A stretch of DNA of 64,000 nt, taken from the IMG/VR virus record IMGVR_UViG_3300025697_000013, positions 1 through 64,000 of that record; one strand, 5' to 3'. Numbering within the stretch: the stretch's first letter is position 1; each line of letters starts with the position of its first letter. The position numbers were made by a program, and so were the translations under genes. Positions 1 to 64,000 of this stretch are shown in pieces. The notes beneath the pieces are model-generated. The model was not told where the DNA came from and ran no database searches. It was given only the letters and a program-made list of their open reading frames with translations. This DNA comes from a virus.

Positions 1-202
1 CCTCTGCCCAGTCGATCCCGACGTGGGTCGGGTCGAGAGGCCCGTCGTGAGTGAGGTATTCCACGAGCCCAGGTCCGCTGCTCCTCGTGACGGCTCCACA
101 ACTTACCTCGATGCCTTCCTTCTGGCTGAACAGCCGCAAGAACTTCTCCCACAACCCGGCGATCCATCTGGGCGGTGGACCGATGTCGTCGACGATAGCC
201 AT
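1..202 (-). CDS. Hypothetical protein, C-terminus beyond the window edge
   Basis: The visible 67 residues start at an ATG at 202 (MAIVDDIGPPPRWIAGLWEK) and run open to base 1. No earlier start exists in this frame before the stop of the gene upstream, so the start is forced even though no strong SD precedes it. No family is recognised. It is the last visible member of the minus-strand operon that begins at 1840. Confidence 0.55.
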   Translation of the reverse strand, partial: MAIVDDIGPPPRWIAGLWEKFLRLFSQKEGIEVSCGAVTRSSGPGLVEYLTHDGPLDPTHVGIDWAE

Positions 203-247
203 CTTGAATTGGATCGCTGCCTCTCGGAAGCGGGCACGCTGCGCTGG

Positions 248-463
248 TCAGGAATCGAACGGCAGCTCCGGGTGTGGACACGGGATCGGGACCTCCCGCG
301 TCTCGCACTCGCTCTCGACCAGGGCAGGGTATCCGCACTCGGGGCAGCCGGCAGAGTCCTTCCACCACCAGCCGCCTGGGGGGATCGCGTCGTCCCAGGC
401 GATCGGGGACCATTGCTTGCAGCGCGGGCACTGGGCCTCGCGGATGGTGGGAGGGGTCTTCAT
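248..463 (-). CDS. Small zinc-ribbon-like protein
   Basis: 71 aa. The start is the ATG at 463, which overlaps the stop of the upstream gene as ATGA. Two CxxC pairs (CPRC near residue 12 and CPEC near residue 41), plus further Cys and His residues toward the C-terminus, suggest a zinc-binding fold. Tryptophans surround the second pair (GGWWWKDSAGC). Partner and substrate are unknown. It is translationally coupled to the two-TM protein upstream. Confidence 0.7.
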   Translation of the reverse strand: MKTPPTIREAQCPRCKQWSPIAWDDAIPPGGWWWKDSAGCPECGYPALVESECETREVPIPCPHPELPFDS

Positions 464-690
464 GGGGTCCCCGTGCCACGGCGATCGAGGAACGAGGCCA
501 GCAGCCACCCGGCCCAGTACAACGCCAGAGCGATGATGAGGAGCGGCCAGAGGCCCGCAACCTCCAGCGTAGTGAGCATAATAACGTGGTCCCCGTCGCC
601 ATGCCGATGGCCTTTGGCGGATACTCCGATCCCAACCAAGAGGAACCCGACCATGTAGATCCAGAGAGCGATGATCATCCACTCAGCCAT
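460..690 (-). CDS. Small membrane protein with two predicted TM segments
   Basis: 76 aa, start chosen at the ATG at 690 because AGGAGG lies just upstream. Hydrophobic segments at about residues 4-23 (MIIALWIYMVGFLLVGIGV) and 44-66 predict two membrane spans with a short His/Asp-rich loop between them (GHRHGDGDH) and a short basic tail. Such proteins in phage early operons are often host-takeover or superinfection factors, but nothing here proves that. The start overlaps the upstream gene by 8 bases. Confidence 0.7.
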   Translation of the reverse strand: MAEWMIIALWIYMVGFLLVGIGVSAKGHRHGDGDHVIMLTTLEVAGLWPLLIIALALYWAGWLLASFLDRRGTGTP

Positions 691-1093
691 TGGGCACCTC
701 CTCACAGTTGGGGATCGGTCCTGCGCCTGGTATGGTCCCTGCCTGGACGCTGAACGGGATATACCGCTGCCGAAGGACCTCCGCAACCCAGCGTTCTCTG
801 CCCTCCTCCTCGCTCATGCCGTGGACCCACACAAGGACGTGGTAGTCGGATCGCTCAAGGCCAAGGGCACCAAGGAAGCCATCGACAAAGGCGCGGGTCT
901 CCTCGGTGGTCCGGACCCTGGGGAGTCGGTCTTCGACGATCGTGACCACGAGCTTGTTATCGTTCTCTGCGCGCTTGAGATCGGCGGGGGTTGGGTACCG
1001 GCGGAAGATGAAGTCTTCGCGTCCGATCCGCTGGCAATGGACCCTGTTGAGGTCTCCGGCCCCGATGCTGACGATGGGAGGGCGTTCATTCAT
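683..1093 (-). CDS. Hypothetical early protein
   Basis: 136 aa from an ATG at 1093 with GGAGG 5 bases upstream; the ATG overlaps the upstream stop as ATGA. The protein is soluble and mixed alpha/beta, with a segment rich in charged residues (KRAENDNKLVVTIVEDRLPR). No family is recognised. It belongs to the leftward early operon driven by the promoter near 1.9 kb. Confidence 0.7.
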   Translation of the reverse strand: MNERPPIVSIGAGDLNRVHCQRIGREDFIFRRYPTPADLKRAENDNKLVVTIVEDRLPRVRTTEETRAFVDGFLGALGLERSDYHVLVWVHGMSEEEGRERWVAEVLRQRYIPFSVQAGTIPGAGPIPNCEEVPNG

Positions 1094-1590
1094 GGGGCAC
1101 CTCCGCGGCTGAGAGTGCGCAGGTCCAGCAATTCCTGTAGCGCGCGGTAGATCCGCATGTGATCCTCGGCGCATGCCTGTTCACAGACGCCCATCCGTTC
1201 CTCTGCGACGTGCTCGCAGTGGTCCATCATGGTCCGGACCTCGGTGTCGGTCGGCGGGATGGTGTTGCGCTTGCGGATGGCCAGGATCTCCTCGACGACG
1301 GTGGCACGGCCCTTGAGCATCGACTGCGGTAGCCCAGGGATCGGGTACGGTGGATGCGGGGCTTCCTCTTTTCCCTGTTCGTCTGAGGCGCTTCGGATCC
1401 CGTCATCCCAGTCCTCGCACCAGTCCCCGTCCTGTCTGCGCTCGTCCTTCTTCGGGCAGTGCCCCCAGGTGCCGGTACCGCTCACGTAGTGCATGCAGGT
1501 CTCGCAGGCGCCGAGTTTGGGGTGACGCGCCTGCCTCACGAACTCCAGAACCGCTTCCCCGAGCTGCTCCATCTCCCCGATCATGTGCAC
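1090..1590 (-). CDS. Cys-containing hypothetical protein, possibly the 3' half of a frameshifted gene
   Basis: 166 aa as an independent frame, with a GTG at 1590 or an ATG at 1584 and no good SD at either. Cysteines in the order C-x2-C, C, C (around CETCMHYV and DGDWCEDW) suggest a metal site, and a second Cys/His cluster lies at the C-terminus (MDHCEHVAEERMGVCEQAC). The frame stays open upstream to about 1700 and encodes natural-looking acidic sequence there (SDESDDPDLVSLSV). It overlaps the preceding gene by 188 bases, which is unlike this genome, so it is probably the C-terminal part of a product that begins at 1840 (see findings). Confidence 0.65.
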   Translation of the reverse strand: MHMIGEMEQLGEAVLEFVRQARHPKLGACETCMHYVSGTGTWGHCPKKDERRQDGDWCEDWDDGIRSASDEQGKEEAPHPPYPIPGLPQSMLKGRATVVEEILAIRKRNTIPPTDTEVRTMMDHCEHVAEERMGVCEQACAEDHMRIYRALQELLDLRTLSRGGAP

Positions 1591-1840
1591 GCTGAGGGAT
1601 ACGAGATCGGGATCGTCGCTCTCGTCGCTGGGGGTCCACCTGGGCGCGCTCGTCGCAGTCGTCGTTCCAGGAAGGTCCCCAGGAGTCGAATGTCACAGAT
1701 CCCGGTCCCCACCCGCTGGGAGAGACAGAGAACGACCCGATCGGGTCGCCGCCCTTATCGGCAACCGCGTTGATGATCTCGTTGAAATCCTCGGCAAGTG
1801 CCAAGAGATCGTTGACAGTTGGGTTCTCGTTATCTGCCAT
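1403..1840 (-). CDS. First gene of the leftward early operon; frame change suspected near 1632
   Basis: The frame as read is 145 aa. The ATG at 1840 has GAGGAGG upstream and lies about 45 bases below the -10 of the minus-strand promoter. Residues 1-70 look like a genuine acidic protein (NDLLALAEDFNEIINAVADK). Beyond a CCCCC run at 1630-1634 (minus-strand sense) the frame turns into Arg-rich sequence typical of a shadow frame. A +1 shift at GAC-CCC-C joins it to the frame of the next gene and gives about 250 residues. Either programmed +1 slippage or a one-base sequence error could explain this. Confidence 0.6.
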   Translation of the reverse strand: MADNENPTVNDLLALAEDFNEIINAVADKGGDPIGSFSVSPSGWGPGSVTFDSWGPSWNDDCDERAQVDPQRRERRSRSRIPQRAHDRGDGAARGSGSGVREAGASPQTRRLRDLHALRERYRHLGALPEEGRAQTGRGLVRGLG

Positions 1841-1887
1841 GGTTCCTCCTCGTTGTGCCCATGGGGGCGGTCATTCATCCTGGGGTC

Positions 1888-1916
1888 AGCATGCCGCAGG
1901 CAGATGGGCAGGTCAA
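1888..1916 (-). promoter_or_regulatory. Leftward early promoter
   Basis: Minus strand TTGACC (-35, 1916-1911), 17-bp spacer and CATGCT (-10, 1893-1888). Just downstream is GACCCCAGGATGA, related to the GGTCCCAGGTTGA block found after the -10 of sister promoters at 15.2 and 19.9 kb. It reads into the gene starting at 1840. Confidence 0.6.
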
Positions 1917-1922
1917 GACAAT

Positions 1923-1937
1923 TCGACGACCCGTCGA
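1923..1937. promoter_or_regulatory. 15-bp inverted repeat, operator-like
   Basis: TCGACG-ACC-CGTCGA has perfect 6-bp arms. It sits 6 bp upstream of the leftward -35 and 26 bp upstream of the rightward -35, so one bound protein could control both divergent operons. It is one of several near-identical sites in the window. Confidence 0.75.
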
Positions 1938-1963
1938 TCTTTTTTCCCGTTTGCTTTTTCCGC

Positions 1964-1991
1964 TTGACAAAGATACGCCGTACCCTATGGT
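1964..1991 (+). promoter_or_regulatory. Rightward early promoter
   Basis: TTGACA at 1964-1969, 16-bp spacer and TATGGT at 1986-1991. Transcription would begin near 1998, just ahead of the GGAGG that serves the gene at 2010. A pyrimidine/T-rich tract lies immediately upstream of the -35. Confidence 0.7.
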
Positions 1992-2009
1992 TATGACGTG
2001 GAGGACGAA

Positions 2010-2159
2010 ATGACGAAAGTAAAAATCCCACAGAAGTTGACGTGCCTGCGATGCGGACACGTCTGGATCCCCCGCAAGTCTACCGTGCTTGCTTGTCCGA
2101 AATGCCGATCTCCATATTGGAACCGGCCACGCAGGCAGAAAAAGAAGGCGGCCAAGTGA
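2010..2159 (+). CDS. Small zinc-ribbon protein
   Basis: 49 aa with GGAGG 5 bases before the ATG. Two CxxC knuckles (CLRCGHVWIPR and CPKCRSPYW) followed by a basic tail (RRQKKKAAK) make a classic zinc ribbon. Short proteins with this pattern are common in phages and archaea and are presumed nucleic-acid or protein binders. It is the first gene of the rightward operon, and its stop overlaps the next start as GTGA. Confidence 0.75.
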   Translation: MTKVKIPQKLTCLRCGHVWIPRKSTVLACPKCRSPYWNRPRRQKKKAAK

Positions 2160-2689
2160 TCCACCGCGCCTACAAGACCGAACTGGACCCCAACGACCGG
2201 CAGCGGACCGCGCTGTTGCGTCATGCCGGCGCGGCCAGGTGGGCGTACAACTTCGGCCTTCGCCGTAAGGTAGACGCCTTCGAGGCAGCCTGGGGCGTTC
2301 CCTGTGACTTGGATGGAGGTGCCCTGATGGAGACCGAGACCAGCAAGGTGAAGGTCCGGACCGGGCCGGTGAACCCGTACTACCTGCGGCTGCGCCCGCG
2401 GCGCCTGACGTTCCGGCAGCGGTTGCGGATCCTCTTTGGTGGGACGCTGACCACGTTCGTGGAGATGGACTCGGACGGGGCAGGCCCGTACCGCGCCCAG
2501 GGATACCTCCACGGCGCCACCGTCGGCGTCGAGCTGGCTGGCAGCGACGACTGGGAGTCCCTGGCCCCAGGCGGCCTGCTCTCGCCGTCGCAGGCGGAGC
2601 GGTTCCTTGAGGCGCTTGCAGGCGAGTCGGACATGACCGCGGAGCGGATGATCCTGGATGCAATACAGACGTCGGCCGGCGATAGCTGA
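2156..2689 (+). CDS. TnpB/OrfB N-terminal HTH-like segment fused to an unknown domain
   Basis: 177 aa from a GTG at 2156 coupled to the upstream stop. Residues 1-40 (starting VIHRAYKTELDPNDRQRTAL and continuing to GAARWAYNFGL) match the N-terminal helix-turn-helix signature of IS200/IS605-type OrfB (TnpB) proteins: R-Y-K, P-x-x-x-Q, then an R-x-x-Y-N element. No RuvC or Zn-finger part of TnpB follows. Residues 58-177 form an unrelated domain that has its own GGAGG and ATG at 2327, so the shorter 120-aa product could be made separately. The first part may be a domesticated transposon remnant. Confidence 0.65.
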   Translation: MIHRAYKTELDPNDRQRTALLRHAGAARWAYNFGLRRKVDAFEAAWGVPCDLDGGALMETETSKVKVRTGPVNPYYLRLRPRRLTFRQRLRILFGGTLTTFVEMDSDGAGPYRAQGYLHGATVGVELAGSDDWESLAPGGLLSPSQAERFLEALAGESDMTAERMILDAIQTSAGDS

Positions 2690-2703
2690 CTGGGAGGTGT
2701 GAA

Positions 2704-3441
2704 ATGAACACAAGAGTCCTGTATCTGAAGAGTCGTGGCAAAGGGGACGCTCGGGAATGCTACTGTTGTGTAGATGAGTACGATAGCGTCTACAAGTGGT
2801 GCAGTTGGCCAGAGTGGCGTATCTATCCCCCAAGTGGTGCCATTTTCTTAGACGCTATCGAGATCCGCATACTGATCAAGGACGATCACCGAGACCAGAT
2901 CATGAAATTCGTGCAGAGCTCCGCCCCTTTCGATGTAGATTTGTCCGAGTGCGGACCCTGCGACGTATGCGATGGCCCCTGCCCCCTTCTTCATTGCGGA
3001 GCAGGAGACGGCCCCATGAGGACTATCATCGCCGGCAGCCGCGGGATCAAGGACATCGCCCTCGTCCGAGCTGCGGTGGACCTCGCGGGATTCGAGATCT
3101 CGGAGGTCTTCTCCGGAGGGGCCCAGGGCGTCGATCAGCTCGGGGAGTCGGTGGCGTACAGCCGTCACATCCAGGTGAGGACGTTCCCCGCTGATTGGGA
3201 CAAGCACGGCCTGTCGGCGGGGCCGATCCGCAATCTGGAGATGGCAGCCGCAGCGGACGCGCTGATCGCCGTGTGGGACGGTGAGAGCCGGGGGACCAAG
3301 CACATGATCGAGACGGCCGTGAAGGTCGGCTTGCGGGTATTCGTGCTCGGGCCTGGCGAGGGGGTACTGCCGGCGAACGATCGCAGGTTCCAGTGGTTGG
3401 AGCCGTTACATAAACAAACCAACAGCGGAGGACAGAGATGA
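2704..3441 (+). CDS. SLOG (YspA/DUF2493-like) protein with a Cys-rich N-terminal extension
   Basis: 245 aa with GGGAGG before the ATG. Residues 105-220 carry SLOG-family (Rossmann-like nucleotide-binding) features: IIAGSRG at the first strand, then SGGAQGVDQLGE and a GTKHMIETA helix. SLOG domains bind nucleotides or their derivatives; exact ligands of the phage YspA-like forms are not established here. Residues 1-104 contain seven cysteines, several in the CGPCDVCDGPC cluster, and are not recognised. A second SD and ATG at 3016 sit exactly at the domain boundary, so a stand-alone SLOG protein may also be translated. Confidence 0.75.
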   Translation: MNTRVLYLKSRGKGDARECYCCVDEYDSVYKWCSWPEWRIYPPSGAIFLDAIEIRILIKDDHRDQIMKFVQSSAPFDVDLSECGPCDVCDGPCPLLHCGAGDGPMRTIIAGSRGIKDIALVRAAVDLAGFEISEVFSGGAQGVDQLGESVAYSRHIQVRTFPADWDKHGLSAGPIRNLEMAAAADALIAVWDGESRGTKHMIETAVKVGLRVFVLGPGEGVLPANDRRFQWLEPLHKQTNSGGQR

Positions 3442-3713
3442 AGCAGTCGATTATCGACACAGTACAAAGGGAGTTTACAGAACGAGTACGGTCAGCGATC
3501 GCACTCCGTGCCAATCTCGTTGAGCGCGAGAAGAAGTACGCCGATGACAGACTCGCCCTCCATGATGAGGAACGCGCGATCATAGAGTTGGCCGTCTTCC
3601 TCGAGGACAACAAGCCGGAGGACTCGGAGGCCGCGCACCCGTTGCTCAAGGACGAAGAGACCCACTACCTCTTCGAGCGGCTCCGCAAGGTCGGCGCGAC
3701 GAACCTGCGATGA
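3438..3713 (+). CDS. Small helical hypothetical protein
   Basis: 91 aa. The ATG overlaps the upstream stop as ATGA, with GGAGGA upstream. The sequence is strongly charged and helical (EREKKYADDRLALHDEERAI), suggesting a coiled-coil or helical bundle. No family is recognised. Confidence 0.7.
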   Translation: MKQSIIDTVQREFTERVRSAIALRANLVEREKKYADDRLALHDEERAIIELAVFLEDNKPEDSEAAHPLLKDEETHYLFERLRKVGATNLR

Positions 3714-3844
3714 CCTGGCCCGAGGGCTGCGTTCACGCCTTCGTGTGGGCCTCTTGCGCAGCGATGGGGGTGGTTGGCGCTCTGCCTGGTTGGGGGGCTC
3801 TCGTTGGCGCCCTGGTTGGATCGGCGATGATGAAGAGGAGGTAA
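3710..3844 (+). CDS. Small Gly/Ala/Val-rich membrane peptide
   Basis: 44 aa, with its start overlapping the upstream stop as ATGA. The peptide is hydrophobic and glycine-rich (GVVGALPGWGALVGALVGS) and ends KRR, as a single- or hairpin-TM protein with a cytoplasmic basic end would. Its short length makes function unassignable, but coupling on both sides supports translation. Confidence 0.5.
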   Translation: MTWPEGCVHAFVWASCAAMGVVGALPGWGALVGALVGSAMMKRR

Positions 3845-3847
3845 GCG

Positions 3848-3890
3848 ATGTCAGTAGCACAGCAACTCGGACACGTCCAGGCAGAGGCCT
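3848..3890 (+). repeat. 43-bp direct repeat, copy 1
   Basis: It matches 7526-7568 at 41 of 43 bases, differing only at the 8th and 19th base. Both copies begin at an ATG behind a GAGGAGG-type SD. Confidence 0.85.
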
Positions 3891-3910
3891 GGGAGGAAAA
3901 CAAGACATGA
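3848..3910 (+). CDS. 20-aa peptide, duplicated 5' end of the gene at 7526
   Basis: ATG at 3848 preceded by GAGGAGG. The first 14 codons (MSVAQQLGHVQAEA) are almost the same as those of the 187-aa gene at 7526; the DNA is identical at 41 of 43 positions. It then diverges and stops after 20 residues, with the TGA overlapping the next ATG. It is either a truncated paralogue left by recombination or a short coupling leader. Confidence 0.45.
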   Translation: MSVAQQLGHVQAEAWEENKT

Positions 3911-4131
3911 ATAAGACACTCGAAGTAACGATCAGAATGACGGCAGCGATCCAGAAAGGTGCGCAAATGAAGGTGCGCAGAAACTTCTTGGATTTCTTCG
4001 CTGACAGGATTCGGCAGGCATGTACCGAGGGCAGTCTGGTGTCCATGATGGAGCGCCTGATTGAGTCTGTGGACTTTGCGGCAGACCAGATACCTGGCAT
4101 GGATGCGCTCCCGAGAACCATGACAGGCTGA
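3907..4131 (+). CDS. Small helical hypothetical protein
   Basis: 74 aa. The ATG at 3907 overlaps the upstream stop (ATGA), and GGAGG lies 10 bases upstream. A basic stretch (MKVRRNFLDFFADRIRQA) is followed by an amphipathic helix. No family is recognised. Confidence 0.65.
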   Translation: MNKTLEVTIRMTAAIQKGAQMKVRRNFLDFFADRIRQACTEGSLVSMMERLIESVDFAADQIPGMDALPRTMTG

Positions 4132-4208
4132 TTCGGTGGCTCCTGAAAAGGCGCGTCGGCGATGTCGAGAAGGCAGGCTGGGTCCGCGTCTACGGTCCAC
4201 CGGAGAGC

Positions 4209-4307
4209 ATGCCAGGTGGGTACGACTGGGCGCATGAATCCAAGGCGTTCCTGACGGTGGCCCAGGAAAACAGGCTCTCACGCCTGGGGCACACTGTGTG
4301 GCCATGA
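4209..4307 (+). CDS. Orphan reading frame, true start unclear
   Basis: From the ATG at 4209 the product is 32 aa, but the frame is open from about 4075 and encodes plausible sequence before that ATG (RLIRWLLKRRVGDVEKAGWV), with no ATG, GTG or TTG in the upstream part. The stop overlaps the next gene's ATG, as is usual for real genes here. A CTG start near 4130 or a frameshift from the preceding gene would give about 60 residues. Confidence 0.35.
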   Translation: MPGGYDWAHESKAFLTVAQENRLSRLGHTVWP

Positions 4308-4525
4308 AGCCCCCTGCCCCGAAAGACTGCAAGCGCCTGGCCCGCCACTACGGCTGCGACGGCGTCCTCGTGATCGCCGTGGACTTCCAGGCAGAGGCGA
4401 TGGCCGGCGCGTCGTGGGGAGCAGACAAGACACGCTGCGGCTTCATGGCCGGGGTGCTCGACGACATGATAGACGAGTTAAATGATAGGGAGCCCCAGAG
4501 CCTCAAACAACGAACCGGAGGATGA
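4304..4525 (+). CDS. Hypothetical protein
   Basis: 73 aa. The ATG at 4304 overlaps the stop of the preceding frame (ATGA). The product has a compact alpha/beta look (CDGVLVIAVDFQAEAMAGAS) and ends in a polar helix. No family is recognised. Confidence 0.65.
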   Translation: MKPPAPKDCKRLARHYGCDGVLVIAVDFQAEAMAGASWGADKTRCGFMAGVLDDMIDELNDREPQSLKQRTGG

Positions 4526-4527
4526 CC

Positions 4528-4746
4528 ATGCAGATGATCCGAGCAGCTCGCAGCCTCGTCCAGGACTTTCGCAGAGGTGCCCGTCAGGTGGGCTACGCAG
4601 CGGGGCGCGTGAAGGGGCCGCTCCCCGTGCGGGTGGTCTTCCAGCTCACCGCGGCCGCGTGGCACTTGGTGGACATGGACCTCGCCCCCCTGGAGTACGC
4701 ACTGGCGACTCTGGAGCTGCGAGACGCCATGCGGGAGGTGGACTGA
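4528..4746 (+). CDS. Hypothetical protein
   Basis: 72 aa. The ATG at 4528 is preferred over the ATG at 4522 because GGAGG at 4517-4521 is 6 bases from the former and touches the latter. The N-terminus is basic (RAARSLVQDFRRGARQ). A mildly hydrophobic middle is followed by an acidic helix. Unknown function. Confidence 0.6.
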   Translation: MQMIRAARSLVQDFRRGARQVGYAAGRVKGPLPVRVVFQLTAAAWHLVDMDLAPLEYALATLELRDAMREVD

Positions 4747-4940
4747 TGCCTGACATGGAACGGGTGACCCGTAGGCTGCACATGGACATGGCCAGAGAGG
4801 GCAGGACGCACGATACCGAGGGCGAGGCCCGTAACTACTATCGAGGACTGGACAGGGGACGCATCGAGGCGGCGTGCATCGCGGTCGTCGTCGCAGTCGT
4901 TGCGGTCCTGGTCAGTCTGATCAAATCGGGGGTGCTGTAA
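4746..4940 (+). CDS. C-terminally anchored small membrane protein
   Basis: 64 aa, start coupled to the upstream stop as TGATG. Forty polar and charged residues precede a single C-terminal TM (ACIAVVVAVVAVLVSLI), giving a tail-anchored topology with the soluble part inside. Unknown function. The stop overlaps the next start as TAATG. Confidence 0.65.
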   Translation: MPDMERVTRRLHMDMAREGRTHDTEGEARNYYRGLDRGRIEAACIAVVVAVVAVLVSLIKSGVL

Positions 4941-5566
4941 TGGACACGCAAGGAATCCTGGAGCAATTCGACAAGGACACAGCAGACCACGTCCTGACCG
5001 TCACCCACGACGAAGGCGTCCACCGCTGTATGTCGTACAGAAAACCCGGGACCGGATGCATGGGCGTCCAGGTGACGACTTGGCCTGGACACATCGCTAT
5101 CTCGGGGGACATGGGCTGCTACGTCTTCTCGCGGACTGAGGACATGTTCACGTTCCATCGGCGTCGTGAGGATGACGAACCGGGCAGGATCAGTTGGAAC
5201 TACTGGGCTGAGAAGGTCGTTGCCCAGTGTAAGACGGCCGGCGTCGACGAGTTCGACCCGGACTACTTCAAGGAGTGCGTCGAGGAGTGGACCAAGGAGT
5301 ACCTGGACGAGCACGACGATCTCACAGAAGAGGAGCAGGCTGACTTGGTTGCCGCCGTCAACGACGACGTGCTCAGTGCTCGGTTCGACGGCGAGCACGC
5401 AGCGTGCGCCGCGCTGTACGGGGGTGAGTGCGGGGGCCATGGCAACATCTTCCCCGAGGCCTGCGATTGGCCGAGCTTCCGACAGTACACACACCACTTC
5501 ATCTGGGCCTGCTACTGCATCGAGCGGGTGATTGATGTGTACGACGAGGCCAAGGCCAGCCAGTGA
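4940..5566 (+). CDS. Conserved-looking phage hypothetical protein
   Basis: 208 aa, start coupled to the upstream stop. The N-terminal half contains a TTWPGHIAISGDMGCYVFSR stretch followed by an EDMFTFHRR motif, an arrangement I associate with a widespread uncharacterised phage family. The C-terminal half is rich in Cys, His and Trp (CGGHGNIFPEACDW and WACYCIERV). Probably soluble. Function unknown. It precedes a nuclease-like gene in the same operon. Confidence 0.75.
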   Translation: MDTQGILEQFDKDTADHVLTVTHDEGVHRCMSYRKPGTGCMGVQVTTWPGHIAISGDMGCYVFSRTEDMFTFHRRREDDEPGRISWNYWAEKVVAQCKTAGVDEFDPDYFKECVEEWTKEYLDEHDDLTEEEQADLVAAVNDDVLSARFDGEHAACAALYGGECGGHGNIFPEACDWPSFRQYTHHFIWACYCIERVIDVYDEAKASQ

Positions 5567-6408
5567 GCGCCATCGAAACCACGTCGCAACTCCTCAACCT
5601 CCTGCGGCAGAAGCATTCGCAGAAGGACGGGGCATGGATCTACGTCGAGGAAGTGCCGTCTGCCACCGGATCGTCGTACTGGTCTGGCCGGTCCTTCGAC
5701 GCCGTCGCACTGGGCTGTTGGGATTCCAACCAGCGCCAGGTCATCATCTACGAGGTCAAGGCGTCCAGGGGCGACTTCGCACGGGAGCTCCAGAATCCGG
5801 CGAAGCGCCAGACGGCCATGAAGCTCGCCAACGAGTTCTACTTCGTCACACCCCACGGGCTCGTCAGAGACGATGAGATCCCCGAGGCCTGTGGCCTGAT
5901 CGTGATGACCAAGAACGGGGCGAAGCTCAGGACGGTGAAGCGGGCACAGCAGCGCCACGAGGATCGGACGGAGATCCCTCTCGCTTGGGCGACGGCGCTC
6001 CTGCGGCACCAGGCGAAGGCGATTGAGGAGCTCGCCCGTAGCTACCGATACGCAGGCAAGGACCTCACGGAAGACGACCTACAGGTGTTGATCCGGGAGA
6101 AGGCCCCTGCGTATGTCATGAAAGAAATCCGCGATGCTCAACTTCAGGCATCCAAGCAAGTGCAAGATGATGTACGGAACCGGATCGGAGAGTTGGAGTT
6201 GCCTATCCGCGATGCCCTGGGACTGGATCTCACGGCCGCGCCTGGACGACTGAATTACTGGCAGATCACCCAAGCGTTGCAGCGCCGGATCCAGCATCCA
6301 CCCATGAATGGAGTCGGACACATGCCGGGGCAACTGCGGCGGTGGGCTGCCGAGATGGATAAGTATCTGGACTGGGCGCGTGAAGCAAAATCAGGAGACC
6401 CCGAATGA
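5563..6408 (+). CDS. MmcB-like PD-(D/E)XK nuclease domain protein
   Basis: 281 aa from a GTG at 5563 coupled to the upstream stop. Residues 40-105 carry the restriction-endonuclease-fold core: D46 in SFDAVALG, then E64 and K66 in the IIYEVKASRGDF strand, followed by AKRQTAMKLANEFYFVTP. This matches the D...E-x-K layout of MmcB-type nuclease domains. The rest is helical. The D-ExK triad is intact, so it may be active, degrading or nicking host or phage DNA. Fold assignment is good; substrate is unknown. Confidence 0.7.
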   Translation: MSAIETTSQLLNLLRQKHSQKDGAWIYVEEVPSATGSSYWSGRSFDAVALGCWDSNQRQVIIYEVKASRGDFARELQNPAKRQTAMKLANEFYFVTPHGLVRDDEIPEACGLIVMTKNGAKLRTVKRAQQRHEDRTEIPLAWATALLRHQAKAIEELARSYRYAGKDLTEDDLQVLIREKAPAYVMKEIRDAQLQASKQVQDDVRNRIGELELPIRDALGLDLTAAPGRLNYWQITQALQRRIQHPPMNGVGHMPGQLRRWAAEMDKYLDWAREAKSGDPE

Positions 6409-7178
6409 ACCGCACCGGCATAGAATACTGCGACTTCACATGGAATCCAAACTCGGGATGCTCTCACGTCTCCGCAGGGTGTGACCACTGCTGGGCCCGC
6501 CGCATGGCGACGCGACTGGCAGGCCGTGTTGGCTACGACAAGGACGAGCCGTTCCGACCGACGTTCCACCCGGACCGGCTCGACCAACCACTGCGGAGGA
6601 AGAAGCCCGCGGTGATCGCGGTGGGATTCATGGGGGACCTGTTTCACCCGTCGCTTCCGAACGTGGCACGGTACGCCATCCTCGATACGATGGGACAGGC
6701 GCCGCAGCATCAGTTTCTTCTCTTGACCAAGCGCGCCCGCCACATGGCCTTCTTCTCCGCGCTGCATGGCGTCGTCTGGCCCGACAACGTCTGGCTCGGG
6801 GTGTCCGTCGAAGACCAGGCCACGGCCGATGAACGGATCCCCGCGTTGGTGTCCGTGACGGGGGGCGCCGGGAAGTGGGCCAGCATCGAACCCATGCTCG
6901 GGCCGGTGGACCTCGACATCGACATCGGGCAGGGTGTCGGCGATGTGGGCATGGACCGCCTTGATTGGGTTGTCGCCGGCGCGGAGAGCGGCCCCGGTCA
7001 CAGGCCCATGGAATGGGAGTGGGCCAACGATATCCAACGAGCATGCCGCGACGACCGTGTGCCGTTCATGCTCAAACAAGCCTACTGCGGGAATCAACTC
7101 GTCTCGCTGCCTGGGCTCGGCGACGAGGCATGCGACGACAACCCGGCGCGGGACGCGCTCAAGGAAGGTGGACGATGA
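6405..7178 (+). CDS. Phage Gp37/Gp68 (DUF5131) three-Cys protein, copy A
   Basis: 257 aa, ATGA-coupled to the nuclease-like gene. It opens with the family hallmarks: a WNPNSGC strand then C-x6-C-x2-C (CSHVSAGCDHCW), followed by GFMGDLFHPSLP, an LLTKR strand, NVWLGVSVE and an SIEPMLGPVDL segment, the usual order for this family. The three Cys could ligate an Fe-S cluster as in radical-SAM-like barrels; that is inference. A second, longer member lies at 15767-16729, so the phage carries two. Confidence 0.85.
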   Translation: MNRTGIEYCDFTWNPNSGCSHVSAGCDHCWARRMATRLAGRVGYDKDEPFRPTFHPDRLDQPLRRKKPAVIAVGFMGDLFHPSLPNVARYAILDTMGQAPQHQFLLLTKRARHMAFFSALHGVVWPDNVWLGVSVEDQATADERIPALVSVTGGAGKWASIEPMLGPVDLDIDIGQGVGDVGMDRLDWVVAGAESGPGHRPMEWEWANDIQRACRDDRVPFMLKQAYCGNQLVSLPGLGDEACDDNPARDALKEGGR

Positions 7179-7516
7179 GTGAGATCAGGCAACTCGACGA
7201 GGCGATCCTGCACTGCGGCGAGGTCGCGACGAAGGGCAGGGACTGCGCTGCGGACCACGAGCAGCTCCGCTCCTGGCTCATGGATCTCCGACGCCTACGC
7301 GCCATCTTCCCCCGAATCCTGAATGCCCTCTGCAATGGCTCGGGCTGTCTACCCGAGGCGTCTGTGGAATTCATGGAAGGGATCCCCGACGAGGTGCGGG
7401 CCGAGGTCCAGAAGTGGAGGTACCTTGCCTCCGACCCCGCGCAGTACACAGAGAAGGACCCACCCGGACCGGGTGGACCGTACGCGTACAACGGCGGGCA
7501 CTGCGAGTGCCATTGA
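7175..7516 (+). CDS. Hypothetical protein
   Basis: 113 aa, ATGA-coupled to the gene before. The N-terminal half is helical (DHEQLRSWLMDLRRLRAIFP). The C-terminus is Pro/Gly-rich and ends GGHCECH, a possible small metal site. No family is recognised. Confidence 0.7.
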   Translation: MSEIRQLDEAILHCGEVATKGRDCAADHEQLRSWLMDLRRLRAIFPRILNALCNGSGCLPEASVEFMEGIPDEVRAEVQKWRYLASDPAQYTEKDPPGPGGPYAYNGGHCECH

Positions 7517-7525
7517 GGAGGAACC

Positions 7526-7568
7526 ATGTCAGCAGCACAGCAATTCGGACACGTCCAGGCAGAGGCCT
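7526..7568 (+). repeat. 43-bp direct repeat, copy 2
   Basis: The partner of 3848-3890, 41 of 43 bases identical. This is the copy followed by a full-length gene. Confidence 0.85.
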
Positions 7569-8089
7569 TCTGCCTCATGTGGTACGCGCCCAACCCGAAC
7601 CGTGGATCCAACTACGAGCGGATCTGGAACTCCAGGGACGGCGTGACCCCGTTCATCATCTCTGCGAAGGACAATCCCAAGCAGGAGATGCAGCACGTCC
7701 AATGGAGCGCCGACCAGTACGACCCGTTCCACGTCCCGCAGGTGGGGGACCGGATCTTCGTGACCGCGACTAGGGAGAACATGCATCTGCTGGCAGTGGA
7801 CTTCGTCGACCGCTTCTGGGACTCCGAGCAGGGGCCGCCGATGAATGACTCCTACGCCACCAAGGAGGAGGCAGTGGAGGGGATGCTCCAAAGCTGGCTC
7901 GGGGATGGGAACCAGCCCACCATCGTCGAGGTGACTCCGATGATGCAGGAGCAGTTCAAGAAGCGGGTTGAATCGGGGGAGGTCCACCTGGAGGTCCTGG
8001 CCGGCCTGATCGGGAAGACCCCCAAGGACAAGCTCGCTCAGGTCGCAGACCTGGTTGACGTGCTGAGGGTTGTCCCGCCTGCCTGCTGA
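7526..8089 (+). CDS. Hypothetical protein, last gene of the rightward early operon
   Basis: 187 aa with GAGGAGG before the ATG. The soluble alpha/beta N-terminal part contains WYAPNPNRGSNYERIW; a helical C-terminus follows. Its first 43 bases are duplicated at 3848. No family is recognised. It converges on the HTH gene at 8108, with only 18 bases between them and no clear hairpin. Confidence 0.7.
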   Translation: MSAAQQFGHVQAEAFCLMWYAPNPNRGSNYERIWNSRDGVTPFIISAKDNPKQEMQHVQWSADQYDPFHVPQVGDRIFVTATRENMHLLAVDFVDRFWDSEQGPPMNDSYATKEEAVEGMLQSWLGDGNQPTIVEVTPMMQEQFKKRVESGEVHLEVLAGLIGKTPKDKLAQVADLVDVLRVVPPAC

Positions 8090-8107
8090 GTTATCGTTTC
8101 AGGAATA

Positions 8108-8350
8108 TTACGCGGTCAGTTTTTCAACACCGTCGTCTGCCTGCCGCTGCGCCCGCTCCCAAGCCCTGGACTCGTAGAGCCAGTCGAAGAAATCGTCTAG
8201 GTCGAAGGCGTGGGCTCTGCCGCGGGTCAGGGTCACCTTCCAGCCGCGGACAGTCGCGATGTACTGGACCGCCTGCTGGGTCACCCCATAGAGGCGCTGG
8301 GCCTCCGGTGCTGTGATGTAGCCAGGCGGGGAGTCGTAGGGGCGATCCAT
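8108..8350 (-). CDS. Small helix-turn-helix (excisionase/MerR-like) DNA-binding protein
   Basis: 80 aa. The core YITAPEAQRLYGVTQQAVQY is a winged-HTH of the excisionase/MerR type: a 'which module applies' helix then a recognition helix, followed by an RGRAHAFDLDDFFDWL wing/helix. It is the last gene of a four- or five-gene leftward operon under the 9.3-kb promoter. It is a candidate regulator, possibly of the dispersed TCGACG palindromes, or a recombination directionality factor for the recombinase at 18.4 kb. Confidence 0.75.
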   Translation of the reverse strand: MDRPYDSPPGYITAPEAQRLYGVTQQAVQYIATVRGWKVTLTRGRAHAFDLDDFFDWLYESRAWERAQRQADDGVEKLTA

Positions 8351-8469
8351 TAGAGGTGCCTGCGACGCTGCTCGATGTCGTCCTCCGCACTGGGCTCCAG
8401 GCGCCCGTCACCCATCGTCACCGTCACTCGCATACCTCGATGGAGCGAGTGCTTGGGTTGGCTCTGCAT
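8350..8469 (-). CDS. 39-aa peptide
   Basis: ATG at 8469 with AAAGGAG upstream; TAA overlaps the next ATG as TAATG. The sequence is polar and ends in an acidic then basic helix (SAEDDIEQRRRHL). The SD and the coupling support translation. Function unknown. Confidence 0.55.
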   Translation of the reverse strand: MQSQPKHSLHRGMRVTVTMGDGRLEPSAEDDIEQRRRHL

Positions 8470-8471
8470 GA

Positions 8472-8702
8472 TCATTCTCCTTTGGCCTTGGCGATGGCCG
8501 CGGTCGCCATCACCTGGTTCTCATGCCGTACCAGCAGCGCACGCAGGAAACGGGCAAGGTCTGTGGCCTCCCCGTATTCCTCGCTGGTAGCCATATGTAT
8601 GCTGGTGCCCCCGTCGCGTCGTGGCCAGCAGGGTGAAATCTCGATGGCGAACCTATCGACTTTAAACATGGGCCTGTTGCGGACTTCCCCGATTTTCCTC
8701 AT
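8472..8702 (-). CDS. Hypothetical protein
   Basis: 76 aa; ATG at 8702 chosen for the AAGGAGG 5 bases upstream. A beta-rich N-terminus (RPMFKVDRFAIEISPCW) precedes a C-terminal helix. No family is recognised. Confidence 0.65.
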   Translation of the reverse strand: MRKIGEVRNRPMFKVDRFAIEISPCWPRRDGGTSIHMATSEEYGEATDLARFLRALLVRHENQVMATAAIAKAKGE

Positions 8703-8712
8703 CCCGTCCTCC

Positions 8713-8967
8713 TTACATCCAGCAAACGATGTCGATATCAGCGTCCGAGGCCAGCGCCTCTGCGCCGGGGCCGCTGATGGTGATCTCGGGGTAGGCCCCG
8801 TCCATGTCGTCGTCGTATGCCTCCGCCGTGGGGTACGCACAGATCCGTCCAGCCGCGTCGCCGTAGGCCGTGGGGTCGTCCCAATCGCCGATCAGCGCCC
8901 GGAGGTCGGCCTCGGTGGCCTCGGTAATCGTGGGCTGTCCGTTCATTTGCTTGATCGTCGCCTTCAT
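8713..8967 (-). CDS. Acidic hypothetical protein
   Basis: 84 aa and very acidic, with an Asp-rich region (AYDDDMDGAYPEI) and a C-terminal ASDADIDIVCWM. High negative charge is common in phage DNA-mimic or inhibitor proteins, but that is only a suggestion. It lies between two small genes of the same operon. Confidence 0.65.
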   Translation of the reverse strand: MKATIKQMNGQPTITEATEADLRALIGDWDDPTAYGDAAGRICAYPTAEAYDDDMDGAYPEITISGPGAEALASDADIDIVCWM

Positions 8968-8989
8968 CTCGTCCCCCTATTTGCTCGCC

Positions 8990-9016
8990 AAAACAGCCAG
9001 CGCCCTTGCTGCGCTG
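8990..9016 (-). terminator. Possible weak hairpin terminator or attenuator
   Basis: On the minus strand CAGCGC, a 7-base loop and GCGCTG form a 6-bp stem, followed a few bases later by TTTT. It sits between the operon's first gene (9046-9231) and the next. It could reduce read-through into the distal genes. The U-run is short. Confidence 0.3.
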
Positions 9017-9045
9017 CCCCGGCGGGCGATCAATTCACGGGCCTT

Positions 9046-9231
9046 TTAGCCCGCCATCTCAACGCGCTGGCTCCACTCCTGAACGATCGCTAAGCCGCCA
9101 TCTCTGCCGACGCTCACGCGGGACTCTGACAGCATCTCTTTGCCGACCAGCTTGCCGCCGCGGTTATGGGCGATCCAGAGGCGGTTGCTCAGCTCGGTCT
9201 GCGAATGCGCTCTCACTGTGATTGTTCTCAT
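9046..9231 (-). CDS. Small hypothetical protein, first gene of its operon
   Basis: 61 aa from the ATG at 9231, chosen for GGAGG 5 bases upstream; an upstream in-frame ATG at 9276 would sit about 7 bases from the -10. The protein is mixed beta/alpha (TITVRAHSQTELSNRLWIAH). No family is recognised. Confidence 0.65.
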   Translation of the reverse strand: MRTITVRAHSQTELSNRLWIAHNRGGKLVGKEMLSESRVSVGRDGGLAIVQEWSQRVEMAG

Positions 9232-9282
9232 GGCGTCCTCCGGGTTGGTCTTGCTGGTTGTTGTTCCCTTCTTCATGTCCAC

Positions 9283-9310
9283 ATCATAGCAAACCCTGCG
9301 TCCTTGTCAA
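9283..9310 (-). promoter_or_regulatory. Strong leftward promoter
   Basis: Minus strand TTGACA (9310-9305), 16-bp spacer and TATGAT (9288-9283), the best sigma70 match in the window. The 5' leader to the 9231 start is about 45 bases. Confidence 0.8.
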
Positions 9311-9319
9311 CACTTTTTT

Positions 9320-9334
9320 TCGACGATACGTCGA
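9320..9334. promoter_or_regulatory. 15-bp inverted repeat, operator-like
   Basis: TCGACG-ATA-CGTCGA, perfect arms, 9 bp upstream of the -35 and flanked by T/A runs on both sides. This is the canonical copy of the dispersed element. Confidence 0.8.
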
Positions 9335-9356
9335 TTTATTTTTTCACCACCAGCGC

Positions 9357-9385
9357 TTGCATTTCCTCGCCGGATCGTCTACAGG
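9357..9385 (+). promoter_or_regulatory. Putative rightward promoter for the lipoprotein gene
   Basis: TTGCAT (9357-9362), 17-bp spacer and TACAGG (9380-9385). The boxes are only partial matches, but spacing and position before the isolated plus-strand gene at 9444 fit. Confidence 0.4.
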
Positions 9386-9443
9386 TAGACCACGGACGGA
9401 CGGCCAAGGTGGTCGTCGCAACGTCGAACGAAGGAGGTAGAGG

Positions 9444-9824
9444 ATGAGACACGGAAGGATTCTGATGCTCGCGGTCATAGCCCTGGCTCTCTGCGGGTGC
9501 AAGGCAACGATCGACTACAGCCGTCTGGCCAGCTCGGTCACTGCGGCCCTGCCCATAGCGGAGGACTACGCGGTGGACGGCTGCCAGCAGATCACGATCG
9601 CCCCTGCGATCACGGTCAACTGGGAGAGCGACGGGGAGGGTGACGGGATGCCGAAGCCGCGGCCCACCTTCGGGGGTGGGGTTTTCATCGGATGTCTGGC
9701 ACAAGGTGAGCTGATCGAGTTCCAGTGCCACGAGGCCAAAACCGATGACGAGAAGGCGTGGTGCGAGAAGCTCCGGCTGTGGGTCCTCAAGATGAGCGGA
9801 GAGCCAACCACACCCACCGAGTAG
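9444..9824 (+). CDS. Predicted lipoprotein
   Basis: 126 aa with AAGGAGG before the ATG. A signal peptide (RILMLAVIALALCGC) ends in a lipobox L-C-G-C, so Cys19 should be lipidated after export. Four further cysteines in the mature part may form disulphides. It stands alone on the plus strand between two leftward operons, as superinfection-exclusion or lysogenic-conversion 'moron' genes often do. An outer-membrane spanin is less likely because no i-spanin is adjacent. Confidence 0.75.
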   Translation: MRHGRILMLAVIALALCGCKATIDYSRLASSVTAALPIAEDYAVDGCQQITIAPAITVNWESDGEGDGMPKPRPTFGGGVFIGCLAQGELIEFQCHEAKTDDEKAWCEKLRLWVLKMSGEPTTPTE

Positions 9825-10086
9825 CCCGCCTCAGATCTCCCGCACTAGAAAGATCCCCACGTCCCACCCCAATCGCTGAAAGCTCCGCACCAGGTAGATC
9901 GGCTCGCAGACCATGGTGTAACTCCTGGGCCCGGGACCGCGCAGACGCTTCGACTGCGGCTGCCATGCTCTCGAAGGCTTTCACCTGGGCCTCCACCAGA
10001 AGCGGCGCAGCGTCCCGCAGACCATCAGCCACGGCGCGCAGGCGCTCTGCCAGCCTCAAACCCTGCGGTTGTTTCCAGGTCGCCAT
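9787..10086 (-). CDS. Hypothetical protein; 3' third probably not the real frame
   Basis: The frame gives 99 aa from an ATG 3 bases below the tailspike stop. Residues 1-58 are a convincing helix (AERLRAVADGLRDAAPLLVE). After residue 58 the frame becomes low-quality sequence and runs 38 bases into the convergent lipoprotein gene. From about 9950 the +1 frame encodes better-looking sequence (9831-9914) that stops cleanly at 9831. A frameshift, or two overlapping genes, is likely. Confidence 0.5.
   Translation of the reverse strand: MATWKQPQGLRLAERLRAVADGLRDAAPLLVEAQVKAFESMAAAVEASARSRAQELHHGLRADLPGAELSAIGVGRGDLSSAGDLRRATRWVWLALRSS
9831..9914 (-). CDS. 27-aa frame overlapping the 3' end of the gene at 10086
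   Basis: ATG at 9914 with AGGAG 7 bases upstream. The peptide MVCEPIYLVRSFQRLGWDVG followed by a short end looks protein-like, and the stop falls 6 bases short of the convergent gene. The frame is also open upstream for about 20 codons. It may be a separate peptide or the C-terminus of the upstream protein after a +1 shift. Confidence 0.4.
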   Translation of the reverse strand: MVCEPIYLVRSFQRLGWDVGIFLVREI

Positions 10087-10089
10087 TAT

Positions 10090-11337
10090 CTAGTCTGCCT
10101 TGAGGACAACGAAATCCTCGTAGTCGGCCGAATTCGGCGCTGCCGGATGGACACTCATAGTTGGATCCGGGCCGTTCGTACTTACCCATGAAGTACAGAC
10201 ACCAGTAACGATAGCGCGTGCTCGATTGTAGACATAAGGACGCACAACGGTAAGCCACGGTAGTAATTCATGGGCACCGATGTCCCAGCCGGCACCCTGG
10301 GGTCTTGGTGTCTTTACAATATCGTCGTCCACTATTCCAGCTAGATTTCTCCCGTTGTCTATTAGGGGAGATCCTAGTAAGAAAGTGAAGTCGTTGTTCG
10401 GGGCATCGATGAACTGCGGATCCCCAAACTGGCTGTTGACCGCCGCTGTATAGAGAGCAGAGTCAACGCCGTTGTCGAAGAACAGGTTGTTTGAGGGCGC
10501 ATTGGGAGGAGGTATGTGTCCTACCCCGCCTCCGAAAATTCCAGTACCGCAATTGACAAAAGCGTTGTTATCAAGAACATTGAAGCCGTCGTCTGGTCCA
10601 AGCTGCACGCCTCTGACACAGTTGTAGAACGTATTGTTGAGCACCCCGCCAGTCTTACAGAAACGATCCTCGTCGATGCCATAGCTCAATCCGGCGAAAA
10701 TACAATTGCGGACAGTTCCACTACGCAGGGTGGTTATGCCTTTACCGGGATTGACGCCATCGCCAATGAACCTACAACGCTCTGCTAAGTGCGTGGTTTC
10801 ATAAAAGCTGTATAGCCCGTGCCCCGACTCCAGCAAGAACGTGCTATCTTTGGCGGTGAAATTAATCAAAACATTGCCCGGATAAATCCCATGGCCCGTC
10901 CCGGTACAAGTAAATGTACACCCCTGTGCAACCCATCCATCAGCGACTCCTACACCTCGACGGATTCCATAATCGCCAGTAGCAACGGCGAAGTCGCAGT
11001 CGTCGATAACGCCATCGTTACACGCCTGGATCGTGAGATACCACTCGACCGTTTCGCCTCCAAGATCAAACTTCAATCCCTGAAAAAGCGACGTATCGGA
11101 TTCGATCGTCCATATCTGCGTAAGCGCACCGTTGGGTCTGACCGTGATCAGTCCCTCGTCACCGGGAGCTGGCTTGATTGTCAGCCAATCCAGTAGCATA
11201 TGCGTGTGTGGCTCGTCGAAGTTGGTCGGGGCACCCGCTGTAGCGTGGTAAATCAACGTGTCCCCTGCGCCAGAGGCCGCGTATGCCGCCGCTGCCGTGG
11301 CGAAGGGGTGTCCAAAACCAATGTGCCGATCTGCCAT
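10090..11337 (-). CDS. Right-handed beta-helix tailspike-like protein
   Basis: 415 aa with GAGGAG before the ATG. From about residue 95 the protein consists of beta-helix rungs rich in G, N, D and C: DGVIDDCDFAVATGDYGIRR, then NCIFAGLSYGI, NNTFYNCVRGVQL and NNAFVNCGTGIFG, ending in a DIGAHE motif usual at the end of secreted beta-helix (choice-of-anchor type) domains. It probably binds or degrades a host surface polysaccharide; no catalytic residues can be assigned. It is encoded directly after the fibre at 12639 and far from the main tail module. Confidence 0.75.
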   Translation of the reverse strand: MADRHIGFGHPFATAAAAYAASGAGDTLIYHATAGAPTNFDEPHTHMLLDWLTIKPAPGDEGLITVRPNGALTQIWTIESDTSLFQGLKFDLGGETVEWYLTIQACNDGVIDDCDFAVATGDYGIRRGVGVADGWVAQGCTFTCTGTGHGIYPGNVLINFTAKDSTFLLESGHGLYSFYETTHLAERCRFIGDGVNPGKGITTLRSGTVRNCIFAGLSYGIDEDRFCKTGGVLNNTFYNCVRGVQLGPDDGFNVLDNNAFVNCGTGIFGGGVGHIPPPNAPSNNLFFDNGVDSALYTAAVNSQFGDPQFIDAPNNDFTFLLGSPLIDNGRNLAGIVDDDIVKTPRPQGAGWDIGAHELLPWLTVVRPYVYNRARAIVTGVCTSWVSTNGPDPTMSVHPAAPNSADYEDFVVLKAD

Positions 11338-11340
11338 TGA

Positions 11341-12639
11341 TCAACTCCTCACCAGTTCGACGGAACCGAAGTGGGCGGTATCAATGTCCTGGGCTCCGCT
11401 CTCGATCTCCAGACGCCCCTCATAGATTTTCGCCGTGTCCTGGAGATTTCCGGCCGCGGCCCCTACTGTCAACGCGCCAGAGGTAGCCAGCGTTGCGCTC
11501 GTCGCCGTAGTGGTCACGTCAGCGCCGGTCACGTACTCCCCGTCTGTGAGGTTGTAAAACCGTGCATGGGCCGTGAGGGGTGCCGTAGGACCTGACACCC
11601 ACCCCACCATGCGGAACGTCCATGCCCCGGACGCGTAGCCCCCCGCGTCGAGGACGAACTGCCCATGTGCCAGCGGAACCCCGACGTCGTGTGAAATCGT
11701 CTGCCCCGCCGCCAGGCGGAACACCAAAACCCCACCTAGGACGGAGGGCTTGTCGGTGATCCCGGCCCATGGGGCGGCGGCTGCCGTCGCTGCGTTCGTG
11801 GCATTCGCAACGGCCGTGTCGATGTCTCCGCCGTCGTGGTGGTGTCCCACCGCGGACGCCCCGATATCGCCCGGTGCCATAGCATCAGGCTGCCCCGTCG
11901 CGTGTGTACCAGCGTGCGCCGTCGGTGTCCGGGCGTCGGAGTTACGGGCGTCGGCGTCGGTGACGTATTTGTTCGCTGCATCCGGGCTTCCGCTGGTGCC
12001 GGCGAGTGCTGCCTTCTCGTCCGCGGTGGGGAGGGTCGCATGGGTATGCGCCGCTGTCGCTGCGCCGATGTCGCCGGCTGCTATCGCGTCCGGTTGCCCC
12101 GTGGCGTGCGTTCCCGCATGGACCGCAGGTGTCCGGGCGTCGGAGTTCCTCGCATCTGCGTCAGTGACGTACTTGTTCCCCGCCCCGGGGGTGCCTGATG
12201 TGCCTGGAAGGGCTGCCTTCTCTCCCGCTGTGGGGATGTTGCCATGCGCGTATGTGCCCTCATGCGCTCCCACGGCCGCCGCCGCCTCTCCCGATTGATC
12301 ATACGCGGCGGGCAACGCGCCGCCCAACTTGGCCGCGTCGTCGGCGTTGGCTGCTGTGGTTGCATGGTCCGCTGCGTCCACCCGCCCGTCGTCGTTCGCG
12401 TCGTAGACCGACTTCGTCATGTCCCCGAATGCGCCACCCGTGACATCCTCGAAGGTCAGGTTGTTGCCGCGGACCACCGGGACCTTGCCTTCGCCGAAGC
12501 TCGCGTCGTCGAAGAACAGCCCGGTGATGGCCTCCCAGAAGAGCCGGAGCCCCTCGACGTAGCGATCCTCCTTCGGCAGGTCTGCAAGCTCTGTCAGGTA
12601 TCCCTGGATGGCGGTTGGAATGCGTCCAATAAAGCTCAT
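11341..12639 (-). CDS. Repeat-containing tail fibre-like protein
   Basis: 432 aa. The N-terminus (residues 1-60) likely attaches to the virion. Residues 136-271 hold two near-identical 68-residue repeats with GNKYVTDADARNSDARTP and HAGTHATGQPDA motifs, typical of Ala/Thr/Asp-rich collagen-like or shaft repeats in phage fibres. The C-terminal 150 residues form a beta-rich knob (GGVLVFRLAAGQTISHDVGV). A calcium-like DANDDGRVDAADH (dockerin-type loop) lies at residues 80-92. It pairs with the adjacent beta-helix spike. Confidence 0.8.
   Translation of the reverse strand: MSFIGRIPTAIQGYLTELADLPKEDRYVEGLRLFWEAITGLFFDDASFGEGKVPVVRGNNLTFEDVTGGAFGDMTKSVYDANDDGRVDAADHATTAANADDAAKLGGALPAAYDQSGEAAAAVGAHEGTYAHGNIPTAGEKAALPGTSGTPGAGNKYVTDADARNSDARTPAVHAGTHATGQPDAIAAGDIGAATAAHTHATLPTADEKAALAGTSGSPDAANKYVTDADARNSDARTPTAHAGTHATGQPDAMAPGDIGASAVGHHHDGGDIDTAVANATNAATAAAAPWAGITDKPSVLGGVLVFRLAAGQTISHDVGVPLAHGQFVLDAGGYASGAWTFRMVGWVSGPTAPLTAHARFYNLTDGEYVTGADVTTTATSATLATSGALTVGAAAGNLQDTAKIYEGRLEIESGAQDIDTAHFGSVELVRS
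11836..12234 (-). repeat. Two tandem ~200-bp coding repeats
   Basis: Codons 136-203 (12031-12234) and 204-268 (11836-12030) of the fibre gene encode nearly the same sequence, offset by 68 residues. The DNA is diverged more than the protein, so the repeats are retained by selection. Confidence 0.75.
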
Positions 12640-12693
12640 GGGCAGTTCTCCCCCTCTCAGGAGTCTAGGGGTATCACGCTCGCAGAGTTTGCG

Positions 12694-12975
12694 TCAACCA
12701 CGGAGGTCCTCCCGGTATCGTCTCCCGCTGAGTGGATCCACCCACACACCGGGAACTAAATCTGGATTCGATGGCCTATGGATCGCTCCGGTCACGTAGG
12801 GAGAATTCATAATGCTGGGGCGCGGACACTTCTGCTTGGGGAGCTGATCCTCCTTGGGAGGACACCCCTGACCACGATGCTTCCCCCGTGTGGGCTTCTT
12901 TGGCTTGGGGTGGGGCGGTGCCCCCTTCCCCGCGACAAGGCAACCAGGGGCTGCCTGTGCGAGTAGATCGAACAT
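12694..12975 (-). CDS. Pro/Lys-rich small protein
   Basis: 93 aa with GGGAGGACAAAG before the ATG. A short hydrophobic start (MFDLLAQAAPGCLVAGKG) is followed by a Pro/Lys/Arg/Cys-rich central part (PPHPKPKKPTRGKHRGQGCP) and a C-terminal DPLSGRRYREDL. The basic, disordered composition suggests nucleic-acid or protein binding. Unknown function. Confidence 0.55.
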   Translation of the reverse strand: MFDLLAQAAPGCLVAGKGAPPHPKPKKPTRGKHRGQGCPPKEDQLPKQKCPRPSIMNSPYVTGAIHRPSNPDLVPGVWVDPLSGRRYREDLRG

Positions 12976-13193
12976 CTTTGTCCTCCCTGGTCGCGCTCAT
13001 TGTATCGATGGAGATCGGAGGACACAAGGGGTAGGGAGGAGCGGGGCACGCCGAAGGCAGTGCCAACAACCAGGAAAGGAGGATCCCTCTGAGAAGCACC
13101 CCGCCCTCTCTACGAGGTCAGTGTATCAGCCGGGAGCCTGGATTCAAGGAGTTTGAAAGGGTGGCAGGCGCCGGGACCGGGGGGACGTCAAGG
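12976..13193. other. 218-bp gap without a convincing gene
   Basis: It lies between the genes at 13194 and 12975. A minus-strand GTG frame beginning near 13099 is open but overlaps the next gene in another frame. No good promoter or hairpin is seen. Confidence 0.5.
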
Positions 13194-13526
13194 TCAGGAG
13201 GTGGGGATCGCGTCCCGGCAGTCGTCGCAGAGCCCGTCGACCAGGTCATCCCTGTGAAACCCTACCCCGCAGCCGGCACAGGCGACGATCCTGGACCGGA
13301 CCTCCCGGGCCGCAGCGAGGACCGCGTTCCTGCCGGCAGAGCAGGATATCGTTCGGACCCGGGCGTCCTCGAGGACCAACTCCGGAGCTGCCGCGTGGAC
13401 CTTCGCCAGTGCGTCCACCAACCCGCAAGCGCGGACGCGGACCACGATCTCCACGGAGAGCGCGTCTGGGTGCTCTGGCTTCCTGAGTGCGGCAGACACC
13501 GTGTAGATTTCTGGGTTCTTGACCAT
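13194..13526 (-). CDS. Hypothetical protein with a C-terminal zinc-ribbon-like motif
   Basis: 110 aa from the ATG at 13526, coupled to the upstream stop (TGATG). The N-terminal domain (IYTVSAALRKPEHPDALSVE) is alpha/beta. The C-terminus carries two CxxC pairs (CAGCGVGF and LCDDCRD), a likely zinc site. No family is recognised. Confidence 0.65.
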   Translation of the reverse strand: MVKNPEIYTVSAALRKPEHPDALSVEIVVRVRACGLVDALAKVHAAAPELVLEDARVRTISCSAGRNAVLAAAREVRSRIVACAGCGVGFHRDDLVDGLCDDCRDAIPTS

Positions 13527-13621
13527 CACAGTCCCACCATGATCCAGCAACCAACGATCACCGCGGGGATCCCGAAGGCGAGGATGAAGCGGATCATCGT
13601 GGCGTCGTGTGTTCGGTTCAT
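13526..13621 (-). CDS. 31-aa single-TM peptide
   Basis: ATG directly after the exonuclease stop (TAG-ATG) with GGAGGG 6 bases upstream, and its TGA overlaps the next ATG. A polar start of 8 residues precedes one TM helix (IRFILAFGIPAVIVGCWIMV). SD and tight coupling on both sides support expression. Function unknown. Confidence 0.6.
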   Translation of the reverse strand: MNRTHDATMIRFILAFGIPAVIVGCWIMVGL

Positions 13622-14344
13622 CTAGCCCTCCTCTCTAGGTGGCTGCTTCGCCAGCCACTCCTTGAACTCACGGTCATGGCGATCGAAGTCGACACGGAGC
13701 CGGCGCTCGGCCTCCATCGCATCCGCGGTCAGATAGTCCTGGACGATCCCCCCGTACTTCCTCGAATACAACAGATCCCAGAGGACCCGAACCACCATGA
13801 CGCAGTCGGCGCTCCCCTTCTGAGGCTTCCCGTCGTCGGCAACGTTCTGGAGGTCGCTGCAATCGATCCCGAGCTTCGTGCAGATGTTCGGAAGCTTGTG
13901 CCTCCCTTTCCCAGGCCAGTAGCCGCAGATCTTCTCGTGCTTGATCAAGGGCCAGGTGTCCAGGATCGGACGGATCGCCACAACCCGCTGCCAGTCCTCC
14001 GCCAACTCCTTGTCCAGCATCGGCACGTCGTAGCCGTAGACGTTCTGGCCGCAGAGCACATCGGCGCTCTCGAGGAAGGCCAGGAAGCGGGGAGCGACTT
14101 CCGTGAGGGGTGGCTTGCCTGCCACCATAGCGTCCGTGATCCCGTTGTGCGCGCTGGCCTCCTCCTCAATCGGGATCCCTGGGTTCACCAACGCAGAGGC
14201 CCGGTAGAGGACCTTCCCGCCCTTGAACTTCACCGCGGCGATCTGGCAGATCCGATCCTTCTCCAGGTCGAGGCCAGTGGTCTCAAGGTCGAATGCGCAG
14301 ATCGTCTTCTTCCACCAGGGCTCTGGTTTGAAGAGGTCAGACAT
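13622..14344 (-). CDS. DnaQ-like DEDDh 3'-5' exonuclease
   Basis: 240 aa; ATG at 14344 chosen for GGAGG 6 bases upstream. Exo I motif FDLETTGLD (D19, E21), then AHNGIT, Exo II-type NVYGYDVPMLDKEL, and a C-terminal HKLPNICTKLGID with a later D in GSADCVMV complete the RNase H-like exonuclease fold. It probably proofreads or processes DNA ends during phage replication; a stand-alone proofreading subunit is unusual since no polymerase is seen in this window. It overlaps the small gene upstream by 8 bases. Confidence 0.85.
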   Translation of the reverse strand: MSDLFKPEPWWKKTICAFDLETTGLDLEKDRICQIAAVKFKGGKVLYRASALVNPGIPIEEEASAHNGITDAMVAGKPPLTEVAPRFLAFLESADVLCGQNVYGYDVPMLDKELAEDWQRVVAIRPILDTWPLIKHEKICGYWPGKGRHKLPNICTKLGIDCSDLQNVADDGKPQKGSADCVMVVRVLWDLLYSRKYGGIVQDYLTADAMEAERRLRVDFDRHDREFKEWLAKQPPREEG

Positions 14345-14549
14345 CGGTGGCCTCCGGTGGACCGATACCAATCCGCTTCTTGGCCTCGGCGCGAATCTGT
14401 GCACCAGTCCAGTTGTAAGGGGCCCCGCCATTGGCTTCAGCCTTGGTCAGCAACTCGGAGATAACGTCCATCAGCCGCTCTGCTGTGGGGCGGTCCACTC
14501 CCTCGACATCCATAATCAACTCGACCGGATGCAGTTGCTTCCCGTTCAT
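14337..14549 (-). CDS. Small helical hypothetical protein
   Basis: 70 aa, ATGA-coupled to the gene before. Almost entirely helical (DRPTAERLMDVISELLTKAE). It is tightly linked to the exonuclease gene that follows. Unknown function. Confidence 0.65.
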   Translation of the reverse strand: MNGKQLHPVELIMDVEGVDRPTAERLMDVISELLTKAEANGGAPYNWTGAQIRAEAKKRIGIGPPEATDV

Positions 14550-14878
14550 GACTCAGCCTTCGGGGGCTTCCGGTACTGCACCGCTCCACCGACCTTCTCG
14601 TAGTAGCAGATCAGCTCCACCCCGAGGAAGACCGAGGCCGCCCCGCCGTTGTGGAGCTGGCGCGTCGTGTCCCGGGCGATCGCCTTCGCCTCCGGGATCG
14701 GCACCGCCCTTGTGGTGACCTGGCTCTCGGGGTGCCGGACCGTCCCGTAGAAGACGTGGCCCTTGGGTTTCACCACCCGCAGGCGCTCCACCTTCTTCAG
14801 CCAGCGACGCTTCCGCGGGCTCGGCTGGAATGCAGGGTTGGGGCTCCCGCCCTCCGGGGCCTTTGCTTTCTTGTCCAT
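14546..14878 (-). CDS. Basic hypothetical protein
   Basis: 110 aa with GAGGAGG before the ATG. A basic, probably disordered N-terminus (PSPRKRRWLKKVERLRVVKP) is followed by an alpha/beta domain. It may bind nucleic acid. No family is recognised. Confidence 0.65.
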   Translation of the reverse strand: MDKKAKAPEGGSPNPAFQPSPRKRRWLKKVERLRVVKPKGHVFYGTVRHPESQVTTRAVPIPEAKAIARDTTRQLHNGGAASVFLGVELICYYEKVGGAVQYRKPPKAES

Positions 14879-14881
14879 CGT

Positions 14882-15028
14882 CTACCTCCTCGGCCAGCGG
14901 CCGTTGTCGTTCGTCCAAAGGTGGGGCACCAGGGGAGCGCCGCGATCCAGCAATCCCCCCAGCGCGGGGGTGGGGTAGTTGCGGTGCCCCGGCCGGGTGC
15001 CTCCGCGGTTGTTGTCGACCATCGGCAT
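14882..15028 (-). CDS. 48-aa peptide
   Basis: Start overlaps the upstream stop (TGATG). Rich in Pro, Gly, Arg and Asn (NRGGTRPGHRNYPTPALGG) and probably disordered; it ends RWPRR where the next gene's SD (AGGAGG) begins. Translation is supported mainly by coupling. Confidence 0.45.
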   Translation of the reverse strand: MPMVDNNRGGTRPGHRNYPTPALGGLLDRGAPLVPHLWTNDNGRWPRR

Positions 15029-15195
15029 CAGTCCATCTCGTCCAGCGTGCAGTCGTCGGGGAACTCATCGAACTCAGGAGTCGATTCCCACCGGCGCCGC
15101 GTCACCGGACAGTAGCCACCACCGCTCCCATCGCCATTGGGCTGGAAGTTTGGGCAGCTCGTGCACTCGGTGATGTACAGGACGTAGAGCTTCAT
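15028..15195 (-). CDS. 55-aa Cys-containing protein, first gene of its operon
   Basis: GGAGG 5 bases before the ATG and a promoter 26 bases further up. The N-terminus MKLYVLYITECTSCPNF has a CxxC pair, and single Cys follow near residues 29 and 49: a possible small metal or redox site. Acidic C-terminus. Unknown function. Confidence 0.6.
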   Translation of the reverse strand: MKLYVLYITECTSCPNFQPNGDGSGGGYCPVTRRRWESTPEFDEFPDDCTLDEMD

Positions 15196-15220
15196 CAATA
15201 CCTCCGGTCAACCTGGGACC

Positions 15221-15249
15221 GTTTTACGATAGGAGGAGGAGGCTGTCAA
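15221..15249 (-). promoter_or_regulatory. Leftward early promoter
   Basis: Minus strand TTGACA (15249-15244), 17-bp spacer and TAAAAC (15226-15221), then the shared block GGTCCCAGGTTGAC ahead of the SD of the 15195 gene. Confidence 0.7.
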
Positions 15250-15258
15250 GAAAAAAGA

Positions 15259-15273
15259 TCGACGGGTCGTCGA
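15259..15273. promoter_or_regulatory. 15-bp inverted repeat, operator-like
   Basis: TCGACG-GGT-CGTCGA, perfect arms, 9 bp upstream of the -35, next to an A/T-rich run. It lies at the very end of the preceding gene (15279-15749). Confidence 0.75.
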
Positions 15274-15278
15274 ATTGC

Positions 15279-15749
15279 CTAGAAGGGACTGTCGGGGGGG
15301 TCGACCTTGGTCTTGCTGTCGCCGCTGGGACCAGGCTCCGTGCCGAGGTCCAACCCGGGCTTCTTCGCAGCCGCGGTGGGGGGTACCTGCGCCTCGGGCT
15401 CAGGGGCCGGGTCCTTGGCAGTGTCAGCCTTCCGGGGCTTCATGGGGGCGCTGACGGTCTCAGGCGGCGCCTCGGGTTCCTCTGGCTCCTCGGGGCCGCC
15501 GTTGTTCCCCTCGTCCCCATCGCCACCACCCAGGGAGGTCACCGTCGCGGTGTTTGACATCGTCGAGACGACCTCCACCAGGGCCATGTCCCGTTGGACG
15601 ATGTAGCCGAAGCCTGGGATCTCCGGCTGCTCCCGCGCCCACCGCACAGCGTCCTGGGTGTTCCCTCCCAGATCCGGATGCTCCACCGGGATCCGCGCGC
15701 CGCTCTTGTGTACCAACATCACAACCAGCTTTCCGAAATTCTTGGCCAC
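15279..15749 (-). CDS. Hypothetical protein with an SSB-like C-terminal tip
   Basis: 156 aa from a GTG at 15749, chosen because AGGAGG lies 6 bases upstream. An N-terminal domain of about 60 residues (VAKNFGKLVVMLVHKSGARI) is followed by a long Pro/Glu/Ala-rich linker and ends KVDPPDSPF. The acidic residues and final P-F resemble the SSB C-terminal tip that docks SSB partners; the true SSB of the same operon ends DDESFPF. It may compete for or share SSB-interacting proteins; this is inference. Confidence 0.6.
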   Translation of the reverse strand: MAKNFGKLVVMLVHKSGARIPVEHPDLGGNTQDAVRWAREQPEIPGFGYIVQRDMALVEVVSTMSNTATVTSLGGGDGDEGNNGGPEEPEEPEAPPETVSAPMKPRKADTAKDPAPEPEAQVPPTAAAKKPGLDLGTEPGPSGDSKTKVDPPDSPF

Positions 15750-15766
15750 TTTGCACCTCCTCATGT

Positions 15767-16729
15767 TTACTTAGCCATCAACGAGGCGGGGCCCACCGGG
15801 ACCTCGCGGATACGCTTGCCGTCGAGGGTGTCCTTCCCCTCACCATCGGGGGCCTTCCCATTCCCCCACTGCTTGAACCACATGGGGACCCCGGCCGCCC
15901 CGCAGACCTCCCGGATGCTTCGCACCCAGCCGGGCTCTATCGGCCGCAGGCTCCCCGTCTCTCCGCCCACCAGGATCCAGTCGATCGACGGGGCTTGCCG
16001 GAACTCGCTGTCCCTCGGGTGCCCCACCGTCCGGACGCCGCGCACGTTGATCTTCGGGAAGAGTGCGTGCGCCAAGATCACGGGCTCGATCTCTCTGAGC
16101 AAGGGCTCCAGCGACAAGACGCGGTGAGCCACCTCCGTGTCATTCAGGAACCGTCCCCGCTCATTCAGGGTCGCTGCATTTTCCGCCGATGTTCCGAGCC
16201 AGAGATTAGGGAGCGGGAACCGGATGCGTCTCATCCTCTCGCCGCAGGAATGCGAGCAGGGCTGCTCTTCGCGAAGCCCCGCAGACCACGAATCCAGTCC
16301 ACCGCAGTGCATGCAGATCCCGAGGACATCGCCGTATTGCTCCCGCATCTCCCGTTCTTGGTCCACCAGCGAATTCAGGAAGTCACGAGCTCGCTGGATC
16401 CGTTTCGTGAGGATGATGAACGTGTGCTGCGGGCACGCGGCGATCACCGCGAGGACCCGACGAAGCACCGCGTCGGGGACGTCCCGGTGGAAGGGATCCC
16501 CCATGCTCGGTGCGAAGTACACCGTGGGCTTCTTGCGATCGAGCGGTGCAAGGATCTTCCCCTCCTCGATCACCACCGAGAACTGGTCGGGCTTGGGCGG
16601 ATACCCCACGCGCCCCTGTAGGCGATGGGCCATCTTCTTCGCGTAACAGAATTTGCAACCGTCCGAGACCTGAGTGCAACCGTGCATCCAGTTCCAAGAA
16701 TGCTTCCACCACTCGCTTCCTTCAGGCAT
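15767..16729 (-). CDS. Phage Gp37/Gp68 (DUF5131) three-Cys protein, copy B
   Basis: 320 aa with AGGAGG before the ATG. Same core as copy A: WNWMHGC then C18-x6-C25-x2-C28, FAPSMGDPFHRDVP, IILTKR, NLWLGTSAE, SLEPLL and ILVGGETG. It also has an insertion at about 120-165 with C139-x2-C142 and C158-x3-C162, a probable zinc knuckle that copy A lacks. The two copies are clearly paralogous but diverged, so they likely have different partners. Biochemical function is unknown; a radical-SAM-like chemistry is only suggested by the three Cys. Confidence 0.85.
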   Translation of the reverse strand: MPEGSEWWKHSWNWMHGCTQVSDGCKFCYAKKMAHRLQGRVGYPPKPDQFSVVIEEGKILAPLDRKKPTVYFAPSMGDPFHRDVPDAVLRRVLAVIAACPQHTFIILTKRIQRARDFLNSLVDQEREMREQYGDVLGICMHCGGLDSWSAGLREEQPCSHSCGERMRRIRFPLPNLWLGTSAENAATLNERGRFLNDTEVAHRVLSLEPLLREIEPVILAHALFPKINVRGVRTVGHPRDSEFRQAPSIDWILVGGETGSLRPIEPGWVRSIREVCGAAGVPMWFKQWGNGKAPDGEGKDTLDGKRIREVPVGPASLMAK

Positions 16730-16741
16730 CGTCTCCTCCTC

Positions 16742-17068
16742 TCAATCGTCCTCGTGGTTCACCAACGTCTTGCGACCAGCTTCCCGCTCGAGGACCGTGT
16801 CAACCTCACCCTGGACCGTAGCCAAGGCGATCTGCCCCAACCACTGCGGGATCACGATCTCGCTCCCCTCCAACTGATCCAGGACCATCTCCACAACTGA
16901 CCGGCGCCGCTTCGCTAGGACATCCCCATCCACGAATGCGCCGGGCTCACCGTTCTGGTACGCGCCTGCCTCGTAGAACGCTCGATCAAGCTGCGCCCCG
17001 AACTCGGTGACCCACGCTTGGGCCCGGTCCCTGGCAACGTCTTTGACCGTGCGGGTCGGGGTGGTCAT
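16742..17068 (-). CDS. Hypothetical protein
   Basis: 108 aa; ATG at 17068 overlaps the methyltransferase stop (ATGA). Helical, with acidic patches (DRAFYEAGAYQNGEPGAFVD). Coupled to the methyltransferase upstream, so perhaps a partner. No family is recognised. Confidence 0.65.
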   Translation of the reverse strand: MTTPTRTVKDVARDRAQAWVTEFGAQLDRAFYEAGAYQNGEPGAFVDGDVLAKRRRSVVEMVLDQLEGSEIVIPQWLGQIALATVQGEVDTVLEREAGRKTLVNHEDD

Positions 17069-17751
17069 GGCGCGCACACCTCCCGCAATCGTCCCTCAGC
17101 CATCTGCACCGCACCCTCCTTCGCATCCACCCCGTGGAAGCGCCGGCCCTGCCGCACCACGGCCTCCCCGAACGCACCCGACCCCATGAACGGGTCCAGG
17201 ACCAGCTCGCCCTCCTGCGTGCTCTGGCGCACCAGGAGCTCGCCGAACCCGACGGGCTTCTCCGTGGGGTAGCCACCGCGCACCCGCTTCCATGCCTGGA
17301 CGTTGGGCTCCCCCAGGTCCGCGATCCGCCGCTTTCCCTTCTCGAGGAACATCACCATCTCGTACCTGGATCGGTAGTGGTAGCCCATCCCCATCACCAT
17401 CTTGTCCCAGATGATCGGGGTCCAGACGGTGAAGCCCGCCGCCTCGGCCGCCGTGGCCACGCACCGCCAGCCAGTCTCCCAGTCGCAGAAGACGTAGCAG
17501 TGTCGGTCCCGCTTCAAAATGCGGTAGAGGTGCAGGATAACCTCGGCGAGCTGCTCGTTCGAAATCACGTCGAACCACTCGCCGTTCTTGAGCCGGGTCG
17601 TGGTACCCTTCGCTCGGTGCTTCTCCATGCTCTCGTAGGGGGGATCGGTCAAGATCAAATCGTAGTGATCATCGGGAGCCCACTGCAACCACTCGAAGAC
17701 GTCCTGACAGAAGAGCCGGAAGCCTGGGCCGATGCAAGTGGGCGTAATCAT
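17065..17751 (-). CDS. DNA adenine-type methyltransferase
   Basis: 228 aa. Catalytic motif IV LILTDPPYESM (DPPY at 36-39) comes first and the SAM-binding motif LVLDPFMGSGAFGE comes last (about 183-196), the permuted beta-class order; DPPY favours N6-adenine. The middle contains the IIWDKMVMGMGYHYRSRYEM strand usual in phage Dam-like enzymes. No restriction partner is nearby, so it is a solitary phage enzyme, probably protecting against host restriction. Confidence 0.88.
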   Translation of the reverse strand: MITPTCIGPGFRLFCQDVFEWLQWAPDDHYDLILTDPPYESMEKHRAKGTTTRLKNGEWFDVISNEQLAEVILHLYRILKRDRHCYVFCDWETGWRCVATAAEAAGFTVWTPIIWDKMVMGMGYHYRSRYEMVMFLEKGKRRIADLGEPNVQAWKRVRGGYPTEKPVGFGELLVRQSTQEGELVLDPFMGSGAFGEAVVRQGRRFHGVDAKEGAVQMAEGRLREVCAP

Positions 17752-17754
17752 TGG

Positions 17755-18198
17755 CTAGAAGGGAAAGCTCTCGTCATCTTTGCTTCCACCGCCATCGCCG
17801 GAGTTGCCAGCCGGGGCCTCGCCATCGCCACCGCCGTCCTGGGATCCACCGCCCTGTCCGCGGCCGCCCTGCTTGTCGAGGAAGACGACGATGAAGGCGT
17901 TGACCTCGCTTGTGTAACGGTCATTGTCATCGCGGTCCTTCCACTTCCGGGTCTGCATCTTCCCCTCGACATAGACCAGGCTGCCCTTCTGGAGATACTG
18001 GTTGCAGCGCTCAGCGAGCTTGCCCCATACCACGATGTTGTGCCACTCGGTCTTGCTTTGCCACTCGTCGCCCTGCTTGTATCGCTCGTTAGTGGCGACC
18101 GAGAAGTTGCACACCGCCGCTCCGGAGGGGATGTTGCGGAGGTCTGGGTCCTTGCCAAGGTTCCCAACAATGGTAGCCTTATTGACGCTTCCTGCCAT
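17755..18198 (-). CDS. ssb: Single-stranded DNA-binding protein
   Basis: 147 aa with AGGAG before the ATG. N-terminal OB fold of the bacterial SSB type (VNKATIVGNLGKDPDLR, then WHNIVVWGKLAE and GSLVYVEGKMQTRKW), a Gly/Asp/Gln-rich linker, and the acidic tip DDESFPF that recruits replication and repair proteins. It is the first gene of the operon under the 18.3-kb promoter. A second, tail-less SSB lies at 24770. Confidence 0.93.
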   Translation of the reverse strand: MAGSVNKATIVGNLGKDPDLRNIPSGAAVCNFSVATNERYKQGDEWQSKTEWHNIVVWGKLAERCNQYLQKGSLVYVEGKMQTRKWKDRDDNDRYTSEVNAFIVVFLDKQGGRGQGGGSQDGGGDGEAPAGNSGDGGGSKDDESFPF

Positions 18199-18272
18199 GG
18201 TTCGCTCCTGCTGTAGTGGGATGAATTGGTGAAGGTACCGCCCCCGTCAACCATCCGTTCAACCTGTGGACC

Positions 18273-18301
18273 GTTCTACGATACGTCGATACGCGTGTCA
18301 A
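18273..18301 (-). promoter_or_regulatory. Leftward promoter for the SSB operon
   Basis: Minus strand TTGACA (18301-18296), 17-bp spacer and TAGAAC (18278-18273), followed by GGTCCACAGGTTGA, a variant of the shared downstream block. The 18199-18438 gap around it holds no gene. Confidence 0.7.
18275..18289. promoter_or_regulatory. Variant operator inside the promoter spacer
   Basis: TCTACG-ATA-CGTCGA: one arm has one mismatch. Unlike the other copies it overlaps the -10 and spacer rather than lying upstream of the -35, so a bound protein would be expected to block this promoter. Confidence 0.5.
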
Positions 18302-18438
18302 GGAAAAGATCCACTGGCTATAGAATCCAGACACACCGCTGCGCTGGTTTTGAAGCCTGCACAGCAGCGAGGTTGAACGAAGATGACCGAGGAGGTCACT
18401 CCGAGACAGACTGAAGGTAGCCGAGGTCTGCTGGGTTG

Positions 18439-19167
18439 TCAAGAGCGATCGTTGTGCTTGGCTAGGATCCCCCGCACAGTCTCGGGGTGCCAGCGGGCGC
18501 CGGTCTTGGTGGGGACTGCATCTCGGTTGAATCGGTTGGCGATCGAGGCCAGAGGGAACCCTTCCTTCCGCAGCCGGTGCATCCGGTTGATCACCGCCTG
18601 CTCCTGCGCGTTCTCGACCAGGCCGATCGCCCCGTCGCGAGCGGGTACCGCGTCGAACCCGTAGGGCACCGTCCCCCCGGTCTTCTCCCCCTTGGCCCGC
18701 TTCTCCCCCAGGGCAGCGGTCGTGCGCTCCCGTCCGAGGTTCCGCTCCATCTCAGCGACCCCGGCCAGGACCGTGAACATGAACTGCCCCATCGCCGAGC
18801 TGGTGTCCATCGCCGACCCGCCCTGATCCACCAGGTGGAGGGCGACCCCGTCGCTTTCCCACATATCGACCACGTGGAGGGCGTCGCCAGCGTTGCGGAA
18901 AAGCCGGTCGAGCTTCAGGGCCACGACATTCAGGACCCCCCCCCTGACACCGACGACTTGCTGCACCTTGGCACCCCCGTGCCGGTCCCCCAGGGGCTTG
19001 CCAGCGCTCACGCCCTCGTCCCGGATCAGGTACGTCAATTCGAACCCCCGCATCTCGCAGTAGGATCGGATCGCCCGCTCCTGCGCCTCGATGCCCAGCC
19101 CCGACTCCGCCTGCTCCTGTGTGCTGACTCGAATGTAACCGACCGCCTGCTTGCTTGCCTCAGCCAT
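18439..19167 (-). CDS. Serine recombinase (resolvase/invertase family)
   Basis: 242 aa; ATG at 19167 preferred because TTGGAGG is 6 bases upstream and the catalytic motif follows at once. VGYIRVSTQEQAESGLGIEA contains the nucleophile Ser. KLDRLFRNAGDAL and MGQFMFTVLAGVAEMERNL, with R-x3-R-T after it, are the conserved catalytic and E-helix regions. The C-terminal part (EGFPLASIANRFNRDAVPTK, GARWHPETVRGIL) is a short Recombinase-type DNA-binding domain. It could act in integration, inversion or resolution; no att site or inverted crossover pair was seen nearby. Confidence 0.88.
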   Translation of the reverse strand: MAEASKQAVGYIRVSTQEQAESGLGIEAQERAIRSYCEMRGFELTYLIRDEGVSAGKPLGDRHGGAKVQQVVGVRGGVLNVVALKLDRLFRNAGDALHVVDMWESDGVALHLVDQGGSAMDTSSAMGQFMFTVLAGVAEMERNLGRERTTAALGEKRAKGEKTGGTVPYGFDAVPARDGAIGLVENAQEQAVINRMHRLRKEGFPLASIANRFNRDAVPTKTGARWHPETVRGILAKHNDRS

Positions 19168-19405
19168 TGGTGTCCTCCAAAAATACCACTTCGGCTCCAA
19201 CGGCCTGGCCATAGACCATGCAGTCGTCGTGAGACCAGAGATACGTATCATGTTCGTCGTGGGAGTGGATACGCACAACCCCTTCCGGGAGATATGCGGG
19301 AGAGTGCCCGCCACCGGGCAGGCAAAAAGAAACTCCGGCGTTCGCAAACCGCACCGTACGCTTCCCTGCGCCGTCCTCGTGAATCTGTGGTAGCTGTCGC
19401 TTCAT
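19160..19405 (-). CDS. Hypothetical protein
   Basis: 81 aa with AGAGGGG upstream of the ATG. Rich in His and Asp (RIHSHDEHDTYLWSHDD), possibly a metal site in a beta-rich fold. It overlaps the recombinase start by 8 bases, so the two are co-translated. Confidence 0.65.
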   Translation of the reverse strand: MKRQLPQIHEDGAGKRTVRFANAGVSFCLPGGGHSPAYLPEGVVRIHSHDEHDTYLWSHDDCMVYGQAVGAEVVFLEDTNG

Positions 19406-19408
19406 CGT

Positions 19409-19645
19409 TCAGCCCCTCTTCCTGTCCGCAGCCTTCTGGCACCTCTGGCAGCGCGACCCAGCGGAGTCGCACTCGGCGAGCCAGTCCACGCCCCCGCGCG
19501 GCTCTGCTCCGCACACCGGCATGTCGGTATCGTCGCTGATCAGGTGGACCGAGCTGTAGCGAATCCGCCCGGTGTCATCCTCTTTGAGCCAACCAGCCCA
19601 CTCCTCGGTGGGGGTGTAGTCGAGATCATCGTCGTAGCCTGCCAT
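19409..19645 (-). CDS. Small Cys-containing hypothetical protein
   Basis: 78 aa. An acidic N-terminus (GYDDDLDYTPTEEWAGWL) is followed by a C-terminal region with C, C and CxxC (AECDSAGSRCQRCQKA), a likely zinc knuckle. AAGGG lies before the ATG. Unknown function. Confidence 0.65.
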   Translation of the reverse strand: MAGYDDDLDYTPTEEWAGWLKEDDTGRIRYSSVHLISDDTDMPVCGAEPRGGVDWLAECDSAGSRCQRCQKAADRKRG

Positions 19646-19648
19646 CGA

Positions 19649-19882
19649 TCAGCCCTTCTCCCCGTACTCGCCCTCGCCCATGAGCATGTCCCGGGGGTCC
19701 TTGAGCTGCTCCCGCAGGTGGTGCAGGTCTCCGACGTCGCCCCAGTCGCAGTCCTGCTTGTTGGCGGGGTGCTGGGTGGTGGTCGCGTCCAGGATCTCAG
19801 CGAGCATCTTCAGGATCGCTGCCCGGTGCTCGTTGTAAGCCTGCTTCGCCGTCCGCTTCGTGGTCTTCGTGGTTCCCGTCAT
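19649..19882 (-). CDS. Small helical hypothetical protein, first gene of the recombinase operon
   Basis: 77 aa; ATG at 19882 chosen for GGGGAGG upstream. A Thr/Lys-rich start (TGTTKTTKRTAKQAYNEHRA) leads into a charged helix. Unknown function. Confidence 0.65.
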   Translation of the reverse strand: MTGTTKTTKRTAKQAYNEHRAAILKMLAEILDATTTQHPANKQDCDWGDVGDLHHLREQLKDPRDMLMGEGEYGEKG

Positions 19883-19923
19883 GGTGTCCTCCCCGTGGTT
19901 TTCATCCTCGTCAACCTGGGACC

Positions 19924-19951
19924 ACTTTACCGCGTGGACGCAGGGAGTCAA
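19924..19951 (-). promoter_or_regulatory. Leftward promoter for the recombinase operon
   Basis: Minus strand TTGACT (19951-19946), 16-bp spacer and TAAAGT (19929-19924), then GGTCCCAGGTTGAC, identical to the block at 15.2 kb. Confidence 0.65.
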
Positions 19952-19959
19952 CCTTTTGT

Positions 19960-19974
19960 TCGACGATGCGTCGA
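19960..19974. promoter_or_regulatory. 15-bp inverted repeat, operator-like
   Basis: TCGACG-ATG-CGTCGA, perfect arms, 8 bp upstream of the -35. It abuts the stop codon of the ASCH gene at 19976. Confidence 0.75.
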
Positions 19975-19975
19975 T

Positions 19976-20548
19976 TTATTTTAGGGCGGCGAATGCGCCC
20001 GCTGCGGGGTGGGCCAGGTCTGCGAGTTGACCAGCGACATTCTGGACACCAGGTCCCCTGGGAACCCATAGGCCCTGCGACCCCACCCACGGGATCGGAT
20101 CGGGAAGTGCGATCACGTCCTCCAGGTGCCAACTCCAGAGCCCCCGGATCGGTACTCGGGTGTCCCCCGTCAATCCACGGAAGTTGAAGTCCGTGGGGAG
20201 GGGAGCCTCCAGGCAAGGCGAATCCATGCCGTGGTGATTTCGGATCCGCACCGAGGTGGCCCTCCGGATCTCCGCGTGGGTGTCCATGAACGGAGCGCAC
20301 CGGGCCAGGCGTGCAACAGCCAGGACGAACCCCAGGGGTGGGTGCTCGTCGAGGTCCGCGCCTGCGATGATGAGGTTCCCAGTGACCGCCACCTCCTCCG
20401 GCCCCCACTTCTTCCCGGCGTGGATCAGCAGCCACCCCCGGAAGTGGGACCGCTTGGTTCGGGTCTCGATGGGCTTTTGTTCGGTGGCGATCAGCGTCGC
20501 CCATGGCTGGATCTGTGTCAGTCCGCGAATCGGTAGCATCTCGTTCAC
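19976..20548 (-). CDS. ASCH-domain protein
   Basis: 190 aa from a GTG at 20548, chosen because AGGAGG is 5 bases upstream. The opening MLPIRGLTQIQPWATLIATE followed by KPIETRTKRSHFRGWLLIHA is the ASCH signature (Q-P-W-A, then K-x-I-E-x-R, then a G-x-L-L-I-H-A strand). ASCH domains bind RNA, and some hydrolyse N4-acetylcytidine. The C-terminal half is less typical. In a phage it might act on tRNA, mRNA or modified nucleosides; the exact role is unknown. Confidence 0.8.
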   Translation of the reverse strand: MNEMLPIRGLTQIQPWATLIATEQKPIETRTKRSHFRGWLLIHAGKKWGPEEVAVTGNLIIAGADLDEHPPLGFVLAVARLARCAPFMDTHAEIRRATSVRIRNHHGMDSPCLEAPLPTDFNFRGLTGDTRVPIRGLWSWHLEDVIALPDPIPWVGSQGLWVPRGPGVQNVAGQLADLAHPAAGAFAALK

Positions 20549-20560
20549 TGAGTCCTCCTC

Positions 20561-20589
20561 TTGCATCGAACAACCTCTGCGGATAGGAT
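20561..20589 (+). promoter_or_regulatory. Rightward promoter, probably giving a leaderless mRNA
   Basis: TTGCAT (20561-20566), 17-bp spacer and TAGGAT (20584-20589). The ATG of the next gene starts 7 bases after the -10, about where transcription should begin, and there is no SD. Confidence 0.55.
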
Positions 20590-20595
20590 TACCCC

Positions 20596-20937
20596 ATGAT
20601 CAGGAGCCAACGCAAGAAGCTTCTAGAACGCATCGCCGAGACCCCCGGAGCCGAGGACCTGGTGCGGGACCTCTTCGCCGCCTTCGACCGCTTCCAGCGC
20701 GGCCCCTCATACACCAGCCTATCCCAATGCACACCCACCGACCTCCGGCAGATGGCACACCGAGTCCAACTCGGCCTCGACATCCTACGGCACGTCATCC
20801 TCTGCGCTACCCGCCGGCGACTGATCTCACTCGAATACCTGATCCCGATCCGCGCCCACGCGAAGCGAGACCCCATCGGCGACCTCGCCAACCAGGTAGA
20901 GAAGGACCTCTTCCGCAAGACGCTCCCGGAGGTATAG
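20596..20937 (+). CDS. Hypothetical protein, first of a three-gene plus-strand unit
   Basis: 113 aa. No SD before the ATG, consistent with leaderless translation. Highly basic and helical (MIRSQRKKLLERIAETPGAE, later CATRRRLISLEYLIPIRAHA). No HTH is certain. The unit stands alone on the plus strand between two leftward operons, a typical place for an accessory or lysogenically expressed cassette. Confidence 0.65.
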   Translation: MIRSQRKKLLERIAETPGAEDLVRDLFAAFDRFQRGPSYTSLSQCTPTDLRQMAHRVQLGLDILRHVILCATRRRLISLEYLIPIRAHAKRDPIGDLANQVEKDLFRKTLPEV

Positions 20938-20940
20938 ACC

Positions 20941-21219
20941 ATGGGTACAATCGCCAAAATCGCACTCGGAGACGGGGTAGATCCCAAGGAGTTCACGAAG
21001 ATCGCAAATCAGATCGCTGAGTACCTGCATGAACGGCACCACGTGATCGTCGCCCACGCGCCCGAGGACATCCCTGCCGAGTCCATCAGGGCAGCGATGC
21101 AGCAGCTCGCCAGGGCCGTCCGCAGGGGCCGTCCAATCGTGGTCACAGAGATCCCCCCGGGGATGGACCCCCAGGTGGCCAGGACGCGGATCGCCGCTGC
21201 TCTGCCAGGCGGGGGGTAG
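20941..21219 (+). CDS. Hypothetical protein
   Basis: 92 aa, 3 bases after the preceding stop, with GGAGGTATAGACC before the ATG. The sequence is alpha/beta with a strand HHVIVAHAPEDIPAESIRAA and a second strand RPIVVTEIPPGMD, possibly a small Rossmann-like or thioredoxin-like fold. No family is recognised. Confidence 0.65.
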   Translation: MGTIAKIALGDGVDPKEFTKIANQIAEYLHERHHVIVAHAPEDIPAESIRAAMQQLARAVRRGRPIVVTEIPPGMDPQVARTRIAAALPGGG

Positions 21220-21222
21220 GTC

Positions 21223-22002
21223 ATGGCGTTCATCTGCGTAGAAATCAAGGCGCTCGACCTCTCCGATTTTACCATCCCGCTCCCTGGTGGGATCGAGGTA
21301 GGCCCAATCATTAGCGCCAGGCTCGCAAGTGCCACCGACTTGATTATGTCCACGATCTCGCAGGCGTCCCCTGCGCTCGCCGCGTTCATCCCATTCATGA
21401 AGATGCTTTCAGCAATGGAGGCTGCCGCCGCCGTCCTCAAGGGCATCCCGGAAGCCATCATCACGTTGAACCCGCTCAAGATATTCGACGACCTCGTCGC
21501 CTTTGCTCTGGCGATGGCCGAGCTTCTGAAGCTCTTGCCACCACTGGTCCTCCCGCTCTCGGTGATGAGGTTCATCTCAATCATGATCCTGCTGATGGAG
21601 GAAATGATCGACACCCTCTACGCTCTCAATAGCGCAGTCGAGGACGCGGAACACGCTATCCAAAAGGGGCAGGAGCGCGAGGACGAGGACCTGATCGCCA
21701 TTGGCCAGTGCGCGCTATCGAACGTGGAGGCGGAGGTCGAGCGGCACATGACCATCATCCACATGATTGGGGCCCCGATCAGGATCATCAACGTCTTCCT
21801 TGCTCTCTTCGGGCAGCCATGCTTCCGGTTCGATCCGGACCCCGACATGGATCTCGATGGCCTGATCCACTTCCTGCAGGCGCTCATCGACTTCCTCACC
21901 AAGATCGACATCGACATCCCCGACCTGCCCACCCCGGATCTCTGCGACAGCTATTGGGAGTACGATCCGCTCACTGGCAAAATGATAAAGGTCAACGCCT
22001 AG
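21223..22002 (+). CDS. Hydrophobic-helix protein of unknown function
   Basis: 259 aa, 3 bases after the preceding stop. Long Ala/Leu/Ile/Met-rich helices span residues 25-210, with candidate membrane segments around PPLVLPLSVMRFISIMILLM and MIGAPIRIINVFLALFG, separated by charged amphipathic stretches, so it may be membrane-associated or pore-like. The C-terminus is Asp/Pro-rich (DIDIPDLPTPDLCDSYWEYD). The 3' end overlaps the convergent minus-strand gene by 4 bases. No homologue family is recognised. Confidence 0.65.
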   Translation: MAFICVEIKALDLSDFTIPLPGGIEVGPIISARLASATDLIMSTISQASPALAAFIPFMKMLSAMEAAAAVLKGIPEAIITLNPLKIFDDLVAFALAMAELLKLLPPLVLPLSVMRFISIMILLMEEMIDTLYALNSAVEDAEHAIQKGQEREDEDLIAIGQCALSNVEAEVERHMTIIHMIGAPIRIINVFLALFGQPCFRFDPDPDMDLDGLIHFLQALIDFLTKIDIDIPDLPTPDLCDSYWEYDPLTGKMIKVNA

Positions 22003-22649
22003 AGGTCCTGCTGGAGCAGTGAACGGCGTTCGTAGAAGCGAGGCTCGTCCTTGGAGTACTCGCGGTCCCGAGCGGTCTTGCTCGCACCTGGCCACGAGGT
22101 GAACAGGCGGACCCGGATCTTCATGAGGGTGGAGCCGTAGACCACGCCGGGCAGCACTCTCCAGACCTTGCGGCGCCCCTGCTTCCCCCCGCGTACCCAC
22201 ACCCGACTCCCCTCCGGAAGCCCGTAGGCAACGACGTCGGCCGGGATCCACAAGCTCTGCCGGCAGCCCTGGCAGAGATCCCTGGTGATCGGCGCCAGGT
22301 CGTCCTCTGCACGCTGCTCGAGGTCGGCGTCGCACTCAACGCAGAAGCCTGTCTTGAAGATCCGCTTCACTTGCGACGTGACCCGCTGCGCTGTCTCCGC
22401 GTCCCCCTGGGATACCGGGGGAGCGAACCTCGATCCACGCTCTCGCATCCTTCGTTCCATCTCGTAGGTCTGGACGGACAGGAAGTTGCGGCAGTTGACG
22501 TCATAGATCAGCCCGTCCGGACCCTCGTAGCCGGAGCCCTGGTAGTATTCCCTGTAGCAGCTCCGCTGGGTCATCGGGCGCCACCTGGTGTCTCCCTTGG
22601 TTGCGTCCCAGCGGGCCTGCGAGCGGCAGTGTCGGCAGATGTCACCCAT
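21999..22649 (-). CDS. Zinc-finger-containing hypothetical protein
   Basis: 216 aa; ATG at 22649 starts inside the preceding small gene, so it is coupled. The N-terminus MGDICRHCRSQARWDATKGD has a CxxC pair, further Cys occur at CYREYY and CRNFLS, and a second CxxC set (CVECDAD and CQGCRQS) forms a likely zinc knuckle in the middle. A basic C-terminal beta-rich region follows. Unknown function; last gene of the 26-kb operon. Confidence 0.65.
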   Translation of the reverse strand: MGDICRHCRSQARWDATKGDTRWRPMTQRSCYREYYQGSGYEGPDGLIYDVNCRNFLSVQTYEMERRMRERGSRFAPPVSQGDAETAQRVTSQVKRIFKTGFCVECDADLEQRAEDDLAPITRDLCQGCRQSLWIPADVVAYGLPEGSRVWVRGGKQGRRKVWRVLPGVVYGSTLMKIRVRLFTSWPGASKTARDREYSKDEPRFYERRSLLQQDL

Positions 22650-22743
22650 CGGTGAGCGCCGTCCCATCACAGCCAGGGGTTGCCAGGGGTGCGGCCATAT
22701 GCCGGATGCCCTCGGTTGCGTGGATGGTTATGCTTTCGCTCAT
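22642..22743 (-). CDS. 33-aa peptide
   Basis: ATG at 22743 overlaps the upstream stop (ATGA) and has GGGGAGG upstream. The peptide (MSESITIHATEGIRHMAAPL) ends just inside the next gene. The strong SD and coupling make it likely to be translated; it may mainly serve to couple the next gene, which has no SD of its own. Confidence 0.45.
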   Translation of the reverse strand: MSESITIHATEGIRHMAAPLATPGCDGTALTDG

Positions 22744-22943
22744 CGGTCCACCTCCCCTATGCGGATTTGGACGATCTCAGAATCTGGATACTGCTTCAGC
22801 GCGGCGGCCTCGGTCTCGAAAACCAGCATCACCCCAGCCGTGCCGGGGACAGGCACCATCGGCCCCTCCATGTGCGGCGCACAGGAGACCGTACACCGGA
22901 TATCCTCCCACCTCACGAGACGCATCGGGATATAGCCGATCAC
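22740..22943 (-). CDS. Hypothetical protein
   Basis: 67 aa from a GTG at 22943 overlapping the upstream stop (GTGA). Mixed beta/alpha (VPVPGTAGVMLVFETEAAAL). An alternative ATG lies 6 codons later but is too far from the GGGGGAGG. Unknown function. Confidence 0.55.
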   Translation of the reverse strand: MIGYIPMRLVRWEDIRCTVSCAPHMEGPMVPVPGTAGVMLVFETEAAALKQYPDSEIVQIRIGEVDR

Positions 22944-23137
22944 TCCTCCCCCCGCGTCCGCCACAGCGTTACAAGGTTGCGCTCGAACAGCCGCTCCTCT
23001 TTCAACGCGGCCTCCAGTTCATCGCGACGACTGAACACGTCCTCAAGCACCGACTCAAGGCTCCTCTCGGGAGGGGACCATGAGACCTTGCCGTGATCGA
23101 TCTTGACGGTCAGCTCTCCGTTTACGTCCAGGTGCAT
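22940..23137 (-). CDS. Small hypothetical protein
   Basis: 65 aa with GGGGAGGGGG before the ATG, which overlaps the previous stop (TAATG). A beta start (LDVNGELTVKIDHGKVSW) is followed by a charged helix. Unknown function. Confidence 0.65.
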   Translation of the reverse strand: MHLDVNGELTVKIDHGKVSWSPPERSLESVLEDVFSRRDELEAALKEERLFERNLVTLWRTRGEE

Positions 23138-23301
23138 TAGTCCCCCTCCCCGGCCTCAAGCCGCTCCTCGCAGGCAACCCACTTAGCCATCCACCACGCC
23201 AGTGCCCGCGCACTCATCACCACGCACGCCCCTTCGCCCGTCACCCGGTGGCACTCGGCAAGCGGGTCAGGCTCTCCGGGCGCGTCCGTCCAGACCTCCA
23301 T
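23137..23301 (-). CDS. 54-aa peptide
   Basis: ATG at 23301, stop coupled to the next gene as TAATG. A Trp-rich helix (ARALAWWMAKWVACEERLEA) is preceded by an acidic, Pro-rich start. No SD before the ATG; an internal ATG about 28 codons in has GAAGGGG upstream. It overlaps the preceding gene by 35 bases. Confidence 0.4.
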   Translation of the reverse strand: MEVWTDAPGEPDPLAECHRVTGEGACVVMSARALAWWMAKWVACEERLEAGEGD

Positions 23302-23467
23302 GGATACGGGGTCTGGGATGTACTGGGGGGTGGGCGCAGGAGGTTAGGGTCACCAGCATCAAGCCAGCGCCAACGACCCAGGCAGCGACGGTGAGGCCCC
23401 TGACTACGCCTGCCTTCCAGCCCTTTCGGTAGGCATCGATCATCAATTCGCTCTGGTCCATATTCAC
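23267..23467 (-). CDS. Small protein with one membrane segment or lipobox
   Basis: 66 aa from a GTG at 23467 (or ATG at 23461) with GGAGG upstream. One hydrophobic helix, GLTVAAWVVGAGLMLVTLTS, is followed by Cys, so the L-T-S-C could be a lipobox, though it lies 40 residues from the start. A basic Pro-rich tail follows. Unknown function. Confidence 0.5.
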   Translation of the reverse strand: MNMDQSELMIDAYRKGWKAGVVRGLTVAAWVVGAGLMLVTLTSCAHPPVHPRPRIHGGLDGRARRA

Positions 23468-23520
23468 CCCTCACCTCCCCTTCCCGTCAATCTCGGCAGC
23501 CACGGCCACCACAGGCTCCT

Positions 23521-23709
23521 TCACCTCACGACTGGACTGGGTCGCCGCGCCCATGCTCCGATTGCCAGCATATGAATGCGGCATTCTAGGGTGTGCCCAG
23601 TGGACCGCTCGGGGTCCCACTTGTCGAAATCGCACCCGCACGGCACCCTACCCTCCAGTCTCTTCGCTATGGCGCGCAATTCGTTGTCTATCTGTGATCT
23701 GTCTTTCAC
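23521..23709 (-). CDS. Small hypothetical protein
   Basis: 62 aa; ATG at 23709 follows GGGGAGG 6 bases upstream, directly after the preceding gene. It has C-x-C and later single Cys and His residues (VPCGCDFDKWDPERSTGHTL), a possible metal site. Unknown function. Confidence 0.55.
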   Translation of the reverse strand: MKDRSQIDNELRAIAKRLEGRVPCGCDFDKWDPERSTGHTLECRIHMLAIGAWARRPSPVVR

Positions 23710-23712
23710 TTT

Positions 23713-24252
23713 TCACCTCCCCTTCTCCGCGTAGTTCACCTCGTAGACACCGTGCCTGACCACCACAAGCCGCCCATCCTTCACGTACCGCAACAGGACC
23801 TCCTCGACCCGGGCAACGATGTCCAGGCCGATGTCGCCCCCCTTCGGAATATCGAACGCGTGCCGGTGCCACTCCTCCACCCGGAGGTGCGGCAGGAGCG
23901 TCGCCGCGGTGAACGGTTCCCCGCGCCCAGGACGGACCCTCCGTAGAACCCCAGCGATGGCTGCTGACCGTAGCTTCGCCTTCCGAAACTCCCGCCTCCC
24001 TGAATCGTCCGACAGGCCCCACTGCGTCATGAAGTGGCCGAGGTTGGAGACGTTCCATACCCGCCCCCGGACAGTGGACAAGCCAGCCCGGTTGAGTCGG
24101 TCCACGATCTGATGCGAGGTGTAGCCAGTGTCCTGACTGTTTCGGATGATAGACCGGACCCGACGATCCTCCGGATGGGGCTGCCGCCGCAGGCGCTTCC
24201 AACGACGATCCATCCGCAGGATCCGCACGGGTTTTTTTCGATACTCACCCAT
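23713..24252 (-). CDS. Protein with a recombinase-domain-like helical motif
   Basis: 179 aa; ATG at 24252 chosen because earlier starts overlap the upstream gene. A basic N-terminus is followed by a segment (TSHQIVDRLNRAGLSTVRGR) that resembles the i-x-x-x-L-N-x-x-G-x-x-T-x-x-G-x-x-W pattern of the Recombinase domain of large serine recombinases, but no catalytic serine domain precedes it. The C-terminal half looks like a winged helix. A DNA-binding role is likely. Confidence 0.55.
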   Translation of the reverse strand: MGEYRKKPVRILRMDRRWKRLRRQPHPEDRRVRSIIRNSQDTGYTSHQIVDRLNRAGLSTVRGRVWNVSNLGHFMTQWGLSDDSGRREFRKAKLRSAAIAGVLRRVRPGRGEPFTAATLLPHLRVEEWHRHAFDIPKGGDIGLDIVARVEEVLLRYVKDGRLVVVRHGVYEVNYAEKGR

Positions 24253-24259
24253 GGGGGGT

Positions 24260-24751
24260 CTACTCTGCGCCTGCATCGTCGCCCTTGCCGTCGTCGCCTT
24301 TGCCGTCATTGAAGAGGTCGCCAGTGCGCATCTCCTGGAAGTCGATGCTCACGGTCATCCCGTGGTGGCAGAGCAGATCCCAGAGGGGGGCCCTGTGCTT
24401 CTCCTCATCGAGGGCCGTCGTGACCTCGAAGGAGAAGAAGTAGTTCACGTTGACATCGCTGTCGTCCTCGGTCGCTCCGGTCACCTCGATCTTCGGCTTC
24501 GCCAGAGGGCTGGAGAACTTGAACGTCCACTCCTTCATCGCCTCCCCGATGGAGAGCCAGTGGGTGGCCAAGGCCTTCGGGCCTGTGACCTTCTGGCCGA
24601 ACGCCCCCAGGGACTCACCATTCATCCCGAGGTCCTCCAGCTCGTCCTCGGTGATGTGGGTTCGCAGCTTGATCGTCAGGACTGGCTTCTCGTGCAGCCT
24701 CCCCAGCGCAAACCCCTTGATCCCGCACGTCTTCGTGTCTCTGTGGAACAT
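24260..24751 (-). CDS. Hypothetical protein
   Basis: 163 aa with GGAGGAGGG before the ATG. Beta-rich, with TFKFSSPLAKPKIEVTGATE and a C-terminal acidic/Gly repeat (GKGDDGKGDDAGAE). It sits just after the small SSB, so a DNA-metabolism role is possible. No family is recognised. Confidence 0.65.
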   Translation of the reverse strand: MFHRDTKTCGIKGFALGRLHEKPVLTIKLRTHITEDELEDLGMNGESLGAFGQKVTGPKALATHWLSIGEAMKEWTFKFSSPLAKPKIEVTGATEDDSDVNVNYFFSFEVTTALDEEKHRAPLWDLLCHHGMTVSIDFQEMRTGDLFNDGKGDDGKGDDAGAE

Positions 24752-24769
24752 TTCACCCTCCTCCGTTGG

Positions 24770-25078
24770 TTAATCCAGGAGACGTAATACCTCAACCATT
24801 ACCTCATAGCCGCGGAAAAACCCGCGCTCGTTCTCATACTCCATGGGCCGCAGCCGACCAGTGACGAATATACGCATCCCCTTCTTGCCCCGCTCGAATA
24901 GGATCTGACCGATGGGCCCCCATGCCGAAATGCGGAACCAGGTCGCCTCGTCGGTACCAGTTTTTTTCACCTTGTAGTTCGACACCACGCTCCCTACGCA
25001 GTAGGGGGTGCCCTTGGGGGTCTCTCTGGTCTCGGGGTCCTTGCCCAGGCGCCCCAGGATCTCGACTCGGTTGTGCAC
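24770..25078 (-). CDS. Second, tail-less single-stranded DNA-binding protein
   Basis: 102 aa from a GTG at 25078 with AAGGAG 6 bases upstream. An SSB-type OB fold (VEILGRLGKDPETRETPKG, then TWFRISAWGPIGQILFERGK and MRIFVTGRLRPMEY) ends at once after the fold (EVLRLLD), without linker or acidic tip. It could bind ssDNA without recruiting SSB partners, or act with the full SSB at 17755. Confidence 0.8.
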   Translation of the reverse strand: MHNRVEILGRLGKDPETRETPKGTPYCVGSVVSNYKVKKTGTDEATWFRISAWGPIGQILFERGKKGMRIFVTGRLRPMEYENERGFFRGYEVMVEVLRLLD

Positions 25079-25088
25079 TGAATGCTCC

Positions 25089-25649
25089 TTATCGTTTGCG
25101 GTACGTCAACTCGCCGAACCGCTCCACCAACTCGTGCCTGTCGGCGAGGCCCTGCAGGATGCTATCGATGGCCAGCGGCTCCCCCCCAACGATCCGGACC
25201 ACGTGCTCCACGGAGATCACCTCGCATGGCTCGAACTCCCGCAGTCGTGTCCGGATGCGCTCGAGGAGCTTGTCGTCCACCGCGTCGGCCCCAGTGCCTG
25301 ACTCGGCATCCCTCGGGGCCAACCGATCATGGATCCCCTTGGCGACCCTCTCGATCAACTCCCCCTGCCCGTTCCGGATCGCCTCTATTGCTGCCAGGAA
25401 GATCCGCAGCGCCAGGCGGGCCCCCCGGACGTAGGGGTCGTTCTTGCGACCCTGCTCCCCGAGGACAATCCCGCTCTTGTGTGTCTCCTGGAGAATCTTG
25501 CGCAGCTCTCGGGCCAGGGAGGGTTCGCAGATCGATGCGTAGACCCGCGCAGCCACCCACGCGGCCTGGTCCCTCGACGGGATCAGAACCCAGGCATCGT
25601 CTGCCTTGCGCCCGGACACGCGGTGAATGACATCAAATTTCCGTTCCAT
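25089..25649 (-). CDS. Hypothetical helical protein
   Basis: 186 aa with AAGGA before the ATG. Mostly helical and charged (RLALRIFLAAIEAIRNGQGE), ending in a possible winged-helix (GEPLAIDSILQGLADRHELV). It overlaps the upstream gene by 17 bases. No family is recognised. Confidence 0.65.
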   Translation of the reverse strand: MERKFDVIHRVSGRKADDAWVLIPSRDQAAWVAARVYASICEPSLARELRKILQETHKSGIVLGEQGRKNDPYVRGARLALRIFLAAIEAIRNGQGELIERVAKGIHDRLAPRDAESGTGADAVDDKLLERIRTRLREFEPCEVISVEHVVRIVGGEPLAIDSILQGLADRHELVERFGELTYRKR

Positions 25650-26007
25650 GGTCCTTCTGCGACTTCGCGTTCGCTACGGTATCGGTCGGGAACGCAGGCC
25701 CAAGCTTCTCCCGCCATGGGATCATGCGCTCAAGGGGGAAATGCTCCAGTGCTTCCTCGTTCCCGGTGATCAAGATGTGCATGAGCCACCACGCGTCTTC
25801 GACGTACTCCCGCACCGCTTCTCCATGCACCTCGACGAGGACATCCTTGTAGACCTCCAAGGCGATGTTCTCTGCACGCATGGTGTCTTCGGGGTTCTCC
25901 TGCAGCGCCGCGCCGAGCACGACATTCCAGGTGACCCACATCGGCAGCTCCCCGGCTGTCTCCAGGTGGGTACGCCCGATCGCTAGGAGCCTCTCGCGTA
26001 CCATCAT
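25633..26007 (-). CDS. Hypothetical helical protein
   Basis: 124 aa; ATG overlaps the HTH gene's stop (ATGATG). Helical and acidic with several Trp (WVTWNVVLGAALQENPEDTM). Coupled to the HTH protein, so it may be its partner. Unknown function. Confidence 0.6.
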   Translation of the reverse strand: MMVRERLLAIGRTHLETAGELPMWVTWNVVLGAALQENPEDTMRAENIALEVYKDVLVEVHGEAVREYVEDAWWLMHILITGNEEALEHFPLERMIPWREKLGPAFPTDTVANAKSQKDHGTEI

Positions 26008-26285
26008 CGCCGTCTCCCCATCGCCTTCGCCACGGCAGCGGGCCTCTCTCCCTTCGCCGTCTCCAGGAGGATGTCCAACCCAACGCGCTGAAGGTTCCGC
26101 ACCGACAGCTTCTCCTTAGACTGGATCAGCAGGCGCACGAGCGTCTCCACCTCCCCTGGGACTTCGTGGATCCCCCTGCACCATCTGCTCACCGTATTGA
26201 TGTTCCGTCCGATGAACCTTGCGAACTCCGTCATGGATACACCGAGGTCCTGCCGCAGCGCAGCTTTGAATTCCTGACCCGTCAT
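26004..26285 (-). CDS. XRE-type helix-turn-helix regulator
   Basis: 93 aa with GAGGTAGACG before the ATG. Residues 15-50 form a Cro/CI-like HTH: MTEFARFIGRNINTVSRWCR is the turn and recognition helix, with the usual R-x-I-N-x-x-T-V-S-R-W pattern. A helical C-terminus with a basic end may dimerise. It is the first gene after the 26.4-kb promoter and its operator, so it may autoregulate and is the best candidate for recognising the dispersed TCGACG palindromes. Confidence 0.8.
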   Translation of the reverse strand: MTGQEFKAALRQDLGVSMTEFARFIGRNINTVSRWCRGIHEVPGEVETLVRLLIQSKEKLSVRNLQRVGLDILLETAKGERPAAVAKAMGRRR

Positions 26286-26351
26286 CGTCTACCTCTCGTG
26301 TGCGGGGTAATTGGTCATGCCGCCTCGGTGATCTCAGTCAACCTGTGGGCA

Positions 26352-26381
26352 CTCTACGCTACGGCGAAAGATGAAGTCAAG
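26352..26381 (-). promoter_or_regulatory. Leftward promoter upstream of the XRE regulator
   Basis: Minus strand TTGACT (26381-26376), 18-bp spacer and TAGAGT (26357-26352), then GCCCACAGGTTGACT, a form of the shared downstream block. Confidence 0.6.
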
Positions 26382-26388
26382 GATTAAT

Positions 26389-26403
26389 CGACGGTTCGTT
26401 GAG
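26389..26403. promoter_or_regulatory. 15-bp inverted repeat, operator-like (one mismatch)
   Basis: TCGACG-GTT-CGTTGA, arms matching except one base, 7 bp upstream of the -35, between the genes at 26412 and 26285. Confidence 0.65.
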
Positions 26404-26411
26404 TCGCGGTG

Positions 26412-26834
26412 CTACTTCTTCCGCTTCTTGGGGGGAGACCGACGCCGCGCTGGCGTCCGCTTCGGAGCTGCTGCCGGCGCTGGGGCGGGAGCACTCGCTG
26501 CGGGGAACGTCCCGAATCGCTCTGCCGCCGCTCGGATCCGAACCCCTGTCTTTTCGGTCCCGGGATCGCGGACGAATGCAGCGCTGATCTTCTGCAGGGA
26601 TCGGTCGCCCATCTGCTTGTCTGCCCACTCCAACGCCCGCGTCATGGCGTCGATGTTTCGACCCGCCTTGACTGTGGTCCTTGCTACCACGGCGGACTTC
26701 CCTGCCCCGGTCACCCTGTCGTGCGCTGGGCGCCGCGTCACCAGCGGCACCTTCCCTTCGTCGTCTCGGAACTCCACGGTCTGAACATGGACCAGCCGCA
26801 CCTCGTACTCTCGCTCACGAATCGTCGTCGTCAT
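26412..26834 (-). CDS. Hypothetical protein with a basic Ala/Pro tail
   Basis: 140 aa with GGAGG before the ATG. A folded N-terminus (YEVRLVHVQTVEFRDDEGKV) is followed by a helix and ends in an Ala/Pro-rich then Arg/Lys-rich tail (APKRTPARRRSPPKKRKK), like histone-H1-type DNA-binding tails. Last gene of the replication block. Confidence 0.65.
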   Translation of the reverse strand: MTTTIREREYEVRLVHVQTVEFRDDEGKVPLVTRRPAHDRVTGAGKSAVVARTTVKAGRNIDAMTRALEWADKQMGDRSLQKISAAFVRDPGTEKTGVRIRAAAERFGTFPAASAPAPAPAAAPKRTPARRRSPPKKRKK

Positions 26835-27159
26835 CCCCGGTACCTCCCTTCTTCTCCCTGAAGAATTCGCACTGCCTGGGGGTCGCCACCAGATTGCAGT
26901 TCGTATCCCCGCGGTCCTTGAAAAACCTGTTTCGACCCTTGAACAAACATCCGCCGTCGTCCTCGAGGTAGTGGCACAGGATCGGCTTACGCACCCGCTT
27001 CAACGTCGCATTCAGCCAGTCCATCTGGCCCAGACCCAGGGTTATATTCTGCCTCATCTGCTCATGGAGCACAAGAGCACGCCTGCGGGCCCGGTCGTCC
27101 AGGCGCTCCGAAGCCAGGATCTCGTCCAGGATCTCCCGATAACTCATCTCTTCCGACAT
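26815..27159 (-). CDS. Hypothetical Cys-containing protein
   Basis: 114 aa; ATG at 27159 chosen for GGGAGGGG upstream. The N-terminal half is a charged helix (YREILDEILASERLDDRARR); four Cys in the C-terminal half (CHYLEDDGGCL, CNLVATPRQCEFF) suggest zinc. An Asp run ends the protein. Unknown function. Confidence 0.6.
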   Translation of the reverse strand: MSEEMSYREILDEILASERLDDRARRRALVLHEQMRQNITLGLGQMDWLNATLKRVRKPILCHYLEDDGGCLFKGRNRFFKDRGDTNCNLVATPRQCEFFREKKGGTGDDDDDS

Positions 27160-27605
27160 CGCGTCCCCTCCCATGGTCTCTGTCTTGCCAGCCGCTTCAT
27201 CCGGCGCATGTAGTAACACCCGTCCACGCGGCATCCTGAATTGCCCTCATGATAGCCACAGGCCCAAGCACGAGCGCAGCGGCCCCTCCAGTACGAGATT
27301 GACGATACGCCCGCCCACGCACCCACCCAGAGCCAAGAGACCATCAGAGCGCAAGCAGGGCGCCCGTACCGCCCCCCCGTGACTTGGTACGCCCCGCAAA
27401 TCCGCCATGGATGATCGGGGCTCCATGGATCGGGACGGTGGGAGCTCGTGGGATTGCGCCTGTGCTTGCCTTCGATCCAAGCAACAGCAAGGGCCTCGTC
27501 GCAATCGACGTCGTAGGCCGCTGCGAATGCGCAGGTGTAGATTTCCAGGGCCGTAGCGTCAGGAACCCACGTCCAAAGAATCAGCGCTGTCAGGATTGGA
27601 AACAC
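27144..27605 (-). CDS. Exported lysozyme/transglycosylase-like protein
   Basis: 153 aa. A short N-terminal hydrophobic signal (MFPILTALILWTWVPDATA) is followed by a lytic-transglycosylase-like layout: a helix DCDEALAVAWIEGKHRRNPT with candidate catalytic E45, then GAYQVTGGRYGRPAC, then an ACGYHEGNSGC loop. Six or more Cys may form disulphides outside the inner membrane. It follows the M15 endolysin gene by 7 bases, suggesting that two enzymes act together on peptidoglycan. Fold call is moderate. Confidence 0.55.
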   Translation of the reverse strand: MFPILTALILWTWVPDATALEIYTCAFAAAYDVDCDEALAVAWIEGKHRRNPTSSHRPDPWSPDHPWRICGAYQVTGGRYGRPACALMVSWLWVGAWAGVSSISYWRGRCARAWACGYHEGNSGCRVDGCYYMRRMKRLARQRPWEGTRCRKR

Positions 27606-27612
27606 TGGCAGG

Positions 27613-28428
27613 CTATTTCTGCTGGCTGGAGTTGCCGAGGTAGTACTCGAAGTGCATGTCGTCCTTGCCCGCGCCGAACCCGCTCCGGCGGTTCAGGAGT
27701 TGGTTGGCCGTGAGCCCGAAAGCCCTCCGGTCCTTCGAGGAGATGCCCCAGCGCCCGCCCCAGTGGAACCCGAGGGCCTCCGCGATGATACGGATCCGTG
27801 GGTTGATCAGCCCGCGCTTGCCCATGCGGTTCTCGCTGGAGTCGACGTCGAAGGCGATCCCCCAGGAGTGGATCGAGAGCCGCCGCTTCGGGTTCCGGCC
27901 GATGTGGCGACAGGCGTAGGTCCCGATGTCCCGCAGGTCGTCGGCCAGGGACTCCTCCTCGATCACCTCGAGGAAGCGGACCAGGACTGGAACGATCTTC
28001 TCGTGGACCCACTTCTGCCCGACGATGGGGAGCGCGGCCTTCACGATCCGGTAGTCCTTGCTCTTGTTCGTGGGCTTGACCCAGCCCTTCTCCCCCGGCT
28101 TCGGGGTCGGATCGAAGGTCCCGAAGACCTCCCCGATCTCGGAATAGGTCCTGGGGATCCGAGGGAACGAGCCGCGTGCGCGTCTGCTTGCCGCCTCCTG
28201 CTCCAGCATCCGCTTCAGCCGCACCAGATTCTCCATGATCACTAGCTCGGGATCGTAGAGCCGGGTCTCGCGGACCAGGTCCTCCCGGGTGAGCAGAAGC
28301 GCCCGCCGGGTCGCCGGACCGAAGTCGTCGTCCACATTGATCTCCGGCGCCAGGCCCAGGTTGTTCATGCAGCGCTGCAGGCGCCCTACCACCTCGTCCT
28401 TCTCGCCGTACTTCGTAAAACCCTTCAT
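27613..28428 (-). CDS. Endolysin: peptidase M15 (L-Ala-D-Glu/D-Ala-D-Ala type) with N-terminal PG-binding-like region
   Basis: 271 aa. Residues 7-50 (EVVGRLQRCMNNLGLAPEIN, DDFGPATRRALL) match a peptidoglycan_binding_1-type helix bundle. The C-terminal zinc peptidase has SIHSWGIAFDVD (H187, D194 of the S-x-H-x-x-G-x-A-x-D motif) and a final DDMHFEYY (H259), the complete M15 metal set. It cleaves peptide cross-links in the wall at lysis. No signal peptide, so it depends on a holin; holin-like genes are at 43-44.6 kb. Confidence 0.88.
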   Translation of the reverse strand: MKGFTKYGEKDEVVGRLQRCMNNLGLAPEINVDDDFGPATRRALLLTREDLVRETRLYDPELVIMENLVRLKRMLEQEAASRRARGSFPRIPRTYSEIGEVFGTFDPTPKPGEKGWVKPTNKSKDYRIVKAALPIVGQKWVHEKIVPVLVRFLEVIEEESLADDLRDIGTYACRHIGRNPKRRLSIHSWGIAFDVDSSENRMGKRGLINPRIRIIAEALGFHWGGRWGISSKDRRAFGLTANQLLNRRSGFGAGKDDMHFEYYLGNSSQQK

Positions 28429-29003
28429 CGTAGTCTTCCTCCTCGTCGAAGCCTTTCCAACAGCTCGTCAGGGACACCGGCACGCGCCAGAAGTCCCTCC
28501 AGGTTCTGGAGCGTCACCCCGTCGCACCCGAGGTAGATCGCCTCCGCTTCATCGTCCGTTACCTTGAGCCCGAACTCTGCCTGCGCCATCTGCTTTGCCA
28601 GGCGCTTGAGATCCTTCCGCTTCATCCCGACCGTCTGCCGCCCGAGCTGCAAGACCCGCCACTGCGCCGGTTGCCGCCTGACGACGCTCCACCCACGACG
28701 CGCGGCCAGGACCTCCCACGTGGTCGCCGCGGCCACCACCGGGATCACAGCGCTCATGTGCTCGCCGACGTACTGATCCTCGCGGACCAGCAGCCGCTGG
28801 TGGACCTCCGGATCCCATTCGGGCCAGTCCACCACCTTGACCCACTTCCCACGCCAGAGGATCACTCCCTCCGCAAGGAACCGCTCAACGGCATACCAGT
28901 CGGTCTTGAGGATCCTCCCGCTCCAGATCGGCTTGCGGGCTCTGCGATGTACAGAGATCCCGCTCTTCGTCGCAGGATCAACTCCGAGTACCCATCGCTC
29001 CAT
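28425..29003 (-). CDS. RuvC-like Holliday junction resolvase
   Basis: 192 aa; ATG at 29003 preferred because GGAGG lies 8 bases upstream. RNase H-like RuvC layout: LGVDPATKSGISV (D9), a central VREDQYVGE (E75) and a C-terminal TDDEAEAIYLG (D150/D151), the acidic tetrad. It would resolve branched replication and recombination intermediates before packaging. Stop overlaps the endolysin start (ATGA). Confidence 0.8.
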   Translation of the reverse strand: MERWVLGVDPATKSGISVHRRARKPIWSGRILKTDWYAVERFLAEGVILWRGKWVKVVDWPEWDPEVHQRLLVREDQYVGEHMSAVIPVVAAATTWEVLAARRGWSVVRRQPAQWRVLQLGRQTVGMKRKDLKRLAKQMAQAEFGLKVTDDEAEAIYLGCDGVTLQNLEGLLARAGVPDELLERLRRGGRLR

Positions 29004-29061
29004 TAGGGGTGCCTCCATGGGTCAGAGTGTAACAGGGGGAAGATTGGGTGACAAGACGGGG

Positions 29062-30627
29062 TCACAGGTCTACCGCCATGGCCACCGCTACCGGGCGCAC
29101 CCAGATCGGGGTGTCAGAGATCAGTTGGCGCTGCCCGGTCCATGCAAGCAGCAGGGTCTGCCCGATCACCGAGGCGATGGCCTGGGCAGCCGGGGCCGGG
29201 ACGGCGTTGCCGATCCGCGCCCGCCACGCGCTGTGCGCTTTGCCGTCCAGGTCGAAGTGCTCGTTGGGCTCCACGAGGCCCTGGAGCGCGGCCAGCTCCA
29301 GGGTGGTGAACGGTCGGTGCCAGGTCCCGTCAAGGGCCCTGATGATCCAGGCGCCGTTCTGTGTCGGGCTCGGGAGCTCCGTTGCATCGGGCACGCGGGG
29401 ATCAGATGTCCGGTCGGACTTGATCCTGACGCGTGGGTCGGCGAGGGCGAACGCTCCCTGGCCCGTGGTGCTCGCCGAGATCACCGTGCCTGTGGACTCG
29501 TCCCAGTCCGTCACTCTGTACTTGGCATGATCCCAGTTTTTCGATCGGGGATCGGCGATGGAGAACTTTCCGCTGGTGGGCTGGCCGCGGGAGCAGATCG
29601 CTCCAGATGTCTCCTCCCAATCCATGACCCCGAGGCAACTCTCGAAGCCGCTCTGGTGGCGCGGGTCTGCGATGGCCTGGCCTCCGGCAGAGGGACCTCC
29701 TCCGCTTGTGACGGCGCCGGATGGCCCGTCCCACTCGACGACCCGATAGATGTTACGGACGGGGACGATCCCGTAGTCCTTGAGATTCCCCGCCTCCACC
29801 TCGAGCCGTTCCAAGGAGCGCCAGTCCGCGCCGGCCTGGACGAACGCGAGACGCACCCAGGTCCTCCATTGGAGGCGGGGGCTGTGGTGCATCGGGCCAG
29901 CGCGGGGATCGTCCGGGAGCGGGAACCGGCCGAGCACGTCCCCGACCGTGAGCAGTTTCTTCTTCGGCGGCTCGTAGAGGAAGGGCGGCACCTTCTCGCG
30001 GTGGCGAGCCACCAGGAGGAAGCGCTTGCGTTTCTGCCCCAGTCCCCCGAGCTCGCCGCAGTCGTGGGTCGTCTCGGCGACCGCGTACCCGTACTGCTGT
30101 AGGACCCCAATGATCTGATCCAGGAAGTGCCTGCCGCGGGTGAGGATCCTGGGGACGTTCTCCATGATGAAGAACGCGGGCGGGTCGTCCTTCCACGCCT
30201 CGAGCGCAAGCCAGAAGCCCCGGATGGTGAGCCGATTCAGCGCCTGATACTTGTCGCTCCCGCTCTTGGCCGCGCTCAGGAGGCCCGAGTAGCCCTTGCA
30301 CGGCGGGCTCGTGAAGACGACGTCCGGACGTCTGCCGCCGGCAGCGCGCTGGAGATCCTCGGGCGAGGCCTCCCGCCAGTCGTCGGGTGGCTCGTGGCCG
30401 TGCCAGTCGATGTACTGATCCCGGTCGAAGAGATCCAGATACGTGCCCGGGACCCCGGCCAGGACCCGGAAGTCGGCAAGAGCAGCTCGGTCGGTGTCCA
30501 CCCCGCCGATGCAGCGGAACTTGGCCGTCACCCGTCCCACCCGGGCCTGGCCTGCGTTGAACCCCTTGGCCCCTCCACCCAGTCCACAGAACAGGTGGAA
30601 GTGCTTGATCTCCCTCCTGTCGATCAC
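29062..30627 (-). CDS. DNA cytosine-C5 methyltransferase
   Basis: 521 aa from a GTG at 30627 overlapping the helicase stop, with GGAG 7 bases upstream. Motif I FHLFCGLGGGAKGF, motif IV VVFTSPPCKGYSG with nucleophile C110, motif VI FFIMENVPRI and C-terminal motif X GNAVPAPAAQ are present in order. Between them three diverged repeats of a V-x-D-W...SG...ADPR pattern (residues about 320-440) probably form the target-recognition region. It is a solitary phage enzyme. Confidence 0.9.
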   Translation of the reverse strand: MIDRREIKHFHLFCGLGGGAKGFNAGQARVGRVTAKFRCIGGVDTDRAALADFRVLAGVPGTYLDLFDRDQYIDWHGHEPPDDWREASPEDLQRAAGGRRPDVVFTSPPCKGYSGLLSAAKSGSDKYQALNRLTIRGFWLALEAWKDDPPAFFIMENVPRILTRGRHFLDQIIGVLQQYGYAVAETTHDCGELGGLGQKRKRFLLVARHREKVPPFLYEPPKKKLLTVGDVLGRFPLPDDPRAGPMHHSPRLQWRTWVRLAFVQAGADWRSLERLEVEAGNLKDYGIVPVRNIYRVVEWDGPSGAVTSGGGPSAGGQAIADPRHQSGFESCLGVMDWEETSGAICSRGQPTSGKFSIADPRSKNWDHAKYRVTDWDESTGTVISASTTGQGAFALADPRVRIKSDRTSDPRVPDATELPSPTQNGAWIIRALDGTWHRPFTTLELAALQGLVEPNEHFDLDGKAHSAWRARIGNAVPAPAAQAIASVIGQTLLLAWTGQRQLISDTPIWVRPVAVAMAVDL

Positions 30628-32831
30628 AGCGCCACTCCATCGGCCGCGTCGAACAACCCCTGGGGCTTCGGGCTCTGGAGCCGGGTCACGAGATTGGTGT
30701 TTCGCTCGACCGGCCGGTTGTTGCTGCATGCGCGACCCAGCGCCTTCCGCATCCCGACCACCACCACCCGCCGGCGCCCGCGCGTGATCGCTGTGTAGAA
30801 GAGGTTCCGGGCCAGCATAATGTAGTGGCTCCAGTGGACCACCACGATCACCGCGGGATACTCCGACCCCTGGCTCTTGTGAATCGTAGCGGCGTAGGCC
30901 AACTGCAAGCTCCATGCCTGGTCCCGCCTGTACTCAACCACCCGCCCGTCGATCTCGACGTCCATCCGGAACGGCTTCTCCTGGAACCCCACCACGGTCC
31001 CGACGTCCCCGTTGTAGATGTCCAGGTCGTAGTTGTTCCGGATCTGCATCACCTTGTCGCCGACCCGGAAGATGGTCCCGTCCTTGAACTTCATCGCCGC
31101 CCGGCCGCCCTTGTTTAGCCGTCCCTGCAGGAGGGCATTGAGGCCCTGTGTTCCGATGTCCCCCCTCCGCATCGGGGTCAGGATCTGCACGTCACGGATC
31201 GGGTCGAAGCCCTCATCCTTGAGTTGGCGTAACGCGGTGAGGATCTGTACCTGCGCAGCAGACTGGTTTTCGTCCGTCTCGAGGAAGCTCATGTCCCACC
31301 GCTGTCCGTCCTCGGGCTCCCAGGCGAGCTTCTCCTCCGCCTGCACCCGGTGGGCGTTCGCGATGATCATGCTCCCCGCCGCCTGCCGGTAGATCACGTC
31401 GAGCCGAATCACCGGGACGACCCCCGAGTCGATCGTGTCTCGCAGCACAGCGCCGGGCCCGACGCTGGGGAGCTGGTCCACGTCACCCACCAGGACCAGC
31501 CGGTTCTCCGTGGTGAGAGCGTCCACCAGCCGATAGGCGAGGTTGATATCCATCATCGAAACCTCGTCGACGATGACCATGCCGCTCGGGAGGGGGGAAT
31601 CCCTGTTGACCCGCCAGCCCTCGTCGGGGTGGTACTCGAGCAGCCGGTGGATCGTCCTGGTATCCCACCCGGTCGACTCCTGCATCCGCTTCGCTGCGCG
31701 GCCCGTCGGCGCGGCCATGAGGACCCCAACACGCTGCGCCTGGAGCACGTAGAGGATCGCCTTGACTAGAGTGGTCTTCCCTGTCCCGGGCCCGCCGGTC
31801 ACCACGACGACCCGCTTCATCGACGCCTGCACCACCGCCGACCATTGGGTATCCGAGAGTTCAAACCCGAGGTGCCCCTCGACCTCCTGCCTGTTCGGAC
31901 CGCGGACACCTTCGATCGGGAGCCTCGCCATCGCAGCCAGGGTCGAACCCACCTTGCTCTCCGCGTGGTAGAGCGTGGTCAGGTAGACGCCGGTGGTTCC
32001 CGTGTCGAGGTCGCCCTCCACCTTGATCTTCGCGGTCCGGGCCATCGACCGCAGCGCCTCATCCACGTTCTCGACCGGCACCCCCAGGAGCCTGCATGCG
32101 TCCTGGTGGAGCTTGCTGACCGTCAGGAAGCAATGCCCGTTCTTCGTGGCCTCGCCAAGGACGAACTCGACCCCTGCCTGCACCCGGAACGGGGATGTCG
32201 TCGGGATCCCCATCCGCCTGGCCACCGCGTCCGCTCGCTTGAATCCGATCCCGTCGATCATCGTCAGCAGGTATGGATTCGTCTTCACCAGGTCGACGGT
32301 GGTGTCGCCGTAGCGCATGAAGACCCGCGCTGCGTATGCAGCCGAGATCCCGACCTTGAAGAGAAACACCATCACGTCCTTGATCCGGCGCTGCTTCTTC
32401 CAAGCCTCGGAGATCGCTGCCGCCCTCTTCGGGCCGATCCCTTCGACCGTCCGGAGGCGCTCTGGATGCTCCTCGATCACGTCGAGAGTCTGCAGCCCGA
32501 AGGCATTGACGATCCGCCCGGCCATCACGGGGCCGATCTCTGCGACCATCCCCGAGGACAGGTACTTGGTGATCGCCTGGATACCCTGGGGCTCTGTGAC
32601 CTCGAAGTCGGTGACCTGGAGGTCTCGACCGCCGAAGCGTTCGTTGTCTTTCCACGTCCCCTGCGCGCTGATCCGCTCACCGGGTAGGACCCCCGGCAGC
32701 TTGCCCACGATCTTCTCCTCGCGCCCACCGCCCACGTCCACGCGGGCCACGGTGAAGTGGCTCTCCTCGTCCCTGTAAATAAAATCGAGGATCGTTCCTT
32801 CGACCTCGCCCTTCTCGCCCCGCTCAACCAT
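30624..32831 (-). CDS. RecD2-like 5'-3' DNA helicase
   Basis: 735 aa with AGGAGG before the ATG. N-terminal OB and helix-hairpin-helix region (TVEGIGPKRAAAISEAW at about 128-144, IDGIGFKRADAVARR at about 192), typical of RecD2. Superfamily 1 motor: Walker A GGPGTGKT (346-353), motif II VIVDEVSMMD (about 420), later LVGDVDQLPSVGPG and a C-terminal YAATIHKSQGSEYP. It probably unwinds DNA ends in phage replication or recombination. Confidence 0.9.
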   Translation of the reverse strand: MVERGEKGEVEGTILDFIYRDEESHFTVARVDVGGGREEKIVGKLPGVLPGERISAQGTWKDNERFGGRDLQVTDFEVTEPQGIQAITKYLSSGMVAEIGPVMAGRIVNAFGLQTLDVIEEHPERLRTVEGIGPKRAAAISEAWKKQRRIKDVMVFLFKVGISAAYAARVFMRYGDTTVDLVKTNPYLLTMIDGIGFKRADAVARRMGIPTTSPFRVQAGVEFVLGEATKNGHCFLTVSKLHQDACRLLGVPVENVDEALRSMARTAKIKVEGDLDTGTTGVYLTTLYHAESKVGSTLAAMARLPIEGVRGPNRQEVEGHLGFELSDTQWSAVVQASMKRVVVVTGGPGTGKTTLVKAILYVLQAQRVGVLMAAPTGRAAKRMQESTGWDTRTIHRLLEYHPDEGWRVNRDSPLPSGMVIVDEVSMMDINLAYRLVDALTTENRLVLVGDVDQLPSVGPGAVLRDTIDSGVVPVIRLDVIYRQAAGSMIIANAHRVQAEEKLAWEPEDGQRWDMSFLETDENQSAAQVQILTALRQLKDEGFDPIRDVQILTPMRRGDIGTQGLNALLQGRLNKGGRAAMKFKDGTIFRVGDKVMQIRNNYDLDIYNGDVGTVVGFQEKPFRMDVEIDGRVVEYRRDQAWSLQLAYAATIHKSQGSEYPAVIVVVHWSHYIMLARNLFYTAITRGRRRVVVVGMRKALGRACSNNRPVERNTNLVTRLQSPKPQGLFDAADGVAL

Positions 32832-32845
32832 TGTAGCCTCCTGCT

Positions 32846-34696
32846 TTATTCCAGCCCCGCGAAGTGGTCCTTTTCGGTGGGGAGCTCGCTTCCCTTCCCG
32901 CCACTACTGAGAGGGAGTTGATCCGTACCATCTCCCTTCTTCTTCTTCCGCTTTGCCCGCGCTGCCTCGATTGAAGCCGCCTTCATCTCGTCCTCGGTCA
33001 GCACCCGATAGGTCGTGGTCCTGGTATCGAAGTCCCAGAAGATCCGACCCTCCTGCCCGGCGTCGCTCCGAACCTTCCAGACCACACCGAGCACCACTGT
33101 CTTCGGGACACCTGCCGGCATGCCCATGGAACGAGTGCTGGCCTTCGTGTCGGTCACGCGCGGCCGCCAGATTGTGATCCCGTTGTCGATCAGCTTCTCA
33201 ATATCGGAGCTTCCCTTCAGGTCGTTCATTGAGACAATCGGATTCGATTCCTTGAGCGCGTGGGGGTGATGGATCAGGACGATATGTACCCCCGTCATCT
33301 GCGTAATCTCTTTCAGATCCTGGCACACCCGCTCGATCTCATATCGCTCGTGCTCCGGCCTCGCCGTCTTCACGAACCACCCAAGATTGTCGAGCACGAT
33401 CATGTATGGACCGAAGCGATTGATCGCCAGGTAGATCAGGTCCTTCAAAACGTCCCACTCGATGCGGCCATGGACATCGAAGAATTTCAGCGGCAGACGT
33501 TCGATCTGCGCCACCCCGTTCCGGATGTCCTCCTCAGTCCACTCGTCGAGATTCCGCTCGGTGACCTCCATCACCATCTTGTCCATGATGCTCTCGGGAC
33601 CATTCTCGAAGGATCCAATCACCACAGGGAATCCAGCCCGGGCAAGGTTCAGCGGGACACTTTTCATCCACGTCGTCTTCCCACCGCCGGTGCCGCCAGT
33701 AACGATGGTAAACTCGTGCCGGCGCCATCCACCGAAAACGAGATCCAGGTTCGCCCAGCCGGTCGACACCCCGCGGCGACCCTCTGGGCGCTTGAGCCGC
33801 TCGAGCATCCGTGGCAGGTATTCCTCTGGGCTGGCGATCCGGTGGTCCAGGAGGCCGCGGGCGGCGCGGACAGCGTCGATTATTCCACTGCCAGGCACCC
33901 CGGCAGCCATGGTCATCAGGGGGCTGGTTTCGCTGTCGACAATGCGACACCGGTGTGCCCCAAGACGCTCCGCCAACTCCCGGGCCCGGTCGTATTGGAA
34001 CCCCAGGATCGCGATGTCTTTGCACACGGCGAGCAGCTCCATCGCCTTCGCCTTCGGGGTTGAATTCGAAAGCGCCACCCCGACACCCACCCGCTGGATG
34101 TGGAGCGCTATGGCGTCTAGCTCGGTCGGCACCAGGATCACCTTCTCGAGGCTGCCACCGCCGGGGACGTAGAGGTAGTCCCCCTTCACCGCAGCACCAC
34201 GCTTCGCCAGATCCTCGATGAGCAAGAAGCAGATATTGATCAGCTCCTGGCCTCGGTTCACCGGGATAGCCACAGACAGCTTTCCGCCCTTCTCCATTGC
34301 CCCGAGCCCGAACCTACTCCAGTCATCCTGCTCGATCCCATGCCCAGCAAGGAACACCCGCACGTCCTCGAACCGCTCGCCGATCAGCAGGGCCTGCTGG
34401 TAGGTCGCCAGCATTTGTCCACTGGGACGACTGGTCTTCGTCTGCTGACCGCCATCGGAAAGCAGGGCAGAGAGATCACCCATGATGTGGAAGAGTCTCG
34501 CAATCGACGAACGATCCCCCTCCTCGCCATCGCCGCAGCCATTGCAGCGATAAGTCGAGCTGTGGAAATCGACCACAAGGGGACCGGGACCATCGCAGAG
34601 AGGGCAGGGAGAAATCACGACCTTCGACGGCTCATCGGAATCCTGGACCTTCCACGACTTCCGCTTCGCGTACTGCAAGAATTTGGTCTTGTCCAC
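32846..34696 (-). CDS. Primase-helicase (DnaB-type motor, DnaG-like zinc and TOPRIM)
   Basis: 616 aa from a GTG at 34696. Zinc ribbon C31-P-L-C34 with C51-x2-C54; TOPRIM-like VILVPTELDAIAL (about 186) with a later GFQYDRARELAE; then a DnaB/gp4-type RecA motor with GGTGGGKT (334-341), a MIVLDNLGW Walker B and an IVLIHHPHA strand. The layout is that of T7 gp4-like proteins. It would prime and unwind at the phage fork. The Lys-rich C-terminus is short and probably disordered. Confidence 0.88.
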   Translation of the reverse strand: MDKTKFLQYAKRKSWKVQDSDEPSKVVISPCPLCDGPGPLVVDFHSSTYRCNGCGDGEEGDRSSIARLFHIMGDLSALLSDGGQQTKTSRPSGQMLATYQQALLIGERFEDVRVFLAGHGIEQDDWSRFGLGAMEKGGKLSVAIPVNRGQELINICFLLIEDLAKRGAAVKGDYLYVPGGGSLEKVILVPTELDAIALHIQRVGVGVALSNSTPKAKAMELLAVCKDIAILGFQYDRARELAERLGAHRCRIVDSETSPLMTMAAGVPGSGIIDAVRAARGLLDHRIASPEEYLPRMLERLKRPEGRRGVSTGWANLDLVFGGWRRHEFTIVTGGTGGGKTTWMKSVPLNLARAGFPVVIGSFENGPESIMDKMVMEVTERNLDEWTEEDIRNGVAQIERLPLKFFDVHGRIEWDVLKDLIYLAINRFGPYMIVLDNLGWFVKTARPEHERYEIERVCQDLKEITQMTGVHIVLIHHPHALKESNPIVSMNDLKGSSDIEKLIDNGITIWRPRVTDTKASTRSMGMPAGVPKTVVLGVVWKVRSDAGQEGRIFWDFDTRTTTYRVLTEDEMKAASIEAARAKRKKKKGDGTDQLPLSSGGKGSELPTEKDHFAGLE

Positions 34697-34699
34697 GTG

Positions 34700-35569
34700 C
34701 TACTCGTCCCCGTCTTGGAAAATTCCAGCCAGGATACCCTCGCCGCTCTGGTGGTCGGACTCATCGGTGTCAGCACCGGGCATGGGCGCCCCAGCGTCGT
34801 GGGCCTTCTTCGCCCTGACGAATTTATCCAGGAAGTCGTCCACCCTCGAGGCGTCCTTGAAGATGAAAACCAAATCATTGTACGCGGTCTTCCGGTCGTT
34901 GGCTCCCTGGTGCCATGCCGAATGCAGATTCCCAATGATGGCCCGCTTGCACGCCTTCACATCGTAGCCATCTCGGAGTTGCTGCCGGATCGCATTGCGC
35001 CTTGCGGCAGAGAATACATACTGCCCCGTCTTCTGGAATGCCTGGCAGTAGAAGCCGTAGACCTCCTGGAGGGCCGCCTCCTCTGCCTCCTGCGCCTGGG
35101 TCTTCCGCTCTGCCGCCTTCCGGTCTCCACTCGGCACAGACGGCTCTGCGCCCAGGAGGTCTTTCTTTGCAGCAGCCTGTGGCGGAGGACCCTCCGCCCT
35201 CAAGCGCGAGCGTCGCTGCGAGCGGGCCTCCTGGATCGCCTCGGGGGGATCGGGGCACTTCGGCGGACCAGGGCGGTCAACGCTCTGCTCGGTGCTCCAG
35301 TGGATGAAGACCGCGTAGATCGCTACGCCGTGCTCGTAGGTGAGCACCTGACCCGCAGCCACGAGGCTGGCCATCATCCCATCGACCTCGCTCACCGCCA
35401 CCCCGGGGAAACTCAGGCAGGTACTGATATACATCGGATTCCAGAGGATCCTGCCATCGTCGTCCGCATAACACTGCAGAGTCCAGTAGGCATGCCTGGT
35501 CTCAATGGGGAGCCCGCCGAACAGCGGATCCCGCTGGGCCTTGCCGGCCCATATCGTTCGCTTCCTCAC
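34700..35569 (-). CDS. Replisome-organiser-like (helicase-loader / initiator) protein
   Basis: 289 aa, ATGA-coupled to the SbcC gene. The N-terminus is a winged helix (WTLQCYADDDGRILWNPMYI and a VDGMMASLVAAGQV helix) like phage initiators. A charged linker leads to a C-terminal helical domain (NAIRQQLRDGYDVKACKRAI, then DRKTAYNDLVFIFKDASRVD) that matches the conserved C-terminal domain of phage replication proteins. It lies just ahead of the primase-helicase, supporting a helicase-recruiting role. Confidence 0.75.
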   Translation of the reverse strand: MRKRTIWAGKAQRDPLFGGLPIETRHAYWTLQCYADDDGRILWNPMYISTCLSFPGVAVSEVDGMMASLVAAGQVLTYEHGVAIYAVFIHWSTEQSVDRPGPPKCPDPPEAIQEARSQRRSRLRAEGPPPQAAAKKDLLGAEPSVPSGDRKAAERKTQAQEAEEAALQEVYGFYCQAFQKTGQYVFSAARRNAIRQQLRDGYDVKACKRAIIGNLHSAWHQGANDRKTAYNDLVFIFKDASRVDDFLDKFVRAKKAHDAGAPMPGADTDESDHQSGEGILAGIFQDGDE

Positions 35570-38193
35570 GCCACCCTCCTCTTGATTGCTTCGGCTGTCG
35601 GCATGGAATCGATCGCTCCGTCATCGTCGAAGGCAATGATCCAGTCGGCATGCTCCCAGATCTCCCGCTGGTGTGAGACCATCACCATGTGACGGATCCC
35701 GCCGATGCGCATAGCCGCCCGCTTTCGCTCAACATATCTGGCCGCGTTGTCCCTGTGGAGAGCACCGGTCGGCTCATCCCCCCACAGGGTGAGGATCGGA
35801 TCAGTGCGGCGTTCGTTGGCTACGATGGTCAGGGCCTCCCGCAGCGCGTCGGCGATGAACACCTCCTCGCCGCCGCTGGTGTTTCGGATGTCCTGCCGGA
35901 TCCCGAGCTTCCCGTCGAGGACATCGATGGAGAAAACGTCCTTGTATGGGTCCTCGCCCGCCTTCGTCGACCGGCGTAGTTTGGCGGTAATGATCTCGAT
36001 CCGGAATCTGGTGCCGAGTGTTTCTGCCAGGAGCTGGTTCGCCACCTCGGCCACCCGCGGACCCGCAGCGTCGATCTCCAGAATCTGAATGCCGTTACGG
36101 CCGAGGGCCTGTGCCAGCGTTGCCCACACCCCGATCTCGGTCGACAGCCGTTGGCTTCTATCTTGAAGGCCCGCACGCTTCGCATCGAGGTCCCCGAAGG
36201 TGGCAAGCACAGCCTCCTTCCGGTCGATGGTGGTCTGGTAGTCCCGCGCCTCCCCGTCTGCCGTGTCAACGGCTCCCTGGGCCTCCACGCTGGCATGCTC
36301 TGCCATGGATAGGTCGTCCGCGATATCCGTGCCGGGGTCGGGGGCCTCGGCCAACTCCGTGCGAAGCCCATCGATCTCGGCACGCAGCTCCGCGGTGCGG
36401 GACTCCTTCTCCTCCTTGCGCACCTCGAGGCCACCGAGTTTATCGGCCCCGGTGGCGCGTTTCTTCGCTTCCTCCAGGTCGGCGGCGATGCCCTGTCCGC
36501 TGGTCAGGATCCCGGCCAGCTTGTCATCCTGCCCGGGAACCGCTGCCTCTACCTCGACCCGGGCCTCCTCTACCTCTGCGAGCTTGGCCTGAGCCTCGGT
36601 CAGCGCATCGCTCTTCTCTGCCGCCTGGTCGACCTTCCGTTGCAGATCGTCGATCTGCCGTTGCTTCCCGTTGCGGTCTTCGAGGCTGGCACGCTTCTCT
36701 GTGAGGATCCGCTTTGCCTCTGTCCGACTCGACACCGAATCCCGGTGGACATCGTCGGCAGCACCGAACGCCTCCAGTTCTGCCTTGAGCCGATCCACCT
36801 CCACTTCAATGGCCGGCAATGATTCGGCTGCCTCGCCGGCGCGCACCAGGAACTGGCAGGAAGCGAAGTCGTCCTTCCCTTCGCATGGCACCTCGCCGAG
36901 GGTCTTGGAATCCAACTCCGCAGCCTCGAGCCGGCCAACCGCGGCCTCGAGGTCCCGCTGGGTCTCGGCAGCCGCGTGCTTCGCTGTGAGCGCCGCTTCC
37001 TCTGCCTCTTGCTTCGAAACGAGGAAGACCTCTGCCTCCTGCACTGCCGCCTTCAGGACCTCCAACTCGGGGAGGTCTCCGAACTCGTCTGCGAGCCGCT
37101 TTGCAGCGGCCACCCCCGCTGCAGCGGTGGTCTTCGACTCCCGGACCCGTTCGGTCTGGATGTTGACCTGCGACCGCGCCGCCGTGCGCTGATCCTTCAA
37201 GCGCTCGAGGACGCCATTCTCCCGCTGGTACTCCACCCGCAGGTCTGCCCGTCGTGCATCGAGAGCCTTGACCTCCTTTGCCGCTGCCCGCAAATCATCA
37301 GCGCTCTCAAGAGCCGTCCCGATTTGGACGAGGTCGTTCTCGACAGCTTCGAGATCCACCTCGCGCCCGGCCAAGCGATCACGCTTCTCCCTGACCGCAG
37401 CGGCCCGCGCCGACTCCGCCGCGTTCTGCTCGCGCAGAGCATCCCGCTGCTGGATCGCATCGGAGAGCGTGGCCTTCGCATCCCGCAGCCTGGCAGTGGC
37501 ATCCTCAAGCCCCATACGTGCCCCGCTCAACTCGTCGGTGAGCCGGCCAGCCTCCTCCATCCTTGCCTGGCTGGAATCGAGCGCTTCGGAAAAGCGGTTC
37601 ACCAGAGGGGCCAGCAATGCCACTCCATCCCCGGCGGTCTTCGCCATCGCTTGCAGGTGACCGATCCCCAGCATCTCCGTGAAGAGTGCCGAGCGGTCAG
37701 CCTTGCCGAGGGTCTGGAACTGGCCCACCCCGTTCAGCATCCCGGGCTTCTGGACAGCGAACCAATTGGAGTAGAACATCGCTCGGGACACTATGTTTTC
37801 GCGGATCCATGCGTCGTAGGGGCCGGTCTTTCCACCCTCGGTGTCACCGACCAGGACCCCGTTCTTGTGGACGTAGCACTCCTGCTTCCCCTTCCCTTTG
37901 GCCGTTCCCTTGTCGCCGCGGAGGGTCAACCGCACCTGGTCCCCGGCGCCAGTCTCGAACTCCACCTCGAGGACCGCATCCCGGCTGTTGACGAGGTCGA
38001 GGAATCCCCCCGGGAGCCTGGTGGGGAACTCCCGGAAGAGGGCAGCAGGCGCAGTCGCCTCCAGGAGGGTGGTCTTGCCTGCGCCGTTCGGTCCCACGAA
38101 GCAGACCAGACCGTCCGGGATCGCCGAGAAGTCGATGGTGCGCTCTCCCCGGAACCGTCCGAGGTCCTTCAAGTGGACTCGTAGCAATCTCAT
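35566..38193 (-). CDS. SbcC/Rad50-like ATPase with a C-x8-C hook
   Basis: 875 aa, ATGA-coupled to SbcD. Walker A GPNGAGKTT (34-42) and a C-terminal ABC signature SGGEE (773-777) with Walker B and DEPT (806-809), then an H-loop-like VMVSHQRE. Two long coiled-coil arms (about 200-430 and 460-710) surround C437-EGKDDFAS-C446. The usual hook is CxxC; here the cysteines are eight residues apart. With SbcD it would process DNA ends, as T4 gp46/gp47 do. Confidence 0.9.
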   Translation of the reverse strand: MRLLRVHLKDLGRFRGERTIDFSAIPDGLVCFVGPNGAGKTTLLEATAPAALFREFPTRLPGGFLDLVNSRDAVLEVEFETGAGDQVRLTLRGDKGTAKGKGKQECYVHKNGVLVGDTEGGKTGPYDAWIRENIVSRAMFYSNWFAVQKPGMLNGVGQFQTLGKADRSALFTEMLGIGHLQAMAKTAGDGVALLAPLVNRFSEALDSSQARMEEAGRLTDELSGARMGLEDATARLRDAKATLSDAIQQRDALREQNAAESARAAAVREKRDRLAGREVDLEAVENDLVQIGTALESADDLRAAAKEVKALDARRADLRVEYQRENGVLERLKDQRTAARSQVNIQTERVRESKTTAAAGVAAAKRLADEFGDLPELEVLKAAVQEAEVFLVSKQEAEEAALTAKHAAAETQRDLEAAVGRLEAAELDSKTLGEVPCEGKDDFASCQFLVRAGEAAESLPAIEVEVDRLKAELEAFGAADDVHRDSVSSRTEAKRILTEKRASLEDRNGKQRQIDDLQRKVDQAAEKSDALTEAQAKLAEVEEARVEVEAAVPGQDDKLAGILTSGQGIAADLEEAKKRATGADKLGGLEVRKEEKESRTAELRAEIDGLRTELAEAPDPGTDIADDLSMAEHASVEAQGAVDTADGEARDYQTTIDRKEAVLATFGDLDAKRAGLQDRSQRLSTEIGVWATLAQALGRNGIQILEIDAAGPRVAEVANQLLAETLGTRFRIEIITAKLRRSTKAGEDPYKDVFSIDVLDGKLGIRQDIRNTSGGEEVFIADALREALTIVANERRTDPILTLWGDEPTGALHRDNAARYVERKRAAMRIGGIRHMVMVSHQREIWEHADWIIAFDDDGAIDSMPTAEAIKRRVA

Positions 38194-39458
38194 ATCAGCC
38201 CCTCCTCCAACTCGGCGATCCTCCCCGAGATGTATTCGAGAACCTCAGAGGGCTCCCTGGTCTCCAGCATGTCCAGAGCCGCGGCCAGCAGCTCGGCGGC
38301 CTCGCCCTCCATCACCTTGCCCTTCTCTTCAAGGTAGACCCGGACCTTGTCAACCAGGCTCGTCACCTCCACGATCTGCGGGGCGCGGACCTTCACCTCC
38401 GAGAGCGGGGTTGGTTCGAGCTTCACCGCGAGAGCACCAAGCGCCAGGACCCGGTCCCGAATCGCACGCCGGTCGAAGGCCTCGGCCAGCGCCTCCTGGT
38501 AGTAGACTCGGATCCGGACCTCAGCGCCCGACACCACCTCGGCCACGTCGTCCTCCCCGATGTTCCCGGTGACCCAGAGAGCGTCGTCTGTGGCGGTCTC
38601 GTCGAGGTAGTAGCCAGGGCCGCTCTCGCTGTCCAGGAACCAGAGATCCACCGTCCGGAGTGGCCGGTACGGGGTGTCCACCGTCACTGTCTTGATGGGG
38701 TCGCCAGTCTCCCGGTCCACCTCGTGGATGCAGATCACCCTGGGCGCGACCGCCCCGTGCTTGTGCTGCATCGGGGCCCCGGCGAACACCATCTTGGATC
38801 CAGTCGCATCCAGGATCTGGTGCTTGTGGATGTGCCCCAGGCACCAGAGTGGTGCGATGGGTGCGAGGTCCTCCACGCCCAGCTCGAAGTCGTCGCCGAT
38901 GAGGGGCTGCCCGTTGTCGATGGTCGTACCGACGAGGTTGCAGTGAGCGAGCCCCACCCGGAGCTTCCCGCGGCTCTCCATCTCCAGGCCCTGCAGGATC
39001 CCGCGGACGGCGCGCCGCATCACCTCGCTGATGTCGTCCCGCCCCCCCTCGACCTGGTCTGCCAGGGCCCCGCGGTCTGGCCACGGTACGGCGAGGACAT
39101 GGATCTCGACACCGGAACGCGTCATCACGCGGACGGCTTGGGCGCGCTCAATGTAGTGAATGCCCTGATCGCACTCGATGTCGTTCAAAAACTCCCAGTC
39201 CAGATGGTAATCGTGGTTCCCGCGGACCACCACCACCGGGCACAATTCTGCCAGCCGCTGGAAGTGCATCCGCACGACCTCGCGCTCCCGCGGGGTCGCC
39301 CGGCGCGGGATCTGGTTGGAGAGGTCACCGGCCACCAGGACGAGGTCCACGTCCTCGTGCTTCGCTGTCGCCTCGATGAATTTGAGGACGTGCTCCTGGT
39401 CCTCGAGGCGTGGCCCCTCTGTGATGTGGAGGTCCGCGTAGTGCAGGTACTTCAACAT
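38190..39458 (-). CDS. SbcD/Mre11-like nuclease
   Basis: 422 aa with GGAGGG before the ATG. Metallophosphoesterase motifs in order: ADLHI (D...H near the start), VAGDLSNQ (GD), RGNHDYH (GNHD) and later LAHCNLVG and GHIHKHQ (H-x-H). The C-terminal region (about 290-422) forms the capping/SbcC-binding part. Pairs with the coupled SbcC; equals T4 gp47 in role. Confidence 0.9.
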   Translation of the reverse strand: MLKYLHYADLHITEGPRLEDQEHVLKFIEATAKHEDVDLVLVAGDLSNQIPRRATPREREVVRMHFQRLAELCPVVVVRGNHDYHLDWEFLNDIECDQGIHYIERAQAVRVMTRSGVEIHVLAVPWPDRGALADQVEGGRDDISEVMRRAVRGILQGLEMESRGKLRVGLAHCNLVGTTIDNGQPLIGDDFELGVEDLAPIAPLWCLGHIHKHQILDATGSKMVFAGAPMQHKHGAVAPRVICIHEVDRETGDPIKTVTVDTPYRPLRTVDLWFLDSESGPGYYLDETATDDALWVTGNIGEDDVAEVVSGAEVRIRVYYQEALAEAFDRRAIRDRVLALGALAVKLEPTPLSEVKVRAPQIVEVTSLVDKVRVYLEEKGKVMEGEAAELLAAALDMLETREPSEVLEYISGRIAELEEGLI

Positions 39459-39461
39459 GCC

Positions 39462-40676
39462 CTATCCCTCCGTCCCTTGGTGCCGCTCATAGTCGTAGTT
39501 GGGCGAGTCGGGATAGCACTTGCCGCAAAGCCGCACGCCGACCTTGCCCGCCGTCCATCTGGCCTGCTTCTCCGTGACCTCCTCGGTGCATCCGCACGCA
39601 CACTCGCACCGGAGGACGCTGGCCTTCGGGGCGGCCGTGGCAGTGTCACCCGCTGCGTGGGGGGGCGCGGGGCGGCCGTCACCAGCGTCCGGGAAGTCCT
39701 GCTCCCTGGGTGGCGTGGCATCGATGACCCGCCCGGGGGGACCGTCGTCGTCCGGCGCGCTAACGAGGTCCGCATCCTCGTTGGGAGGCGCTTCCGCCTC
39801 GTCGGGAAAAGCCACCGAGTCGACCCCCTGGCGTACCGCTGGGTCCGACGCCCCATGCAGTGCGGGGCGAGCGGGCTGCTCTCCTGTTGCGCGTCCGCCG
39901 TCGTAGAGGAGGTCCGTCATCCCTAGCGCCTTCGCCGCGATCATCCGGTTGATCTCCGGGTCGTCCGGCGGGGAGAAGACCATCTTCATCACCAGGAACG
40001 GCTTCTTCAACTCGGCGGCTCCGTACGAAGTCTTCACCCCGAGGAGGGCACGGATCAGCCGCAGCATCGCCTTCGTCTCAGCCATGGATTCGATGTGCTC
40101 CCGCGTCGCCCACACCCGCTCCCAGGCGTCGACCTTCTTGGATTGGCGTTTGTCCTGCTTCGCGTAGTAGTCCTCCGTCTTCTGCGCGGCCCTATGCATG
40201 TTCCGCACCAGCGGCGACTCGTCTCGCAGGTCTATCTCCTTCGTCCCCATCATCTCTATGGGGGTACCGTCGAACGTCGTCATCTGTCCGACCACTCGGT
40301 ACCGGCAGTAGTGTGGATTCAGCCAATCATCCAGGCGCCCGCTCTTCTCCGGGATGAATGTCACACCGGAGGCCGCCGACAGCTTCAGGAGCATGGGCTT
40401 CGACAGGCCCAGCTCGCCGCCCCCTGGGATCTTGTAAACCCAATTGTCCCGGGGGTCGGTGGACGGCACCGAGACAGCGGTCACCGCGGGGGTGAACATC
40501 GCTGGACACCGTTGCAGCATCGCCGGGGTCACGAGGACGTTGTGTCCCCCCTCCATCCCCTGCTTCACGAGGCTCATGGCCTCGACCACCTCCGCAGGCA
40601 CCACTGCCGTCCGGGTCTGACCAGCGGGCACCATCTCGCGCCCGGGATCCTGGGTTGTCTTCTTGTCGTCGGCCAT
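39462..40676 (-). CDS. Probable single-strand annealing (RecT-like) recombinase with a zinc-ribbon C-terminus
   Basis: 404 aa with AAGGAGG before the ATG. The middle (residues about 30-240) includes REHIESMAETKAMLRLIRAL and a VKTSYGAAEL segment, resembling the helical core of RecT-like annealing proteins; the match is only moderate. A disordered acidic/Pro-rich linker is followed by a Cys cluster (VLRCECACGCTEE, VRLCGKC). Neighbours are an exonuclease-like gene (upstream) and SbcCD (downstream), fitting a two-component recombination system. Confidence 0.55.
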   Translation of the reverse strand: MADDKKTTQDPGREMVPAGQTRTAVVPAEVVEAMSLVKQGMEGGHNVLVTPAMLQRCPAMFTPAVTAVSVPSTDPRDNWVYKIPGGGELGLSKPMLLKLSAASGVTFIPEKSGRLDDWLNPHYCRYRVVGQMTTFDGTPIEMMGTKEIDLRDESPLVRNMHRAAQKTEDYYAKQDKRQSKKVDAWERVWATREHIESMAETKAMLRLIRALLGVKTSYGAAELKKPFLVMKMVFSPPDDPEINRMIAAKALGMTDLLYDGGRATGEQPARPALHGASDPAVRQGVDSVAFPDEAEAPPNEDADLVSAPDDDGPPGRVIDATPPREQDFPDAGDGRPAPPHAAGDTATAAPKASVLRCECACGCTEEVTEKQARWTAGKVGVRLCGKCYPDSPNYDYERHQGTEG

Positions 40677-40679
40677 GGC

Positions 40680-41525
40680 TCAGTCCTCCTTGATGGTGAT
40701 AATTTTGGGGGCACCGTCCACGCAGCTCTCGACCCCGCGACAGATCCCCTGGTACTCACACTTCCCGAACGCTGTCTGGCACCGGAAGCTCCGGACTTGT
40801 CGCATGATGGCGCCCTGGAACCAACCAGCCGATCCTCTCGCACTCACCTGCTCTTCTAGCGACACCGTCCGATCGACCTCCGCTGCACCGTCCTCGAGCG
40901 TACGCAGGATCCCGATCCCGTGAATGCTCTGGCAGTCGAAGAAGCCCGCCTCGAGGACGGCACCGAAGCCCTCGACTATCATCGCCTCGTTACCGCGCCG
41001 ACCGATGGGCTCGAAGAGGTAGAGGTCCCTCGTGTCCTCTGCCACCGCGTGTACGATCCCTTCGTACCAGCACCCAGTCCCCATGGTCGTGGCCTGGAAC
41101 TCGAAAGGCCCACCGAACTTCACTTTCCCAGGGTGGCGCTTGGCGATCCCCATCACCTGCAAGACAAGGTTCTCGAGCATTTGACGAAGGACCCCGTGGA
41201 CAGTCCCGACGTCCCGCTCGACACCGCGGCCAGAGAGGTTCCGGATCGATCCCCCGGGCCGCGGGCGCATCCCGTCTCCGTCGAAGAACGTCCGCAGTTC
41301 CACATTCAGGCGGTGGTCCATCTCGTCACCGAATGCCACCCAGACCGGAGGACCCTCATTCAGGATCTCCTGGGCCGCGTCCAGGAGCACGTCACGCACC
41401 TCCCGGAAGACATGGTTCATCCACTCCGCTGCCGTCTCCTCGGTGCGGACCTTTCCTTCTGCCAGGAACGCGGCAGCCCGGGGGCACTCAGCCGCGCGGG
41501 CCAGGATCTCCTTCGTCAGTCTCAT
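40680..41525 (-). CDS. Cas4/RecB-type exonuclease-like protein with a possible Fe-S cluster
   Basis: 281 aa; ATG at 41525 overlaps the methyltransferase stop (ATGA). Cys14 near the N-terminus and a C-terminal triplet FRCQTAFGKCEYQGICRG reproduce the one-plus-three Cys layout of Cas4/AddB-type nucleases. Candidate core strands are CWYEGIVHAVAED and LYLFEPIGRR, but the D...E-x-K active site is not clean, so activity is uncertain. Followed by the RecT-like gene, suggesting an exonuclease plus annealing-protein pair. Confidence 0.6.
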   Translation of the reverse strand: MRLTKEILARAAECPRAAAFLAEGKVRTEETAAEWMNHVFREVRDVLLDAAQEILNEGPPVWVAFGDEMDHRLNVELRTFFDGDGMRPRPGGSIRNLSGRGVERDVGTVHGVLRQMLENLVLQVMGIAKRHPGKVKFGGPFEFQATTMGTGCWYEGIVHAVAEDTRDLYLFEPIGRRGNEAMIVEGFGAVLEAGFFDCQSIHGIGILRTLEDGAAEVDRTVSLEEQVSARGSAGWFQGAIMRQVRSFRCQTAFGKCEYQGICRGVESCVDGAPKIITIKED

Positions 41526-42355
41526 TTGTCCTCCTCTACGATCATCGCCGGGGAGAAAAGCGGCGCCTCGCCGTTGATCCGATCCCGGCCCATCTCTGCG
41601 TACTTTGGATTCAGTTCGATCCCGATACAATCGCGACCCAGCTTGTCTGCAACAAGGCCCGTGGTCCCGGCTCCGAAGAATGGGTCAAGGACGGTGCCGC
41701 CAGGAGGACAACCCAACTCAATGCACCGTCGCGCCAGCTCGGCTGGCATCATCGCCGGATGCAGAGCAGTCCCATCGGGGCATATCTGCCAGCATGATTT
41801 GTATCGCCACGATTCCTTGACCTCTTCGGGCCAATAGTATTTCTTCGATTTGACCAGGTGGGCGACGTACTCATGGGACTGGCTCACCCTGTCGGGCCTG
41901 GCTGGTTCAGCGCTCCGCTTCTTGTCCCATGCAATCACGATCCGCAGATACCATCCAGCCTGACGCAGAGCATCGAAGACCTTGGACGGGAGCAGCGTCA
42001 CGTCCTTGTCCTTGTAGCCGTCAGGGGCTTTGCGCCACCCGAGATTGTCTACAATGCCGCCCCATGCCTTCCGGCCTTTGAGCTTGCCTCCACCACCGCA
42101 GCCGCCAGAAGACCACTTTTCGCCTATGTTGAGCCACAGGGATCCGTCGTCGGCAAGTACCCGATGCACATAATCGAACACCTCAACCATCTTGGCGATG
42201 TAGGCATCAGGGTCATTCTCTGCGCCACACTGGCCCTCTACCCCGTAGTCTCTGCATCTCCAATAAGGCGGGCTCGTCACGCAGCAATGGACGGACTTGG
42301 AAGGTAGCTCGCGCAGCCGTTCGATGCAATCCCCCACCAGAATCCGAACCGTCAC
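41522..42355 (-). CDS. DNA methyltransferase, beta class (N4-cytosine or N6-adenine)
   Basis: 277 aa from a GTG at 42355. Motif IV CCVTSPPYWRC (TSPPYW at 27-32) comes first and FXGXG motif I VLDPFFGAGTTGLVAD comes last, then GIELNPKYAE; SPPY often goes with N4-cytosine but N6-adenine is possible. It opens the replication/recombination operon, 3 bases ahead of the exonuclease-like gene. No cognate endonuclease nearby. Confidence 0.88.
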   Translation of the reverse strand: MTVRILVGDCIERLRELPSKSVHCCVTSPPYWRCRDYGVEGQCGAENDPDAYIAKMVEVFDYVHRVLADDGSLWLNIGEKWSSGGCGGGGKLKGRKAWGGIVDNLGWRKAPDGYKDKDVTLLPSKVFDALRQAGWYLRIVIAWDKKRSAEPARPDRVSQSHEYVAHLVKSKKYYWPEEVKESWRYKSCWQICPDGTALHPAMMPAELARRCIELGCPPGGTVLDPFFGAGTTGLVADKLGRDCIGIELNPKYAEMGRDRINGEAPLFSPAMIVEEDK

Positions 42356-42405
42356 GACCGGCCTCTATTGACAGCGATGTGCGAATTGAGATACAAGATG
42401 GTCAT
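42352..42405 (-). CDS. 17-aa possible leader peptide
   Basis: ATG at 42405 with AAGGGG about 14 bases upstream; TGA overlaps the methyltransferase GTG start (GTGA). The peptide is MTILYLNSHIAVNRGRS. It may only couple translation of the methyltransferase, which has no SD of its own. Confidence 0.3.
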   Translation of the reverse strand: MTILYLNSHIAVNRGRS

Positions 42406-42495
42406 CGAAGACGATCCCCTTCGTCTACGAGGCCCGGCGCCCTGGAAGGTCCCTCACCATCCGGGGCGTCATCGCGCTGGCCTCCAACCACGGGC

Positions 42496-42525
42496 ACTGT
42501 AGATTCGCCACCGAGGAAGAGTCAA
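42496..42525 (-). promoter_or_regulatory. Leftward promoter for the replication/recombination operon
   Basis: Minus strand TTGACT (42525-42520), 18-bp spacer and TACAGT (42501-42496), then GCCCGTGGTTGGAGG. The leader to 42355 is about 135 bases and has short frames only. Confidence 0.55.
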
Positions 42526-42531
42526 GACAAT

Positions 42532-42560
42532 TCGTCGAGCGCTCGTCGATTGATCGTCGA
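42532..42560. promoter_or_regulatory. Triple TCGTCGA array at 11-bp spacing
   Basis: TCGTCGA occurs at 42532, 42543 and 42554, i.e. three half-sites one helical turn apart, starting 6 bp upstream of the -35. They share the half-site of the TCGACG-N3-CGTCGA elements and include a CGAGCGCTCG palindrome. Confidence 0.7.
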
Positions 42561-42597
42561 ATTCAGGATTCAATCGAGGAAGAAAGAGAGGGGAAAG

Positions 42598-43299
42598 CTA
42601 CTTGGTACCCGCCTGAACAGCGAAGATGACGCCAACGGTCAGGGCCGCACCGGCAGCGACACCCACCGCAGTCTCCAGCCACCCCCACCGGAACCCCACG
42701 ATCGGGTTCGGCGGGGGCTCAATGTCCAGGCATTCGTCCAGGTTCTTCCGGCAGGACTTCAGGCGTTCCTGCCCTGCGTAGATTTTCTCCACGTCGTAAC
42801 GGTGGAACCCGAAGACCTCCGCTGGATCTACCGTCTCCCCGCCCCGCAACAGGTACGGGGGGAAGTAATCAACAGGGGTCTCCACTTCGTCAGGGACCAC
42901 CGGGGCCGTGGCTGCCTCCGTAACGGCTTCCGGGTCCACCGGGGACGGGAGGGCAGCCCAGGCTGGAACGGCGCTCAGTGCCACCAGCGCTGCAACCGTG
43001 GCACCCAAAACGAATGCGATCGCACCGGCGGGTCCGTTCAGGTTGTCACTCACCGCGTCCAACAGATCCTCGGCTGGCATCTTCGCCGCGTCGGCTTCCG
43101 CCCTCGCGCCGGCCGCCTTGTCCTCCGCGGCAACCCGCCCCTTCCTGGCCAGGTACTCCTGGTAGGCTGCCCGGCGTGCCCGCACAGCCATCACGATCAC
43201 CAGGACCACAAGCCCCAGCACGAACAGGGACAGGATCACGATCGCAACCGTGGTCCCCACTTGCCCGGCAGACGCGGCCAGGTGAAACTGCTCACGCAT
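42598..43299 (-). CDS. Membrane protein of the lysis region
   Basis: 233 aa, overlapping the previous gene by 8 bases. TM segments at about 14-40 (TTVAIVILSLFVLGLVVLVI), 92-115 and 205-228. The first is followed by a charged coiled-coil stretch (EYLARKGRVAAEDKAAGARA). Between the second and third is a long extracytoplasmic loop with two Cys (SCRKNLDECL). It could belong to lysis or to virion/host-membrane interaction; not assigned to a known family. Confidence 0.55.
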   Translation of the reverse strand: MREQFHLAASAGQVGTTVAIVILSLFVLGLVVLVIVMAVRARRAAYQEYLARKGRVAAEDKAAGARAEADAAKMPAEDLLDAVSDNLNGPAGAIAFVLGATVAALVALSAVPAWAALPSPVDPEAVTEAATAPVVPDEVETPVDYFPPYLLRGGETVDPAEVFGFHRYDVEKIYAGQERLKSCRKNLDECLDIEPPPNPIVGFRWGWLETAVGVAAGAALTVGVIFAVQAGTK

Positions 43300-44293
43300 C
43301 GCTGGCAGCCTTCTTCTTTGACGCGGCCACGATCGCCGCGTAGATCACCGCGATCCCACCACCACCAGCCAGGCCCTTCACCACGGACCCCAGGGGATCG
43401 CCTCCGGCCGCAATCGCCACCAGGATCCCCAGGACCACAGCCAGCCCGATCGGAATCACCCGGTACCACTTCTCCGGGATCCACTGGCCCAGACTGTCAC
43501 GCACAGGACGCAGACGGAACACAGCAAACAGAATCAGGAAGATCCCCAGCGTAATCGCCAGTGCGTCCTTGTCCTTGATGGCTTGGATCAGCACGCCAGT
43601 AGCGTCCATGACCTCCTTCATGTCAGCATCCGAATCGGGGTCTACCTCGGCAGCGGGGAGCTCCTCCTCCATTGTCGCTGTAGGCTGTTCGGATATCGGT
43701 GGGATTGAGTCGTCGGGGATGTCCTCATTCAAGGCGGTCTCACCGATCGGCATGGCCTCGTCCGGCACATCGTCAGGCGGGTCATCTTCCAGAGTTACAA
43801 CCCCAGCCGTCTCTTCCAGGCTTGCGTCAATCAGAGTACCAGCAGGAACTCCCGGCGGGCAGGCTTCCGGAACTTCGGCCCCTGCACTGATCGCCCAGCA
43901 ATCGCCAGGCACCTCCAACTCCCGCTCCGCAGCCGCCGCATCGCCGGACAGCAGATTCGCCAGGCCACGGATCTCCGCCGCCTCTTCCGGGGACTCCGTC
44001 ACCGCCGCAGTGGTCACGTCCTCGCCGCGCACAGGCGGCACCACGAACGCGTGCCACAGCACCAGGCCCACCAGGATCACCATCGTCATTCCTAATCGTC
44101 GCATGATCTCCCTCCGTTGTTCTCTACCGCTACCAATGGGCACCGACGTCGGCACCCACGCCTCTATCTCCATTGACTCAGCTCGCCCCAGCATGTCAGC
44201 CAGATCATCCCAGGTGGACCGCATCCTGGTATGCCTGAATTCCACCACGAACACCAGTGCCCCGAAGAGGACGAAATACAAGATCGTTCCCAT
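43292..44293 (-). CDS. Multi-TM membrane protein with acidic linker, holin candidate
   Basis: 333 aa, TGATG-coupled to the gene before. TM1 at 3-18 (ILYFVLFGALVFVVEF), TM2 at 68-85 (MTMVILVGLVLWHAFVV), a 150-residue acidic Pro/Glu/Asp linker, then three closely spaced TMs (ALAITLGIFLILFAVFRL, VIPIGLAVVLGILVAIAAG, GGIAVIYAAIVAA) and a basic tail (SKKKAASDA). The C-terminal three-TM cluster plus basic tail is holin-like. The two-part layout is unusual. Confidence 0.5.
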   Translation of the reverse strand: MGTILYFVLFGALVFVVEFRHTRMRSTWDDLADMLGRAESMEIEAWVPTSVPIGSGREQRREIMRRLGMTMVILVGLVLWHAFVVPPVRGEDVTTAAVTESPEEAAEIRGLANLLSGDAAAAERELEVPGDCWAISAGAEVPEACPPGVPAGTLIDASLEETAGVVTLEDDPPDDVPDEAMPIGETALNEDIPDDSIPPISEQPTATMEEELPAAEVDPDSDADMKEVMDATGVLIQAIKDKDALAITLGIFLILFAVFRLRPVRDSLGQWIPEKWYRVIPIGLAVVLGILVAIAAGGDPLGSVVKGLAGGGGIAVIYAAIVAASKKKAASDA

Positions 44294-44577
44294 CAGGGCC
44301 CCTCCTTCTCACCAGCGGCAATCCGCCGGATCCGTTCCAGTGCCACCGGATCGTCCTTCGCGCACTTCAGCGTGGCCATGATCTCCACCACTGCCAAGGT
44401 GCGCTGGCTCACGTCGATCAATTTCTGGAGCAGGGGCTGCACTCGCCACAGCAGGTAGATCGCCACCGCTGCCGGGAACCCCACCGTCTGAAAGAATTGC
44501 CTGATCTCCTGAAGGTCCACGTCCGCTTCTCCCGCTGCTGCTGCGTTGCTGTCCCATCCGTGATCGCATGGGCGCAC
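44293..44577 (-). CDS. Single-TM holin-like protein
   Basis: 94 aa (start uncertain, another Met lies further in). One TM (VGFPAAVAIYLLWRVQPLL) is followed by an amphipathic helix (LIDVSQRTLAVVEIMATLKC) and a charged end. The order resembles the small BhlA/YvrJ-type holin-like phage proteins. It follows the tail fibre gene and precedes two larger membrane proteins. Confidence 0.55.
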   Translation of the reverse strand: MRPCDHGWDSNAAAAGEADVDLQEIRQFFQTVGFPAAVAIYLLWRVQPLLQKLIDVSQRTLAVVEIMATLKCAKDDPVALERIRRIAAGEKEGP

Positions 44578-44590
44578 CTTCCTGGTCAGA

Positions 44591-47005
44591 CTATCGGTCC
44601 TGGAACACGGTAAAAGTGAAATCCTCGTTGATCAGCGCCACCGCGCAGCTTCCACCACCAGAATCAAGCACGCTCTGAATTTTGACCACGATCGGACTCG
44701 CAAGCGGGTTCACCACCGAAGCGGAGAACATTTCAGTCGCGGTACCGCGGGTGCTAGTAGTCACCTGGACGGATCGCCCCGTGGGTGTCCCGTCGATGTC
44801 CAGGAGAATCTCGTACACGCCCACCGCCGTCCTGGTCACACTTAGCACATTGAAGTGCCCGCCAACCAGCGCCCCGGTATCTGCGACCTGAGCCCAGGCA
44901 GTGGCTATCCGACGCTTCGTCACGTGGTTGCGCTGCAAGACAGACGCCGGAATCTCCAGATCCTTTGCCAATTTCACGTAGTCGCATGCAATCCCAGTAG
45001 GAGCTCCGGTCAGCAAGGCATTCCAATACTGGTCATCCCACGTCGCTGCGTCATGGGCGCCCCAAGTAAACACGTCGGTGTCGATAGGGGACTGCATCGC
45101 ATACGCGCCTTTCTCCGCGTAGAACGCGTACCCCGCATGCGTGCGACAGACCCCCCAGAACGGCACCGGATCGTTGGTCGTAGCCAGCGTATAATCGACC
45201 TTGATCCCGGCCTTCGCTGAATCTCCAACAACGGCACTGCTCGTCAACTCGATCGAATCCTGCGCCGGATCCATCAGGCCGGACAGGAGCAACCCGGTCG
45301 CAGTCTGCGCCATCCGCAGCAGGGCAGTGAAGGTGTCCAGGGGATCGTCTGGATAAAGATTGAGGCCATACGTGGTACCGTCCACAGTAATGATCGACAG
45401 TCCACCGACCGGGCCGGTGCCAGCCACCAACCCACCGAGGGCCCCTGCGCCGTCAATCGCCACGTCGAAGAAATAGCCACCGTCCTGCCGGGAATAGATC
45501 CCCAGGCCGTCCTTTGGCAGCAAATGCAGGGTCTGGTACCCGTTCGCTCCCGCGTCGTTGTTCTCCAACCACGCGCCGTAGGACGCAGTACCGTACTGGG
45601 CACTCCTCGTGAAGGCGTGAAAACCGTGGCCCTTGGCCGGATTCTCAGCGAACCCGGACTCATCCGAAACGGACACCCCCCAACTGGAGCTGGCCGAATC
45701 CGCCCCCCGGTTTTGCACCTTGACACCGAATGGATCGCTGGCGTTCAGCCCGCCAAAGAACGCGTTGATCGCCAGCCCTTTTGCCGTCTCCGCATATAGG
45801 GCCACGGAAAGATCCACGGGGGTACCCACGTAGCAAGACAGGCCAGACGGGGTACCACCGTCGTCGAATAGATTGTGGACCAATCCAGCATACGCGTCCG
45901 AATTCGCCTGGACATCGAAGAAGATTCCGTTGTTCGCCGCGTTGTCCGCCTGCGTCAAAAGCAGCCCACCGTCCGCCAAAGGCGAGAATAGCAGGGTGGA
46001 GTAGTCCGTGGCCGCAGCGCCGTCGTCCCCTCGCAAGTACAACTGCCCAGCCGTATCCCACAACTGGATCTCCCCATTCACCGGGGCCTGGTTTGTGCTG
46101 GGGTCCACCATCAGGCCGGAGAACCGCACGTCGGTATCCCACATTGCGGCACCGGACACCAGCCCATCCACCGTATTGTCGATCTCGTCCAGGGCGCCCT
46201 TCACATCCGTCGCCGCCAGCCCGGAGACCACGTTGTCGAAGTCGATGTCGTCCGAATCGTGGTGGGGGCCGGTCCCGTCCAGGTGCCCAGTCATCCAGCC
46301 ATCGATCTCGTCCAAAGCATTGCCGACCGTTGGGCCAGATGCAGCGCTGAATCCCGTCGTTGGGAAATTGGTGTACACCCCGTTATTCGCCAGCGTCGTA
46401 CTTTGGTCGTAGTTCTTCCGCACGATCTGCAAGCGATCCGTATCGATATCCGCGTTGGCAATCGTGAGATCGTTCCAGTTCAGCATGACGTCGCAGAGGA
46501 TAACGCGATCAGCAGGAATGGCAGGCGCAACCGCCGCACCGATAAGTGCTTCCGCCCCCTGGTACACCTCATAGACCACAGACGGGTCCTTCTGGAAATA
46601 GACCGTGTCGCCGTTGCCGTCTACCCTGGGATCCGAAAGAACCCAGTCGAACGCAACGCAAATCGTCACCAGCTTCTCGTTCACGTCCAGGAGGACCGCT
46701 GTGGGTAGCCCCTGGTAATCCGCGCTGCAATCGACATTGATCGCAATCGTCGGATCGAACAGAAGATTCCCGAGGGAGTCCCACGCGCGCAGGGGGCCCG
46801 GGATGTCCACGGTCATATTTTGCGGAGCATGCTCCTGCGGAACCTGCGGAGCACCCTGGGGAGGGTCACCCCACAATGCACCCATCCAGACACCCTCGAT
46901 CTGCGTGGTCCGCATGGCCAAGAGCGCAGTGTTGACCGCGCCGAATCCTGCGTCCATCTCGCCCTCGGTGACCCGCTGCCGATAGAACCAATCATAAAGT
47001 CGCAT
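44591..47005 (-). CDS. Tail fibre protein
   Basis: 804 aa; ATG at 47005 chosen because GGAGGG lies 4 bases upstream. The N-terminus (MRLYDWFYRQRVTEGEMDAG) is the attachment part, followed by a domain with DIPGPLRAWDSLGNLLFDP. Fibre-type repeats ending A-L-D-E-I-D (GPTVGNALDEIDGWMTGHL, ATDVKGALDEIDNTVDGL) mark the shaft, and a long beta-rich C-terminal region carries receptor-binding function. It lies directly after the baseplate gene at 47027, as expected. Confidence 0.85.
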   Translation of the reverse strand: MRLYDWFYRQRVTEGEMDAGFGAVNTALLAMRTTQIEGVWMGALWGDPPQGAPQVPQEHAPQNMTVDIPGPLRAWDSLGNLLFDPTIAINVDCSADYQGLPTAVLLDVNEKLVTICVAFDWVLSDPRVDGNGDTVYFQKDPSVVYEVYQGAEALIGAAVAPAIPADRVILCDVMLNWNDLTIANADIDTDRLQIVRKNYDQSTTLANNGVYTNFPTTGFSAASGPTVGNALDEIDGWMTGHLDGTGPHHDSDDIDFDNVVSGLAATDVKGALDEIDNTVDGLVSGAAMWDTDVRFSGLMVDPSTNQAPVNGEIQLWDTAGQLYLRGDDGAAATDYSTLLFSPLADGGLLLTQADNAANNGIFFDVQANSDAYAGLVHNLFDDGGTPSGLSCYVGTPVDLSVALYAETAKGLAINAFFGGLNASDPFGVKVQNRGADSASSSWGVSVSDESGFAENPAKGHGFHAFTRSAQYGTASYGAWLENNDAGANGYQTLHLLPKDGLGIYSRQDGGYFFDVAIDGAGALGGLVAGTGPVGGLSIITVDGTTYGLNLYPDDPLDTFTALLRMAQTATGLLLSGLMDPAQDSIELTSSAVVGDSAKAGIKVDYTLATTNDPVPFWGVCRTHAGYAFYAEKGAYAMQSPIDTDVFTWGAHDAATWDDQYWNALLTGAPTGIACDYVKLAKDLEIPASVLQRNHVTKRRIATAWAQVADTGALVGGHFNVLSVTRTAVGVYEILLDIDGTPTGRSVQVTTSTRGTATEMFSASVVNPLASPIVVKIQSVLDSGGGSCAVALINEDFTFTVFQDR

Positions 47006-47026
47006 GCTTCCCTCCCGCCTCAAATT

Positions 47027-48850
47027 CTAGTGGAGATCAGTTTCCACGTCTAGCTCTGACATTCCAATTTCCCAGTGGTCCACATCCTCGGGAACCGCTG
47101 GCTCAATGAAGTTCTCGAAATGTTCCTCGGCGCGCTTCATCCATTCCACCACCATGCGCACCTTCGATTTCGTCTCAGCGTCCAGGACGACAGGGACCTC
47201 GAGGTCGAAGGAGAACTTCCCATAGAGAGCGCTCGGCCCCAGGATCCACTCCTCCGTTCCCAACTCCGACCCGTCGCCGACACCTGCGTCCCCACCGAAC
47301 TCCCCGAGGGTCAACGTCGTCAGCAGCGCCGGGACCACCGTCACGGGGGTCAGGTCGAAGAGGAACCGGACCGCTGCCTCGATCCCTTCCGCCGTCCCCT
47401 TGAGGGAGAAGAAGAACCAAAGGTTCACTGCCAGCACGCGCTTCTTGCCCACGTCCAGGTCGAGCCAATGGAACGGATTCCCCATATCGGCGAGGATCAG
47501 ATCCAGCCACTCCTCGGGAGCCGTGTCCGGATTCTCGAGGACCTCCGGAAACGAATCGGCGAGCATCAGCCCAAGATCCAGGGTGTCCTGCTGCACCCCG
47601 AGGATCCGTCGCAGGTCCCCGGATAGGTCCTGCCGGCGGTCATCCGCTGTGGCAGCCCGCATGAACAGGTTGTAGCGCGGACGCCTCCCGGCCGCGGTGA
47701 ACTGCACCTGCCCATCCTGGAGGCCAATCAGAACCGGGTCCTCGCTCACCAACTCATCGGGCACTGCAGCGGGATCGCCCGGGATAACCACGTTGGGAAT
47801 CGGATACGCAAGGTCCACTACGTTCTCAAGGTGCAACACGTAGAGCCCGTCCGGCGAGAGGTAGTCGTCCAGGGCGAGCACGAAGACCGTACTGCTGATC
47901 TTGGTCACCCCGACGATGTCTAAAACCCGAGCTGGCACATATCGGTCCGACCGGAGTTGCGGCACCCCGGTAATGATCCAGTTCGTAGGGTTGAGAGCGT
48001 CGGTTGCGCCGATCGGGTCCTCGGAGAGCACCGCCTCAGACATCGTCACGCGTACCGATCGGAGATCATCGGCAGAAGCCGACAGCGGGATCGGCGCGGT
48101 CTCCTCAGCGATCTGGAACTTCCAGGAGGTGTTGGTAGCGCCACCAACGCCGGTCGGAAGGATCTCGACGACCACCTCCACGACCTCGGCGGGATCGAAC
48201 TCCACCAGCCGATGAAAGTTGAACCGAACACCTGGCCCGGGGAGGGTGTCGAGATAGCCTTCCCATCCCGCCTGCCATGCGGAGCCTGTGAAAGCAATGG
48301 AGCCGTTCGCCGTGATCACTGCACCCGGGAGAGAGATCCCGGTCAGGTGGAAGGCCTCGAAGGAGATCCATCCGTCCTTGTCCGCAAACGGTGAGTTCTC
48401 CTCCGGGACCTCGTTGAGGATCACCGGTGAAGCCGCACCTGGGTTCGAGTTGGTCAGCCGCCCAAGATACAGGGACGGCAGGTAGTGGTCCTCCGCAGCG
48501 TCGAGAACCACCCCGAGGAAGTTCTCCGTATCAGTTACCCCCCCGTTGACGGGGTCGCCGGCGTCGCTCCAGATCGATCCGCTCGCCTCAGCGGTGTACC
48601 CCACCGTCGCAGCGAGAGAGCCAACGAACGAGATCCGGAAGTGCATCCCATCGCCGAAAGCTGGGTCTTCCCCTACGCCGATAATCGTCAGCCCAGACAC
48701 CGGCAGCCCAGTCGCCTGTACAAGGAGACGCCACATCGACGGGATGAGGACCGAGTGGTCCCCCTGCATCTCCATCACCTGGTCGAAGACAACCGCTACT
48801 GTGTCGGTAGCTGCCTCGTGAGACGCTGAGGTGAGAAGAGGGTTCGCCAT
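47027..48850 (-). CDS. Baseplate protein with gpI-like C-terminal domain
   Basis: 607 aa, with 6 bases to the preceding gene. The N-terminal 330 residues form beta domains (AVVFDQVMEMQGDHSVLIPS). The C-terminal domain (about 420-560) includes GVQQDTLDLGLMLADSFPEV, WLDLILADMGNPFHWLDLD and WFFFSLKGTAEGIEAAVRFL, the signature of P2 gpI / phage tail protein I, which joins fibres to the baseplate. The N-terminal extension is longer than usual. Confidence 0.8.
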   Translation of the reverse strand: MANPLLTSASHEAATDTVAVVFDQVMEMQGDHSVLIPSMWRLLVQATGLPVSGLTIIGVGEDPAFGDGMHFRISFVGSLAATVGYTAEASGSIWSDAGDPVNGGVTDTENFLGVVLDAAEDHYLPSLYLGRLTNSNPGAASPVILNEVPEENSPFADKDGWISFEAFHLTGISLPGAVITANGSIAFTGSAWQAGWEGYLDTLPGPGVRFNFHRLVEFDPAEVVEVVVEILPTGVGGATNTSWKFQIAEETAPIPLSASADDLRSVRVTMSEAVLSEDPIGATDALNPTNWIITGVPQLRSDRYVPARVLDIVGVTKISSTVFVLALDDYLSPDGLYVLHLENVVDLAYPIPNVVIPGDPAAVPDELVSEDPVLIGLQDGQVQFTAAGRRPRYNLFMRAATADDRRQDLSGDLRRILGVQQDTLDLGLMLADSFPEVLENPDTAPEEWLDLILADMGNPFHWLDLDVGKKRVLAVNLWFFFSLKGTAEGIEAAVRFLFDLTPVTVVPALLTTLTLGEFGGDAGVGDGSELGTEEWILGPSALYGKFSFDLEVPVVLDAETKSKVRMVVEWMKRAEEHFENFIEPAVPEDVDHWEIGMSELDVETDLH

Positions 48851-48856
48851 TGGATC

Positions 48857-49297
48857 TTATCCTTCGAGTTGCAGGCGCATGGTGATATCGTGGTCGCCGG
48901 CCAGGTCCTCGACGTAGATCTGCCGGCGGGTGAAGAACGCCTCCGTCCCGGGCGCTGGCTGGTGCCGATACCGCTCCACCGAATCCAGAAGGACAACCAG
49001 GGTCCAGTAGAGCCCGTCCGCGTTCACAGGCGCCTGCTGAAAATGGTACCCGAAGGTGATGACCTCGGTATCGGACAGGTCCGCTGTCTGCTCAACCTGA
49101 ACGACCTCCCCAGCGAATGCGGCCACAACGTCCACCGCTACCCGACGGCTCCCAAGCACCATCACGAACTCGCTCCCCGCCTGGCTCACGAACGCACCGT
49201 CTGGCCCCGTACCAGAGCGCACAGGCCATCCTGCCGAAGCAGCGGCAATACGCCCCTGGAGGATGCCCTTGGCTGCGAGGGGGCCTGGCTGCGCCAC
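48857..49297 (-). CDS. Baseplate/tail structural protein
   Basis: 146 aa. Beta-rich (FVMVLGSRRVAVDVVAAFAG, then EVITFGYHFQQAPVN) and mid-way between two other structural genes. Likely a small jelly-roll-like structural subunit. No family is recognised. Confidence 0.6.
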   Translation of the reverse strand: MAQPGPLAAKGILQGRIAAASAGWPVRSGTGPDGAFVSQAGSEFVMVLGSRRVAVDVVAAFAGEVVQVEQTADLSDTEVITFGYHFQQAPVNADGLYWTLVVLLDSVERYRHQPAPGTEAFFTRRQIYVEDLAGDHDITMRLQLEG

Positions 49298-49306
49298 TGG
49301 GTCCTC

Positions 49307-49999
49307 CTAGAGCTGGCGGTAGAGTTGCACGTGGTCCACGGCGCCACGACGGGTCACGTCGGTCGCGGCGAATCCGTAGCCAGATCGACCAGAGGTGAAC
49401 GGCGCGCTGCCGGTGGCAATGCCGAGATTGTCGTCGATGAAATCTGCCATGCCCGGGATGACCTCCCACACCGGAACACCGACGTCGTTGACCGTCAGAT
49501 CGTTCTTCCACATCTTCAGGAGCACGTCGTCGTTTGGCTGCCGGATAATGTCGATACGCAGGTGAGCCCAGGTGGCTATCGCCACAGACTCGTCGCTGAC
49601 CCGCATGACCTTCGGATCGGCGGGCTCCGGAACCCCTGTGATGATGGCCCCTTTGGCCAAGATGATCTTCGCCGGATTGCTGTCGCTGAGGCCAAAGAGA
49701 TACGCGTTGTCCGCTATGTCCGGGCCCTGCGCACAGGCAATCAAGAACGTCGAAAATCCGATCGTCCCGCCAGAGGTGTGCCGCAGGAGCGCCCCGTTGA
49801 GGCGACACCCGTTTATGTGCGGCGCGAAGTTCACCAGGTTGGTGAAGAGCGCGGACGCTCCCGAGACAATCTGGAGGCTGTTGAACCCGTAGACGTAGCT
49901 CCCGCCACCAGCCGGAGGAGTGAAGCCCGCTGTGGCCCCGCGATCCAAGACCGCCGGATCCAAACTGTTCGTGAAGACTGTCCAATCTGCTGCACCCAT
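49307..49999 (-). CDS. Structural protein, concanavalin/LamG-like fold possible
   Basis: 230 aa. The layout (FTNSLDPAVLDRGATAGFTP, RLNGALLRHTSGGTIGFSTF, WAHLRIDIIRQPNDDVLLKM) alternates strands and loops as in jelly-roll carbohydrate-binding or structural domains. C-terminal end VDHVQLYRQL is typical of such folds. It lies in the baseplate operon. Name uncertain. Confidence 0.55.
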   Translation of the reverse strand: MGAADWTVFTNSLDPAVLDRGATAGFTPPAGGGSYVYGFNSLQIVSGASALFTNLVNFAPHINGCRLNGALLRHTSGGTIGFSTFLIACAQGPDIADNAYLFGLSDSNPAKIILAKGAIITGVPEPADPKVMRVSDESVAIATWAHLRIDIIRQPNDDVLLKMWKNDLTVNDVGVPVWEVIPGMADFIDDNLGIATGSAPFTSGRSGYGFAATDVTRRGAVDHVQLYRQL

Positions 50000-50008
50000 G
50001 GCGTCCCC

Positions 50009-50581
50009 CTACATCGTTGTCATCTGATCTTCCGGATCGGTCCAGAAGGTCAGGATATTGAAGCTCTCCCACAGGGAGGGTCCTTCGTAGATCGCACTGG
50101 TCGCGGGGAATATGCTGCCGTCAGCAATTCGCTCGAAGTCCTCGTAGATCTGCGTGCCACCGAAGACGTCGTCCGCGTAGAGAGCACCGGCAATAGCGAA
50201 CCCACTCGGTACCAGTTCGAAGTCCTCCACGGGCTGCGTCCCGCCGAGAACCTCATCCACGTACTCCGCTCCCTCGATCCCCACCAGGTTATCATAGAAC
50301 CACGCGCCGGCCGGCCACTCGGCCTCGAAGTCCTCGACTCGGTCGTCCGGATCATCGTGATCGTTTTGAGTGTACTCAGCCAATTCAGACAGCATCGGAT
50401 CAGCCACTGCCTCAACTGAGAATGTGTCCCGGCAAGTCACGACAAGATCCCCGGCGACCGGCGGGTCCGTCTCGGTGTACTCAGCGCAGTACTCGCCTTT
50501 GGGAATCCCCGAGAGCACCCACGCGTCGGCGTCCCCGGGACCGGGCCCGCCCACGCTCCAGTCGCCGTTGAGGACAGCCAT
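50009..50581 (-). CDS. Repeat-containing baseplate-region protein
   Basis: 190 aa, ATGA-coupled to the baseplate J gene. The second half repeats a unit of about 35 residues centred on E-D-F-E: VEDFEAEW, then GGTQPVEDFELV, then GGTQIYEDFERIAD, ending WESFNIL. Such Trp/Phe-Asp-Glu repeats may line a surface. The first half is beta-rich (GDLVVTCRDTFSVEAVADPM). Unknown family; likely structural from position. Confidence 0.6.
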   Translation of the reverse strand: MAVLNGDWSVGGPGPGDADAWVLSGIPKGEYCAEYTETDPPVAGDLVVTCRDTFSVEAVADPMLSELAEYTQNDHDDPDDRVEDFEAEWPAGAWFYDNLVGIEGAEYVDEVLGGTQPVEDFELVPSGFAIAGALYADDVFGGTQIYEDFERIADGSIFPATSAIYEGPSLWESFNILTFWTDPEDQMTTM

Positions 50582-52098
50582 CAAATCGCCAGCCCTGTGT
50601 CGCCATCGATGAGCGTCAGCGTTCCGAGCTTCGGGAACTCGCGCAGTGTCAGGACCACGTCGTCGATGGGAATGAAGTCGTCCTCCTCGACCTTGCGGAC
50701 CCCAGAGGCGAGCTTCACCGTGGTGTAGATGTCTCCCCATGTGAGAGCAGGATCGGGATCTCCATCCACGTCGAGGTAGTAGTACCCGAAGTTGATCGCG
50801 TCGTTCACCGTCCCGTCCGAGTCGTTCGGCCGGAAGAGCGCCTGCAGCGCAGCCAGAATATTGGCCCGCGCCACAGAGGGAGTGGTGCCCTGGTGCAACC
50901 ACACCCGGGCAGTGATGTCCACCGTCTTGAAAATCGCAGCCTGCACCTGGAAATCGAAGGTGGCGGGCCATGGATAGTTGTCTTCGAGGTAGGTGTAGGC
51001 CTGCAAAATCAGCACAGCAGAAGCTGTCTCTGCCTCTGTCGAGTTGGGCATGATGTAGAGGATCCCGGAGTTCTCGTCAACCGTCGAATCGATGTCCGAG
51101 ACAGCCATGAAGACCCGGCCCACCGTCGGCATCCGAAGCGCGTTCACCTCGTAGTCCTCGCGCCCCACGCAGCGGGTCAGCGCCGTGGCGTAGAGCGGAA
51201 TCAGTGCCTTGCCCATCTCTTTGGACATCATGTTCCCGCCGCCGTCGGCGTCCGTGGTGTTGGTGACAGCGAGCCGCACCGGCGTCGAATCCACGTCAGC
51301 GATGGAGTCCACCAGCCTCGTGAGCATCCCGGCGACCACCTGGTTCCCGTCGCTCCCGCCACCGGTGCGGTAGGAGACGGCGATGTTCCCGGTGGGAATC
51401 GCTCCGGTGATGTCGTTCCCGAAGAGCATCCTCGCCTTGCCGTTCGCGTCCACCTTCCGGGTGAAGTAGAGGTCCGAGCTGATCGCCAGTGCCAGGGCCG
51501 AGGTCCTCGTGAATGCCCCGTTCCCGGCGATGACCGTTTCGGAGTCATCGAGGTAGGGAGTGTTGGGAAGCTCGATCTGCTGCCAGGCCCGGCCCGTGGA
51601 CGTGTAGTTCGCCGTGTGCAAGACGCTGTGGGACGCTGCCACATCAACGGTCGAATTCCCGGCGATCAAGGTGGCGTCTGCGGTCGTCGAGAATGTCAAC
51701 GGATCGGTCAGGCCCGCGGTCCGGACTTTCGTCCCTGCGGGAATCAGGATGTCCTTCGCGTGCGTCCCCCCGCCCTTGATGGAAAATTGCAGCGTGGTAA
51801 TGGCCGCCGACGCCCCGGGGAGAGCGAAGCCGATCGCCCCTGCCTTCGCCACGATGGACCTCCGCAGACGCGCCGTCGCGTACTTCGACTCCAGGCTTTC
51901 GTTGTCCGTCCGGCAGACGACGATCTCGCCCGCGTGGAACATCGCCTCAAGGATCAGGGTCTCGATCCCGGGGATCAGAGCCAGATTCGGAAACGCCTGC
52001 TGGACGAGCGCCATAATCCTGGCCCGCATGGAGTCGTAGTCCAGGCTCGTGAAGTCCGGAAACGGATCAGGGACATAGAGCGGGGTTGGCTGTGGCAT
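50581..52098 (-). CDS. Baseplate J-like protein
   Basis: 505 aa. N-terminus DFTSLDYDSMRARIMALVQQ, helical E-x-x-x-Y-A segment (SLESKYATARLRRSIVAKAG) and long beta-rich centre are those of the baseplate J (P2 gpJ / Mu gp47-like) family, which forms the wedge of contractile baseplates. The C-terminus ends with a winged-like DDVVLTLREFPKLGTLTLID. It is followed by a repeat protein and preceded by the gp25-like wedge. Confidence 0.85.
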   Translation of the reverse strand: MPQPTPLYVPDPFPDFTSLDYDSMRARIMALVQQAFPNLALIPGIETLILEAMFHAGEIVVCRTDNESLESKYATARLRRSIVAKAGAIGFALPGASAAITTLQFSIKGGGTHAKDILIPAGTKVRTAGLTDPLTFSTTADATLIAGNSTVDVAASHSVLHTANYTSTGRAWQQIELPNTPYLDDSETVIAGNGAFTRTSALALAISSDLYFTRKVDANGKARMLFGNDITGAIPTGNIAVSYRTGGGSDGNQVVAGMLTRLVDSIADVDSTPVRLAVTNTTDADGGGNMMSKEMGKALIPLYATALTRCVGREDYEVNALRMPTVGRVFMAVSDIDSTVDENSGILYIMPNSTEAETASAVLILQAYTYLEDNYPWPATFDFQVQAAIFKTVDITARVWLHQGTTPSVARANILAALQALFRPNDSDGTVNDAINFGYYYLDVDGDPDPALTWGDIYTTVKLASGVRKVEEDDFIPIDDVVLTLREFPKLGTLTLIDGDTGLAI

Positions 52099-52101
52099 CG
52101 G

Positions 52102-52518
52102 TCAAACCTCCAACTCGAACTCGCCGTTTAGGGTGCGCTCCACGGGGGCCCCGGTCATCACTCGCGCCAGCGCCGCGCCGACCGCCCACCGGATGGTGAT
52201 GAAAAAGGACGGCCCGGTGGTGCGATACGACGATCGGATCCGAACCCCTGGAAGGTCGCGATCGAGGGCGTCCAGGATGTAGTGCTGTGCGAGTTCCGCG
52301 GTGGCGATGGAACGACCCCGCCGGTGCTTCAGAAGATGCGTCTTCGTCCCGCGTGTCGGATCCCAGGGGGTCTCTCCGACGCTGCGAGGTGTACTGCAAC
52401 GCGTGTTCGTCACCCGACGGATTGCCTGCTGAATGATGGTTGTGGCAGTCCTGGTCTGAGCCCATCCCTTCCCGTGAGCCCGAAACGGCATCCTCAGTAC
52501 TACGAGTTGACCAGCCAT
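52102..52518 (-). CDS. Baseplate wedge protein, gp25/gpW-like
   Basis: 138 aa; ATG at 52518 chosen because GAGGTG lies 7 bases upstream. The GETPWDPTRGTKTHLLKHRR segment is the P-x-x-G-T...L motif of gp25-type wedge proteins, followed by helix RSIATAELAQHYILDALDRD and beta FFITIRWAV. Forms the baseplate ring core with J. Confidence 0.8.
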   Translation of the reverse strand: MAGQLVVLRMPFRAHGKGWAQTRTATTIIQQAIRRVTNTRCSTPRSVGETPWDPTRGTKTHLLKHRRGRSIATAELAQHYILDALDRDLPGVRIRSSYRTTGPSFFITIRWAVGAALARVMTGAPVERTLNGEFELEV

Positions 52519-52570
52519 TCTTATCACCTCAGACGCAATCCTACAGGAACACACGGCCCTCGCACAACCC

Positions 52571-53110
52571 CTAGATGGGGTCGGTCCCGGCGGCGACCGG
52601 GCGTCCCCGGATTGTCACGAGCGGAGCGTCGATGTCAATCTGCCCCACAGAATCCAGGAGCAACTTCGTGATCCCAGAGAGCCTCACGGTGCCTGCCTTC
52701 CCGTCCATGTCCAGGATCTCAGTTCCGTCGGTGGACCGAAGCGTTGCCCGCGGGGAGTCGGTCCTCTCGTCCACGATCAGGACGAACGAGTCCCATTTGA
52801 AAACCTGCACCTCCGGGTACCCATCCATGGCCTCGTCCGGGAGATCGTCGTCGCCGAATCCAGCAGGCATGTACCAAGGGTAGTCAGGGTTGTTTCCGGC
52901 GAACCAGACTGCAACTACGTCCCCCTCTTTCAGGTTCCACGCCTGCCCACGCTTCCGCCCACCGAACCCGAGTGGCCGCGCCCAGCCAGTTGGCTCGGCG
53001 ATCCCGGGGAGGAACACCTGCACCCGCTTCTGCTTATCGGGATCGTCGACGCTCCAGACCTCGCCGACCTTCATCCCCGCCAAGTGCTCGTTGTGCATTC
53101 CGCCTGCCAT
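52571..53110 (-). CDS. Baseplate spike protein (gpV/gp5 family, OB fold)
   Basis: 179 aa from the ATG at 53110, just after the hub stop (TGATG); a GTG 3 bases earlier is possible. The OB domain reads VGEVWSVDDPDKQKRVQVFL, AWNLKEGDVVAVWFAGNNPD; the C-terminus turns to a beta-helix-like ILDMDGKAGTVRLSGITKLL and ends with VTIRGRPVAAGT. Such spikes sit on the hub tip and are driven through the membrane. Confidence 0.85.
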   Translation of the reverse strand: MAGGMHNEHLAGMKVGEVWSVDDPDKQKRVQVFLPGIAEPTGWARPLGFGGRKRGQAWNLKEGDVVAVWFAGNNPDYPWYMPAGFGDDDLPDEAMDGYPEVQVFKWDSFVLIVDERTDSPRATLRSTDGTEILDMDGKAGTVRLSGITKLLLDSVGQIDIDAPLVTIRGRPVAAGTDPI

Positions 53111-54579
53111 CACTTTTGCCTATACTCCGTCACGGTCTGGCCGCTCTCGAAATCAACAGCCTCGAACTCCTCGACACCTGGGTTCGCTGACTGCCCGGTC
53201 TGCTCGCCAATATTGTACGCAGTCCCCTCCGGAGTCGGCGGCCCCATAAATTCGTCGCCGGTGCTAGACTCCTTCCCGGCGGTCTTCACCTTCGCTGGTC
53301 CGGCCGCCCGCTTGAGGCCGTCGGAATTGAGCTTCAGGATTGTCTTGTATCCGCCTCCGCCCTTCCGGTGATGGACGCAATTCTCCACATAATACTTCCC
53401 GGAAAACATCGGCACGCCAGGGACATGGAGTCCGATCACCTGCCGGGCCTCCCGCTCCGGTTCGCCGATGATCGTGAGCGTGGCCTTCACCACCTGCCGG
53501 CGGGCCTCCTGGTACGCTGCCCTGGCGATCCTGCGGGCCTCGGTCCTGGACCCCATGGGCAAGGCAATCACGCGTTCCTGGGTAGCTCGGTCGACCTCCT
53601 CTGTGAGTTTTGCACCGCCCTTGAGGGTAGTGGTCGTCTCACCGGTCTCGAGATCGACCTCCTCAAGCAGCGTTGGTGTCGGTGCCGCCGAGGTGGACGG
53701 AGCAAGGGTCACTCCGTACGCGTCGTGCAGGACATCGATGATCGCCTCCGGGAGCTCCCGCAGCGCGAGTTGATTCTCGGTGACGAACTCGCTGTCGTCG
53801 ACGTCCCCGTCGTAGCCCACGGGAGAGTAGCCCCCGGTGGTAGGGAGGTCCGTCACTGTTTCGTTGTCAGCGACCTCCTCGATCACCTCCCTGGTCCGCG
53901 GGTCGTAGGTCCGCACCCGGACCCGGGCCGGGATGGTGGACACGTCGGACTCGGGAGCAAAACTCAGCACCCGCGCATTGCTCCCACCGATGTGGTAGAC
54001 GTACACATCGACGGGATCCTTGTCTGCCGGGCGCGGCTTCCAGTGGATACCATCGGGGTCCATCCAGAACTCGAACCCCTCCCGCCTGGCCAACCAAGTC
54101 AAAAACTGGGCGTCGGTCATCCGGGCCTGCACGACGTGATCGAAGACCTCGTCTGTCTTCTGGATATCCTGCATCGAGAATGAGTACCCAAGCTCGTCGG
54201 CGATCTGGGCCACCACGTCGGAGCGCCGGATGCCCTCCCAGGTGCGCGTCTTCGTATCAGCGTGGGCCAGGATCTTCCTGCCGAGCAGCTCCAGACTCAA
54301 GCGCTTGAACCCAGTGACCTTCTTCAACTCGAAGTGCCACTCCCGACTGAGCCGCCCGGGGTAGCCCCACCGGCAACCGAGGATCATCCCCTGCACCAAC
54401 CACTTAGAGAGAGGCGGAGCGAAGCAACGGAGGTCCCCGTTGTCGATGACGAACTTGGCAGTGTCCACCTTGCGCTCGTCGTCCTCGACTCGGAAGTCTA
54501 GTAGCGGCAACGGGAACGCCTCCGTCTCGCCGGAACGGCGGACGGCCCGGATCACGAGGATGGGGGCGTCAGGGTTCAC
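53110..54579 (-). CDS. Baseplate hub protein (gpD/gp27-like)
   Basis: 489 aa from a GTG at 54579. LEFT-type strands and the motif RMTDAQFLTWLARREGFEFW (the conserved region of late-control D / VgrG-like hubs), then HIGGSNARVLSFAPESDVST. The C-terminus is a beta domain (IGLHVPGVPMFSGKYYVENC) and a charged tail. It forms the hub around the spike that is encoded right after it. Confidence 0.85.
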   Translation of the reverse strand: MNPDAPILVIRAVRRSGETEAFPLPLLDFRVEDDERKVDTAKFVIDNGDLRCFAPPLSKWLVQGMILGCRWGYPGRLSREWHFELKKVTGFKRLSLELLGRKILAHADTKTRTWEGIRRSDVVAQIADELGYSFSMQDIQKTDEVFDHVVQARMTDAQFLTWLARREGFEFWMDPDGIHWKPRPADKDPVDVYVYHIGGSNARVLSFAPESDVSTIPARVRVRTYDPRTREVIEEVADNETVTDLPTTGGYSPVGYDGDVDDSEFVTENQLALRELPEAIIDVLHDAYGVTLAPSTSAAPTPTLLEEVDLETGETTTTLKGGAKLTEEVDRATQERVIALPMGSRTEARRIARAAYQEARRQVVKATLTIIGEPEREARQVIGLHVPGVPMFSGKYYVENCVHHRKGGGGYKTILKLNSDGLKRAAGPAKVKTAGKESSTGDEFMGPPTPEGTAYNIGEQTGQSANPGVEEFEAVDFESGQTVTEYRQK

Positions 54580-54938
54580 TAGATCCCAGCGATGCTCACG
54601 GTCTGCCGGCTCCGCATCAGGTCGGGGACAGCATCCTCAGCGGGGGCGTAGACCACTCGGCTTGCCTCGATCAGTTCGACCGGATCCACCGCGGGCGTCG
54701 GCTGAAAATCCATCAGCAACCAGACGAGGACCGTTCCCCCCCGAGGATAGTCGGGGAACGATCGAGCGGCGAGCTGGTACCATGTCTCCCCACCTCTGAC
54801 CGGGATCACACGGGTGCCTGGCAGGTCCCGGTACCCAACAGGATCAGGGAGATCAAGGTATCTGATGTCCCCGCGCTTCGGATCTGTGATGATGCGAGCG
54901 CGGTACCCGATGTAGCGGCTCCATGCTCGAGGTCCCAT
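54579..54938 (-). CDS. LysM-like / baseplate wedge protein (gp53-type)
   Basis: 119 aa; ATG at 54938 overlaps the preceding stop (ATGA), the first Met 8 residues earlier being unlikely. RVIPVRGGETWYQLAARSFPD is LysM-like, as in contractile-tail baseplate proteins of the gp53 kind, followed by a wedge-like beta C-terminus. A small tail-tip or baseplate component. Confidence 0.65.
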   Translation of the reverse strand: MGPRAWSRYIGYRARIITDPKRGDIRYLDLPDPVGYRDLPGTRVIPVRGGETWYQLAARSFPDYPRGGTVLVWLLMDFQPTPAVDPVELIEASRVVYAPAEDAVPDLMRSRQTVSIAGI

Positions 54939-55543
54939 CAGAACGCAACCTCCCCCGGCCACAGCAGACCCGTCTCGCGGACCTCCTCAGAAGAGACCCG
55001 GCTGCCACGGATCCCGGTGACCTGCATCTGAGCCCTTGAGACCATCGATCGAAGGTCTGTGTTTCGGAACTGGATCCGCCTGATCACCACCCGCTCGACC
55101 CGCACGACCATGCTGACCTCGTTCGGCCAGATCACCAGCACCCGCGGGGGGGCGCTCGAGTGGACCGTCGACGCCATCTCGGCTGGGTACACCAGGCTCA
55201 ACAGGAATCGCTGGATCTCCTGGATATCTCGCAAGAATCCGCTACCAGGTTCGTTCTCGACAGCCTTCAGCCAGAGCAGCAAATCGATGGGGAAGGACGG
55301 ACTCTCGGTCCCCTCGTAGTGCATCCGGCTTGTGGTGTGTCCGATGGGCAGGAGCTTCGCCCACTTCGCTACCACCGTCGTCACCAACTCGGTCGGGTTG
55401 AACGGCACCTCGAACTCGTCCCCACTGGCCATGTCCACCAGCAGGAGCTTCGGCTTCACGTTGGCCGTCGTTTTGAACGTCATCCCCATCGCCTCGAGGA
55501 CTGCCTGCTGGATGACGGATTCCTGCTCCTCAATCGTAGGCAT
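54938..55543 (-). CDS. Contractile-injection-system tube-end / LysM-domain partner (CIS_tube type)
   Basis: 201 aa with CGGAGTAG before the ATG. The LLLVDMASGDEFEVPFNPTE motif (strand-G-x-x-F-x-x-x-F-N-P-x-E) is that of the 'contractile injection system tube protein' family, followed by a WLKAVENEPGSGFLRDIQEI region and RVLVIWPNEVSMVVRVERVV. It links the tube and the hub. Position between tape measure and hub fits. Confidence 0.8.
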   Translation of the reverse strand: MPTIEEQESVIQQAVLEAMGMTFKTTANVKPKLLLVDMASGDEFEVPFNPTELVTTVVAKWAKLLPIGHTTSRMHYEGTESPSFPIDLLLWLKAVENEPGSGFLRDIQEIQRFLLSLVYPAEMASTVHSSAPPRVLVIWPNEVSMVVRVERVVIRRIQFRNTDLRSMVSRAQMQVTGIRGSRVSSEEVRETGLLWPGEVAF

Positions 55544-55548
55544 CGCTG

Positions 55549-58299
55549 CTACTCCGCACCGAGGGGTTCTTGCTCAAGGTTCCGCATGCGACCACTCCTG
55601 TCGATGGATGCACTGACCCTGGCCAGCTCTTCCTCGCCCACCTTGATGACGATCTCTGATTTGCCAATCTCCAGCCCCTTGGCTTCAGCCTGCGCATCGA
55701 GAAGTTCGACCAGGCGCGCCATCGCAGGATCGGCTCTCATCGCAGTTACGGTGCTCGCGAATTCGGCCCCCTGTTCCTTGGTGGTTTTTATCGAACCCTC
55801 GGGGCCATACTTCCCCATATATACGTCCTTCCACCAGTTGTACTCGGGCGTGCTCTCGATCGCCCGGTTGGCCTTCGCCCACTCCACCAGTTCGTCGGGG
55901 AGGTAACTGGCGGGCATCTTCATGATGATCCCGGCCACGACCTTGGAAATCTTGTCGATGGCAGCCTTGAAGACCCTGGCCACCTCCTGGCCGAAGCTGA
56001 CGATCGGCTCGATCACCCACTCCTGCAACCACTCGTACATCTTCTTGAACGCCGCGGGCAGGGTCTCGTCGAAGAATTTTGCGACCCCTGGGAAGTCCTT
56101 CCAGATGGCGTCCTTCAACTTCTTGAAGTAGTTGATCACGCCCTTGACGAACCCGATGACGCCCTCGATCCCAGCGGCCACCGTGTCGAAGGCAATGGCG
56201 ATGCCCTTCACAGCGACCCCCACGACCTTCCCAAGGAAGCTTGCCAGGCCGCTGAGGGTTTCCTTGAGGCTTCCTGTCCCACCAAGCAGGCTGTCAAAGA
56301 TCCCGACCACGCCCTCCACCGCACCCCAGATATGTCCGAACCCACTCACCAGATCATCGATCGGGCTCCCCATGCCCTCAAAGACAGAGGCCATCCCATT
56401 GAAAATCTGCTCGACCAGGCCCCACATGAACGCAGCGGAATCGGCGATGAAGTTGAACGCCTTCCCCACCGTCTCCATGATCGTCTTGCCGAAGCTCTTC
56501 CAGGACGCGCTACTGCTGGTGACGGCGCCGCGCCCACCCACCAGGGCAGTGAACACCCGCTCGACGGCATCCAGCACTCCACCGAAAGCATTCCCGAAAG
56601 CGACCAGCGAAGGCCTTGCCGCTTCCCACGCCGAGGCCATCCCCTCCATCGCCCCATCCCACATAGCACGGAAGCGAGTGGCCAGCATCCCCACGCCGAT
56701 CACAAACTGCTTGATCCCGGCATTCTCTGCCTTGCCCAGCTCCTCCCGAATGGCCCCAGAGAACCCTCCCTGTGTGAAGAGCTGCACCAGCCCGTCCCAG
56801 GCCAGGCGCACCCGGCCCACAACGCCGTCGATCCAATCGGCGAAGCCACCGAGGTTTTCCTCGTACGCTTTCTTGATCAGGAGTGCAGCCCCGACCACGA
56901 CGGCGATCGGAGCAGCGATCCGCAGGAGGGAACCCGCAGTCACGAGAGCCACTGCACGGAGCGCACCAAGCCCACGCAGGAGCAGCGGGATCGCGCCGGA
57001 GAGGAAGATCATGGCGCCCCCAGCAACCATGGTCACACCGGCGATCCGGATGAAGTTGGCGATGCCTGCCTTGGTCGAATCAGGCAACGCCTGCCAGCTC
57101 TCGATCATCCGGTTGATCACTTTGATGAAGCCCTCGACAGCGGGCCGGAGCGCCAGAGCCATGTCCTGGCCCACCACCGTGGTGAAGGTCTGCACCGACC
57201 CCCTGGCCAGGGTCATCTGCCCCTCGAAGGTGTCCAGGAGACGGTCCTTGAATTCGGCCGCTGTGTCCCCGGCATTCGTCAACTCCTCGCGCAAGAACTT
57301 GATGGCCTCAACTCCCTTGAGGATCTGCTTCGTTCCATCGGGAAGGACCTTCGTCGCTGTCGCACGGGCAATCGCGCTGAAAGCCATGAGGCCACGAGCA
57401 CCGAAGGCGCGGGCCACGACAGCGTTCCGTTCCTCATCCGTCGAGGCAGCCAGCTTCACATTCAGATCCTGCATCACGTCCACGAGGCTCCGGATCTTCT
57501 TCGTCTGCTTGTCGTAGATGTCAACGCCCTTTCCCGTCACCGCGTTCTGCGCATTCTGGTCCGAGGCCAGCCGTCGAGTCGCCTCCCGGTACGCGGTCGA
57601 GGCAGAGGATGCGTCGATGTTCATGTTCCGGAGTTGGCCCACGACCAGGAGGGTGTCCTCGATGCTCTGCCCGAACAGACCACCCGCAGCCGCTGCCTTC
57701 GCCAACCCGACGGAGAAGTCCCTGGCCTGGAAGTTGGTGAGTTGAGTCACGCGCAACAACTTGTCGGTGACGATCGCCGCGTCCCCGGCTGCCAGGCCAT
57801 ACGCATTCAGGGTACCGACCACGGCCTCCGCTGCCTGCGCCACCCCGAGCTGGCCGAGAGAACCGGCAGCCAGATCCAGGACGGGGATCAAGGTCTCCGT
57901 CGCCTGGGCTGCCGACTGCCCGGCGGTCGCCAGGGAGGTGAGTCCCTCCACCGCCTCCTTCGGCGAGAACTGCGTGGCGATACCCGCTTTGATCGCAGTG
58001 TCCTCGAGCGACTTCAACTCCAAGGTAGTAGCGCGGGTCACGGCCCCGACCGCGGCGAGCCCCTGCTCGAACTCACCTGCAGCCTTGGCCAGCTTGAACT
58101 GCGCCCCGAGGAGCAGGCCCCCCGCTGCCATACCAGCGAGGCCAGTTCCCATCGCAGTCATATTTCGAGTGAAGGATGCTCGGGTCTTGTCGACGTCTGT
58201 CCGGAGGCCAGTGAAGTCGTTCCGGAGGCCCTTGACATGGCCGCTGGCGAGGTTCTTGGCGGTAAACAGGAAGCCGAGTCCCATGTTGTTTAGCGCCAC
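55549..58299 (-). CDS. Tail tape measure protein
   Basis: 916 aa from a GTG at 58299 with AGGAGG 5 bases upstream. TP901-type core: [40 protein letters not shown] and [15 protein letters not shown]-like helices at about residues 70-250, then long hydrophobic and coiled-coil regions (several candidate TMs around 430-480). The length of about 0.15 nm per residue predicts a tail of roughly 130-140 nm. It follows the chaperone frameshift region. Confidence 0.88.
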
Positions 58300-58315
58300 G
58301 TTGACCTCCTACTTC

Positions 58316-59406
58316 CTACTCCAACTCCTTCTTCTCCGCCTGGCGCTGCGTCTCGATCAGACCGATGTAGACATCAGCCTCGTCCGCGGCCAGATCCATG
58401 GCCCACTCCGGCGTGGCTGATAGGCCCTGCCCGCCGTAGCAAATCCACAGGAGTCTAAAGAGCTTCCACCGGACACCCTGCCCGGTGATCGGGAAGAGGC
58501 GCTCTACGGGGTACTGAGCGGCCCCCCCTCCGTCTCCGTCTTCGGTTCTGGCACCTGGGCCTCCTCGGCCGGAGGGGCCTCCTGGATCTGTGACTCCCCC
58601 TCGTCGAGGTCGTCTACGACCTTCCTCCTCCCTGAGCGCGGAGAGAAGAAAGTCCGATCGAAAGGGAGTTCACGCTCAATGATGTTCCGGCATTTCGCGC
58701 AGACCACTTCGATGGTCGTCTCCACGCCGCAGTCGTGCTCCTCCATCTCGGCCCGGAGCCAGTCCGCCTCGTCGCTGTCCAAGTCCTGGATCCAGCTCAC
58801 GATCTGCGACGGCTTCTTCCCCTCCACCTCGACGATCCGCATCATCAGGTTCAGGGTCGCCTGCCGGGTCGAGAACCTCGTTTGCTTCTCCAGCATGTCC
58901 CGCTCGATCTGACCGATCGGGAGGCTGTAGACCACCTTGGTTTCCGTCGATGGCAGGACGCACTCAAAGCGGTTACCTGCCTCGAACTTCGCACGGTCCT
59001 CCGCAGCCAAGGCCCGGACAGGCCGCGCCAGGAGGTCGATAGTCCACGGGATCTGCGTTCGGCATGTGGCGCTGGTGCACCGCACATCGAAGTCGTAGCT
59101 CTCGCCATCGGTGAAGCTCGTGACCCGCAGCATCAGCAGAGCGTAGTACCGATCGCCCTGGAGGATCTTCGTCCAGTCGACCACGACACCACTGCCACGC
59201 TCGAGGTGCCGGTACGGGCCCGGGTCGACCACCTGGACCGTGCAAGCCCCAAGGACCTCGTCCAGGGCCACACCGAGACGATGCGCCTCAACGTCGGCTA
59301 GGATGTCCTCCTCGCGGACCTTCATCTTGCGCAGCACGACCACCATCCCGGAGGGGCAATCGATCTGCCTGGTCTTTGGTTTGATGACGGGTTTGGCTGC
59401 TGACAT
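58316..59406 (-). CDS. Tail assembly chaperone, long form by -1 frameshift (GT-like)
   Basis: About 363 aa. The zero frame runs GAG-GGG-GGG-CCG at 58528-58522; a -1 slip on G-GGG-GGG continues as GCC-GCT-CAG and gives a 68-residue extension ([20 protein letters not shown]...) that stops at 58316. This extension has no ATG, GTG or TTG of its own to start from, and its sequence is natural ([20 protein letters not shown]). It occupies the place of T in lambda G/GT, between the tube and tape measure genes. Confidence 0.8.
58504..59406 (-). CDS. Tail assembly chaperone / T4 gp26-like protein, short form
   Basis: 300 aa; ATG at 59406 chosen for GGAGG 5 bases upstream. N-terminus [21 protein letters not shown]-x4-C ([13 protein letters not shown]) and C-x2-C ([20 protein letters not shown]) pairs may bind zinc, an arrangement also found in T4 gp26-type proteins. 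An acidic Pro-rich tail ([15 protein letters not shown]) ends at the slippery run. The pairing with a frameshifted extension points to a tail chaperone; a baseplate role is the alternative. Confidence 0.75.
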   Translation of the reverse strand: MSAAKPVIKPKTRQIDCPSGMVVVLRKMKVREEDILADVEAHRLGVALDEVLGACTVQVVDPGPYRHLERGSGVVVDWTKILQGDRYYALLMLRVTSFTDGESYDFDVRCTSATCRTQIPWTIDLLARPVRALAAEDRAKFEAGNRFECVLPSTETKVVYSLPIGQIERDMLEKQTRFSTRQATLNLMMRIVEVEGKKPSQIVSWIQDLDSDEADWLRAEMEEHDCGVETTIEVVCAKCRNIIERELPFDRTFFSPRSGRRKVVDDLDEGESQIQEAPPAEEAQVPEPKTETEGGPLSTP

Positions 59407-59499
59407 CTCTACCTCCACACGCTTTGGTGTTCTCTACCTGGACTCCACCGCGCCAATGCACGGGGTATCTCTACCTGGGGGGCCCGAAGGCCAAGGGCT

Positions 59500-59949
59500 C
59501 TAATCGAGCCATTCGGGATAGCGGAACTTCAGGGTCAGAGCTTCCATGCGGACTTCGCTGGACTTGTTGTCCCACTTGCCGCTGGACCAGTCCGCCACCT
59601 GGCACTCCTTGAGCACGAACTCTTCCTCGCGCTCATCGTCGTAGCCGAGCTGGACGATGGTGGCGGTGAAGGTGTCGGTGGAGCCCTTCCGGGACGCGGA
59701 GTTTGCGGACCGCTTGAACAGGTTCCACATATCCCTGTTCTCGGACGCACCTTTCGTCAGGGTGACGTCAGCGAACTTCACGCCCGCCGGGACATCCTCG
59801 GGGGTAAGCTCCCCACCCTCGAGGTACTCGGCGAACTCCTTGGTCCCCTTGATCTCGCCGCAGTCGGTGAAGCGAGATGACTCGACTCCGTCGATCTCGA
59901 CGAGGAACTTCATCTCGAGGTAGCGATTGCGCGGCTTGCCAGTTGCCAT
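59500..59949 (-). CDS. Tail tube protein
   Basis: 149 aa. The pattern YLEMKFLVEIDGVESSRFTD, then GVKFADVTLTKGASENRDMW and RMEALTLKFRYPEWLD is that of contractile-tail tube proteins (T4 gp19-like / phage tail tube). It directly follows the sheath gene, as always in myoviruses. Confidence 0.88.
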   Translation of the reverse strand: MATGKPRNRYLEMKFLVEIDGVESSRFTDCGEIKGTKEFAEYLEGGELTPEDVPAGVKFADVTLTKGASENRDMWNLFKRSANSASRKGSTDTFTATIVQLGYDDEREEEFVLKECQVADWSSGKWDNKSSEVRMEALTLKFRYPEWLD

Positions 59950-59973
59950 GTCGTTCCTCCTCGCTCGCAGGCG

Positions 59974-62244
59974 TTAGCCGACGAGCATCTGCTCGTACTC
60001 CTGGATGACCCAGTCGATGGCGCTCGCCGAGTTGAAGCCCGTGCGTCCCCGGAGCTTCCCGGCCTTCTTGACAGCCGTGGTATTGAGCGCCGTCCCGAAG
60101 TCGACGTAGAACGCCTGCTCCGGATCGTCCGAATCGAACGCTCCGAGGCCCGTCTGCGTCTCGAGGTACTTCTCGACCAGGTTCCGTGCATCCGAACGAG
60201 TCCGGTCCGATGGCCGCTTGTGCCGGAAGACGTCGAGGCCAGCGTCGATGATCTTCTCCATCCGAGCGGTCCCACGCCGCTGCGCGATGGTGACCCAGTT
60301 CCCGTCCCCCTTCAGGTTCCGGTGGCCGTCCAGGAAGATCTGCCCACCCTCCTTCTGCCAGATCGGATTGACCCGGCGCGGGTAGACGATGTCCCGAGCG
60401 GTTTCCTTGAGGCTCTCGGCGGTCTCACGGTTCGCCAGGATCTCCAGCCCGGTGGCTCCCTTGAAGTAGGCCAGCTCTTCGCCAGCGGGCTCATCGTAGA
60501 TCCCGCCCTCGCGGTGCGCGTCCACCCGGGCCATGATCCCGGCGACGGAGGAGGCCGGGTCCACCAGGATGTTGTCGGTGTCCCCGTAGATCGCCTTGTC
60601 TGGGTTGGCGATCTGGATCCGGGGCCAGGTGATGGCTCCCTCCTCCCGGTAGTTCTCAAGGGCTGCGGATACCATGAACGCCGACATCGCCGCTGCGTTG
60701 AGACCCAGCGGGGTTCCCAGGACCGGGAAGACCTTCCAGCTACGGGCGTCGTGGCAGTAGTCCACCAGGCCCTTCTCCAGGGCAGCGGAGGTCTCGTCCG
60801 GGATCACCAGGAGGTCGAAGTCGGTGACGGTGTTGAGGGCATGCAGCCCCACCTCGGAGACCACCGAGCCGAGGAAGTCGTTGTCGTCGATCGCGGCGAT
60901 GGCGTCGGCGCCACCGGTAAAGTTCGCCGAGGTGATGTTCACCGGGCGGTCCAGGAGGGGGGTGCCCAGGCCCGCGGCCAGGTCGGACGCCACCACCAGA
61001 TCGGACCCGCTGGTCTCGTGGGCGAGCTTCGTCACGACGTTGTCGTCGTCGCCCGTCAGCACGATGCAGTTGGGGAAGGTCTCCAGGATCACTCCGCTCA
61101 CGTAGACCGTGAGGTCGAAGTACGACGTCGAGCCGTTGCTGGCGTCGGAGACGATCATGTTCATGTTTTCGGAGTCTTCTCCGAAATACTTGGCGGTCAG
61201 GAGGGTGGTATCCGACTGCGCCGTGTCGGAGCCCGAGTGGATGATGCTGTCGAATCCGAACCGGGCCAGGGCCGTGCTGGTCGGGTTGAACTTGAAGGAC
61301 GCCGCGACACCTGTGTCGATGGTGGAGATCCTGGCGGTGAGGTTCGTGTTCTGCGTCACAGTGACACCGACGGGGACAGCCTCCTCAAAGGTCGCCTCGG
61401 CCAACGCCTTGAACTCAACGAAGGTCACCGCGCTCAGGTCGAGCACATTTCCGCTGCCGCTGGCGTCTGCGCCAGTGAGGCCCAGGGTCGTAGCCGCGGT
61501 CCCACCGGTCACGCGGACGCGGGCCCCGGAACCCTGCTGCCCTGTCTCGAGGGTAAGGTCGTCGATGCCACCGGCCCCCTCGAACGCGTAGGCGTCCTGG
61601 ATTTGCGTCTGGATCGCGTCGGCCACGTCCACAGCGGTGGTGTAGGTGGTGGCCCCGTTCCCGGGGATGGTCAGGGTCTGGATCTTTGTGAGATCCGCCC
61701 CCACGACCACCAGGAGGGTCGTGTCCACAGCGGGGGTCCATGGGTACGGGCTCACTCCAGGAGCGGCGACCACCGCTGCCGAGGTGCCAGCAAAGGTCAG
61801 GGTGTTGTCCAGGTCGGCGTCGACCGATGCAACCAGCGTCTCCCCGTTTTGGACGAACCACGGAGCCTGCCACAGACCGTCGATGACCGCCGCCGACGCC
61901 GCCACCGCTGCGGTCTTCAGGGTCAGGGTACCCTTCGCTGCGCTGTGGGTTCCGGCCAGGAGGTCGTCGTAGTGGACGGTCCGCATGCAGTAGATCTTCG
62001 TGCCCTCCTGGGCCTCCAGATAGAACTGCCGCGCTGCCAGGATCAGACTGTAGTCAGCGCCGAAGCCGCCATACTTGGCGAGCACCTCCGAGAAGCTGTA
62101 GCACGCGAAGCCCACACCGATCGGGCCGCGCCCTGCGGTTCCAACCAGGGAAGTCACTCCGGTCTGTCCGCGGTTGCCCATCTTCTTTGCCGCCGCCTTC
62201 TCAAACGCGATTACCTTGCTCGAGAGAAGCATGTTATTGCCCAT
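59974..62244 (-). CDS. Tail sheath protein
   Basis: 756 aa; ATG at 62244 preferred because GGAGG lies 5 bases upstream (an earlier ATG overlaps that SD). N-terminus SKVIAFEKAAAKKMGNRGQT then TSLVGTAGRGPIGVGFACYS and SFSEVLAKYGGFG is typical of sheath domain starts. The C-terminal part has NPDKAIYGDTDNILVDPASS, RVDAHREGGIYDEPAGEELA, IVYPRRVNPIWQKEGGQIFL and WVTIAQRRGTARMEKIIDAG, the conserved C-terminal contraction domain. A large variable insertion in the centre gives the length. Confidence 0.93.
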   Translation of the reverse strand: MGNNMLLSSKVIAFEKAAAKKMGNRGQTGVTSLVGTAGRGPIGVGFACYSFSEVLAKYGGFGADYSLILAARQFYLEAQEGTKIYCMRTVHYDDLLAGTHSAAKGTLTLKTAAVAASAAVIDGLWQAPWFVQNGETLVASVDADLDNTLTFAGTSAAVVAAPGVSPYPWTPAVDTTLLVVVGADLTKIQTLTIPGNGATTYTTAVDVADAIQTQIQDAYAFEGAGGIDDLTLETGQQGSGARVRVTGGTAATTLGLTGADASGSGNVLDLSAVTFVEFKALAEATFEEAVPVGVTVTQNTNLTARISTIDTGVAASFKFNPTSTALARFGFDSIIHSGSDTAQSDTTLLTAKYFGEDSENMNMIVSDASNGSTSYFDLTVYVSGVILETFPNCIVLTGDDDNVVTKLAHETSGSDLVVASDLAAGLGTPLLDRPVNITSANFTGGADAIAAIDDNDFLGSVVSEVGLHALNTVTDFDLLVIPDETSAALEKGLVDYCHDARSWKVFPVLGTPLGLNAAAMSAFMVSAALENYREEGAITWPRIQIANPDKAIYGDTDNILVDPASSVAGIMARVDAHREGGIYDEPAGEELAYFKGATGLEILANRETAESLKETARDIVYPRRVNPIWQKEGGQIFLDGHRNLKGDGNWVTIAQRRGTARMEKIIDAGLDVFRHKRPSDRTRSDARNLVEKYLETQTGLGAFDSDDPEQAFYVDFGTALNTTAVKKAGKLRGRTGFNSASAIDWVIQEYEQMLVG

Positions 62245-62268
62245 AGCGCCCTCCATCGTTCTGGCGAT

Positions 62269-62297
62269 AACGTATCATTCGATCTCACCGTCCACAA
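62269..62297 (-). promoter_or_regulatory. Possible late promoter before the sheath gene
   Basis: Minus strand TTGTGG (62297-62292), 17-bp spacer and TACGTT (62274-62269), in one of the few gaps (about 70 bases) of the tail operon. Weak match; no operator-type palindrome is present. Confidence 0.3.
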
Positions 62298-62313
62298 GAC
62301 CAATTTGCAAAAT

Positions 62314-63324
62314 CTAGTCCACCACCAACTTCTGCGCATCGAGATCTGCCACCACTCCGTCGTCACCACCGTCAAGGACGCCGCTGATTACCTGTGGCAG
62401 GAAGCTCTCGATGTCGATCTCACTCACCACCCATGTCTGCCTGAAAAACTGGATATTGCTGTTGCCCCTGGCGCGCCCGAACGTCATCTCAGTGTCAGGG
62501 AGGATCGGATACACCTTGTCCCCGCGGGTCGCATCATCCGGATCCGCCAGAACAGTAATCGTCCGATTCACCCTGAAGAATCTGGTCACGGCAGCCGGAA
62601 GGTTGAGGAGATGCTTGTCGTTGCTCACGACCCCAACTACCTGGAACCGGAGGTCCACCGTCTCCGGGGTTTCGACCTCGACGCTGCCGTACTCATCGTC
62701 CCGGTCCTCAACATCTCGCTCCTGGGTCATCCCCATCCGATCGAACGGGATCCCCTGGATGCTCAAGCTGATGGCGGGAAGCTCCGAGAGTTGGGTCAGC
62801 GCAGACCCATCGACTTCGTTGTCGTAGTCGGTGTGGACCGAGGTGACAACGTTCCGCATCACCTGCTGTCGCATCTTCTGGACGAGGGCACGCACCACCC
62901 GGAGGACCATACAGTCCTGCTTCAGGTCTGGGTACTCGAAGGAGAAGGCCTCCTCGAGCGTCACTGTCTCGCCGGAGATCGGATCACCGTCCTCATCAAT
63001 ATTCAGGATCGTGACGTCCACCGCGCCCTTCGTCGCCTTGGTCCGCCGGTCGATCACGTAGCTGGCCGGGATCCCGCCTGGGATTCGACACCAGAGGATC
63101 CGGTCTCCGGGGTCGCCATCCTCGTCATCGATGACCCCGGTGAATTTCCAGTTACATTCGACTCCATCGAAGAGCACACGTACATGCTCCTTCAGGTCCC
63201 CTGCGGGGCCAGTGGCGGGGGGCTCGTGCGGGAGCGCGATGTTCGCACCCTTGATCGTGACGAGGTAGTTCCCGTGGCTCAGTCCGACAGCCGGCGTGAT
63301 CGAGGTAATCGTCGGCACTCCCAT
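62314..63324 (-). CDS. Neck/tail protein with IPT/TIG domain
   Basis: 336 aa, starting directly after the preceding stop (TAG-ATG) with GGGGAGG upstream. Residues 1-75 form an IPT/TIG-like immunoglobulin fold (PTITSITPAVGLSHGNYLVT). The rest is beta-rich with FRVNRTITVLADPDDATRGD and a helical end. By position ahead of the sheath gene it resembles a tail terminator or connector with an Ig-like decoration; exact name uncertain. Confidence 0.6.
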   Translation of the reverse strand: MGVPTITSITPAVGLSHGNYLVTIKGANIALPHEPPATGPAGDLKEHVRVLFDGVECNWKFTGVIDDEDGDPGDRILWCRIPGGIPASYVIDRRTKATKGAVDVTILNIDEDGDPISGETVTLEEAFSFEYPDLKQDCMVLRVVRALVQKMRQQVMRNVVTSVHTDYDNEVDGSALTQLSELPAISLSIQGIPFDRMGMTQERDVEDRDDEYGSVEVETPETVDLRFQVVGVVSNDKHLLNLPAAVTRFFRVNRTITVLADPDDATRGDKVYPILPDTEMTFGRARGNSNIQFFRQTWVVSEIDIESFLPQVISGVLDGGDDGVVADLDAQKLVVD

Positions 63325-63942
63325 CTACGGCCTCCCCGCCACGCCGTTCATCAACCCGGCCACCCTCAGAGCATACCGACGCGAAAGCCCTTTCTTCCAC
63401 TTTTCGAATGCAGGACGCAAGAACGGCCGCGCCGGGATATGGTAGACGATGGTAGTCGTGCTTGCCTTGAGGGGGGCAGCAATCAAGCCCTGAATGTACA
63501 GTGCCAAGAAGAGGTTCCGGACCATCGGAGTCACTGGAACGACGATAGTCTCGACACCATACTCCTGCAGCTCGCCGATGTTGGTCAGATCCTTGCCTTC
63601 CTCGTTAACCGCTGACCGCTTGATGCCCACGAAGAAGGCAGGCATCCCGCCGATAATTGAGTGCACCACGCTGATATTGTTGCGGAGGTCCCCGCGCCGC
63701 ACCAGGGCTTTCGTCCCACGAAACCGTGCGAGCTTCCGCAGCGCCAACGTGAGAGGACTCAGTGCCAGGATCGAGGACCCACCAGGCGCCTGATTTGTGA
63801 GGCCCTGGACGATCTCCTTTCGGAGTGCATGAGCCTCAATGAGGGTCGCCTGGGTCTGAGCCTTGGCGAGTCGCTCAGGAAATGTAGCCATGGTTCGGAC
63901 AGCCCGATCCCAGTCCCCGGTGAGCTTGATCTCACTCGCCAT
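63325..63942 (-). CDS. HK97-gp10-like / tail completion protein
   Basis: 205 aa, TGATG-coupled to the gene before. Core features: ELTGDWDRAVRTMATFPERL helix, AQTQATLIEAHALRKEIVQG helix and beta VPVTMVRNLFLAL, with a final PAFEKWKKGLSRRYALRV. Pattern and position before the tail genes fit the head-tail joining (gp10-like, virion morphogenesis) family. Confidence 0.65.
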   Translation of the reverse strand: MASEIKLTGDWDRAVRTMATFPERLAKAQTQATLIEAHALRKEIVQGLTNQAPGGSSILALSPLTLALRKLARFRGTKALVRRGDLRNNISVVHSIIGGMPAFFVGIKRSAVNEEGKDLTNIGELQEYGVETIVVPVTPMVRNLFLALYIQGLIAAPLKASTTTIVYHIPARPFLRPAFEKWKKGLSRRYALRVAGLMNGVAGRP

Positions 63943-64000
63943 CAGAGTTGCTCTCCCTGCTTTCTGGAATCGAGGTCCACCTGCCAGAAGTTTAGCCCGT
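63942..64000 (-). CDS. Partial gene at the window's right edge
   Basis: Only the last 18 residues of the frame are visible (GLNFWQVDLDSRKQGEQL), ending TGA at 63942, which overlaps the next ATG. By position probably a head-tail joining protein; not identifiable. Confidence 0.4.
   Translation of the reverse strand, partial: GLNFWQVDLDSRKQGEQL

What the first reader, a model, noticed from the sequence alone, without database searches (positions are those of the whole stretch)
1888..42560. Dispersed TCGACG-N3-CGTCGA palindrome upstream of nearly every leftward early promoter
Perfect or one-mismatch copies at 1923, 9320, 15259, 19960 and 26389 all lie 6-9 bp upstream of a minus-strand TTGACA/T -35 box, centred near position -50. 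A variant at 18275 overlaps its promoter instead. The same half-site recurs at 42532. A repressor would be expected to overlap the promoter, so the constant upstream position argues for an activator or a looping/UP-type site. Such a regulon would switch on all early operons together. It is not a known set that I can name.
Basis: partly seen in the sequence, partly recalled or inferred. Interest (0 to 1): 0.9.

Follow-up and report, generated by a model that had tools for sequence, protein, structure and literature searches.

The report
Replication-initiator boxes at phage early promoters
A phage genome carries the same short DNA sign in front of its early genes, and comparison with many other phages suggests that the sign is read by the phage's own replication-starting protein, which would then couple DNA copying to gene expression.

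Summary
The 86.9-kb phage record has four perfect TCGACG-N3-CGTCGA sites and four one-mismatch sites, all intergenic; six sit 6-9 bp upstream of a -35 box. A relative at about 72% nucleotide identity keeps the pattern. The sites fall into two classes: centres at -49 to -52 (12 promoters in the two phages, both strands) and centres on the -10 (-16 at four promoters, -11 at one). The operon of the HTH gene 26004-26285 has both classes in both phages.

The half-site TCGACGA also forms 11-bp direct repeats: three units at the promoter of the operon holding the replication initiator and helicase (42532-42560), and five in a noncoding region (84237). A viral-contig scan for three such repeats gave 79 loci; in 68 the array lies inside a replication-initiator gene, against 1 of 57 for a 12-bp control. 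That family includes this phage's gene 34700-35569. The HTH protein has no homologue in those loci.

Best explanation: the initiator binds TCGACGA boxes at its origin and, as inverted pairs, at early promoters, probably activating from -50 and repressing from the -10. Binding and direction of control are untested.

The parts
1923..1937 (.). class I site between divergent promoters; centre -49 for the leftward promoter (-35 at 1916-1911, -10 at 1893-1888)
   Evidence: B counterpart 65487 serves promoters on both sides
1888..1916 (-). leftward promoter TTGACC-N17-CATGCT
1964..1991 (+). rightward promoter TTGACA-N16-TATGGT; centre of site 1923 lies at about -68
9320..9334 (.). class I perfect site, about -51 to a leftward promoter (-35 9310-9305, -10 9288-9283 TATGAT)
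   Evidence: the automatic -35 was wrong; read by hand from the printed sequence
15259..15273 (.). class I perfect site, centre -52 to promoter -35 at 15249
18275..18289 (.). class II site on the spacer and -10 (centre -16) of the promoter (-35 18301) of the SSB-methyltransferase operon
   Evidence: same arrangement at B 83836
19960..19974 (.). class I perfect site, centre -50 to promoter -35 at 19951
   Evidence: B counterpart 85481
26388..26402 (.). class I site, centre -51, at the promoter of the HTH operon (-35 26380)
   Evidence: B counterpart 7247
26353..26367 (.). class II site (2 mismatches) on the -10 of the same HTH promoter, centre -16
   Evidence: B counterpart 7212
42532..42560 (-). 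three TCGACGAnnnn direct repeats, 11-bp period, ending 6 bp upstream of the -35 (42525) of the operon that contains the replication initiator and helicase
   Evidence: two units at 12 bp in B 23929/23941 at the matching promoter
34700..35569 (-). replication initiator; proposed binder of TCGACGA; winged-helix N-terminal domain
   Evidence: PHROG replication initiation protein 5e-18; profile of array-bearing initiators 7.7e-13; model and fold search
32846..34696 (-). DnaB-like primase/helicase next to the initiator
26004..26285 (-). XRE-type HTH protein whose promoter has both site classes; rival binder
17755..18198 (-). single-strand binding protein, first gene behind the class II promoter 18301
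9413..9427 (.). one-mismatch site without a matching promoter (unexplained)

Best explanation
The heptad TCGACGA is the recognition box of the phage's own replication initiator (gene 34700-35569, next to the DnaB-like helicase). As 11-bp direct repeats it forms iterons: five at 84237-84291, the candidate origin, and three at the promoter of the initiator-helicase operon. As an inverted pair (TCGACG-N3-CGTCGA) it is placed at early promoters in two fixed positions. At about -50, beside an A/T-rich stretch and a near-consensus -35, the bound initiator most likely helps RNA polymerase (contact with the alpha subunit is the likeliest route). At -16, on the -10, it would block the polymerase. The HTH operon carries both positions and would be switched on at low and off at high initiator level. 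Early transcription would thus be tied to initiator level and to the number of genome copies that titrate it. Shown by sequence: the sites, their two positions, conservation in a second phage, the direct-repeat arrays, and the association of such arrays with this initiator family. Inferred: that the initiator binds the inverted pairs, the sign of the effect at each position, and the origin.
For: Sites intergenic and tied to promoters. Pattern kept in a relative at about 72% nucleotide identity, with both classes at the HTH promoter in each. (TCGACGAnnnn)x3 occurs in IMG/VR in records of 27-67% GC, and in 68 of 79 loci an ORF overlapping the array matches an initiator profile built from F10 gp52, Panchino gp57 and the A/B proteins (69 of 79 with F10 and Panchino alone), against 1 of 57 for 12-bp arrays. 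The phage's own 34700-35569 belongs to that family. 11-bp triples with at most 2 mismatches exist in this genome only at 42532 and 84237; no other period from 8 to 24 gives any, apart from the multiple 22. The direct-repeat array and the inverted pair take the same promoter slot with the same ATTGTC linker to the -35 (42532 and 1923). The 7th base A of the heptad is present on at least one side in 15 of 17 inverted sites where about 44% would be expected. HTH-26004 has no homologue in those 79 loci. Seven distant capsid relatives lack both the initiator and the 11-bp heptad pairs. Precedent: RepE of F binds iterons and, as a dimer, inverted repeats at its own promoter (PMC13028717).
Against: The N3-spaced inverted pair is not found at promoters of other array-bearing phages in the loci held (1 case, inside an array), so the step from iterons to inverted pairs rests on two phages. 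The relative has no array of three or more units and the A initiator gene itself has none. A 15-bp palindrome also suits an XRE dimer. Some sites share flanks by duplication, so they are not all independent. In bacterial genome contigs only 16 of 70 arrays overlap the initiator. The -35 boxes are near consensus, so an activator is not obviously needed.
Confidence: 0.55

Rival explanations
1. The XRE-type HTH protein at 26004-26285 binds the palindrome as a dimer: it activates from -50, represses from the -10, and controls its own promoter through both, as lambda CI or restriction-modification C proteins do.
For: Only its promoter carries both site classes, in both phages. The HTH segment NTVSRWCRG is identical in A and B. 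Fold neighbours include HigA2, Aca2 and controller proteins, repressors that control their own genes by general knowledge.
Against: No homologue in viral or bacterial collections apart from the relative, none in 79 loci with TCGACGA arrays; it does not explain why the half-site equals the iteron of an initiator family that the phage encodes.
Confidence: 0.22
2. A host regulator or host RNA polymerase feature (UP element with a fixed core) reads the site.
For: A/T-rich flanks between site and -35 resemble a proximal UP subsite.
Against: UP elements are A/T-rich and carry no GC-rich palindromic core; the class II sites on the -10 do not fit; sites are absent from most distant capsid relatives, though their hosts are unknown.
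Confidence: 0.12
3. The palindromes are small intrinsic terminators in promoter cassettes, like the promoter-early stem-loops of T4-type phages.
For: A 6-bp stem with a 3-base loop is possible, followed by a T run at 15259 (-); the 34-bp block 1913-1946 recurs inverted at 15283-15250 and a 130-bp promoter cassette is duplicated in B.
Against: Folding energies are not exceptional (z about -1.2 to -1.75; 26388 does not form the stem). 19960 has no T run in the leftward reading. 1923 and 9320 lie between divergent genes. Class II sites lie on the -10. One-mismatch sites show no compensating change.
Confidence: 0.04

Closest known systems
Iteron plasmid initiators with dual use of their boxes (RepE of F)
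   Same: Direct repeats at the origin and inverted copies of the box at a promoter under control of the initiator (PMC13028717)
   Different: Here inverted boxes stand at many operons across a phage genome, not only at the initiator gene, and in two positions; the proteins are not shown to be homologous
RepA_N plasmid initiators (pSK41 Rep)
   Same: Winged-helix N-terminal domain; Rep boxes inside the rep gene (PMC5703833); best but weak fold hits 4pql, 4pt7, 5kbj
   Different: No significant sequence match to any PDB chain and no Pfam match; in this phage the boxes are outside the initiator gene
Lambda O and its iterons
   Same: In relatives the iterons lie inside the initiator gene, beside the helicase functions; weak PHROG O-like match
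   Different: 7-bp boxes at 11-bp spacing instead of longer palindromic iterons (the lambda detail from general knowledge)
P2 Ogr or P4 Delta activators
   Same: Small phage-wide palindromic sites at a fixed upstream position (about -55, general knowledge)
   Different: Those act on late promoters with poor -35 boxes; here early promoters with good -35 boxes and a second site class on the -10
Bacterial DnaA-box regulon
   Same: Initiator boxes also decorate promoters (general knowledge)
   Different: Different protein family; a phage genome

Membership tests
Phage replication initiators of PHROG 16167/1408/2149 type | Sequence match of the protein | tested here: met
   34700-35569: phrog_16167 5.1e-18, phrog_2149 1.4e-10, phrog_1408 1.5e-8
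Phage replication initiators of PHROG 16167/1408/2149 type | 11-bp heptad iterons inside the initiator gene (common, not universal, in the family) | tested here: not met
   Typical of members selected by the array and present in Panchino with another heptad, but absent from F10 and from the A gene; A has its arrays elsewhere. So not a defining family feature
Iteron-dependent initiator with autoregulation (RepE-like way of working) | Box repeats at the initiator's own promoter | tested here: met
   Three units beside the -35 at 42525, two in B at 23921
Iteron-dependent initiator with autoregulation (RepE-like way of working) | Protein binds both repeat forms | not testable with these tools
   Needs EMSA or footprinting
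RepA_N initiators | RepA_N sequence domain | tested here: not met
   No Pfam hit at E <= 0.1; fold similarity only weak
Xre/CI-type or C-protein regulon | XRE HTH gene whose own promoter has activator and repressor positions | tested here: met
   26004-26285 with sites 26388 and 26353, kept in B
Xre/CI-type or C-protein regulon | Regulator co-occurs with the site in other phages | tested here: not met
   0 of 79 loci, none in collections except the relative
T4-type promoter early stem-loop cassettes | Stem-loop terminator upstream of the early promoter | tested here: not met
   Weak stems, T run only at some sites, divergent locations

The most novel reading that the evidence does not exclude
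A tailed phage uses its replication initiator as a genome-wide early transcription regulator: origin boxes of a widespread but unnamed initiator family (TCGACGA) have been recruited as inverted pairs to early promoters in an activating (-50) and a repressing (-16) position, so that replication and early gene expression share one regulator.
Probability: 0.42. Interest if true: 0.78.

Novelty: new variant of a known kind. Interest (0 to 1): 0.64.

Why it matters
Initiators that also control their own promoter are well known in plasmids. A phage in which initiator boxes sit in fixed positions at most early operons would be a phage counterpart of the DnaA-box regulon and would explain how early transcription is adjusted as genome copies accumulate. 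The comparison also gives a recognition heptad (TCGACGA) and a two-part origin layout (heptads, then a purine-rich tract) for a large family of phage initiators that Pfam and NCBIfam do not cover, which makes origin prediction directly testable in many phages.

Tried and rejected
Loose motif search (up to 3 mismatches): at chance level. Pattern site-N5-11-TTGAC in all viral contigs: 43 loci, about what chance gives by my own estimate, and only the relative had two; two near-identical low-GC contigs also show a -10. HTH-26004 as query in viral, phage and bacterial collections: only the relative. SbcC and helicase queries gave little beyond one relative. Distant relatives found by capsid protein have no perfect site. 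Arrays as repeats of coding origin: rejected because 11 is not a multiple of 3 and 12-bp arrays lie in unrelated genes. A serine recombinase site was considered and set aside for the odd centre of the palindrome. Terminator reading tested and rejected. Rfam: nothing in the window. Excisionase-like 8108: no homologue among predicted proteins of the relative.

Full report
WHAT WAS CHECKED. The window is the first 64,000 bases of an 86,903-base virus record; the rest was fetched. A relative, IMGVR_UViG_3300033148_005363 (86,604 bases, here B; the window's phage is A), was found with the helicase protein and fetched whole. They align at about 63-85% nucleotide identity over most of their length. 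Each record ends in a direct repeat (137 bp and 114 bp), so both are probably complete.

THE OBSERVATION. Perfect TCGACG-N3-CGTCGA stands at 1923, 9320, 15259 and 19960; one-mismatch sites at 9413, 18275, 26388 and 84692. TCGACG is the only half-site that recurs among 24 perfect 6-N3-6 palindromes in A, and only at spacer 3. All 8 sites in A and all 5 in B with at most one mismatch are intergenic, while 11% of each genome is. B has sites at 7212, 65487, 68401, 72686 and 85481, and several sites (some with 2 mismatches) stand at promoters that match those of A (1923/65487, 9320/68401, 18275/83836, 19960/85481, 26388+26353/7247+7212; matched by neighbouring genes).

TWO POSITIONS. With +1 placed 7 bases after the -10, class I sites have their centres at -49 to -52 at 12 promoters (six in A, six in B, on both strands), and class II sites at -16 at four promoters and -11 at one (the -35 of 9320 was read by hand at 9310). 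TTGAC follows within 5-11 bp on at least one side of 10 of 13 sites (P about 1e-14). The HTH operon has one of each class in both phages, 35 bp apart. Promoters of several structural and late-looking genes (29054, 74162, 83630) have no site.

DIRECT REPEATS. They end 6 bp from the -35 at 42525, with the same ATTGTC linker as at 1923. This promoter heads a run of leftward genes that includes SbcD, SbcC, the replication initiator 34700-35569 and the DnaB-like helicase. B has two units, 12 bp apart, at the matching promoter. A second array of five units lies at 84237-84291 in a largely noncoding region. In A no period from 8 to 24 other than 11 (and its multiple 22) gives triples.

WHAT READS THE HEPTAD. 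A scan of IMG/VR for three units found 86 stretches in records of 27-67% GC, many with 4-13 units. The most widely shared neighbouring gene carries the array inside itself: a protein that begins MARIRTIKPEFW, which PHROGs calls a replication initiation protein. With a profile built from Pseudomonas phage F10 gp52, Mycobacterium phage Panchino gp57 and the A/B proteins, 68 of 79 loci have an array-overlapping match; with F10 and Panchino alone, 69. For 12-bp arrays the figure is 1 of 57. The A and B genes at 34700-35569 and B 16761-17633 belong to this family. HTH-26004 has no homologue in the 79 loci. Seven distant capsid relatives lack the initiator and the 11-bp heptad pairs. Panchino gp57 has 11-bp repeats of another heptad, TCGCGAG, so boxes vary within the family.

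LINK TO THE PALINDROME. Each palindrome is two heptads head to head. The seventh base A is present on at least one side in 15 of 17 inverted sites; 44% would be expected by chance for independent sites, although some of these sites are related by descent. Direct and inverted forms occupy the same promoter slot. The link is an inference: in other array-bearing loci inverted heptads keep the 11-bp phase (spacer 6, 14 cases) and the N3 form was seen once, inside an array.

MECHANISM. The initiator's N-terminal domain is predicted with high confidence as a winged helix; the best but weak fold hits are RepA_N initiators. By analogy with RepE of F, which uses iterons for replication and inverted repeats for control of its gene (PMC13028717), and pSK41 Rep, whose boxes lie in its gene (PMC5703833), I propose that the initiator acts at early promoters: most likely activation from -50 and repression at the -10. 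Binding, sign and origin are not shown.

ALTERNATIVES. HTH-26004 remains the main rival: its promoter alone carries both classes. A terminator or promoter-cassette reading fails on folding, T runs and location, although duplication of cassettes explains part of the flank similarity.

NOVELTY. A text search for TCGACGA in 5.39 million open papers gave one unrelated paper; subscription papers are not held. The initiator has no Pfam or NCBIfam model hit. Initiator-run control is known in plasmids; its use across phage early operons looks like a new variant.

Noticed in passing
L098-L176 loci, e.g. L109, L122, L105, L169: In initiator-gene origins of other phages the TCGACGA array is often followed by a purine-rich repeat tract (AGGGAAGGGA, AGGAAAGGAA): 25 of 64 non-redundant loci have at least 75% purine in 40 bases downstream, none upstream. 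Looks like a two-part origin (boxes plus unwinding tract).
   Followed up: partly
L184, L313, L315 (Panchino 57, Fishburne 61, ODay 96): 8-bp repeats GGGAACAG or GGGAGCAG inside the initiator gene, at the place of the purine tract.
   Followed up: partly
window 15215, 18266, 19918, 26345 (-), 1882 (-); B 83827, 65445, 65545: A second shared motif CAGG(T/A)TGA just after the -10 of many of the same promoters, in the first transcribed bases. Function unknown.
   Followed up: partly
B 68309-68438, 72594-72723, 85414-85502; window 1913-1946 and 15250-15283: Promoter cassettes (site, promoter, leader) duplicated within the genomes, one pair in opposite orientation.
   Followed up: partly
A about 83300-84320 (L006) and B about 62840-63960: Roughly 1 kb with little coding capacity, rich in short G-rich repeats, next to a possible small terminase gene; holds the five-unit array in A. 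Candidate origin or packaging region.
   Followed up: partly
window 18439-19167: Resolvase-type serine recombinase conserved at 75% in B, in a phage where no lysogeny module was noticed.
   Followed up: no
window 17755-18198 and 24770-25078: Two different single-strand binding proteins in one phage.
   Followed up: no
B (L019) near 61196: A stretch that reads like a tRNA was picked up as a false promoter.
   Followed up: no

Follow-up and report, generated by a model that had tools for sequence, protein, structure and literature searches.

A phage known from an 86,903-base IMG/VR record encodes two diverged proteins of the DUF5131 (Gp37/Gp68) family, here called A and B, which very probably are radical-SAM-type enzymes, judging by their modeled folds. 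The fuller reading, in which both are stand-alone phage radical-SAM enzymes that modify nucleic acid without a partner, stands in our judgment about evenly poised between right and wrong; its fold and cluster are predicted from the models, while we infer the substrate and the purpose.

Two diverged DUF5131 copies in one phage

The window, that is, the whole 64-kb stretch of DNA that was analyzed, is part of this record, and the entire record, which also encodes a portal, a baseplate, a DnaB-like helicase, and a RecD2-like helicase, holds no DUF5131 gene besides A and B (Table 1). The sequence-only reading had placed both open reading frames exactly, and its family assignment held: over their full length, the two proteins match Pfam DUF5131 (PF07505; A, E 1.7e-67 and 227.9 bits; B, E 1.8e-62 and 211.5 bits; gathering cut-off, 28.9 bits), and both match phrog_2045. 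The two share 31% identity over 287 aligned columns (E 2e-31), which rules out a recent duplication; a tree with A and B as one clade was not rejected (p-AU 0.50), in keeping with either an ancient duplication or separate acquisition.

In an alignment of 174 rows (A, B, and 172 relatives), the three cysteines of the C-x6-C-x2-C opening were kept in all 173 full-length rows, the single row without all three being a broken open reading frame. More than 50 columns reached at least 85% identity, including LTKR (107-110), S160, E162-P163, and K224, and the invariant residues turned out to be present in both copies, as had been claimed for the opening and the later motifs. Unlike typical members of the family, A and B occur as two copies in one phage and deviate more often from conserved columns (8 deviations in A and 7 in B at 54 such columns, the median being 1), and B adds an insert with four cysteines. 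Several of the deviations fall in the strand-2 motif, which presumably lines the active site and reads IAVGFMGDLF in A, FAPSMGDPF in B, and FVNSMSDLF in the family. Since the two copies are derived at different conserved columns, their deviations would suit specialized, possibly different substrates.

The pair adds a new example to a known, uncharacterized family. Two DUF5131 genes were also found in Gordonia phage Bosnia (gp44 and gp68), at the phage loci L054 and L056, and at one bacterial locus, L105, and such a pair is therefore uncommon, not unique. L005 was ruled out as a two-copy locus, its two pieces belonging to one broken gene. Bosnia resembles our phage in carrying two copies, but these are not close kin of A and B, and neither has the Cys4 insert.

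Copy A is accessory. A sister phage (G001), whose 86,604-base genome is colinear with ours, circularly permuted, and about 72% identical in DNA, lacks it. A lies within roughly 5 kb of sequence (window positions of about 3833 to 9218) in place of which the sister phage has about 1 kb. Homology to the sister phage ends 15 bases ahead of the left copy of a direct repeat (Table 1). The predicted nuclease gene that had been noted next to A overlaps it, and its MmcB-like identity comes from a PHROG match ("DNA repair protein," E 1.6e-22) and a Pfam MmcB-like match of 20.2 bits, under the 22-bit cut-off.

Copy B is a core gene under strong selection. Its orthologue in the sister phage is 87% identical in amino acids, B being the most conserved protein of more than 100 residues between the two phages, and its dN/dS against that phage (0.11, Nei-Gojobori) is below that of nearly all structural proteins. 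The extra insertion described earlier for B is real. It lies between the LTKR strand and the following strand, where B is about 48 residues longer than A, and its four cysteines are all retained in the orthologue; among the 174 aligned sequences, this CxxC-x15-CxxxC pattern is found in these two only. Insertions of at least 20 residues at the same site occur in 63 of the 174 and are common in phage members, and by the alignment the speciality of B is the Cys4 pattern only, not an insertion at that site. The AF2 model of the insert has several short strands (pLDDT of about 76 to 87), and the insert may reasonably be guessed to form a small zinc-binding element. As for the neighbors named for B, a DNA methyltransferase and a single-strand DNA-binding protein (SSB), both are present, but they are two and three genes away rather than adjacent. 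The ASCH-like protein further along the same row gave no direct match in a Pfam scan. Both A and B presumably lie in early operons.

Table 1. Features of the two DUF5131 copies and their surroundings (window positions)
Feature	Position	Strand	Description or basis
Copy A	6405..7178	+	DUF5131 protein, 257 aa; predicted radical-SAM partial TIM barrel
Copy A motif codons, C19-x6-C26-x2-C29	6459..6491	+	Predicted 4Fe-4S ligands; sequence; family-invariant; directly past beta-strand 1
MmcB-like gene	5563..6408	+	Predicted DNA repair nuclease; overlaps start of A by 4 nt
Direct repeat, 43 nt, left copy	3848..3890	+	2 mismatches; with right copy, bounds most of the A segment absent in the sister phage
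Direct repeat, 43 nt, right copy	7526..7568	+	Repeat comparison
Copy B	15767..16729	-	DUF5131 protein, 320 aa; predicted radical-SAM partial TIM barrel plus Cys4 insert
Copy B motif codons, C18-x6-C25-x2-C28	16646..16678	-	Sequence; conserved in family alignment
Copy B insert, C139xxC142-x15-C158xxxC162	16226..16366	-	Predicted beta-rich, zinc-ribbon-like element; alignment and AF2 model
DnaQ-like 3'-5' exonuclease, B gene row	13622..14431	-	Profile match
N6/N4 DNA methyltransferase, B gene row	17065..17751	-	Profile matches (Pfam, PHROG)
SSB, B gene row	17755..18198	-	Profile match (Pfam)
ASCH-like protein, same row further along	19976..20566	-	E 2e-14 to the ASCH-domain gene adjoining DUF5131 in locus L004

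Predicted fold and likeness to spore photoproduct lyase

In both AF2 models (pLDDT 90.6 for A and 87.2 for B), the chain folds into a partial (beta/alpha)6 barrel whose three cysteines lie on the loop past strand 1; six beta-alpha units with a cysteine loop in this place are the radical-SAM layout. When the models were compared with the PDB by Foldseek, the six best matches of B were all spore photoproduct lyase (SPL), a radical-SAM DNA-repair enzyme (probability 0.84 to 0.99), and SPL entries made up six of the top seven matches of A (0.75 to 0.96), all six solved SPL structures being among the best matches of each model. The fold match is a distant one, as E was only about 0.01 and the TM score about 0.4. 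Among predicted viral structures, many of the matches to the fold search were annotated Radical SAM. On the sequence side, NCBIfam TIGR04471 (radical SAM mobile pair protein A, rSAM_mob_pairA) matched nearly the whole of A (8e-16, 58 bits) and also B (5e-10, 39 bits), but both scores are far under the equivalog cut-off of 355 bits, and a search of the phage record for the other member of the mobile pair (TIGR04470) found none. Across the whole record, nothing matched Pfam Radical_SAM (PF04055) even at E <= 10, and a search by sequence for a solved relative gave none. The earlier suggestion of an Fe-S/SAM enzyme is thus well supported, as a prediction, by the modeled fold, the placement of the three cysteines, and SPL among the best PDB matches, and the sub-cut-off TIGR04471 match points the same way.

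SPL (PF20903) heads the lists of solved folds for both A and B, and a profile alignment of DUF5131 with SPL pairs the cysteine loop, the S-x-x-D motif, and LTKR with VTKF. This profile match is weak (P 9e-4, probability 23%, with an SPL profile built from sequences mostly of the phylum of the L104 genome), while the control profiles gave P 0.036 (RlmN) and P 0.18 (TcmP). Identity to SPL is 11 to 13%, and the cluster motif differs, the C-x3-C-x2-C of SPL being missing from both A and B. The hydrogen-donor cysteine of SPL, which we take to lie before the T/S-S-D motif, aligns, within the same weak alignment, with a column that holds Ser in 97% of DUF5131 proteins, Ser in B, and Phe75 in A. Because DUF5131 does not conserve this cysteine, the likeness in fold does not imply SPL chemistry. 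A and B are probably radical-SAM-like and similar to SPL in predicted fold, yet not SPL.

The missing TcmP partner

The sequence-only reading had seen no TcmP, the known partner of the family, and had proposed a search of the rest of the genome; none was found with TIGR04474 at E <= 1 in the whole record or in the sister phage. At bacterial DUF5131 loci, a gene of the TcmP cluster, whose representative exceeds the TIGR04474 cut-off, was nearby in 56 of 80 cases, mostly overlapping or within tens of bases, compared with 9 of about 91 viral loci (Fisher p 1e-16); the exact ratio is rough, because the search patterns behind the cellular and the viral sample were not entirely the same. A and B belong to a nearly all-viral clade without a TcmP-linked member (60 rows, support 97; in the other tree, 31 rows, support 95). 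Taken together with the viral count, this clade makes the missing TcmP the rule for phages. No conserved partner gene was found in the phage clade, none adjoining DUF5131 in more than a few loci. In TcmP itself, a D-x-F-A-G-x-G / D-P motif pair, together with matches to RlmJ, the only ones obtained in a search for a solved relative and sub-threshold at E of about 0.7, suggests a methyltransferase-like fold.

DUF5131-TcmP pairs are listed in PADLOC as the candidate phage-defense systems PDC-M41 (component A, TcmP; component B, DUF5131) and PDC-M30. Our copies match the DUF5131 component models (PDC-M41B, E 4e-58 for A and 3e-54 for B), but they come from a phage without TcmP. A counter-defense role for A and B is possible. 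If the bacterial DUF5131 and TcmP restrain or license one another, the phage protein might modify nucleic acid or bind TcmP, so that host pairs do not fire. The close pairing in cells, the PADLOC matches, and the fact that phages mostly retain the DUF5131 half alone agree with such a role. However, the PDC systems are candidates by association, and the phage clade lies deeply apart from the TcmP-paired clades and may therefore have a substrate of its own. We regard this explanation as possible, though doubtful.

Candidate substrates and significance

A nucleic-acid substrate for A and B seems to us somewhat favored. The idea of nucleic-acid modification, raised earlier from the DNA neighbors, was borne out in part, by indirect evidence: the distant fold kinship to SPL and the genes near DUF5131 in other phages. 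C5 methyltransferases lay within 2.5 kb of phage DUF5131 in 8 of 14 cases (expected, 2.7; p 0.001) and ASCH genes in 6 of 7 (expected, 1.3; p 1e-4), the null model placing genes uniformly, as if phage gene order were random, so that early-gene clustering alone may explain part of the enrichment. The base-modification enzymes among about 40 scanned proteins (of 98 called open reading frames) were methylases only, with no known hypermodification pathway.

In the reading that we prefer, that of stand-alone nucleic-acid-modifying enzymes, cysteines 19, 26, and 29 of A and 18, 25, and 28 of B would hold a 4Fe-4S cluster, which would cleave S-adenosylmethionine to yield a 5'-deoxyadenosyl radical. 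Both proteins would come from a stand-alone phage DUF5131 lineage nearest to SPL in structure, and would modify bases of phage or host DNA, or of RNA, without a dedicated partner protein. B would be the core enzyme of the phage, and A an additional copy that can be swapped and whose active-site region is altered in another way. The two might plausibly serve as a shield against host nucleases, as orphan phage methyltransferases do.

Modification of tRNA or rRNA, which would aid translation or hide host RNAs from RNA-cutting defenses, is an unlikely alternative to this scheme. Many radical-SAM enzymes, such as MiaB and RlmN, act on RNA, ASCH domains have a PUA-like fold that is often RNA-linked, and their genes lie near phage DUF5131, which some phage annotators label "RNA methyltransferase." Nevertheless, the RlmN profile matched less well than that of SPL, a conserved RNA-specific partner was not found, and the neighbors of B are DNA-replication genes. 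Rather improbable is the notion that each phage DUF5131 protein is the orphaned half of an anti-phage system of two genes, with an undescribed radical-SAM nucleic-acid modification that hides the phage and with A and B covering two variants of the system. Least probable is an SPL-like repair, with A, B, or both undoing a photoproduct or some other base lesion in phage DNA, since, for all that SPL heads the lists of solved folds and that SSB, an exonuclease, and the MmcB-like repair nuclease are neighbors, two retained copies fit it poorly and Ser, or Phe in A, stands at the hydrogen-donor column.

In the library that was searched, no paper named DUF5131, and TcmP appeared in tables only. The family is widespread in phages and bacteria. 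With an SPL-like predicted fold, a split between TcmP-paired cellular and stand-alone phage members, and a core copy kept under strong selection, an "unknown protein" becomes a testable enzyme, and with two diverged copies in one phage, nature itself offers a comparison of substrates. Should a nucleic-acid base prove to be the substrate, these proteins might bring a new modification to light and account for a candidate defense system.

Direct repeat around the first DUF5131 copy

Most of the segment around DUF5131 copy A that is missing from the sister phage is enclosed by the two copies of a 43-nt direct repeat, each of which contains a start codon. The repeat, like the segment itself, is absent from the sister phage.

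Coordinates of the features discussed
Feature	Position	Remark
43-nt direct repeat, left copy	window 3848-3890	pairs with right copy, 2 mismatches
43-nt direct repeat, right copy	window 7526-7568	pairs with left copy, 2 mismatches
ORF with IS605 OrfB-type helix-turn-helix	window 2042-2689	PF12323 match
YspA/SLOG-family gene	window 2704-3441	
TCGACG-ATN-CGTCGA palindrome	window 9320-9334, 19960-19974	exact
TCGACG-ATN-CGTCGA palindrome	window 1923-1937, 15259-15273, 18275-18289	one mismatch
723-aa fusion protein	L012:6769-8940 (record 70769-72940)	minus strand
ASCH-domain gene ≤2.5 kb from DUF5131	L004, L040, L054, L055, L078, L080	viral loci
TcmP adjoining DUF5131	L154:4970-5992	example genome locus

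Early gene rows and other genes of the phage

The palindrome, also carried by the sister phage, occurs at five sites in the window versus 0.06 expected, and at two of them is followed by TTTATTTT; it is a candidate shared operator or terminator for the early gene rows. The helix-turn-helix ORF sits immediately upstream of the YspA/SLOG-family gene. Two 185-nt tandem copies (75% alike, 11858-12246) lie within ORF 11341-12639, the 432-aa product of which is a repeat-built protein. The 723-aa protein, a D12-class adenine methyltransferase domain fused to a Peptidase_S78_2 prohead-protease domain, is kept by the sister phage at 74% identity.

Company of DUF5131 elsewhere

Two DUF5131 genes per locus were also found elsewhere (L105, L054, L056, and L019), the paired genes differing by 1.3 to 3.3 changes per site. 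Among the seven phage records having an ASCH-domain gene, six carried it close to DUF5131; Mycobacterium phage Bipper gp80 and Gordonia phage Bosnia gp60 bear a similar annotation. The three-Cys-motif partner protein (TcmP) beside DUF5131 looks methyltransferase-like, judging from its DxFAGxG and DP motifs and sub-threshold RlmJ matches. In a study of NolR in Sinorhizobium, a table of expression data names a TcmP gene together with the Hna defence gene (PMC12445080).
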